Of a DNA stretch of 23,645 nucleotides, positions 1-23,645 are shown one piece after another. The notes beneath the pieces were generated by a model. The model was not told the DNA's origin. It saw only the letters and a list, made by a program, of their open reading frames with translations, and searched no databases. Source of the DNA: a virus. The stretch spans positions 1-23,645 of IMG/VR virus record IMGVR_UViG_3300017917_000837. One strand, given 5' to 3'. How positions within the stretch are numbered: the first letter of the stretch is position 1; the number at the start of each line of letters is the position of its first letter. The position numbers and the translations under genes were made by a program.

Positions 1-1080
1 AAGGAATACAACGCATGTGCTTACACTTCTAAAGTTTATAAATTTGGTCGAATGATGACCGAACGCGGCCACGAAGTCATACACTATGGGCATGAAGATA
101 GTGATTTAATCTGCACCGAGCATGTTACAGTCGTTACCAATGCGGACTTAGAAACGGCCTACGGTAACTATGACTGGCGACGCAACTTTTTTAAGTTTGA
201 CACCGGTGATTATGCCTATCAAACATTCTATCGAAATGCCATACGTGAAGTAGGTCTCCGTAAACAACAGCATGACTTTATCCTACCCTTCTGGGGCTCG
301 GGTGTGCGACCTGTTTGTGATGCTCACGAAGATTTAATTTGCGTAGAGCCCGGCATTGGTTATGCTGGCGGGCATTGGGCACGTTGGAAGATCTTTGAGA
401 GTTACGCTATCTATCATGCTTACTGTGGACTCAAGGCAGTGAGCAACTGTAATCAAGACTGGTATGATGCTGTGATCCCTAACTATTTTGATCCTGAAGA
501 CTTTACATACTCAGATAAAAAAGACGATTACTTTTTATTCTTGGGTCGTGTTTACTCAGGCAAAGGCACGCACATAGCCGTCCAGGCCACAGAAGCCATT
601 GGTGCTAGATTACTCATTGCTGGACAGAATCCAGAGAATCAGGCGTTCCCTCCACATGTAGAATTTGTGGGCTATGCTGATGTAGAAAAGCGAAAAGACC
701 TAATGAGTAGAGCTAAAGGTGCGTTTGTGGCCAGTCAATATGTGGAACCATTTGGTGGTGTTCAAATTGAAATGCTCATGTCGGGCACTCCTACCATTAC
801 CACAGACTGGGGAAGCTTCACTGAAAACAACATACACGGTGTTACCGGATATCGTTGTAGAACATTTGATCAGTTTGTTTGGGCCGCAGAAAACATTGAT
901 AAAATTCGTCCCGAAAATTGTCGTACCTGGGCTGAAAACTTTACCTTAGACCGTGTGGCACCTATGTATGAAGAATACTTTCAGAACGTCCTAGATGTTT
1001 ATACTGGCAAGGGCTGGTACGAACGTCACAATAGAACCAATTTAGACTGGCTAAAAAAACAATATCCTACCGCTAAATAA
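1..1080 (+). CDS. GT4-like glycosyltransferase, 5' end cut off by window
   Basis: The frame is open from base 1, so the gene begins upstream; an internal ATG at 52 should not be taken as the start because the residues before it ([15 protein letters not shown]) fit the N-terminal part of the same fold. The visible 359 residues look like a GT-B enzyme that transfers a sugar from an activated donor. The second half has the hallmarks: a hinge phrase [10 protein letters not shown], then [10 protein letters not shown] at the start of the donor-binding domain, and [16 protein letters not shown], which fits the E-x7-E donor-binding motif of the GT4 family. No signal peptide or membrane segment is visible in the part present. 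The next gene starts 29 bases downstream. The donor and acceptor cannot be told. It fits the other glycosyltransferases of the window. Confidence 0.85.
1073..1080 (+). promoter_or_regulatory. Possible T4-late-type promoter box, weak
   Basis: CTAAATAA overlaps the end of the upstream glycosyltransferase gene and lies about 30 bases before the nuclease start. T4-like phages use a TATAAATA box read by a phage sigma factor; this copy differs at the first bases. Only the box itself supports the call, and such AT-rich strings arise by chance. Confidence 0.25.
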
Positions 1081-1109
1081 TAGCACAATAATAACAATAA
1101 AGGATTTGT

Positions 1110-1820
1110 ATGAAACAGCTACTAGTAGTATTACTATTCTCACCGTTGCTGGCCTTTGCCAACATCAATCAACAATGCCCACAATTCACAGTCAATGGCA
1201 CACCACAGTATCAGCCACAACCAGGCGATCAAGAATTGTGTCGAACAAATTACGCTGTCATCCACCGTTGCTCAGTTAAGGCTCCGGTGGCTGTTTTTGA
1301 ACACCTAACTCCTGCTGCCATGTCAGGCCCTGCCAAACGCAAGGACAACTTCCGACCAGATCCACAAGTAACTCCTAACTGTCAAGCACAGTTAAGTGAC
1401 TACGCTGTGTTGGGTCGCACACATGATCGCGGACATCTAAGTCCTGCTGGTAATAACACACAGAATGATCAGATCATGAGTGAAAGTTTCTTCCTGTCAA
1501 ACATGGTAGCACAAGTGGCCAATAACAATCGCGGTATCTGGAAGCAGTTGGAAACATGGGAACGTCAATGGGCCACTGCTCCGGGCACAGATTTTTACAT
1601 TATATCAGGTGGTATCTTTGATGCCGATCATCCTGTAGTAGGCAATGGCCTAGGAGTTCCAACTCGCTTGTATAAGATCATCATTGAAAAGAACTCCAAG
1701 CGTGTCATGGCTTACTTAATGCCTAATGCTCCGTTGCCTGTAGCAGACTTGCCAAAATATCAAGTTCCAATGGCTCAAATCGAGCAAGCAACCGGAATGA
1801 AATTTAACTTAGGACAGTAA
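1110..1820 (+). CDS. Secreted DNA/RNA non-specific endonuclease (NUC1/EndoG type)
   Basis: This 236-residue protein matches the beta-beta-alpha metal nuclease family (Serratia nuclease, NucA, EndoG), which cuts DNA and RNA without sequence preference. The key motif DRGHLSPAGN is at residues 106-115, with the histidine of DRGH as the expected general base; asparagines at 131 and 138-140 are candidates for the metal ligand. Residues 1-17 form a signal peptide (short basic start, hydrophobic LLVVLLFSPLL, likely cut after AFA), so it should leave the cytoplasm. Four cysteines (23, 44, 54, 91) in the mature part could form disulfides, which fits export. A clear ribosome site AAAGGA lies at 1099-1104, six bases before ATG. 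An exported nuclease could degrade DNA in the periplasm or medium, for nucleotide salvage or to exclude rivals; that role is inference. Confidence 0.9.
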   Translation: MKQLLVVLLFSPLLAFANINQQCPQFTVNGTPQYQPQPGDQELCRTNYAVIHRCSVKAPVAVFEHLTPAAMSGPAKRKDNFRPDPQVTPNCQAQLSDYAVLGRTHDRGHLSPAGNNTQNDQIMSESFFLSNMVAQVANNNRGIWKQLETWERQWATAPGTDFYIISGGIFDADHPVVGNGLGVPTRLYKIIIEKNSKRVMAYLMPNAPLPVADLPKYQVPMAQIEQATGMKFNLGQ

Positions 1821-1824
1821 TACC

Positions 1825-1845
1825 GCTCATAATTACAGTATGAGC
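1825..1845 (+). promoter_or_regulatory. Stem-loop covering the start codon of radical SAM 1
   Basis: GCTCATA (1825-1831) and TATGAGC (1839-1845) are perfect reverse complements with a seven-base loop. The right arm contains the ATG of the radical SAM gene at 1840-1842, and the stem begins five bases after the nuclease stop codon. No Shine-Dalgarno sequence is visible before this ATG. In mRNA the hairpin would hide the start codon; it is followed only by a weak U-rich stretch, so a start-occluding element is more likely than a terminator. Confidence 0.5.
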
Positions 1846-2955
1846 AATTTCTATTGTGCGGCCCCCTGGCGGGGCCTGCATATCAATCCCAGAGGTGACA
1901 TAAAAACTTGTTGTGCCGGCGATCCAAATATGCTGGGCAATCTCAACGAGCAATCAATCACAGAAGTGTTACACGGACCTGTGATGCAGGATATTCGAGC
2001 AACATTACGCCGTGGCGAACCGCATGCTTACTGTTACAACTGTGTGCAGGCTGAACGCTATGGTCGTAGCGAACGTGATTGGCACAACAACCTAAATCCT
2101 GATTTTGATCCTAGCACAGTGTCCAACCTGGATCATCATCCTGTCTTAATAGATGTGCGTTGGAACACCACTTGTAATCTAAGTTGTAATTATTGTGGTG
2201 ACAAGTGTAGCTCACGGTGGGCTGCCTTAAAAGGTATACCAGTCAAGTCTGGAGCACGTCCTTACTATGAACAAGTGTGCGAATACTTAGAAGGACACAA
2301 AAAACACATCAAGGAAGTGGCACTTGTAGGCGGCGAACCACTATTGTTGCCAGAGAATGAAAGACTGCTAGATGTCATTCCCACAGATGCAATAGTTACC
2401 CTGATCACCAACGGTAGTGTTGATTTAGAATCTAATCGAATCTTTAAGAAGTTATCTCAAAGATCCCGGGTAGGTTGGTCAATCAGTTTTGACAATGTAG
2501 GCACACGTTTTGAATATGTCAGACACGGTGCTACTTGGAACCAGCTATTACACAATCTTGATCTCATACAAGACTTAATGAAGTCTGGACATTGGGGTGG
2601 CATCCATGCTGTATACAACATCTACAATGCTACACGCTTGGTAGAGTTTACAGAGTTTGCTCGCAATAGAGGATTGACTATACACTGGCAAAGCCTATAC
2701 CAACCTGATTATTTAGATCCACAACGTTTGGGTTCTACGGTCGTACATCAAGCAGAACAAGAGCGTGATCGTTTGTTAGCATCAGGTATTTGCCTACCCA
2801 ACGAAGAAGAATTTTTTAAGAACATCAAGTTTACAGCAGGCGTAGAGGACTCAAGAATGGCGTTGTATCAACACATTGAAGAAATAGAGTCTATATACCA
2901 CACAGATCAAAAAGGTATGTTTTCAAAACTTTGGCCCGAATTGACCGATAAGTAA
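1840..2955 (+). CDS. Radical SAM protein 1 with N-terminal twitch/SPASM-like cluster motif
   Basis: This 371-residue protein carries the radical SAM signature CNLSCNYC at residues 112-119, which binds the [4Fe-4S] cluster that cleaves S-adenosylmethionine, and the SAM-contacting GGEP motif in ALVGGEPLLL. Ahead of the core lies a second cysteine set, C6, C24 (or C25), C65 and C68, with the phrase CAAPWRGLHINPRGD at the start. This resembles the SPASM/twitch domain that normally follows the core but here precedes it, as in the known N-terminal-twitch radical SAM family. The substrate is unknown; relatives act on peptides, sugars and other small molecules. The start ATG at 1840 sits in a hairpin. 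The stop is six bases before the terminase gene, so the two are probably co-transcribed or share readthrough. Confidence 0.85.
   Translation: MSNFYCAAPWRGLHINPRGDIKTCCAGDPNMLGNLNEQSITEVLHGPVMQDIRATLRRGEPHAYCYNCVQAERYGRSERDWHNNLNPDFDPSTVSNLDHHPVLIDVRWNTTCNLSCNYCGDKCSSRWAALKGIPVKSGARPYYEQVCEYLEGHKKHIKEVALVGGEPLLLPENERLLDVIPTDAIVTLITNGSVDLESNRIFKKLSQRSRVGWSISFDNVGTRFEYVRHGATWNQLLHNLDLIQDLMKSGHWGGIHAVYNIYNATRLVEFTEFARNRGLTIHWQSLYQPDYLDPQRLGSTVVHQAEQERDRLLASGICLPNEEEFFKNIKFTAGVEDSRMALYQHIEEIESIYHTDQKGMFSKLWPELTDK
2947..2954 (+). promoter_or_regulatory. T4-late-type promoter-like box before terminase
   Basis: GATAAGTA overlaps the stop codon of radical SAM 1 and lies 15 bases before the terminase ATG. 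It is the left part of a 20-base string (2947-2966) that recurs with two differences at 4520-4539 before the next gene. If it acts as a late promoter, with the box centred at -10, transcription would begin about two bases before the ATG. No Shine-Dalgarno sequence is seen here. Confidence 0.4.
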
Positions 2956-2961
2956 AACACT

Positions 2962-4524
2962 ATGGCTAACGAACCCGCACTAGTTAAAACACCCTATAAG
3001 AAGCAAACATTTACTCCTGAACAACTTGATGAGTTTATGAAGTGTGCTGATCCCATCACGGGCCCGCAATACTTTATGGATCACTTTTTCTATATCCAGC
3101 ATCCTACCAAGGGCAAGATGTTGTATCATCCTTTTGAATATCAAAAACGTCTGATTGACACTTACCACAACTATCGTTTTAGTATCTCAATGATGCCGCG
3201 ACAAACAGGTAAGTCAACGTCGGCTGCAGGCTACTTGTTGTGGTATGCTATGTTTGTTCCTGATTCAACTATTCTTATTGCCGCACACAAGTATACCGGT
3301 TCACAAGAGATCATGCAACGTATTCGTTATGCCTATGAACTGTGCCCAGATCATATTCGAGCAGGTTGCACCAGTTACAACAAAGGTAACTTGGACTTTG
3401 AAAACGGATCGCGTATTGTGTCGGCTACAACAACCGAAAATACCGGTCGTGGTATGTCCATATCCTTATTATATGCTGACGAGTTTGCGTTCGTTCGACC
3501 CGGTATTGCCAAAGAATTCTGGACTTCCATAAGCCCTACATTGGCAACTGGTGGTAAAGCAATTATTACTTCAACACCCAACTCAGACGAAGATCAGTTT
3601 GCCCTGCTGTGGAAAGGCGCCAACAAGTGTGAAGATAGTTATGGCAATCCCACAGACTTGGGCATCAACGGATTCAAAGCATATCGTTCATATTGGAATG
3701 AGCATCCGGATCGTGATGAGCAATGGGCTATAGAACAACGAGCACAACTAGGCGAAGATCGTTTCCGTCGTGAGATGGGTTGCGAATTTATTATCAATGA
3801 TGAAACACTTATTTCTGCTAGTAAACTTTTAGATCTACAAGGACACGAACCTTTATACAAAACTGGGCAAGTGCGTTGGTATAGTCGTCCCAAAGCCGAC
3901 AGAATTTATGTTGTGGCACTTGACCCTAGTCTGGGTACCGGCGGTGATCCTGCGGCTATACAAGTATTTGAAGCCAACACCACAGAACAAATTGGAGAAT
4001 GGCGTCACAATCGCACACCAATTCCTGAACAGGTTAGAATTCTTGCTGATATTTGTCGACATATCAACGAAACAGTAAATGATGCGAAAAGCATTTATTT
4101 TAGTGTGGAAAACAACACCATCGGTGAAGCCGCACTTATCAGTATTGCTGAATATGGCGAAGAAAACATACAAGGTTATTTCTTAAGTGAGCCCGGTGGC
4201 GGAGGCAGTCGTAGATATCGCAAAGGTTTTAACACCAGCAACAAGCCAAAACTAGCGGCTTGTAATAAACTAAAAACTCTGATTGAATCAGGTAAAATGA
4301 AAGTTCGTAGTAGTGCCCTGGTTTCAGAGTTAAAAACTTTTGTAGCATCGGGTGTAAGTTTTGCCGCAAAACAGGGCGAAACTGATGACCTAGTTATGGC
4401 CTGTATTTTGGCTGTGCGTATGCTACAACTGCTACAAACCTATGATACTGGCATTGATAATCAGCTAAGAGATCACGGTGATGTCTTGGTTGCTCCAATG
4501 CCATTCATTGCTATGATACGATAA
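2962..4524 (+). CDS. 17: Large terminase subunit (gp17-like), DNA-packaging ATPase and nuclease
   Basis: Terminase large subunit pumps DNA into the prohead and cuts the concatemer. The 520 residues show both domains in order. ATPase: Walker A PRQTGKST at 79-86, Walker B with catalytic glutamate LLYADE at 169-174, and the coupling phrase TSTPN at 203-207. RNase H-like nuclease: first acidic residue D321 in VALDPSLGTGGD, second E383 in FSVENN, third D475/D476 in ETDD. T4 gp17 is about 610 residues, so this is a shorter version, as is common in distant T4-like phages. The ATG at 2962 lies six bases after the previous stop without a visible ribosome site. The small-terminase gene that often lies nearby is not seen in this window. 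Assignment to the gp17 family rests on motif order and the other T4-type genes here. Confidence 0.95.
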   Translation: MANEPALVKTPYKKQTFTPEQLDEFMKCADPITGPQYFMDHFFYIQHPTKGKMLYHPFEYQKRLIDTYHNYRFSISMMPRQTGKSTSAAGYLLWYAMFVPDSTILIAAHKYTGSQEIMQRIRYAYELCPDHIRAGCTSYNKGNLDFENGSRIVSATTTENTGRGMSISLLYADEFAFVRPGIAKEFWTSISPTLATGGKAIITSTPNSDEDQFALLWKGANKCEDSYGNPTDLGINGFKAYRSYWNEHPDRDEQWAIEQRAQLGEDRFRREMGCEFIINDETLISASKLLDLQGHEPLYKTGQVRWYSRPKADRIYVVALDPSLGTGGDPAAIQVFEANTTEQIGEWRHNRTPIPEQVRILADICRHINETVNDAKSIYFSVENNTIGEAALISIAEYGEENIQGYFLSEPGGGGSRRYRKGFNTSNKPKLAACNKLKTLIESGKMKVRSSALVSELKTFVASGVSFAAKQGETDDLVMACILAVRMLQLLQTYDTGIDNQLRDHGDVLVAPMPFIAMIR

Positions 4525-4527
4525 ATA
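4520..4527 (+). promoter_or_regulatory. T4-late-type promoter box before the 613-residue gene
   Basis: GATAAATA matches the T4 late promoter core (TATAAATA) at seven of eight positions and overlaps the terminase stop codon. It lies 15 bases before the next ATG, exactly the same offset as GATAAGTA before the terminase gene. With the usual T4 geometry the transcript would start about two bases before the ATG, giving an almost leaderless mRNA; no Shine-Dalgarno sequence is present. Confidence 0.5.
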
Positions 4528-4534
4528 ATACACT

Positions 4535-6376
4535 ATGGCGCAACAAACACCCGCAAAACAACTATTTGACCTATTAGTTACTAAAAACTTTGATCCTGAG
4601 CTATTGGATGTCAGTGGCAAACCGGCTCAAGATCCCAGCGAAGCTGATATTTTCAGCTTTGATTATACCACAGAAACAGGCAACGATTACGGCACTGTTG
4701 TTATCATGTTTGGCGACGACAATGATCTACAAATGTATTTTGGAGACAACATAGGTCGTGGCATGGAAGCCGAAGATAAATCAGAATGGTTTTCTTTCTT
4801 ATCACAAGTTAAAAAATTTGCTACAAAAAATTTAATGGATTTTAAACCCAAAGATTTGAACCGATTAAAATACACCATGCAGAGCATGGCAAATGTAAAA
4901 GAAAGTATATTTGAATCCTGGACAGGCACCCGAACAACAAGTTGGAACGGGCGTCCCACAGAAGCAAGACTGATGATCAAGCACAAGCGTCCCTTGGGCG
5001 AGACTGATGCCCGTTTCCGTTATGTAGAAAGTTTGTTTATTGAAACTGCCGAAGGCGAGCGTTACAAGTTACCATTTACAAAATTATCAGGTGGCCGTGC
5101 CATGGTAGAGCATATCCGTCAAGGTGGCAAGGTATGGGATGCTCGCGGTCAGCATATTACACAAATAGTAGAAGAACTAAATGTCCTCAGTCGTTTCCGT
5201 CGTGCCAGTCATGGCAAGATCTTTGAAGGCGACACCAAGGACTTGGTTGAACAAACCAATGCCTACTATGAAACAGCACAAAAGACCCTAAAGTCAATGA
5301 GCCACTCACGTGGTTATACAACATACTTTGAATCATGGAAGCCTTTGGAAATTACCGAAGAAGAAATCATGATTGAAGGTCTCAAGCATTTATTTGTAAC
5401 ACAAAGTTTAGATTCACGCATTGAAGATGCGTTACCATTACTGGCCCGTATTCAACAACAAGGAAATGCCATGAAAGAAGCAAACATATTTGAAGCTTGG
5501 GTTGATACTCTAGCTGAAGGAACCTGGGCATTACCAGACGACAAAGAAAAACAAATGAAATTGGTTGAACTCATGAGCAAAGAATTTCCAGTAGGTGCTG
5601 ATGCTACCAATGCCACAGAACAACTATATGACTTGTTAGGCGATGATGAGTTGTTTGATCAACTAGAAGCACTGGCCGACAAAGATCCAAACGCCGATTG
5701 CCGTCAAGTTGTAATGGACCGCATGCAGATGTTGGGCGATCATCCTGAAGTTCAGGCAGTATTAGATGCTGTTCAAATTGATCCTACAGCAGAAATGAAT
5801 CCAGCCGAACCAACAGATGCTGGTATGAGTGCCAATCCAGACGACGCACAAGTTCCAGAATTAGAAGAAATAAAAGACCCAGCAACACAAACAGAAGATC
5901 CAGCAGGAACTCAACAACCAACGTATCCAGAATATCAAGATGATCTGTCTTCTATTCTTAAAGCAGCTGGCGTAAACGACACAGTAGTAGCAGCTCCAGA
6001 TTACGAAGCTGAAGTCAATGAAGAAAGTCTTGAGGATGTTGAAAGCATTGGTGGTGATGCTGCCGATCAGCTTATACGTGACACAGAAGTTGACCAGCGT
6101 GGCACCGATGTTGCTGAAGATGAAGAAACTGACGAAGGTGCAGTTGGTGCTGTAGCCGGAGGTGCTTTAGGCGCATTGGCTGCCGGGCCAGTTGGCGCAG
6201 TTCGTGGCGCAATGATTGGCGATAAAATTGGCGATGCTCTTAGTTCCGACAAGGAAGAAACCGACGAAAGTCCATTAAAAGGTCAATACGGGCACAGTGG
6301 TAAGTTAAAAGCTGTAGCCGACAAACCAGACTTCCTAACACGTCTCAAAGAACTTTCAGGAATGATCCGCAACTAA
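4535..6376 (+). CDS. Unknown 613-residue acidic phage protein with FExW motifs and glycine-zipper segment
   Basis: I do not assign a function. Residues 1-310 look folded and mixed alpha/beta. Three FE(S/A)W motifs occur at 126-129, 265-268 and 319-322, two of them inside a similar context (KESIFESW and KEANIFEAW). A compact helical module follows at about 319-395 (EGTWALPDD, then LYDLLGDDELFDQLEALAD), a pattern I recall from uncharacterised proteins of large marine phages. Residues 410-530 are low-complexity, acidic and proline-rich, probably disordered. Residues 535-567 are a glycine/alanine-rich run (GAVAGGALGALAAGPVGAV) like a glycine zipper, which can insert in or associate with membranes. 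The charged C-terminus ends in LKELSGMIRN. A late-type box precedes it and the terminase gene is directly upstream, so late expression with virion genes is plausible. A virion, scaffold or ejection role is possible but unproven. Confidence 0.7.
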   Translation: MAQQTPAKQLFDLLVTKNFDPELLDVSGKPAQDPSEADIFSFDYTTETGNDYGTVVIMFGDDNDLQMYFGDNIGRGMEAEDKSEWFSFLSQVKKFATKNLMDFKPKDLNRLKYTMQSMANVKESIFESWTGTRTTSWNGRPTEARLMIKHKRPLGETDARFRYVESLFIETAEGERYKLPFTKLSGGRAMVEHIRQGGKVWDARGQHITQIVEELNVLSRFRRASHGKIFEGDTKDLVEQTNAYYETAQKTLKSMSHSRGYTTYFESWKPLEITEEEIMIEGLKHLFVTQSLDSRIEDALPLLARIQQQGNAMKEANIFEAWVDTLAEGTWALPDDKEKQMKLVELMSKEFPVGADATNATEQLYDLLGDDELFDQLEALADKDPNADCRQVVMDRMQMLGDHPEVQAVLDAVQIDPTAEMNPAEPTDAGMSANPDDAQVPELEEIKDPATQTEDPAGTQQPTYPEYQDDLSSILKAAGVNDTVVAAPDYEAEVNEESLEDVESIGGDAADQLIRDTEVDQRGTDVAEDEETDEGAVGAVAGGALGALAAGPVGAVRGAMIGDKIGDALSSDKEETDESPLKGQYGHSGKLKAVADKPDFLTRLKELSGMIRN

Positions 6377-6377
6377 C

Positions 6378-7175
6378 GTGAAGATCAATACCAACATGCC
6401 CCTGGTAGTTTTAACTTACCCGGGGCATTTTCTTCTAACCGTTTTGACTATTAGATCCTACCTGGAGTATCATACTCCTACAGAAGTTGTTGTGATTGTA
6501 GATGATCTAAGTCCACATGCTTGGTCTACCTATCTCAAGGACTGTCAAGACATGTATTGGACTACAGTAATTCCTTTTAGTCAAGTTCAAGAGTGTAAAA
6601 GTTTTAACAATGGTTGGATACGACAACAGGTAGCCAAGCTACATCTAGACAAAATTATTGACAAAGACTTTTATTTTTTTACTGACGGCGATATTGAATT
6701 TTTACACAGCGTAGATCCTACACATGTTCCTTACAGTGTGCCTTACTACAACGAAGTAACGCAACAACAAAATGACTGGGTTAAATCTGTGCTAGGCATT
6801 GAACCAGGCATACAGGTCAACAATCAGCAAGTTTGTGTTAGTAATCCTCCTTTTCGAACAGTATCGTCTGATACCTTGCGAGATCTACGTGATCATGCGG
6901 GAGAAAAACTGTTTGTTACTGGACCAGGCATGAGTGAATGGGAATTGATTGAAAATTTTAAGCACTATATCAAAGGCGAAAAACTTAATCTAATAAAGTA
7001 TGCCCCACATCAGTTAGCCGATGTCACAGCAGATCTTGATTATTTTTCGCACCAATTCTTAACCTGTTACTGCACCGACAGTGAGTTGGGTAGAGCATGG
7101 TTTGCTGACAAGATGATTTATACTTCTGATCGTATCTGGGAAATTTTATCAGGCATACACCGACAGTTTACTTAG
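6378..7175 (+). CDS. DXD glycosyltransferase-like protein (GT-A type)
   Basis: The protein of up to 265 residues resembles GT-A sugar transferases: a beta strand PLVVLTYPGHF near the start, then the metal/nucleotide-sugar motif DGD at residues 103-105 in YFFTDGDIEFLH. It also resembles uncharacterised glycosyltransferase-like families built around the same motif. The first in-frame start is GTG at 6378, one base after the previous stop; ATG at 6396 is the alternative and leaves the conserved region intact. I give the longer form but the ATG is about as likely. A strong stem-loop (6396-6428) lies in these first codons, so translation or transcription may be throttled here. The gene ends eight bases inside the converging methyltransferase gene. 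Donor and acceptor unknown. Confidence 0.65.
   Translation: MKINTNMPLVVLTYPGHFLLTVLTIRSYLEYHTPTEVVVIVDDLSPHAWSTYLKDCQDMYWTTVIPFSQVQECKSFNNGWIRQQVAKLHLDKIIDKDFYFFTDGDIEFLHSVDPTHVPYSVPYYNEVTQQQNDWVKSVLGIEPGIQVNNQQVCVSNPPFRTVSSDTLRDLRDHAGEKLFVTGPGMSEWELIENFKHYIKGEKLNLIKYAPHQLADVTADLDYFSHQFLTCYCTDSELGRAWFADKMIYTSDRIWEILSGIHRQFT
6396..6434 (+). terminator. Intrinsic-terminator-like hairpin inside the start of the glycosyltransferase gene
   Basis: ATGCCCC (6396-6402) pairs with GGGGCAT (6422-6428); after one mismatch GGTA (6404-6407) pairs with TACC (6417-6420), leaving a nine-base loop. The right arm runs into TTTTCTT (6428-6434). GC-rich stem plus U-run is the standard Rho-independent terminator form. 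It lies 20 bases after the stop of the 613-residue gene, a sensible end for the terminase transcript, yet it also encodes the first residues of the next protein. Confidence 0.65.
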
Positions 7176-7983
7176 ATTTGATTTCTATATAGTAGATTTT
7201 GATAATCGGGTAAGTGCCGTCGTTGTTGCTATCATAGTATTTAGAACTGTTGAAAGAATCTGTAATAACAAGTCCTGCATCTTCTATCATGGACTGGAAT
7301 GTTTCAACTGTTGATCCAGCATGATTTTCTTGAAGTAGAATCACACCGTCGGGTAACAGGTGCTTTTTGATATTGCTAAAGAAATTTTTATGAGCTTCCC
7401 AATTGACATCGGTTGTTAATCGATTCAAATTGCCATACCATTTTTCTTCAGCAAAAAATTCTGCGTGTGGTGGGTTTGAAACAACCAAATCAAACTTTTC
7501 ATCTTCGGGCAACAAGGCCAAGTCTTTTAACAAATGAATAGAAACTTTGTTTTCGAGCTGGTTGTAATAGGCCGTTTCTTCAGCACACTCCAAAGCAGGA
7601 TTGTGTATGTCGGTCAAACACAAACTTTCACAAAGTGCATGATCCAGAATAGTGTAGCCAATGAATCCGGGTCCTGCGCACCATTCATAACACTTTGTAA
7701 ACTTTCTGCCTGGATATCTTGTTTTGATAATATCAATATAGTCTTGACCATGTGTAACTCCGCCGCCATCGGTGCCATCCAAGTAAAACACTTTGTAACC
7801 GGTCTGGCCTCTGGTTTTGAAAACCTTAAGTTGGTATGGATTAGGTTCGTAGCCAAAAGCGATCAACTCGTCTTGAACCCATTTAGGTAACTTGTTGAAA
7901 TCCAATTCAAGAGGACAAGCAGGCCAATCAGGACCAGCAAGTTTCTCGTATAGCTCTTTCCATTGTTTGTGATGTTTGCGCAT
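7168..7983 (-). CDS. Class I SAM-dependent methyltransferase with NPP motif (MTS-like)
   Basis: The 271-residue protein has a Rossmann-type methyltransferase core. Motif I is EWCAGPGFIGY at about residues 100-110, the acidic end of strand 2 is in LCLTDIHNP, and motif IV is DLVVSNPPHAEFF with NPPH at 170-173. NPP(Y/F/H) is typical of enzymes that methylate a planar nitrogen, such as N6-adenine, exocyclic guanine N2 in rRNA, or glutamine in release factors (HemK/PrmC, RsmC-like). Residues 1-95 are an extra N-terminal region of unknown role. It is one of only two minus-strand genes and its 3' end overlaps the facing glycosyltransferase by eight bases. It reads away from the gp32 promoter region. 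The target (DNA, RNA, protein or small molecule) cannot be decided. Confidence 0.8.
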   Translation of the reverse strand: MRKHHKQWKELYEKLAGPDWPACPLELDFNKLPKWVQDELIAFGYEPNPYQLKVFKTRGQTGYKVFYLDGTDGGGVTHGQDYIDIIKTRYPGRKFTKCYEWCAGPGFIGYTILDHALCESLCLTDIHNPALECAEETAYYNQLENKVSIHLLKDLALLPEDEKFDLVVSNPPHAEFFAEEKWYGNLNRLTTDVNWEAHKNFFSNIKKHLLPDGVILLQENHAGSTVETFQSMIEDAGLVITDSFNSSKYYDSNNDGTYPIIKIYYIEIKSK

Positions 7984-8130
7984 AGTCTAATAGTTATCAC
8001 TTTGGCAGTATTGATCATAAATACTATTGACGAAGCAAAAGCACTAGTATATACTACACAAGTGATACAAACTTTTGACGTCACAGGCAACTTAGATCTA
8101 GAAATAGATAGGCAACATTTTATAATTTGA
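7972..8130 (+). CDS. Doubtful 52-residue ORF upstream of gp32
   Basis: An ATG at 7972 opens a 52-codon frame ending with TGA at 8128-8130, 14 bases before the gp32 start. The predicted peptide has a hydrophobic stretch (SLIVITLAVLII) followed by DEAKA, a possible signal-peptidase site, and then a polar tail with TFDVTGNLDLEID. It would fill an unusually long gap for this compact genome. Against it: no ribosome site at the ATG or at the in-frame TTG codons (8002, 8011), overlap with the start of the minus-strand methyltransferase, and a good sigma70 promoter in its middle. Probably a chance frame. Confidence 0.2.
   Translation: MFAHSLIVITLAVLIINTIDEAKALVYTTQVIQTFDVTGNLDLEIDRQHFII
8016..8023 (+). 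promoter_or_regulatory. T4-late-type box upstream of gp32
   Basis: CATAAATA matches the late core TATAAATA at seven of eight positions. It lies just before the -35 element of the sigma70-type promoter. In T4 gene 32 is read from several promoters of different classes, so a late box next to an early one would fit. The box alone is short and could be chance. Confidence 0.35.
8027..8055 (+). promoter_or_regulatory. Sigma70-type promoter for gp32
   Basis: TTGACG (8027-8032) and TATACT (8050-8055) are separated by exactly 17 bases, matching the bacterial housekeeping consensus at five of six positions each. Transcription should begin near 8062, giving a leader of about 83 bases before the gp32 ATG. 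The -10 element lies in a ten-base palindrome AGTATATACT (8046-8055), which could serve as a protein-binding site. Confidence 0.65.
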
Positions 8131-8141
8131 AAGGCAACATT
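8085..8141 (+). promoter_or_regulatory. Triple AGGCAAC repeat in gp32 leader, candidate autoregulatory operator
   Basis: AGGCAAC occurs at 8085-8091, 8110-8116 and 8132-8138, 25 and 22 bases apart; the last two extend to AGGCAACATT. The third copy includes the only ribosome-site-like string (AAAGG, 8130-8134) before the ATG at 8145. T4 gp32 represses its own translation by binding the leader of its mRNA around the ribosome site; the repeats would be a natural cooperative binding array for the same kind of control. This role is inference from position. Confidence 0.4.
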
Positions 8142-8144
8142 AAA

Positions 8145-9125
8145 ATGGCATCATTAGCAGAAATTCGCGCTCGTTTGGCCGCTAGCGAATCAAAACAAGG
8201 CGGTAACAGTTCCACAGGTGGTGACAACGCAATTTACCCACATTGGAACATGGAAGAAGGTTCTTCCGCAACACTCCGTTTCCTACCAGACGCAAATCCA
8301 AAGAATACATTCTTCTGGGTAGAACGTGCTCAAATTCGTTTACCATTTAATGGTATCAAAGGTGAGTTGGAAAGTAAACAAGTTATCGTACCAGTTCCAT
8401 GCGTGGAAATGTATGGCGACGCTTGCCCAATCTTGGCAGAAGTTCGCACTTGGTTCAAAGACAAATCCTTAGAAGAGATGGGTCGTAAGTATTGGAAGAA
8501 ACGCAGTTACATTTTCCAAGGTTTTGTTCGTGAGAATCCTTTGGCAGATGACAAGGCTCCAGCAAATCCAATCCGTCGATTCATTATTGGACCACAAATT
8601 TTCGCAACTATCAAAGGTGCGTTGATGGATCCAGAATTAGAAGAATTGCCAACAGACTTGATGCGTGGTTTGGACTTCCGTATTACTAAAACAAGTAAAG
8701 GTGGCTTTGCTGATTACAGCACAAGTAAGTGGTCTCGTAAAGAGACAGCACTGACCGAAGCTGAACAGGCAGCAATCGCTGAACATGGTTTGTTTGACTT
8801 GGCAACATTCTTGCCAAAACGCCCAGGCGAAGTAGAGTTGAAAGTTATCAAAGAGATGTTTGAAGCATCTGTTGATGGCCAAAGCTACGATACCGAGCGT
8901 TGGGGTCAATACTTCCGTCCAGCAGGTGTAGCCGCTCCGGCTTCTACAACTACAGTAGATGGTCATGGTGACGCACACGAAGTTCCTGCTCCGGCTCCTG
9001 CTGTAAGCAGTGACTTTGATGAGGAACCAGCTGTAGCAAGTGCTCCAGTAGAAGCCAAACCAGCTGCTGCCGGAACAAATGCCAACGACATTTTAGCAAT
9101 GATTCGTGCAAGACAAAAGCAGTAA
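8145..9125 (+). CDS. 32: Single-stranded DNA-binding protein (gp32-like)
   Basis: A 326-residue homologue of T4 gp32, which coats single-stranded DNA in replication, recombination and repair. The N-terminus MASLAEIRARLAA resembles the basic cooperativity region; the core follows with HWNMEEGSSATLRFLPD and the phrase CVEMYGDACPILAEV at 86-100. The last 65 residues are acidic and proline/alanine-rich (DFDEEPAVASAPVEA) and end in a helix NDILAMIRARQKQ; the acidic tail is where gp32 binds partner proteins. T4 gp32 (301 residues) holds zinc with one histidine and three cysteines; only C86 and C94 are evident here, so the zinc site may be altered or lost. A TTG at 8127 would add six residues, but ATG 8145 gives the typical start. 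The leader has its own promoter and repeats. Partners UvsX and UvsY are encoded downstream. Confidence 0.88.
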   Translation: MASLAEIRARLAASESKQGGNSSTGGDNAIYPHWNMEEGSSATLRFLPDANPKNTFFWVERAQIRLPFNGIKGELESKQVIVPVPCVEMYGDACPILAEVRTWFKDKSLEEMGRKYWKKRSYIFQGFVRENPLADDKAPANPIRRFIIGPQIFATIKGALMDPELEELPTDLMRGLDFRITKTSKGGFADYSTSKWSRKETALTEAEQAAIAEHGLFDLATFLPKRPGEVELKVIKEMFEASVDGQSYDTERWGQYFRPAGVAAPASTTTVDGHGDAHEVPAPAPAVSSDFDEEPAVASAPVEAKPAAAGTNANDILAMIRARQKQ

Positions 9126-9690
9126 TCAAAAAACTAGGGTATTACTAAATTACTATCCATGTAGTTATGGTGATACCCTAGCATCAATGTTTGGTGGAAT
9201 TGCTCCTGACTGGCGAGGGAAACTAACCCAAAGCAGTTGGGGCGATTTCAAATTTCCAACATTTTACTCTATGACCTTAGAGGAAAAAGTTGAGTGTTGG
9301 CAAAAATTTTCATTTAATCCAGTTACTTGTTGCCACAGACAACAGGGTTTTGATTTCAACGAAATAGAACCAGTCCAGGTGATAAGCATAAGAGTAAATG
9401 ATAGATCTTGGTTGCATCGTAGAGTTATTAAATTGCATTGGAATTCGTTTGAACTGAATGACACCAAGTTGGATAAAATTAGATCTCAAATGCCAGCCGA
9501 GGAACATCATAAAGTGGTTGAATTTGAATATGTCAAATGGGCCAAGGAAAACATACTGAGCAGTGATCTAGTGCTGGATTTTGAGTTGATTCATTCAGAT
9601 GAATTGGCCGGTTGGTGCCAGGATCATGGCGTCAGTTACGATCAGTCAGTGATTGATCTAATAAAACAAGATTTAAAAGATTATCAATAA
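9106..9690 (+). CDS. Unknown 194-residue protein, possibly sulfotransferase-like
   Basis: The frame is closed upstream at 9100-9102, so the first possible start is GTG at 9106, which overlaps gp32 by 20 bases; the next is ATG 9187, which would remove a conserved-looking strand VLLNYYPCSYGDTLASMFGG. That opening (strand, then a P-x-S-x-G-x-x-L turn) resembles the start of sulfotransferase-like or other P-loop-related folds, and the end (a DFELIHSDEL stretch followed by helices) recalls the same family. No firm motif is present, so I leave it unassigned. A large stem-loop (9134-9181) lies across codons 10-26. The stop overlaps the start of the next radical SAM gene (TAATG), suggesting coupled translation and a shared pathway. 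No ribosome site is seen at the GTG. Confidence 0.6.
   Translation: MQDKSSNQKTRVLLNYYPCSYGDTLASMFGGIAPDWRGKLTQSSWGDFKFPTFYSMTLEEKVECWQKFSFNPVTCCHRQQGFDFNEIEPVQVISIRVNDRSWLHRRVIKLHWNSFELNDTKLDKIRSQMPAEEHHKVVEFEYVKWAKENILSSDLVLDFELIHSDELAGWCQDHGVSYDQSVIDLIKQDLKDYQ
9134..9181 (+). repeat. Long inverted repeat just after gp32 stop
   Basis: CTAGGGTAT (9134-9142) and ATACCCTAG (9173-9181) are perfect reverse complements; with G-U pairs the stem extends five more pairs inward (9143-9147 with 9168-9172), leaving a loop of 20 bases. It begins eight bases after the gp32 stop. On the plus strand no U-run follows. On the minus strand the stem is followed by six T residues (complement of 9128-9133), the shape of a terminator for antisense transcription. 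It may instead protect the 3' end of gp32 mRNA. Confidence 0.6.
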
Positions 9691-10742
9691 TGCATTGCCC
9701 AAACCTTAAACACAATCTCAGTTGGTTTGTAAATGGTCGTTTGAAACCATGCAACAACATGGTTAACTTTCCGACCTTTTCTACTGTGCAGGAAATGCAA
9801 CAGAGTCAGCCATACCAGGATGTTGTGTCGGATCCACAAAGTCCGTATTGTCAACGGTGTTGGGACAAGGAAAGTCTGGGCATTACCAGCAAGCGACAAG
9901 CAGATTTAAAAACTCATGAAATTTATGCCAAGATTAATCCTGACTATTTGAAAATTGATGCGGCCATTGGAGTTACCTGTAATGCTGCCTGTAGAACATG
10001 TGGGCCTCCCAACAGCAGTCTTTGGCAACAGCATGAAAGAAAGTATCACGGCGTGAATTTACAAACTGTAGTCGAGGGTCATGACCTTTGGCCCACTGTA
10101 GATGCCAATCTTGATAGAATACTACAAATGGACTTTGGTGGTGGTGAACCTTGGCTAAATCAAGTTGAAGAACAAATTGCCGCACTGGAAAAATTAATTA
10201 GCCAAGGATCATCCAAACAAATAAAACTACGCTACAATACCAACGGTAGTGTTCAACCAAGAGCCCTGTTAGAAAAATTTCCCTACTTTAGATCAGTTGA
10301 AATCACACTAAGTTTAGACGATGTAGGCTCTAGATTTGAATACAATAGATATCCATTGACCTGGTCGACTGTGCTGGAAAATGTCAGTGTGTTAAAACAG
10401 ATAGCCCAAGAAAATGCTAATGTATTTTTAAAAATAAATTTTACTGTGAGTGTTTTGACTTTTTTGTATGCTGAAAGTTTTTTGACCTGGGCCAAAGACA
10501 ACAACTTGCCTGACGTCAATTGGAATATTGTGACCTTACCAGAGATCTACAGTATTAAAAGTTTGCCAGTTACTGTGCGAGAAAAACTAAATCCCGGTCA
10601 AATGTTTTATGATCTAGTGGCCAAAAGTCCTTTGCCCGATTGGCGTGAAAAATTTTTTGCTGAAACTCAACGACTTGATCAACAAAGACAACAGTCGTTC
10701 AACGACACCTTTCCAGAACTACAGGCCATAATATGCGAATAG
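9690..10742 (+). CDS. Radical SAM protein 2 with N-terminal twitch-like cysteines
   Basis: Of 350 residues, 97-104 (CNAACRTC) hold the SAM-cleaving cluster and MDFGGGEPWL the SAM-contacting GGE motif. Before the core are C3, C21, C54 and C57 (SPYCQRCWDK), the same four-cysteine layout as in three other radical SAM genes here, with an 18-residue step between the first two. This N-terminal set probably binds an auxiliary iron-sulfur cluster that holds or oxidises the substrate. The phrase SLDDVGSRFEYNRYP closely matches ISFDNVGTRFEYVRHG in radical SAM 1, so the two are likely paralogues. ATG 9690 overlaps the preceding stop; the 3' end overlaps the SDR gene by ten bases. Reaction unknown. Confidence 0.82.
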   Translation: MHCPNLKHNLSWFVNGRLKPCNNMVNFPTFSTVQEMQQSQPYQDVVSDPQSPYCQRCWDKESLGITSKRQADLKTHEIYAKINPDYLKIDAAIGVTCNAACRTCGPPNSSLWQQHERKYHGVNLQTVVEGHDLWPTVDANLDRILQMDFGGGEPWLNQVEEQIAALEKLISQGSSKQIKLRYNTNGSVQPRALLEKFPYFRSVEITLSLDDVGSRFEYNRYPLTWSTVLENVSVLKQIAQENANVFLKINFTVSVLTFLYAESFLTWAKDNNLPDVNWNIVTLPEIYSIKSLPVTVREKLNPGQMFYDLVAKSPLPDWREKFFAETQRLDQQRQQSFNDTFPELQAIICE

Positions 10743-11275
10743 CAATCACAGGACACACTGCTGGTATTGGTCGTGCCTTGGCCGAAGCCTACCGTGGCAA
10801 TGAGATTGTTGGCATAAGCAAACGCGAAGGCAACAACATAAGAAACACGCCCAAGGTTGCTGACATGATCGAACCTTGCGATGTGTTTATTAATAATGCT
10901 CAAGCTGGATATGCACAAACCGAATTGCTGTTTGAAATGGCCCAACGCTGGCAAGGAACAGGCAAAACAATCCTAGTGATATCCACAATGTTGGCACAGG
11001 CACCAGTAAATCATTTGCCAGGTCTTGATATGGATCAGTATCGCGTTCAAAAGGTTGCTCTAGAAGAAGCTGTGCATCAACTACGCAATAGACGCTTGGG
11101 TATCAAGATTGTTTTAGTTCGTCCGGGCAATGTTGCTACCAGTGCGGACAAAACAGTTCCGCCAGCAGCCGATGTAGATAATTGGGCACGAGTGTTAGTT
11201 GCTACATTACAAATGGCCCAGGCCAACAACTTATTCATCACCGACATAAGTTTAGGACCCAACAATGAATCATAA
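10733..11275 (+). CDS. Short-chain dehydrogenase/reductase (SDR), compact
   Basis: SDR enzymes oxidise or reduce alcohols, ketones or sugars with NAD(P). The 180-residue protein begins with the nucleotide-binding motif TGHTAGIG (residues 6-13), has the structural NNA at 54-56, the catalytic serine at S84 in LVIST, and the YxxxK pair Y103/K107, followed by the PG motif (RPGNVATS). All catalytic residues are present although the usual length is about 250, so the substrate-binding C-terminus is cut short. It overlaps the radical SAM genes on both sides (10 and 11 bases), a strong sign of one operon and of joint action on the same metabolite, for example nucleotide-sugar conversion. That substrate is a guess. 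Confidence 0.85.
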   Translation: MRIAITGHTAGIGRALAEAYRGNEIVGISKREGNNIRNTPKVADMIEPCDVFINNAQAGYAQTELLFEMAQRWQGTGKTILVISTMLAQAPVNHLPGLDMDQYRVQKVALEEAVHQLRNRRLGIKIVLVRPGNVATSADKTVPPAADVDNWARVLVATLQMAQANNLFITDISLGPNNES

Positions 11276-12401
11276 AGACATGTTGACCAATCCGGCGTTT
11301 TGCCCAATCCCTTGGACAGGATTGATGTATAACTTTGATGGCGCAGTCAAAAATTGTATTCGTAGTGCCACTACCTTGGGCAACATCAAAGACAATACCA
11401 TAGAAGATATTGTTGGCAACAATTCAAATGTAGCAAGACAAGCCATGATATTGGGACGACAATTTCCTAGTAATTGTAAACCATGCCACGATTTAGAAAT
11501 AGACAAAAAGAATTTTGACATTATCAGTGATCGTATTTTCTACATAAGAGAACTAAAACAAGTTCCACTGGAAACTTATCGTCCCAACAATTTTGATCTA
11601 CAGACTGTGGATGTGCGCTGGACCAATCTTTGTAATTTTGCCTGCGTGTATTGTTCGCCACAGTTTAGCAGTAAGTGGGCAGCCGAACTCAAGGTCATAC
11701 AACAAGTTCCTACTGAACAACAACAAGAAACGTTCAAACAATACATTTTTGATCGGGCCAAGAATCTCAAACATGTGTATATGGCCGGTGGCGAACCCTT
11801 GTTGATGAAAGAAAATTTAGAGTTATTGGATCGACTTGATCCAAACGTAAACCTACGCATCAACACAAACCTAAGCAAAGTAGACACACAGGTATTTGAT
11901 CGTATTTGTCAATTTAAAAATGTTCACTGGACCATAAGCATTGAATCCTGCAGTAACGAATTTGAATACATAAGGCACGGCGGTGCTTGGCAAGACTTTG
12001 TTGACAATTTAATGATTATACAAAAACTTGATCATAAAATAAGTTTTAACATGTTGCACTTGGTATTAAATCATCTCAGTATTTTTGACTGTATAGATTA
12101 TTTGAAATACATAGGATTTCATAACAATAGTTTTGTTGCCGGACCCTTGCTAACTCCCAAACATCTCAACATCTTGAACTTGCCAGAAACAGCTATCAAT
12201 GAAGTGCGCACGGCATTAAAATTACGACTCAGTCAAAAACCTGGATACTTATTAGAAAACAGTTATCAAAACATGTTGGCCTATCTTGATCAACCATTTG
12301 ACAAAAACTTATCAAACACATTCAAGCAACTAGAAATCATGGATCAACGTCGCGGCTTAGACAGCAAAAAAATATTCAAGGACTTGTATAGATATGAGTG
12401 A
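11265..12401 (+). CDS. Radical SAM protein 3 with N-terminal twitch-like cysteines
   Basis: The 378-residue protein has the core CNFACVYC at 123-130 and VYMAGGEPLL as the SAM-contacting motif. The N-terminal auxiliary set is C13, C31, C71 and C74, in the phrases FCPIPWTGLMYNFDG and CKPCHDLE. Further phrases shared with radical SAM 1 are VRWTNLCN, FSSKWAA and FEYIRHGGAW, so these are close paralogues. The start ATG 11265 lies in the end of the SDR gene (11-base overlap); ATG 11280 is an alternative. The gene ends eight bases inside radical SAM 4, continuing the coupled series. Target unknown; relatives of the SPASM/twitch group modify peptides, sugars and alcohols. Confidence 0.85.
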   Translation: MNHKDMLTNPAFCPIPWTGLMYNFDGAVKNCIRSATTLGNIKDNTIEDIVGNNSNVARQAMILGRQFPSNCKPCHDLEIDKKNFDIISDRIFYIRELKQVPLETYRPNNFDLQTVDVRWTNLCNFACVYCSPQFSSKWAAELKVIQQVPTEQQQETFKQYIFDRAKNLKHVYMAGGEPLLMKENLELLDRLDPNVNLRINTNLSKVDTQVFDRICQFKNVHWTISIESCSNEFEYIRHGGAWQDFVDNLMIIQKLDHKISFNMLHLVLNHLSIFDCIDYLKYIGFHNNSFVAGPLLTPKHLNILNLPETAINEVRTALKLRLSQKPGYLLENSYQNMLAYLDQPFDKNLSNTFKQLEIMDQRRGLDSKKIFKDLYRYE

Positions 12402-13557
12402 AGTTAACTCTATAGCATTTGCGGTCAACCCAACCGACATACCCAGCTTTCTGCTGGACTGGGAATTAACCAAGTTATGCAACCTTGATTGCTCGTATTG
12501 TCCATCGGGTATTGACGGCGGACATGATAATTCAACTGCTCATCCACCTAAAGAACAATGTTTACAGGCCATTGATTTCATGTATGAGTATGTGGACTTG
12601 TATATGCAACATCGTCGACCGAATCAGCGCAAAGTTATCCTAAATGTCTACGGCGGGGAAAGCCTGTTTCATCCTGACATTGTTGAAATACTTGAAGCCT
12701 GTAGGTCTCGGTATGAAAAGTATAAAGATCGCTGGTATCTAACTATTACCTGCACTACCAATGCTGTAGTAGGGCCAAATCTTTGGTCTCGTATTGTGCC
12801 ATTGATTGACCAGTTTAGCATGAGTTACCATGCAGAAAATTTACCCAAGCAAAAACAACAATACAAAGACAATTTATTGTATCTCAAAGAACACGGCAAG
12901 CGATTCAAATCAATCATTATGATGCACAATGATCCTGAGTGCTGGCTTGAATGCAAGAACATTGTTGAGTTTTGTAAAACACACGACATTGACTATCTAG
13001 CCAAGGCCATAGATTTTTCCAGCTCAGACTGGGCCTATACCACAGAACAATTTGCTGAATTAAAAGAATTTTGGGTAAGCAAAACACGACCTCTACACCG
13101 ACTTGAGTATAGTAAAAGTATAGACGCCATTGGCAAGGAAGAAAAAACCATTAGCCTTGATCAAGGACGAGCCTGTTGTGGCGGCAGACAAATGAGTTTA
13201 AACGGGGATCTTAAAAGCAGTGTAAGTTTTGTTCCACGTCAAGGGTTTGAAGGATGGTCATGCAGTGTAAATTGGTTTTTTCTATTTGTTCAACAACTTA
13301 CAGGAGCGGTATATACCAACAAGGATTGTCGCACCAGCACCACCGGACTGGTTGAACCTTTGGGCTATTTGTCCGATTCAGACAAGATAATCAAGAATCT
13401 CCAAACGCAACTTGAAACCAAAAGTATGCCTGTAATTAAATGTGTTAAAAAATTCTGTATGTGCGGATTTTGCGCACCAAAAGCCGAAGATCCCAAAGAG
13501 TTTATGAAGTTAATCAAAAGGCATGTGCCTGATGATGTTTTTGTTGCTAATTTATAA
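12394..13557 (+). CDS. Radical SAM protein 4 with C-terminal cysteine region
   Basis: This 387-residue enzyme differs from the other four. The core CNLDCSYC is already at residues 29-36, so no N-terminal auxiliary domain precedes it, and the SAM motif is in NVYGGESLF. Instead cysteines cluster in the second half: GRACCGGRQMSLNGDL, which is the SPASM-type loop, then NKDCRTS, and CVKKFCMCGFCAPK near the end. This is the normal radical SAM-SPASM order, with enough cysteines for one or two extra clusters. The gene starts inside the end of radical SAM 3 and is followed by a 54-base gap before uvsX. Being the only member of a different architecture, it may do a different step from the other four. 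Confidence 0.8.
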   Translation: MSEVNSIAFAVNPTDIPSFLLDWELTKLCNLDCSYCPSGIDGGHDNSTAHPPKEQCLQAIDFMYEYVDLYMQHRRPNQRKVILNVYGGESLFHPDIVEILEACRSRYEKYKDRWYLTITCTTNAVVGPNLWSRIVPLIDQFSMSYHAENLPKQKQQYKDNLLYLKEHGKRFKSIIMMHNDPECWLECKNIVEFCKTHDIDYLAKAIDFSSSDWAYTTEQFAELKEFWVSKTRPLHRLEYSKSIDAIGKEEKTISLDQGRACCGGRQMSLNGDLKSSVSFVPRQGFEGWSCSVNWFFLFVQQLTGAVYTNKDCRTSTTGLVEPLGYLSDSDKIIKNLQTQLETKSMPVIKCVKKFCMCGFCAPKAEDPKEFMKLIKRHVPDDVFVANL

Positions 13558-13576
13558 TTAGTGTGTTAAACTTAGA

Positions 13577-13584
13577 TATAAGTA
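13577..13584 (+). promoter_or_regulatory. Possible phage promoter box before uvsX
   Basis: TATAAGTA lies 28 bases before the uvsX start in the 54-base gap 13558-13611 and differs by one base from the T4 late core. The same A-to-G change is seen in the box before terminase. A good ribosome site AAGGAAG follows at 13600-13606. No convincing sigma70 pair was found in the gap, and an AT-only six-base inverted repeat (13547-13561) is too weak to call a terminator. Confidence 0.3.
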
Positions 13585-13611
13585 TCGTAAAATTTAGACA
13601 AGGAAGATAAC

Positions 13612-14670
13612 ATGGCAAAACCATTTGACGTATCAAAATTCCGCAAGGATATCACTAAGAGCATCGACGGTCTTAGTATTGGATTTAACGATCCAACAGA
13701 CTGGATCAGCACAGGCAACTTTGCGCTAAACTATCTTATCTCAGGAGACTTTAACAAAGGTATTCCGCTAGGTAAGGTCACTGTGTTTGCCGGAGAATCT
13801 GGCGCAGGTAAATCATATATCTGCTCTGGTAACATTGTGAAGAACGCACAAGAGCAAGGTATCTTTGTTATCTTGATTGATACAGAAAACGCACTAGATG
13901 AAGAATGGCTTCGTGCTTTAGGTGTAGATACCAGCGATAGCAAATTGCTTAAACTGAACATGGCCATGATCGACGATGTGGGCAAGACTATTGCTACATT
14001 TATGAGTGACTATAAAGCCTTGCCTGATGGCGAACGTCCTAAGGTCCTGTTTGTTATTGACTCGTTGGGTATGTTGTTGACTCCTACTGACGTTAATCAG
14101 TTCGAAGCAGGTGACATGAAAGGTGACATGGGTCGTAAGCCTAAAGCACTAACAGCATTGGTTCGTAACTGTGTCAACATGTTTGGTAGCTTTAATGTAG
14201 GCCTAGTAGCAACCAACCACACTTATGCATCACAGGACATGTTTGATCCAGATGACAAGATCTCAGGTGGCCAAGGCTTTATCTATGCTAGTTCTATCGT
14301 AGTAGCTATGAAGAAAATGAAGTTGAAAGAAGATGAAGATGGCAACAAGATCTCCGACGTCATGGGTATCCGTGCTGGTTGTAAAGTAATGAAAACTCGT
14401 TATGCTAAACCGTTTGAAGGCATGCAGGTTAAGATTCCTTATGAAACAGGTATGAACCCATACAGTGGCCTAACTGACTTGGCCGAGAAAAAAGGCCTGC
14501 TCAAGAAAGATGGTAATCGTTTAATGTTTGTAACCAGTGATGGTGAAATTATCAAACAGTTCCGCAAAGCATGGGAACAAAATGAAGATGGCTGTTTAGA
14601 TAAAGTTATGGCAGACTTTGCTAATCAGAAAGAAACGGTAAGTACTGAAGAGACAGCCACGGAGGAATAA
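13612..14670 (+). CDS. uvsX: UvsX, RecA-like strand-exchange recombinase
   Basis: UvsX pairs homologous DNA and drives recombination-dependent replication in T4-like phages. The 352 residues contain the RecA core: Walker A GESGAGKS at 61-68, the catalytic-glutamate region LIDTENALDEEW at 88-99, Walker B VLFVID at 145-150, and the loop region KGDMGRKPKALTALVR followed by GLVATNHTY. The N-terminus includes DWISTGNFALNYLISGDFNKGIP, typical of phage RecA. The length is close to T4 UvsX (about 390). The start is secured by AAGGAAG six bases upstream of the ATG. The end carries a strong ribosome site GGAGGAA (14661-14667) for the next small gene. Mediator uvsY lies two genes on, split off by a radical SAM gene. 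Confidence 0.95.
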   Translation: MAKPFDVSKFRKDITKSIDGLSIGFNDPTDWISTGNFALNYLISGDFNKGIPLGKVTVFAGESGAGKSYICSGNIVKNAQEQGIFVILIDTENALDEEWLRALGVDTSDSKLLKLNMAMIDDVGKTIATFMSDYKALPDGERPKVLFVIDSLGMLLTPTDVNQFEAGDMKGDMGRKPKALTALVRNCVNMFGSFNVGLVATNHTYASQDMFDPDDKISGGQGFIYASSIVVAMKKMKLKEDEDGNKISDVMGIRAGCKVMKTRYAKPFEGMQVKIPYETGMNPYSGLTDLAEKKGLLKKDGNRLMFVTSDGEIIKQFRKAWEQNEDGCLDKVMADFANQKETVSTEETATEE

Positions 14671-14672
14671 GA

Positions 14673-14933
14673 ATGTCAGTAGAATTAGCCAAGGAAATTT
14701 GGGACGAACTCAAGCGTTATGTAAACACAGTTGACAAAGATGACGCCGCAGAAACCCTAGTATCAGTCTTAGTTGACAACGATTGTGCCGCAGACGATAT
14801 CAAGTCAGTATTTAAATCTGATCCAGCAGTCAAAGCTGCATTAGCGCATTACCTCAAAGATCATGAGGAAGCTGATGACGACGAAGACTACGACGAAGAA
14901 GATTTTGAATACGACGAGGACGACGACTATTGA
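14673..14933 (+). CDS. Small acidic protein downstream of uvsX
   Basis: I do not recognise the 86-residue product. Residues 1-60 look helical (ELAKEIWDELKRYV, then SVFKSDPAVKAALAHYLKDH) and the last 25 residues are almost all Asp, Glu and Tyr. Such tails often mimic DNA or bind basic partner proteins. It starts two bases after the uvsX stop with the ribosome site GGAGGAA inside uvsX, so it is translated together with uvsX and may be a helper of recombination; that is inference from position. Its stop overlaps the next ATG (TGATG). Confidence 0.75.
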   Translation: MSVELAKEIWDELKRYVNTVDKDDAAETLVSVLVDNDCAADDIKSVFKSDPAVKAALAHYLKDHEEADDDEDYDEEDFEYDEDDDY

Positions 14934-16186
14934 TGACCCCCAAGTTTTTTCCAATAAAAACGGAAACTGCTTGCCAACTTAAATGGACGTGGAGCACAAT
15001 TAGTCTATACAATGGAATAACAAAATCTTGTCATCGGGTTGACAGCGACCCTGTTACCGTTGACACTTTTGATAACTTCCATAATACTCCAAAAAAATTA
15101 GCAGACAGAAAGCTCATGTTAGAAGGACAATGGCCTTCTGGCGGATGCGAATACTGCCAAAAAATAGAACAAGCAGGTGGATCAAGTGATCGTATGTTTC
15201 ATTTGTCTATACCAGACATGGCACCACCTGAGCTTGACAGCAACCCTACTGCTATACAAGTAACCCCAAAAATTGTTGAAGTTTATTTTGACAATGTTTG
15301 TAACATGAGTTGCCTGTATTGTTGGGACGGATTCAGCAGTCAAATACAACAAGAAAATGTCAAGTTTGGTCGTTTTGAAAAACACGGAGTGGTCATTGAC
15401 AACTATGCTAACCGTGTTGAAAATTTTTCTAGTTTAACTGATAAATTTTGGGAGTGGATGCATACAAACAGTCGCACCTTGAAAAGACTGCATGTGTTGG
15501 GCGGCGAACCATTTTTTCAAAAACAATTTGATCATTGTTTAGAATTTTTCAATGAACACGCTAATCCTGAACTTGAACTTAATGTTATAAGCAATCTCAA
15601 AGTTTCAAATCGTCGATTACGAGACTATATTGAAAAAATTAAAAACTTGATTGACAACCGACATATAGCTCGATTTGATTTGACTGCCAGCATAGACTGT
15701 TTTGGACCTGAACAAGAGTATGTGAGATTTGGAATTGATCTTGATCAATGGCGAGAAAATTTTGAATATCTAGTTGCGCAACCCTGGATAACACTCAATA
15801 TCAATCAGACTTTGTCCGGCTTGACTATGAAAACAGTTCCAGACCTGTTAAAATACATAAATCAGTTTAGAAAATCACGCGAAATTGGACACTATTTTTC
15901 TGCCACAGTTATGACTCACAAGTTCTTACACCCAGAAATTTTTGGTCCAAACTATTTTGACAACACCTTTGAAGAAATTTATTTGAACATGCCCACAGAA
16001 ACTTGGCAACAAAAAGAAGCAATTAAATACATGCAGGGAATACAAGCACAGTTGAATGCCGGACAACGTGACCAGGCATTGATCAATCAACTGGCAATTT
16101 TCTTAACTGAAATAGATCGGCGTAGAAATCTCAATTGGCAAAACATTTTTCCTTGGTTGGTAAGAGAGGCACAACATGTGGTATAG
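14933..16186 (+). CDS. Radical SAM protein 5 with N-terminal twitch-like cysteines
   Basis: Start ATG 14933 overlaps the stop of the small acidic gene; a TTG at 14930 is not needed. Of 417 residues, the core CNMSCLYC is at 123-130 and the SAM motif in HVLGGEPFF. The N-terminal auxiliary set is C14, C33, C72 and C75 (GGCEYCQK), matching the spacing of radical SAM proteins 1-3 within one residue. It is longer and more diverged than those, with an insertion after the core (about residues 140-180). It sits between uvsX and uvsY, which in T4 relatives belong to one recombination group, and ends 11 bases inside uvsY, so it is translated with them. No link to recombination can be read from the protein itself; it may simply be an accessory insertion. 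Confidence 0.82.
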   Translation: MTPKFFPIKTETACQLKWTWSTISLYNGITKSCHRVDSDPVTVDTFDNFHNTPKKLADRKLMLEGQWPSGGCEYCQKIEQAGGSSDRMFHLSIPDMAPPELDSNPTAIQVTPKIVEVYFDNVCNMSCLYCWDGFSSQIQQENVKFGRFEKHGVVIDNYANRVENFSSLTDKFWEWMHTNSRTLKRLHVLGGEPFFQKQFDHCLEFFNEHANPELELNVISNLKVSNRRLRDYIEKIKNLIDNRHIARFDLTASIDCFGPEQEYVRFGIDLDQWRENFEYLVAQPWITLNINQTLSGLTMKTVPDLLKYINQFRKSREIGHYFSATVMTHKFLHPEIFGPNYFDNTFEEIYLNMPTETWQQKEAIKYMQGIQAQLNAGQRDQALINQLAIFLTEIDRRRNLNWQNIFPWLVREAQHVV

Positions 16187-16628
16187 TCGAGTAACAAGTG
16201 ACCTAAGTAACATTCCAGACTTTATTGCTCACTATGAACGTGAGCTTGATGAAGCCAAGAAAGATTGTCGCATTGGTGGGCTGGTAGAAAAAAACATTAC
16301 AGCCTTGCCAGGCATCACAGAACACAGGTTTAATCAGTTACAAGAAATTGAAGCCATCTTGAATCACCTTAACATACAACTACGCAAGATTCGACGCAGA
16401 CACTTTCAAAAGTATCTAGAAGGCTATGCTCGTGCCTTGACCAGTAGAGATGCTGAAAAGTATGTGGACGGTGAAGACGAAGTGATCGACTTTGAAACTA
16501 TTATTAACGAAGTGGCCTTGTTGCGTAACAAGTGGTTGGGCATCCTAAAAGGCCTAGACAGTAAACAGTGGCAAATGGGTCATATTGTTCGTTTACGCAC
16601 AGCCGGAATGGAAGATATCACAGTATGA
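16176..16628 (+). CDS. uvsY: Probable UvsY recombination mediator
   Basis: T4 UvsY (137 residues) loads UvsX onto gp32-coated DNA. This 150-residue protein has the same size, no membrane segment, and a similar plan: a helical N-terminal half with a basic patch (LRKIRRRHFQKYLEGYARAL, 69-88), an acidic linker, and a final helix pair (RNKWLGILKGLDSKQWQMGHIVRLRTAG) like the UvsY C-terminus, where a K-x-x-x-S-R-x-(F/W)-Q-(I/M) pattern is usual. The position close after uvsX supports it. Sequence resemblance is weak, as is normal in this family, so a profile search is needed. Ribosome site AGAGAGG lies just upstream of ATG 16176, inside radical SAM 5. Confidence 0.65.
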   Translation: MWYSRVTSDLSNIPDFIAHYERELDEAKKDCRIGGLVEKNITALPGITEHRFNQLQEIEAILNHLNIQLRKIRRRHFQKYLEGYARALTSRDAEKYVDGEDEVIDFETIINEVALLRNKWLGILKGLDSKQWQMGHIVRLRTAGMEDITV

Positions 16629-17386
16629 GTTTATTTGCTGACGAACGTGCTAGTCACGAACATAGTCTTGAGGTTCTTAACCAGTTACAAGAGTATGACG
16701 AGTTTATGGAAAGCATACAAACTGTAGTAGATCTTGGTTGCGGTCAAGGATTTGATTTAGAGTGGTGGGCTACTCGTATGACTAGAGAGGATGTTCCTAA
16801 ACCTTTGAACATCAAGTGCACTGGTGTGGATATGCTAGATGAATTGTCTATGGCCCAAAAATATCCCAACATAGTTTATCAAAAAACCAATTTTGAAGAA
16901 ACAATTCATACTCCAGCAAAAAGCAAATATGATGTGCTATGGTGTCACGACAGCTTTCAACATGCGTTGAATCCTATTAAAACTCTAAGTAATTGGTGGC
17001 ACATAGCCAGTGATGGCGCCATGCTCATCATCATGGTTCCGCAGACAACCAATATGAAACATAACAAATTATCTTTCATACAAGAATCAGGAACCTATTA
17101 TCACTACACGTTGGTAAATCTAATTCACATGTTGGCAACTTCGGGCTGGGATTGTCGATCTGGCTTTTTTCTTAAACGCCCGCTGGATCCTTGGTTACAT
17201 GCTGTGGTTTATAAAAGCACCCATGCTCCTATGGATCCTAGAACTGCCAACTGGCATACACTAAGTGAAATGAAACTCTTGCCCGATTCAGCTGACACCA
17301 GTGTGTATAAACATGGTCTTTTGCGACAGCAAGATTTGATTTTGCCTTGGCTTGATCAGAGTTTATCCGATCTAGGACAACAATAA
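16625..17386 (+). CDS. Class I SAM-dependent methyltransferase (methyltransferase 11/23 type)
   Basis: ATG 16625 overlaps the uvsY stop as ATGA, which fixes the start; the GTG at 16568 would extend deep into uvsY. The 253-residue protein has motif I VVDLGCGQG at 34-42, the acidic residue of strand 2 in CTGVDML at 65-71, and a motif IV region KYDVLWCHDSFQHALNP at 101-117 without the NPP signature. These small-molecule-type enzymes often methylate sugars, lipids or natural products. It heads the glycosyltransferase cluster, so methylation of a glycan is the simplest guess. The stop is followed by 12 bases and then the next glycosyltransferase. Confidence 0.8.
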   Translation: MSLFADERASHEHSLEVLNQLQEYDEFMESIQTVVDLGCGQGFDLEWWATRMTREDVPKPLNIKCTGVDMLDELSMAQKYPNIVYQKTNFEETIHTPAKSKYDVLWCHDSFQHALNPIKTLSNWWHIASDGAMLIIMVPQTTNMKHNKLSFIQESGTYYHYTLVNLIHMLATSGWDCRSGFFLKRPLDPWLHAVVYKSTHAPMDPRTANWHTLSEMKLLPDSADTSVYKHGLLRQQDLILPWLDQSLSDLGQQ

Positions 17387-17398
17387 GATATATAGTAA

Positions 17399-18070
17399 AT
17401 GATACCAATTTTTATAGGGTATGATCCTCGAGAAGCCATAGCATTTCATGTTTGCTCTAATAGCATTATTAGACATGCCAGTCAACCTGTGAGTATCATG
17501 CCCTTGGCTCTTAATCTGTTTCAAGATTACACAGAAACGCACACCGATGGCAGCAACCATTTTATCTACAGTCGTTTCCTAGTGCCGCACCTGATGAGTT
17601 ATACAGGTTGGGCTATATTCATTGACGGTGACATGATTGTACGTGACGATATTACTAAATTATGGAATCTACGTGACAACGGCAAAGATGTAATGGTAGT
17701 CAAGCACAATTACAAAACTCGCATGACAGAAAAGTATTTGGGTAGCAAAAATGAAGACTATCCTAGAAAGAACTGGTCTAGTGTAATTTTATGGAACTGT
17801 GCCAACCATCCCAACAGAAAGTTAACTCCAGAATTTATTGAGCAGTCAACTGGAGCATATCTTCATCGCTTTAGCTGGATAAGCGATGATCGCATTGGCG
17901 AACTACCCAAGGAATGGAATTGGCTACCAGACGAATATGGACCAAATCCTGATGCCAAGTTATTACATTACACCCTAGGCACTCCGTGCTTTCATGAATT
18001 TGCTCGAACCCCGCAAGCCGACGAGTGGCATCAAGAACGCATGTTGACTGATTATTGTTTACAAAGATGA
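17399..18070 (+). CDS. GT8-like glycosyltransferase
   Basis: The 223-residue protein opens with IPIFIGYDPREAIAFHVCSNSI, the N-terminal strand and helix of GT8-type enzymes, and has the metal-binding DGDM at residues 76-79 preceded by FI. A histidine motif near the end (LLHYTLGTPCFHEF) fits the second metal ligand of the family. A serine/arginine/phenylalanine phrase FIYSRFLVPHL precedes the DXD, as in many bacterial GT8 members. It probably transfers a hexose from a nucleotide sugar. Soluble by sequence. Its stop codon overlaps the next start (ATGA). Confidence 0.82.
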   Translation: MIPIFIGYDPREAIAFHVCSNSIIRHASQPVSIMPLALNLFQDYTETHTDGSNHFIYSRFLVPHLMSYTGWAIFIDGDMIVRDDITKLWNLRDNGKDVMVVKHNYKTRMTEKYLGSKNEDYPRKNWSSVILWNCANHPNRKLTPEFIEQSTGAYLHRFSWISDDRIGELPKEWNWLPDEYGPNPDAKLLHYTLGTPCFHEFARTPQADEWHQERMLTDYCLQR

Positions 18071-18978
18071 TTACTGTAGTAAGTTATCTAGCGGGTATTC
18101 CTTCAAAAAATAAAAACCCCAGCAAACCAGAGATACTGCGAAGATTCATTCAAGGAGTAAACGCAACCGGGGATCGTGGAATTTTACACAAAGAATCTAG
18201 TATTATACCGTGCGACGTGGCAGTGTTACAGGGTTGGACACACGAGCACGGAAAGAATAGTCCGCATTTAAAATTCAGGCAACAAGTAATATCTGATCCT
18301 AACAAAAAAAGATTAGTTATAGTTGACAGTAATCTATTCAACTATCGACAATCCAAACAAAATAAAAATTATTTGCGTTATAGTTTTGATGGAGTATTTC
18401 CTACAACTGGATTTTATTTTGACACCGACCCTGATGTTGAACGTTGGCAACAAATTAGTCAAGATCACAATATAGTGCTCCAACCATGGCGTGACGAGGG
18501 CCAACACATTTTGATCTGCACTCAACGACAAGGTGGTTGGTCAATGAAAGGCCTTTCTGTTGTAGACTGGGTTAATCAAACAGTTAAAGAAATTAAAAAA
18601 TATTCCGATCGTCCCATTGTAGTTAGATTTCATCCTGGAGATAGCCAAGCCGTCAAGTATCGAACAGAATTAGAAAAGAAATACAAAATTAGCAACAACG
18701 TTCGTCTAACGGATGATTTTGCTGGTGCGTGGGCAACCATAACATATAACAGTAGCCCTGGTGTTGCGTCAGCCATTGAAGGGATTCCGGTATTTGTAAC
18801 CGACCCTGTGCCACAAACAAGCCAAGCCTATCCAGTGGCCAACACAGATATCAGTCAAATTGAAACACCCAAAACATTTGAACGTCAAGATTGGCTGAAC
18901 CGATTGTGTATGAGCCATTGGAGCTTTGACGAACTCAGCAAAGGCACAGCCTGGGCACACATAAGGAAATACATATAA
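18067..18978 (+). CDS. Capsule-polysaccharide-transferase-like protein A (GT-B type)
   Basis: ATG 18067 overlaps the previous stop as ATGA and is preferred over TTG 18055. The 303-residue protein has the paired motifs DRPIVVRFHP (181-190) and TYNSSPGVASAIEGIPVF (226-243), which recall the donor domain of GT-B capsule and Kdo-transferase-like enzymes (HP, then SS/SG-x-x-x-x-A-I-x-G-x-P). The gene at 21175-22035 has the same two motifs in the same order and a similar C-terminal region (QDWLNRLCMSHWSFDEL against DQWLVETCHTEYTLQEI), so the two are paralogues. The last residues TAWAHIRKY match there too (IWLQRILPAL). Sugar unknown. The stop overlaps the next ATG. Confidence 0.65.
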   Translation: MITVVSYLAGIPSKNKNPSKPEILRRFIQGVNATGDRGILHKESSIIPCDVAVLQGWTHEHGKNSPHLKFRQQVISDPNKKRLVIVDSNLFNYRQSKQNKNYLRYSFDGVFPTTGFYFDTDPDVERWQQISQDHNIVLQPWRDEGQHILICTQRQGGWSMKGLSVVDWVNQTVKEIKKYSDRPIVVRFHPGDSQAVKYRTELEKKYKISNNVRLTDDFAGAWATITYNSSPGVASAIEGIPVFVTDPVPQTSQAYPVANTDISQIETPKTFERQDWLNRLCMSHWSFDELSKGTAWAHIRKYI

Positions 18979-19631
18979 TGTGGTTGTTAGCCGCTAGATC
19001 TCGACCACAAAATTGTCAAAGATTTATTGACGCATGGATTGCAACTGCATCATCTACTCCGGTATATGTCAGACTGGATACATGCGATCCGTTCTTGGAT
19101 GAATTGATTGCGCTGTCATGGCCCAAAGAATTTACCGTAGTTGTAGGACCCCGAGAAGGCTTACGAGCTGCCATGCAAGAGATGTTTGTCAAATATCCAA
19201 ACGAACCATGGTATGGCTTGCTGGCTGATGACCTGGTTCCAAAGACACTGAATTGGGATCAACTGTTGGTTGCCTGTGCTGGACTTCGAGCCATAAGTTA
19301 TCCAAATGATCTAGGCGGTAAACCCAAGTTACCTACCCATCCAGTGGTTGGTGGGGATCTTGCCAGAGCTGTAGGATGGTTTGGGTTTCCGCATTGCCAA
19401 CACCTGTATGTAGATACCGCCTGGCGAGCAATCGGAGAACGTCTTAAATGCCTGCACAGGATGGAAGATGTCATAGCAGAACATGTGCATCCGTTTTGGA
19501 ACAAAACACAAACGGATCAGGTATATACCGAAAGCATCAAACGGTCAGCCGGAGACCGTGAAAGATTCAATGCTTGGGTAGAGAATGAAGTGCCCGAGTT
19601 AATTAATCGATTGAAACAGGAAGGATTCTAA
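18978..19631 (+). CDS. GT2-like glycosyltransferase-family protein
   Basis: The 217-residue protein begins WLLAARSRPQNCQRFIDAW, the strand-helix start of GT-A enzymes (a first strand with SRP followed by helix), and carries an acidic motif ADDLVP at 83-88 in the place of DXD. The later stretch VVGGDLARAVGWFGFP suggests an acceptor-binding region, and HRMEDVIAEHVHPFW a catalytic histidine/acid region like GT2. It starts at ATG 18978 with AAGGAAA (18963-18969) as ribosome site and overlaps the preceding stop by one base. Its function within a glycan pathway is inferred from the neighbours. A non-enzymatic member of the fold is also possible. Confidence 0.6.
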   Translation: MWLLAARSRPQNCQRFIDAWIATASSTPVYVRLDTCDPFLDELIALSWPKEFTVVVGPREGLRAAMQEMFVKYPNEPWYGLLADDLVPKTLNWDQLLVACAGLRAISYPNDLGGKPKLPTHPVVGGDLARAVGWFGFPHCQHLYVDTAWRAIGERLKCLHRMEDVIAEHVHPFWNKTQTDQVYTESIKRSAGDRERFNAWVENEVPELINRLKQEGF

Positions 19632-20381
19632 ATGAACATAGCATGGTCGGGATTAGCTGATGCTGAATACTGGGAATACATAGCCAAGTATTGTGTTCCG
19701 TCATGGACAACCCTGCCTGGTGACAAATATATTGTGCATGACAGCAACCTAGTGAATATAGATGGAATTCAAGTGGTTGATTGGAATAACACTCACAATC
19801 CATTGGCGCCATATTTGTCCTTGCCACAATCAAGAAAATACAAAGAACGAAATTTTTGGCGCAAGATGCAGAGTCAGGTTTGGGCCCTTAAAAATTTAAC
19901 ACAGTATGATTGGGTATTTTTAATGGATACCGATGTTGAAGTTATAAATTTTAACTTGGCAGAACTGGAAAGAATAGCCGCAGAAGTTAAAGCCGCAGGC
20001 TTGGTGTGGGCTACTGGTGAATCCAATCGCCGTGGACATGATTCAGGACATATCTTGGTCGACATGCGCCATTCAAATTTAAACAGACTGATTAATTACT
20101 ACGAAAACATTTGGGATTCAGGTTTAATACACACGCTTGAAAAGGCCTATGATGGTCATGCTGTTGAACACATGCTGGCCGGTCCATACCCGTCGGTCAA
20201 GTTTCGCAATAGAGACTACGGTTCTGGCCTACATGTATATCACGATTTTGGCACAGCACACTATGGCAGTAAAGAACCTAAAACACTAAGAGCAGCTTGG
20301 ACAGGCACAGGCAAAGAATTTGTTGATAAACGCCTAAGTGAAATACCAATCAAGCATTATAAAAGCGATCAGGTCCAGTAA
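19632..20381 (+). CDS. DXD glycosyltransferase-like protein (GT-A type)
   Basis: The 249 residues include the DTD motif at 99-101 in WVFLMDTDVEV, preceded by a helix KMQSQVWALKNL and followed by NFNLAEL, an arrangement typical of nucleotide-sugar-dependent GT-A transferases. A histidine-rich segment (GLHVYHDFGTAHYGSKEPK) lies toward the end and could hold the metal or acceptor. A strong ribosome site AGGAAGGA (19618-19625) precedes ATG 19632, and the ATG directly follows the previous stop. The 3' end overlaps the converging minus-strand glycosyltransferase by 13 bases. Donor and acceptor are unknown. Confidence 0.7.
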   Translation: MNIAWSGLADAEYWEYIAKYCVPSWTTLPGDKYIVHDSNLVNIDGIQVVDWNNTHNPLAPYLSLPQSRKYKERNFWRKMQSQVWALKNLTQYDWVFLMDTDVEVINFNLAELERIAAEVKAAGLVWATGESNRRGHDSGHILVDMRHSNLNRLINYYENIWDSGLIHTLEKAYDGHAVEHMLAGPYPSVKFRNRDYGSGLHVYHDFGTAHYGSKEPKTLRAAWTGTGKEFVDKRLSEIPIKHYKSDQVQ

Positions 20382-21163
20382 GACTCTTGACGCTGAATCT
20401 TTAAGTCGTTAGATTTGCTACGACCCAGTTGCTTTCTAGCACCTTTGAGATGATCCAAATAAGCACCCCATTCGCTGTTGATCAAGGGATGGCCTTCGCC
20501 AGTAATCAAGTGACCAGACCAATCGCGTGAATCAACCAGCACCAGTTTACGCACAGCATCAAATACAAAACTATCGTGCCACTCGGCCAAGGTAAAGATG
20601 CCATGTTCGGCTGCGTCATAGAACCATTGAAACTTGGTTAAGAATTCTTGTATCTGTGGACTGCGCAAATTCATGGCATATAGTCCACACTCCGTATATT
20701 TGCCACGTCGTCCTAGATAACACAAGTCGGCTGTGCATAATTCATCCAGCCGTTCAGTAGTAATAGGACTGTGACACACCATGTCGGCATCCATCCAGAT
20801 CAAGTAATCTGAATTTGATCGTCGGGCCGCATCGAATATGCTGTAGACCTTATGAGAAAAACGCACAGCATCCCACTTGAATCCTTTGCCAGCATCCTTG
20901 CGTAGGCTACGAACAGGATCTGCTGTGACATCACCTGTGGCTTTGGGCACACCCTGCCAACGGGTTTTAAATGCCACCAGTTCTTCTACTTGATTTAAAT
21001 CTCGCACAATTAGATTATCAGCAGATTCGGTAACCTGGCAACCTTCTGCATATACAACTAAGATTACTGTGGCAGGCCAAGTGGCCAAGAATGTTTCGAT
21101 CATCCTACGACCATATTGTTTATACCCCTGGGCATTAAAAGTGGTAACTACAGTATATTTCAC
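20369..21163 (-). CDS. Inverted GT-A glycosyltransferase-like gene
   Basis: The 264-residue protein starts KYTVVTTFNAQGYKQYGRRM, a GT-A strand and helix, and has DAD at 125-127 in YLIWMDADMVCHSP. A helix with KVYSIFDAARR lies before it, and an acidic/histidine phrase (WHDSFVFDAVR) after it fits the catalytic region. The C-terminus is basic (GARKQLGRSKSNDLKIQR). It begins with GTG (complement of 21161-21163), only 11 bases from the GTG of the divergent gene. It is the second of only two minus-strand genes and also ends in an overlap with a facing glycosyltransferase, so it probably entered as a unit. A late-like ACTAAATA is readable upstream on its own strand (complement of 21169-21176). Confidence 0.75.
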   Translation of the reverse strand: MKYTVVTTFNAQGYKQYGRRMIETFLATWPATVILVVYAEGCQVTESADNLIVRDLNQVEELVAFKTRWQGVPKATGDVTADPVRSLRKDAGKGFKWDAVRFSHKVYSIFDAARRSNSDYLIWMDADMVCHSPITTERLDELCTADLCYLGRRGKYTECGLYAMNLRSPQIQEFLTKFQWFYDAAEHGIFTLAEWHDSFVFDAVRKLVLVDSRDWSGHLITGEGHPLINSEWGAYLDHLKGARKQLGRSKSNDLKIQRQESYWT

Positions 21164-21174
21164 ACGGATATTTA

Positions 21175-22035
21175 GTGATCAAAACCATAGCCTACTTTCC
21201 TTCTCAATGTGCTCAAAACAGTGTTCCAGTAATGAACGCTGTGTTGGAACACCTACAAAGTTTAAATATACAAATTGTCAAAGACAGCATGGACGCCGAT
21301 GCGGCCGTAATATGGTCAGTGTTATGGCATGGCCGTATGCAGGACAATAAAAAAGTTTACGAACATTATCGAGCACAAGGTCGCCCAGTTATTATCATTG
21401 AGGTAGGTGCACTGCGCCGCGGTGTCACTTGGAAAGTTGCGGTAAACAACATCACTGCCGATGGTTACTATGGCCACACAGAAAACTTAGATTGGGATCG
21501 TCCTAGGAAGCTAGGCATCAGCCTAGCCGAAACAGCGTTTAATCGTCCTGAGATCTTAATTGCCGCACAACATCAACACAGTTTACAGGTTGCTGATCAA
21601 CCCAGTGTAGAAGCCTGGATCTATCGACAGATCATAAGAATCAAACAGTTTACGGATCGCCCTATTGTGGTTAGACCTCATCCTAGATCAAAGCTGAATA
21701 CAAAGTTATTACCGAGCGATGTTGTGTTTGAAGAACCACATCAATTGGCCAACACATACGACAGTTTTGACATGCACTTTGATTGTCATGCTGTGGTAAA
21801 CTACAATTCTGGTCCAGGCATACAAGCAGCAATATCAGGCACAAGACCCATAGTTGATAGAAGCAGTTTAGCCTACCCAGTATCAGTGAGCTATGCTGAA
21901 TTGGAACAGCCGTATGACGCTGATCGAGATCAGTGGCTAGTAGAGACATGCCACACAGAATACACACTACAAGAAATACAACGAGGAATATGGTTACAGA
22001 GAATACTTCCGGCCCTATTGACTGCGCCTGTGTAA
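21175..22035 (+). CDS. Capsule-polysaccharide-transferase-like protein B (GT-B type)
   Basis: The 286-residue protein shares with the gene at 18067-18978 the motifs DRPIVVRPHP (161-170) and YNSGPGIQAAISGTRPIV (210-227), then SLAYPVSVSYAELEQP. It therefore probably carries the same GT-B donor-binding half, and uses nucleotide or lipid-linked sugars as in capsule synthesis enzymes. The N-terminal half differs (TIAYFPSQCAQNSVPVMNAV), so acceptors may differ. GTG at 21175 is the first start after an in-frame stop at 21145-21147; no good ribosome site is seen. The last 46 bases overlap the next gene. The minus-strand gene diverges 11 bases upstream, so any promoter for this gene lies inside it. 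Confidence 0.65.
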   Translation: MIKTIAYFPSQCAQNSVPVMNAVLEHLQSLNIQIVKDSMDADAAVIWSVLWHGRMQDNKKVYEHYRAQGRPVIIIEVGALRRGVTWKVAVNNITADGYYGHTENLDWDRPRKLGISLAETAFNRPEILIAAQHQHSLQVADQPSVEAWIYRQIIRIKQFTDRPIVVRPHPRSKLNTKLLPSDVVFEEPHQLANTYDSFDMHFDCHAVVNYNSGPGIQAAISGTRPIVDRSSLAYPVSVSYAELEQPYDADRDQWLVETCHTEYTLQEIQRGIWLQRILPALLTAPV

Positions 22036-22718
22036 TACACGGTGACGCCTATAGTTGGGAATATGTAGATAGACTTTATAAAATGCTGTCTAGGAATTCC
22101 AGTCGAGAAATACGCCTACACGTCTACACTGAAAAGACTCGCCCGGTGCCTGAGCCGTTTATAAAACACGAGTTGACCGATTGGGGCATAGTGGGTCCTA
22201 AAAAATCTTGGTGGTATAAAGTTCAACTGTTCAATAATCAATATCATCAAGGTCCGTTGTTGTATTTTGATTTGGACATTGTCGTTGTAAACAACATCGA
22301 TTGGATGTTTCACCATTCCTTACAGAGTTTTTGGACAGTAAGAGATTTTAAACATCTTTGGAACGCTTCAGACTTTTCTATCAACTCTAGTATCATGTAT
22401 TTTGACACAACCAAATTTTCTTATGTTTGGGATGATTTTATAAGTCGAGATTTTAACAATACCTTACTTAAATATCGCGGCGATCAAAATTATCTAACCG
22501 AAGTAATTAGACCAGAAAAACGAAAATATTTTGATCAAGAGAGAATAAAAAGTTGGAGATGGGAGTGTTTTGATGGCGGATATAATTTTATTCAAAAACG
22601 TCACATCAACATAGGTAAAGGAACCAGTATTCCTCCCCAAACCAGTGTTTTAATTTTTCATGGCCATCCCAAACCCGGGGATCTCAAAGACCCTGTAGTA
22701 AACCAATACTGGCAGTAG
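21990..22718 (+). CDS. DXD glycosyltransferase-like protein (GT-A type)
   Basis: I take ATG 21990 (242 residues), preceded by an AGGA ribosome site at about 21984, rather than the GTG at 21933, which would overlap the previous gene by 100 bases. The motif DLD at 94-96 in LLYFDLDIVVV follows a helix KSWWYKVQLFNNQ, as in GT-A enzymes; IMYFDTTKFSYVWDDF and RGDQNYLTEVI are like the acceptor region of GT8-related proteins; and LIFHGHPKPGD near the end supplies the histidine metal ligand. These features together make a small metal-dependent sugar transferase likely. It closes the glycosyltransferase cluster; a weak terminator follows. Confidence 0.75.
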   Translation: MVTENTSGPIDCACVIHGDAYSWEYVDRLYKMLSRNSSREIRLHVYTEKTRPVPEPFIKHELTDWGIVGPKKSWWYKVQLFNNQYHQGPLLYFDLDIVVVNNIDWMFHHSLQSFWTVRDFKHLWNASDFSINSSIMYFDTTKFSYVWDDFISRDFNNTLLKYRGDQNYLTEVIRPEKRKYFDQERIKSWRWECFDGGYNFIQKRHINIGKGTSIPPQTSVLIFHGHPKPGDLKDPVVNQYWQ

Positions 22719-22720
22719 TT

Positions 22721-22744
22721 TGTTGCGTAAAAACAACACTTTTT
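22721..22744 (+). terminator. Weak intrinsic terminator after the glycosyltransferase cluster
   Basis: TGTTG (22721-22725) and CAACA (22734-22738) form a five-pair stem with an eight-base loop, followed after one base by five T residues (22740-22744). It begins three bases after the last glycosyltransferase stop and precedes a strong promoter, which makes it a sensible transcription boundary, but the stem is short. Confidence 0.4.
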
Positions 22745-22758
22745 GTGGTCTAAACCTC

Positions 22759-22787
22759 TTGACCAAAAATGCCTTTTCGTCTATAAT
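22759..22787 (+). promoter_or_regulatory. Strong sigma70-type promoter for the small membrane protein
   Basis: TTGACC (22759-22764) and TATAAT (22782-22787) are separated by exactly 17 bases; the -10 is perfect and the -35 has five of six consensus bases. Transcription should begin near 22794, about 40 bases before the ATG at 22834. This is the form of promoter that T4-like phages use early in infection with the host RNA polymerase. Confidence 0.8.
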
Positions 22788-22833
22788 TGTAGTTATAGTA
22801 GTAAATTAATCGTTAACTCCGGAAAGGAAATAT

Positions 22834-23088
22834 ATGAACTTAAAAGTAAGAGCAGGATTAGAAGTAGTAGGTATGGTTGTGGTGGCTTCGTTAGTAGTCG
22901 CAGGTGTTCAATCAATTTTGACATATCTAACCAATACATACGGTATTGAAACAATGTTGACAGCCGCACAGTTTTGTATGATGGCAGCCGCGATGTATTT
23001 TATCGGTGGCATTATGTATGATATGCGTGTAACCAAACTCAAATACCAAGCCAAACTCAAAGAGATGGTTGACCAGAAAAGCAATTAA
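22834..23088 (+). CDS. Small two-helix membrane protein
   Basis: The 84-residue product has two hydrophobic segments, about residues 11-30 (VVGMVVVASLVVAGVQSILT) and 41-62 (ending AAAMYFIGGIMY), joined by a short polar turn, and a basic C-terminal tail (RVTKLKYQAKLKEMVDQKSN) that should face the cytoplasm. I do not recognise a family. The start is well supported by AAAGGAAA at 22823-22830. A strong early-type promoter drives it and a second promoter of the same type lies in its last codons. Small early membrane proteins of phages often act in superinfection exclusion or host takeover; this is inference only. Confidence 0.8.
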   Translation: MNLKVRAGLEVVGMVVVASLVVAGVQSILTYLTNTYGIETMLTAAQFCMMAAAMYFIGGIMYDMRVTKLKYQAKLKEMVDQKSN

Positions 23089-23097
23089 AACTATAAT
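23069..23097 (+). promoter_or_regulatory. Second sigma70-type promoter for the ATPase gene
   Basis: TTGACC (23069-23074) and TATAAT (23092-23097), again 17 bases apart, with the -35 inside the end of the membrane-protein gene and the -10 just after its stop. Start of transcription is expected near 23104. Its core elements are identical to the promoter at 22759-22787 and both are followed by GTAGT. Confidence 0.75.
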
Positions 23098-23130
23098 AGT
23101 AGTATCAACAATTAATTAAGGGAGCTAACC

Positions 23131-23645
23131 TTGACTACAGTAAAAATTCGTAATGGTATGTATCGTGGAACTCGTGTCAACGACATGATGTTTACACTAG
23201 TGAAAGACTTTCAAACCGGTGCCAAAGGCAACTTTGTGACCGTAAAAAGTGATGGCTTCTTCGGCGACAATGTGCCAGAGAATGTTCGCATCACCGTGGA
23301 CTCAATCGAAGATATCGAAATCACCGGTGGTGTAAAATCTTCACCTGTTGTGGCATTTAACACAGACACTATCAATCGTGATGCTTATGTGCCCGCAGAC
23401 TTTGTGAAGCAAGACACTGGCCCAATGGTAGAAACCGAAGAACAAGTTATGCTTCGTATTGGTGAACGTTTTGAAATTCTACATCAAATGACCCGTGCTG
23501 TCATTGCCGGCGATGTGCGAGCAATGATTGTGGTAGGTCCTCCGGGTGTAGGTAAGAGTTATGGTGTAGAGTTTGAGCTTGAGAAGTCGGGCCTGTTTGA
23601 CAAGATCTCAGGTCGCAAGATCAAGTATGAAGTGGTCAAAGGTGC
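23131..23645 (+). CDS. P-loop (AAA-type) ATPase, 3' end beyond window
   Basis: The frame stays open to the end of the window (171 complete codons). The likely start is TTG at 23131, preceded by AAGGGAG at 23119-23125; the first in-frame ATG (23158) is less well placed. About the first 95 residues form a beta-rich region of unknown role (VKIRNGMYRGTRVNDM, then FVTVKSDGFFGDNV). A helix RIGERFEILHQMTRAVIAGDVR leads into Walker A GPPGVGKS at residues 136-143, so it binds ATP. The helix before the P-loop and the GPPGVGKS form suggest the AAA+ class, perhaps MoxR-like or a helicase/clamp-loader relative; Walker B and sensor motifs lie outside the window. It is read from its own early-type promoter. 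Confidence 0.8.
   Translation, partial: MTTVKIRNGMYRGTRVNDMMFTLVKDFQTGAKGNFVTVKSDGFFGDNVPENVRITVDSIEDIEITGGVKSSPVVAFNTDTINRDAYVPADFVKQDTGPMVETEEQVMLRIGERFEILHQMTRAVIAGDVRAMIVVGPPGVGKSYGVEFELEKSGLFDKISGRKIKYEVVKG

Follow-up and report, generated by a model that had tools for sequence, protein, structure and literature searches.

The T4-like Campylobacter phages CP220 and CPt10 encode 11 and 12 radical SAM (rSAM) proteins, respectively, with an exchangeable cluster of five rSAM genes and an amidinotransferase gene, an arrangement that has been termed highly unusual (Timms et al. 2010, PMC2853527). In pelagimyophages, the rSAM gene cassettes of host-recognition clusters differ between related myophages (PMC7029224). 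Phage rSAM genes are usually recorded singly, as auxiliary genes, whereas in the phages considered here they form a dispersed multigene family. The DNA analysed (the window), a 23,645-base fragment taken from IMG/VR, derives from a T4-like jumbo phage, as judged by its gene content: T4-type TerL, gp32, UvsX and UvsY are all encoded (Table 1), TerL is 53% identical to that of PA5oct and 50% to that of Phosso, and related phage contigs are 338–347 kb long.

The resemblance of the window's five rSAM genes, R1–R5, to those of CP220/CPt10 is one of organisation, not of enzyme family. All six CP220 rSAMs scanned fall short of the cut-off for the curated family NF033640 (NCBIfam N_Twi_rSAM, twitch domain-containing radical SAM protein; 170 bits, whole protein), which R1, R2, R3 and R5 exceed. 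The CP220/CPt10-type module is loosely resembled by tandem arrays of N_Twi_rSAM genes in relatives of the window but not by the window itself, in which no amidinotransferase was found. The likeness to pelagimyophages lies in the variation of rSAM cassettes between related phages. The N_Twi_rSAM expansion is real and has a partial precedent, with a different rSAM family, in CP220/CPt10.

Table 1. Radical SAM genes of the window, their cassette partner, and the anchor and intervening genes
Feature	Coordinates	Strand	Remarks
R1, N_Twi_rSAM upstream of terL	1840..2955	+	371 aa; NF033640 202.6 bits; PF13186 SPASM residues 6-68; PF04055
Terminase large subunit (T4 gp17-like), anchor	2962..4524	+	PHROG terminase E=5e-113; 53% to PA5oct
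gp32-like single-strand DNA-binding protein, anchor	8127..9125	+	phrog_1192 E=3e-64
194-aa ORF	9106..9690	+	true start probably near 9139; between gp32 and R2
R2, N_Twi_rSAM, opens R2-SDR-R3 cassette (R2w variant)	9690..10742	+	350 aa; NF033640 213.9 bits
SDR-like NAD(P)-binding oxidoreductase, cassette middle gene	10733..11275	+	PF01370 above cut-off; NCBIfam SDR matches weak
R3, N_Twi_rSAM, closes cassette	11265..12401	+	378 aa; NF033640 235.9 bits; AlphaFold2 pLDDT 84
R4, rSAM of another family	12394..13557	+	387 aa; PF04055 29.5 bits (at cut-off); NF033640 29.8 bits
UvsX/RecA-like recombinase, anchor	13612..14670	+	phrog_97 E=2e-68
Small acidic ORF	14673..14933	+	between uvsX and uvsY; kept with or without R5
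R5, N_Twi_rSAM between acidic ORF and uvsY	14933..16186	+	417 aa; NF033640 227.1 bits
UvsY-like recombination mediator, anchor	16176..16628	+	phrog_231 E=6e-15

The five genes and the architecture of their products

The rSAM genes that an earlier note on this DNA had placed at 1840, 9690, 11265, 12394 and 14933 are present there as intact ORFs, each encoding the CxxxCxxC and GGE motifs that it had reported. R1, R2, R3 and R5 match NF033640 over nearly the full model length; R4, which matches over the barrel region only and falls below the cut-off, lacks the N-terminal auxiliary domain and has a Cys-rich C terminus. With the Pfam Radical_SAM profile, R1 and R3 score above, R4 at, and R2 and R5 below the cut-off, so that R2 and R5 would go undetected were this criterion used alone. 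The gathering of five rSAM genes is not a matter of chance, since four belong to one curated family, of which near-complete relatives have 10 and 16 members.

R1 and terL are separated by 6 nt, and R4 and uvsX by 54 nt. Six further junctions are overlaps (194-aa ORF/R2, 1 nt; R2/SDR, 10 nt; SDR/R3, 11 nt; R3/R4, 8 nt; acidic ORF/R5, 1 nt; R5/uvsY, 11 nt). They speak for translational coupling along R2-SDR-R3-R4 and along acidic ORF-R5-uvsY; the earlier note had proposed such coupling for most of the rSAM genes. The R5 start is taken as the ATG inside a TGATG overlap, with an in-frame TTG at 14930. The neighbours agree with those given in the earlier note (terL for R1, uvsX for R4 and uvsY for R5), with the 194-aa ORF between gp32 and R2. 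This ORF had no family match in Pfam, NCBIfam and other profile searches and, among the loci listed, is present only alongside the R2w cassette variant (the window and L159, L160 and L162); kinship with P-loop-like proteins near other rSAM copies was rejected, at an hhalign probability of ~1%. The acidic ORF, of which homologues were found in 86 of the loci listed, gave no match in family profile searches.

In R1, R2, R3 and R5 a four-cysteine domain of the SPASM/twitch type lies in front of the rSAM barrel. PF13186 precedes the barrel in both R1 and R3 (residues 13-74 in the latter), which consequently depart from the classical SPASM/twitch arrangement, with the auxiliary domain C-terminal to the barrel. 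Among 20 aligned proteins C13, C31, C71, C74 and C123/C127/C130 (R3 numbering) are invariant, and every clade retains the four N-terminal cysteines, CxxxCxxC and GGE, with the exception of one truncated R2p row. All four N_Twi_rSAM proteins of the window keep the cysteines for a predicted SAM-cleaving cluster and a predicted N-terminal auxiliary cluster. The first 74 positions of a profile of 20 diverse members match the C-terminal auxiliary domain of BtrN (residues 184-257; E=5.6e-7), and the remainder matches the barrels of YydG, SkfB, anSME and viperin; in BtrN, a 2-deoxy-scyllo-inosamine dehydrogenase, the auxiliary domain follows the barrel, whereas in N_Twi_rSAM proteins it comes before.

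The AlphaFold2 model of R3 has full-length matches only among viral models, mostly of uncultured Caudovirales phages (TM by query length 0.7-0.85; a KVP40 model gave a TM of 0.62). PDB entries cover the barrel at best, with TM by query length of up to 0.39, the nearest solved structures to the barrel including the peptide-modifying SkfB, SuiB and YydG, the sugar-nucleotide enzyme BlsE, and viperins. The family is present in public databases and, to judge from the predicted model, its domain order seems to be without a close solved structure.

The viperin-like barrel (E=1e-10 to 1e-5) and the location amid genes for recombination and packaging, which would tie expression to that of gp32, uvsX and uvsY, would fit a role in nucleotide or DNA chemistry, i.e. 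hypermodified bases or viperin-like nucleotide products. This is, however, quite improbable. The window's proteins score 24.8-40.4 bits with the viperin profile NF038283 against a cut-off of 180, paralogues also occur beside clpP and near a fibre-like gene, and the family is found in many Bdellovibrionota, some outside a phage-like context. The similarity to prokaryotic and eukaryotic viperins is one of barrels; viperins are not known to have an N-terminal auxiliary cluster domain. Coupling to gp32, uvsX and uvsY would provide for co-expression and need not imply action on DNA.

Genome position, modularity and selection

Scans with R1, R3 and R4 yielded 175 loci (from the best 80 of 160 R1 matches and the best 80 of 268 R3 matches) in a comparison set of about 180 related IMG/VR stretches overall; the frequencies of these three baits are accordingly biased, R2, SDR and R5 not having served as bait. 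When 374 family proteins from the fetched loci and larger relatives are placed in a tree, their clades follow genome position, with one clade per site. Among the matches listed, the R1 clade (88 proteins, nearly all before terL) and its sister R1b (17) occupy the terL site, R2p (84), R2w (4, including the window) and R3 (93) the gp32-uvsX interval, and R5 (25) and R5b (11) mostly the uvsX-uvsY interval. R2w is the sister of R2p at the identical site, and R5-clade members occur elsewhere in some genomes, e.g. adjoining a carbamoyltransferase gene in the 347-kb relative G002. R1, R1b and R3 group together with support, which points to duplication within the lineage. A tree with relatives, suggested in the earlier note, hence finds orthologues of the window's genes at the same loci in related phages, except for R4, which lies outside the family and is rare (15 viral contigs). 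These relationships show each N_Twi_rSAM paralogue to be an old orthologue, maintained by vertical descent at a core-gene junction of its own.

The R2-SDR-R3 cassette behaves as a real unit that is practically all-or-nothing. Of 39 gp32-uvsX intervals reached through R1, and so unbiased for the cassette, 33 have no rSAM gene, 4 have the full trio, 2 have another single rSAM gene and none has a partial trio; among loci fetched through R3, the trio is complete in 62 of 63. The R5 site is filled in 27 of 77 loci and elsewhere closed, the gap between the neighbouring genes then ranging mostly from a few bases to some tens. Occupancy of the two sites is independent (10/40 versus 8/27; Fisher p = 0.78). 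Among 41 stretches spanning terL to uvsY, some of which duplicate one contig, the window alone has its exact set, although two (L226 and L233) bear a comparable load of R1, the cassette and a different R5-site gene. By these patterns the modules, i.e. R1 (sometimes with R1b), R2-SDR-R3 and R5, are gained or lost separately.

Such independence, together with the single occurrence of the exact set, led us to reject the joint five-gene pathway put forward in the earlier note: R2-SDR-R3 recurs jointly in other phages, but all five genes together do not recur in the other stretches. The window rSAMs are, on this comparative evidence, real and functional-looking genes, not one five-step pathway. The SDR gene, one of the additional partners claimed, does belong with R2 and R3, whereas the two methyltransferase genes are unlinked and were rejected as rSAM partners; among the loci listed, MT2 follows uvsY in 57 whether or not rSAM genes are present, and MT1 is at its window position in the window only. 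The all-or-nothing cassette offers a small, testable system.

Selection on the family is, by dN/dS, strongly purifying (R3, 0.072; R2p, 0.077; R1, 0.095; R5, 0.129; SDR, 0.107), close in strength to that on core recombination genes (UvsX, 0.060; gp32, 0.106); estimates for R2w, R5b and R4 are based on 1-9 pairs only. SDR homologues have both TGxxxG[IL][GA] and YxxxK in 96 of 98 cases. These values bear on the alternative, also raised in the earlier note, that the genes are neutral or selfish paralogues inserting repeatedly at gene junctions. Presence or absence at defined junctions would be consistent with such insertion, as would the homing-endonuclease-like genes (SegE GIY-YIG, NUMOD3) that lie within two genes of two rSAM copies in G002. 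But a single clade per site without random mixing, seven invariant cysteines and other catalytic residues likewise unchanged, and dN/dS of about 0.07-0.13 make it very improbable.

Candidate chemistry in the near-complete relatives

The window samples an N_Twi_rSAM expansion that extends through a lineage of T4-like jumbo phages, which are known from metagenome contigs. Family members are spread across the genome in both G001 (343 kb; 10 genes) and G002 (16 genes), with further sites at the junction of genes for a gp47-like phosphoesterase and a gp46-like AAA ATPase (one copy) and next to clpP (others). G001-G005 have in common a tandem array of five additional paralogues, TA-TE, two of which are fused in one genome, situated near a fibre-like gene and neighboured by genes for a carbamoyltransferase (PF02543/PF16861), GDSL-type hydrolases and glycosyltransferase-like proteins. 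Most array neighbours had no match in PHROGs and Pfam; the glycosyltransferase-like assignment of family c2 comes from a Pfam GT2 match of its bacterial homologue. Some arrays include an amidinotransferase-like protein related to that of CP220 (24% identity, E=2e-9, in G002). IscU (PF01592) and IscA (PF01521) are encoded in both G001 and G002, and this expenditure of coding capacity on Fe-S cluster assembly implies a real demand.

The BtrN-like domain, the match to BlsE, the carbamoyl-, amidino- and glycosyltransferase neighbours and the phage Fe-S assembly genes together suggest, as the favoured but tentative reading, that the modules may tailor, via radical steps, a glycan or a small polar molecule belonging to the virion or to the host surface. 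Each module would contribute one such step, in which hydrogen abstraction leads to oxidation, epimerisation or deoxygenation; for the cassette, the final part of the reaction would fall to the SDR and its NAD(P)H chemistry. Pairs of an rSAM enzyme and a reductase finish reactions likewise in aminoglycoside biosynthesis. The IscU and IscA of the two near-complete relatives could help to load the Fe-S clusters.

Also in favour are the glycosyltransferase-like genes of the window itself, of which three or more are supported, the variable rSAM cassettes of pelagimyophage host-recognition clusters and a gene order shared with a Bdellovibrionales chromosome (below). Several observations run counter to a glycan product: none of the window rSAM genes has a fibre gene next to it; the sugar-related context is supplied by the tandem arrays and by scattered glycosyltransferase genes, and the latter are frequent in jumbo phages in any case; at 180 aa the SDR is small, and its family scores are weak; and the nearest barrel structures include those of the peptide-modifying SkfB, SuiB and YydG.

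The enzymes might instead modify peptides or proteins, the target being a protein of the virion or fibre, some RiPP-like peptide or a neighbouring gene's product; this remains a serious rival, if a rather unlikely one. SPASM/twitch enzymes frequently act on peptides, the best structural or profile matches include SkfB, SuiB and YydG, and a fibre-like gene is found close to the tandem arrays. The cassette interval is, however, tight (about 3.2 kb, three genes), with no space for a separate conserved precursor, and loci with and without an R5-site rSAM gene are not told apart by any single residue in UvsX, the acidic ORF product or UvsY, the best residue correlation with occupancy of that site in these three proteins being 0.35-0.50, uncorrected for relatedness. 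On this count, these neighbouring proteins were rejected as substrates.

General auxiliary metabolism, by which host metabolism would be boosted or redirected in infection, as proposed for CP220/CPt10, with their 11-12 rSAMs and interchangeable module of five rSAMs and an amidinotransferase (PMC2853527), would also be consistent with phage-encoded IscU and IscA. It is nonetheless improbable, in that no curated metabolic rSAM equivalog of NCBIfam was matched at its cut-off and the family is absent above 1e-30 from most of the Pseudomonadota and Bacteroidota sampled. A literature search did not find a function for the NF033640 family. In isolate phages, tblastn at 1e-5 gave no match for R1, R2, R4 or R5 and, for R3, matches in Vibrio phages only (22-25% identity), so that isolate phages were rejected as the source of the window rSAMs. 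One isolate, Vibrio phage K566, does carry three N_Twi_rSAM-like genes at short distances from one another.

Sharing with predatory Bdellovibrionota

The 20-member profile was too divergent for a collection scan, and an alignment of five members was used instead. Matches in GTDB are mostly in Bdellovibrionota, of which 35 of 114 genomes sampled carry the family, often in multiple copies; for comparison, the phylum to which a Hyphomicrobiales genome belongs gave 3 of 199, and that of Agaribacillus 1 of 148 (seeds included in each count). The enrichment in lineages of predatory bacteria is an unexpected lead on the purpose of the chemistry. Bdellovibrionota clusters differ from those of the phages in being chromosomal, with terL and uvsX mostly absent as neighbours, and the R2-SDR-R3 cassette was not seen among the bacterial loci fetched. 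The link is one of gene sharing and not a host call.

Bdellovibrio bacteriovorus, the model predator, uses phage-tail-fibre-like adhesins (PMC10769870); a link between these and N_Twi_rSAM enzymes would be hypothetical. An unlikely but wider proposal is that T4-like jumbo phages and predatory Bdellovibrionota share a large, hitherto unexplored N_Twi_rSAM toolbox for tailoring the fibre-type adhesins or surface glycans with which they recognise other bacteria, the phages running up to 16 paralogues along with IscU and IscA. Eight family members lie in a single cluster in a member of the Bacteriovoracaceae (L237), including relatives of the phage tandem paralogues, and in the tree phage TA, TB, TC and TE group with copies from this cluster and their relatives. 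On a Bdellovibrionales contig with housekeeping genes (L272) the order is fibre-like gene, small ORF, c5, c5, small ORF, c2, N_Twi_rSAM, which is that of the phages, at about 25-44% identity.

Tandem array and fused genes

Both near-complete relatives of the window phage, G001 and G002, share with comparison loci L219, L224 and L228 a conserved array in which five additional N_Twi_rSAM (NF033640) paralogues, TA-TE, lie in tandem; the neighbours of this array include a carbamoyltransferase gene and, in some cases only, an amidinotransferase-like gene. Fused forms also occur (see table). In G002, SegE-type GIY-YIG and NUMOD3 endonuclease-like genes (194863-195291 and 317133-317750) lie at most two genes from N_Twi_rSAM genes.

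Coordinates of arrays, fusions and other genes
Feature	Location	Positions	Detail
Tandem array	G001	50294-59920	five paralogues
Tandem array	G002	143327-150949	five paralogues
Tandem array	L219	6127-12810	five paralogues
Fused gene	L224	9659-12214	two rSAMs, single 851-aa ORF
Fused gene	L182	10294-12222	TA copy plus additional N-terminal domain
Glycosyltransferase-like genes	window	1-1080, 6378-7175, 17399-18070, 20369-21163	matches: Glycos_transf_1, DUF6492, GT8, weak GT2
IscU, IscA	G002 (L212)	291406-292102	phage-encoded Fe-S assembly
IscU, IscA	G001 (L192/L193)	about 259777-260778	phage-encoded Fe-S assembly

Glycan-related and Fe-S assembly genes

The presence of several glycosyltransferase-like genes within the 24 kb of the window supports a glycan theme. 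Downstream of the IscU/IscA genes of G002, two genes away, is an N_Twi_rSAM gene.

Isolate phage and bacterial counterpart

Vibrio phage K566, an isolate, has three N_Twi_rSAM-like genes near one another (L277, 11965-16367), two scoring above the family cut-off and the third, at 154 bits, slightly under it. The gene order of a Bdellovibrionales chromosomal island (L272, 12323-17389) matches that of the phage fibre-like/glycosyltransferase-like/N_Twi_rSAM region.

Follow-up and report, generated by a model that had tools for sequence, protein, structure and literature searches.

A putative locus for glycan assembly, conserved at its ends and exchangeable in its middle, in aquatic T4-like jumbo phages

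A methyltransferase gene and seven glycosyltransferase-type genes at positions 16625-22718 of a freshwater T4-like jumbo phage fragment appear, on balance, to form a phage glycan-assembly locus whose ends are conserved and whose middle is exchangeable within one clade of T4-like jumbo phages from aquatic habitats. We also lean toward the view that this locus builds a lineage-specific oligosaccharide on virion proteins. The window analyzed is the whole 23.6-kb fragment (23,645 nucleotides; IMG/VR record IMGVR_UViG_3300017917_000837). Large aquatic phages often carry glycosyltransferase genes, whose targets (LPS, DNA) have been annotated by guess. The locus described here is a defined system with homologs in cultured phages, and thus the target and variation of phage glycosyltransferase islands become testable.

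All eight open reading frames that a preliminary description had placed in this block were found at their coordinates, between uvsY and an AAA gene (Table 1; genes are named by their start positions). The two additional glycosyltransferase genes reported elsewhere in the window are supported by matches to PF00534 and phrog_3408 for one and to PF20102 for the other. Regarding the suggestion that such a set could assemble a complex glycan, the genes are confirmed, but a complete glycan pathway is not readable from the fragment alone. The T4 late-promoter motif TATAAATA shows no excess, with 31 occurrences found versus 33 expected.

Table 1. Genes of the locus, its boundaries, and the other glycosyltransferase genes in the window
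Coordinates	Strand	Assignment	Support
1..1080	+	GT4-type glycosyltransferase, truncated at its 5′ end by the window start	PF00534, E 1e-14; phrog_3408, E 3e-192
6378..7175	+	DUF6492-type putative glycosyltransferase outside locus	PF20102, E 3e-7
16176..16628	+	uvsY-like recombination mediator, left boundary	phrog_231, E 6e-15; ~50% identical to Arenbergviridae uvsY
16625..17386	+	Class I SAM methyltransferase, locus gene no. 1	PF13489, E 2e-8; position kept in many relatives
17399..18070	+	GT8-type (DxD) glycosyltransferase, conserved left-end gene	PF01501, E 1e-9; phrog_28018, E 2e-38
18067..18978	+	GT-B protein, KpsC/WbbB-like family, "middle" clade	Homology to 21175; tree clade support 100/99
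18978..19631	+	Glycosyltransferase (phrog_14945 type), variable-middle gene	phrog_14945, E 1e-33
19632..20381	+	DxD-type putative glycosyltransferase, variable-middle gene	Iterative profile family in common with 20369/20372 gene
20369..21163 (also given as 20372)	-	DxD-type glycosyltransferase, semi-conserved	PF00535, E 0.003, below cut-off; DAD motif visible
21175..22035	+	GT-B protein, predicted retaining-Kdo-transferase fold, conserved right-end gene	AF2 pLDDT 91
21990..22718	+	DxD-type glycosyltransferase, conserved right-end gene	phrog_1962 "glycosyltransferase", E 2e-17
22834..23088	+	Small membrane protein 3′ of locus	Hydropathy maximum 2.38; 92% identity to L002 counterpart
23131..23643	+	AAA-type ATPase, right boundary, truncated by window end	phrog_1250, E 6e-17; right boundary in all loci compared

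The same slot carries a glycosyltransferase locus in 28 related contigs that include both boundaries, not counting the window, and the non-redundant set comprises 19 loci with the window counted. The conserved ends consist of GT 17399 on the left and of the GT-B gene 21175 with GT 21990 on the right. All 19 non-redundant loci keep GT 17399, with a median identity of 78%, and the corresponding value for uvsY is 85%. GT 21990, which is a distant homolog of P1 PmgQ (tblastn), is the neighbor of 21175 in almost every locus. Between loci, the median fraction of middle genes that have an at least 50% identical partner is 0, and the median shared middle is 0.09 for the 48 locus pairs whose GT 17399 proteins are at least 80% identical; this low sharing partly reflects divergence, and the middle is shared in some close pairs. 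Turnover involves additional glycosyltransferases, methyltransferases, and sugar-nucleotide enzymes, including an FkbM methyltransferase and a GT25-type protein. In relatives, a fusion of an HldE-type nucleotidyltransferase with a mannose-6-phosphate-isomerase-type cupin is often located 5′ of GT 17399.

The O-antigen loci and group 2 capsule loci of bacteria likewise have conserved ends and a serotype-specific middle with glycosyltransferases and accessory enzymes. In contrast to those loci, the phage locus has no recognized export, flippase, or polymerase gene and sits in the phage replication block, and the same acceptor is unlikely.

Among the individual transferases, GT 17399 has invariant residues D76 and D78, and its homologs are found in cultured phages and, at up to 77% identity, in bacteria. 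It also gives a weak match to the O-antigen enzyme WbbM (E 0.0012). The family of GT 18978 has only four members in the loci, window counted, and is inverted or relocated in relatives. GT 19632 yields no direct Pfam or PHROG family match, and the GT 20369 family is present in Pelagibacter phage Mosig (E 8e-48). These last two genes were considered as a second clear paralog pair and rejected, as direct BLASTP is not significant and iterated profiles provide the only tie. Likewise, profile-profile comparison of the DxD families of the locus produced no convincing match indicative of shared ancestry.

The GT-B genes 18067 and 21175 had been described as a paired duplication with matching DRPIVVRxHP and YNSxPG motifs. 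Both motifs are present in both proteins (Q153xxxG, RFHP at 187-190, and YNSSPG in 18067; Q132HQHS136, RPHP at 167-170, and YNSGPG in 21175), and predicted structure upholds the GT-B-like label. The two share 31% identity over 151 amino acids (E 3e-19), and neither has a Pfam or PHROG match. They are homologous paralogs, but the duplication is not recent: in the tree of this multi-copy family they fall into two distinct clades, each well supported, which rules out a recent tandem event. Judging from this tree, 18067 and 21175 are old paralogs in a family with two to four copies per locus. Relatives of 21175 occur in 80 IMG/VR loci; scanning the collection with 18067 gave no confirmed relative, and its relatives were recovered via the search with 21175.

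When the 21175 model was searched with Foldseek, the top 26 PDB chains were all WbbB, KpsC, or KrkA (best E 3e-8). Structural alignment was strongest with KpsC (Z 14.4, 239 residues, rmsd 3.8), followed by WbbB (Z 11.7) and KrkA (Z 10.5); the group spans Z 10.3-14.4, and the next unrelated structure scores 9.4. Thus, the same two-Rossmann GT-B fold is predicted as in the retaining Kdo transferases GT99 (WbbB), GT107 (KpsC), and GT140 (KrkA), although the phage proteins are shorter (286-303 amino acids). The likeness extends to the donor site, where a Gln and a (K/R)xHP motif, defined as CMP-binding (PMC12887879), are equally spaced. This motif is present in 102 of 165 distinct family members by motif scan, and in 101 of those 102 a Gln lies 35-37 residues N-terminal of the His, compared with a spacing of 37 for Q228-H265 in WbbB (PMC9587256). 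The NSS-type motif of the phage proteins also aligns with WbbB. A large sister group in the tree lacks the HP motif.

The comparison with Kdo transferases that the preliminary description had advised therefore agrees in fold, but the window proteins lack the catalytic Asp found in those enzymes. This nucleophilic residue of QxxxD is absolutely conserved in retaining Kdo transferases, whereas the equivalent position (Gln +4) in the 101 distinct RxHP phage proteins is Ser in 58, Gly in 42, and Asp in one (L018 264-1202, the single member with a natural QxxxD). The window proteins carry S136 (21175) and G157 (18067). These KpsC-fold enzymes probably take a CMP-activated sugar of the ulosonic-acid class and would use a chemistry unlike Asp double displacement. 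A broad phage branch of this fold without a supposedly essential residue presents a mechanistic puzzle for glycoenzymology. Families of kdsA and kdsB are absent from five relatives (G001-G005) and from Mosig and were found only in phage S-SCSM2R. Phage-made CMP-Kdo was accordingly rejected, and any use of CMP-Kdo by the five relatives would depend on host supply.

Of 53 loci, 31 encode another protein 3′ of 21990, which the window locus lacks. This protein is specific to the locus, with one copy in G002. Sequence searches gave no match and Foldseek alone gave no significant one, but VIA-align matches it to the CBM60 beta-sandwich (Z 7.1, with 100 of 109 residues aligned), and the best unrelated structure scores 4.9. 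This alignment and a sequence pattern suggest that the protein is CBM60-like, with calcium-dependent sugar binding as a putative function.

Three uses had been proposed for the transferases: a virion glycan, alteration of the host surface, and modification of DNA. We favor the first, which is the best supported. In Caulobacter phage C1, two GT-B genes, a GT 17399 homolog, and an FkbM gene lie directly 3′ of tail fiber genes, and in podovirus ctDrO704 a TPR gene, FkbM, and a GT 17399 homolog lie between capsid and tail-stabilization genes. In three jumbo relatives (G001, G002, and G004), the gene for a TPR protein that also has a GT9-like domain (PF01075, E 3e-5) lies no more than ~1.3 kb from gp23, and the neighbors of this TPR-GT gene in jumbo relatives are gp23 and fiber-type genes. 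G003 gave no TPR-GT, and a fragment as short as the window could not reveal one. Among bacteria, 24 of 80 loci have a related TPR gene within 300 bp of a GT 17399 homolog. These linkages to virion structural genes support the virion reading without defining it. As counterpoints, the jumbo-clade locus itself adjoins replication and recombination genes rather than virion genes, and a Polaromonas GT 17399 homolog is part of a NeuB/UDP-GlcNAc 2-epimerase cluster of the sort seen in surface polysaccharide loci.

FlmG, a TPR-GT, is a proven cytosolic protein O-glycosyltransferase that modifies flagellin (PMC7591256). The gp23-side gene of the relatives also combines TPR with a C-terminal glycosyltransferase domain, and both systems involve soluble enzymes. 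However, its domain is GT9-like, its gene lies outside the window, and the likeness is one of domain layout. Capsid and tail tube proteins of mycobacteriophages are glycosylated (Freeman 2023, as cited in PMC12619734). The outcome favored here would be the same. Those mycobacteriophage examples reportedly involve different phages, with different and fewer enzymes.

In the reading we favor, the soluble enzymes of the locus would work one after another in the host cytosol to produce a short lineage-specific oligosaccharide on one or more virion proteins, most likely capsid or fibers. In those relatives that carry a TPR-heptosyltransferase-like gene by the capsid gene, its product may initiate the chain. 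The common part of the glycan would come from GT8-type 17399 and the 21175/21990 pair, the variant part would come from the variable glycosyltransferases, and methyltransferases would cap it. Such variation would track selection on recognition of the particle surface, for example during adsorption. A fuller picture, in which the locus is the phage equivalent of a serotype locus, with exchangeable particle glycan coats, a new Asp-less KpsC-fold glycosyltransferase family, a TPR O-glycosyltransferase start, and a CBM60-like partner, is offered only tentatively.

It is rather unlikely, but worth weighing, that the enzymes instead act on the surface of the infected cell, modifying its LPS or capsule so that superinfection is blocked or recognition is changed. 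The predicted fold of capsule and O-antigen Kdo transferases is consistent with this possibility, as are the weak WbbM match, the HldE-like nucleotidyltransferase encoded in the relatives' loci, and the kdsA and kdsB genes that adjoin a GT 17399 homolog in cyanophage S-SCSM2R. However, no locus enzyme has a clear membrane segment, those scanned lack GtrA/B-, flippase-, or polymerase-type family matches, and in other phages the cassettes adjoin tail fiber or virion genes. Furthermore, a lytic phage would presumably gain little time by rebuilding LPS. A host or phage non-virion protein (e.g., flagellin or pilus) or a secreted glycoconjugate, to which the CBM60-like protein would bind, is an improbable target. 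The flagellin activity of FlmG, the TPR genes beside bacterial homologs, and the locus-specific, single-copy CBM60-like protein in G002 fit this alternative, whereas phage TPR-GT genes adjoin gp23 or fiber-type genes or sit between capsid and tail genes.

Glycosylation of hydroxymethylated pyrimidines as a defense against restriction has a precedent in T4, and repeated glycosyltransferase turnover would be compatible with an arms race against modification-dependent restriction. The GT25-type protein of relatives also weakly matches phage 2OG-oxygenase and phage glucosyltransferase families. We nonetheless consider this use very improbable. Thymidylate synthase/hydroxymethylase (PF00303) is found in none of G001-G005 nor in Mosig, while the same search detects T4 (three matches), PAC2, and Phosso. 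C5-cytosine methylase (PF00145) is absent from the relatives in a search whose control worked, and the T4 beta-GT has no match in G002. A TET/JBP search (PF12851) gave no match, yet no positive control rang either. The relatives searched include three of 320-343 kb; completeness is not given for G001-G003.

A close parallel to the whole set is pelagimyophage Mosig EXVC030M, in which the 17399, 20369, and 21990 families and two GT-B genes all occur together, as they do here. In the relevant passages of the pelagimyophage study, the authors prefer host O-chain modification as the role of similar genes, describe a hypervariable host recognition cluster that gains radical-SAM cassettes, and mention neither a KpsC-fold relation nor a CBM60-like partner (PMC7029224). 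Unlike that arrangement, the present locus has a fixed position, flanked by uvsY and the AAA gene; its ends are conserved, and it contains several GT-B copies.

The 23,645 bases of the window make up the complete IMG/VR record and carry T4-like core genes for the large terminase, gp32, UvsX, and UvsY; the terminase shares 53% identity with its counterparts in Arenbergviridae (e.g., PA5oct, PAC2). ORF and family searches place a methyltransferase and seven genes of glycosyltransferase (GT) type where the preliminary description had them, and the DxD and DRPIVVRxHP/YNSxPG motifs it listed are seen in the translations. Its observation of a GT set is thus upheld overall. GT islands are already known in large aquatic phages (PMC7029224, PMC12619734), and so the set is not unique. 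As far as our searches reach, what is new is a fixed slot with conserved ends and a swapped middle, together with a predicted KpsC-fold family lacking its nucleophile, a putative CBM60-like partner protein, and a probable tie to TPR-GT genes beside capsid genes.

An IMG/VR search with 21175 (genes are named by their start in the window) recovered 80 loci at 49-79% identity. In the 28 contigs having both boundaries, the slot between uvsY and an AAA gene is occupied by a GT locus of ~7.5-11 kb, always with the GT8-type gene 17399 at the left end and the 21175-21990 pair at the right. The middle changes, offering one to three GT-B paralogues, GT25, FkbM, other methyltransferases, and further GTs. 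We compared 171 pairs from 19 non-redundant loci, counting a middle gene as shared at 50% identity or more. Median identity was 85% for the flanking uvsY and 78% for 17399, and in the median pair none of the middle genes had such a partner. For the 48 pairs whose 17399 genes are at least 80% identical, the median shared middle was 0.09, and values ranged widely, from 0 to 1. One relative (L066) has a 17399 that is 91% identical to that of the window, yet its middle matches 18067 at only 27-38%. The locus is absent from PAC2, where uvsW comes after uvsY, and from Phosso, where genes annotated as hypothetical do. Frequently found just before 17399 in relatives is an HldE-type nucleotidyltransferase fused to a mannose-6-phosphate-isomerase-type cupin, which is possibly a new sugar-nucleotide enzyme.

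The GT-B family comprises 224 members across 81 loci (window counted), with 2-4 copies per complete locus. In its tree, 21175 belongs to a right-end clade (support 100/100) and 18067 to a middle clade (100/99); a third group is without the HP motif. The two proteins, previously called a paired duplication, are homologous and share motifs, but their separate supported clades mean that the pair is old. The proposed structural comparison with Kdo transferases was borne out: the predicted model of 21175 (pLDDT 91) has as its top matches only retaining Kdo transferases, namely KpsC (Z 14.4), WbbB (11.7), and KrkA (10.5), with other GT-B enzymes at Z 9.4 and lower. These three share QxxxD and (K/R)xHP motifs (PMC12887879), and the QxxxD Asp is the covalent nucleophile of retaining Kdo transferases (PMC9587256). 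The phage proteins retain the Gln and RxHP at a spacing of 35-37, versus 37 in WbbB, but 100 of 101 distinct proteins lack the Asp (58 Ser, 42 Gly, 1 Asp). The proteins thus keep the fold of the Kdo transferases but depart from them in a defining catalytic residue. The motif suggests that they may use a CMP-sugar. One RxHP member alone still carries QxxxD (as QLPGD); it forms a long branch close to the middle clade and offers a natural reference for the nucleophile that the others have lost.

In 31 of 53 distinct loci, 21990 has directly behind it, most often at a distance of 25-38 bases, a gene for a variable, beta-rich protein. Its model (pLDDT 93) is closest to CBM60, a calcium-dependent carbohydrate-binding module (Z 7.1; next unrelated fold, 4.9). 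The large relative G002 has one copy, directly behind the locus; the window has none, and 21990 is succeeded there by a small membrane protein. This protein may be a binder, or a glycan-bearing or display protein.

The preliminary description offered three targets for the enzymes: the virion, the host surface, and, as in T4, the DNA. Regarding DNA, neither the thymidylate synthase/hydroxymethylase family nor a C5-cytosine methylase was found in three 320-343 kb relatives (completeness not stated), with working controls for both; a TET/JBP search that had no positive control gave no match in the relatives searched. The T4-like core is present in G002. Several gene neighborhoods point instead to the virion. 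Three large relatives (G001, G002, G004) encode, at most ~1.3 kb from gp23 and among conserved neighbors, a TPR protein that also has a GT9-like domain; in G002 this block further includes a gene whose product has a major-tropism-determinant N-domain. The region of podovirus ctDrO704 bounded by the major capsid and tail-stabilisation genes contains a TPR gene and FkbM along with a homologue of 17399, and in Caulobacter phage C1 the tail-fibre genes are followed by two genes of the GT-B family, a homologue of 17399, and FkbM. A C-terminal-domain profile of a bacterial TPR family matches both the TPR protein encoded near gp23 (E 4e-53) and that of ctDrO704 (E 3e-57); among 80 bacterial loci, 24 have the gene of this bacterial family next to a 17399 homologue. 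FlmG, a TPR-GT, has been shown to be a protein O-glycosyltransferase of the cytosol (PMC7591256), and no enzyme of the locus shows a clear membrane segment.

Altered host surface sugars would agree with the O-chain change favored by the pelagimyophage authors (PMC7029224), with the retaining-Kdo-transferase fold, which belongs to surface-sugar pathways, and with Polaromonas, where the surface-sugar pathway genes for NeuB and UDP-GlcNAc 2-epimerase neighbor a 17399 homologue. Set against the virion evidence, these points leave a host-surface role rather unlikely, and we lean modestly toward decoration of the virion.

Because the jumbo-phage 17399 genes fall inside proteobacterial diversity, with many relatives from freshwater Comamonadaceae, Rhodocyclales, and Rhodobacteraceae, their placement suggests acquisition from hosts of these kinds, which is a lead on the host rather than proof. 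A SAR116 genome contig has a TPR protein, 17399, 20369, and GT-B homologues together with asparagine synthase; this stretch would be the module of the phages within a cellular genome or a provirus. In Synechococcus phage S-SCSM2R, genes annotated as KdsB and KdsA stand in one run with a homologue of 17399, and this cyanophage may, from these annotations, make its own CMP-Kdo. Five radical-SAM proteins are interspersed among the window core genes; in two of them an N-terminal SPASM-type domain is clear. The complete-looking G002 has ~18 matches to the family. Upstream of the terminase, the window encodes a DNA/RNA non-specific endonuclease (PF01223, E 8e-39) with a signal-peptide-like start.

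Coordinates of the locus and of accompanying features in the window and related sequences
Feature	Sequence	Coordinates	Remark
Methyltransferase and seven GT-type genes	Window	16625-22718	
Radical-SAM proteins	Window	1840-2955, 9690-10742, 11265-12401, 12394-13557, 14930-16186	
Non-specific endonuclease	Window	1110-1820	
Radical-SAM matches	G002	242352-250090	five within this range
Nucleotidyltransferase/cupin fusion	L043	3026-3856	~30 other members in the loci
GT-B member with QxxxD	L018	264-1202	
17399 homologue with KdsB and KdsA	L106 (S-SCSM2R)	9995-13520	
TPR, GT, and asparagine synthase genes	L154 (SAR116)	4084-10469
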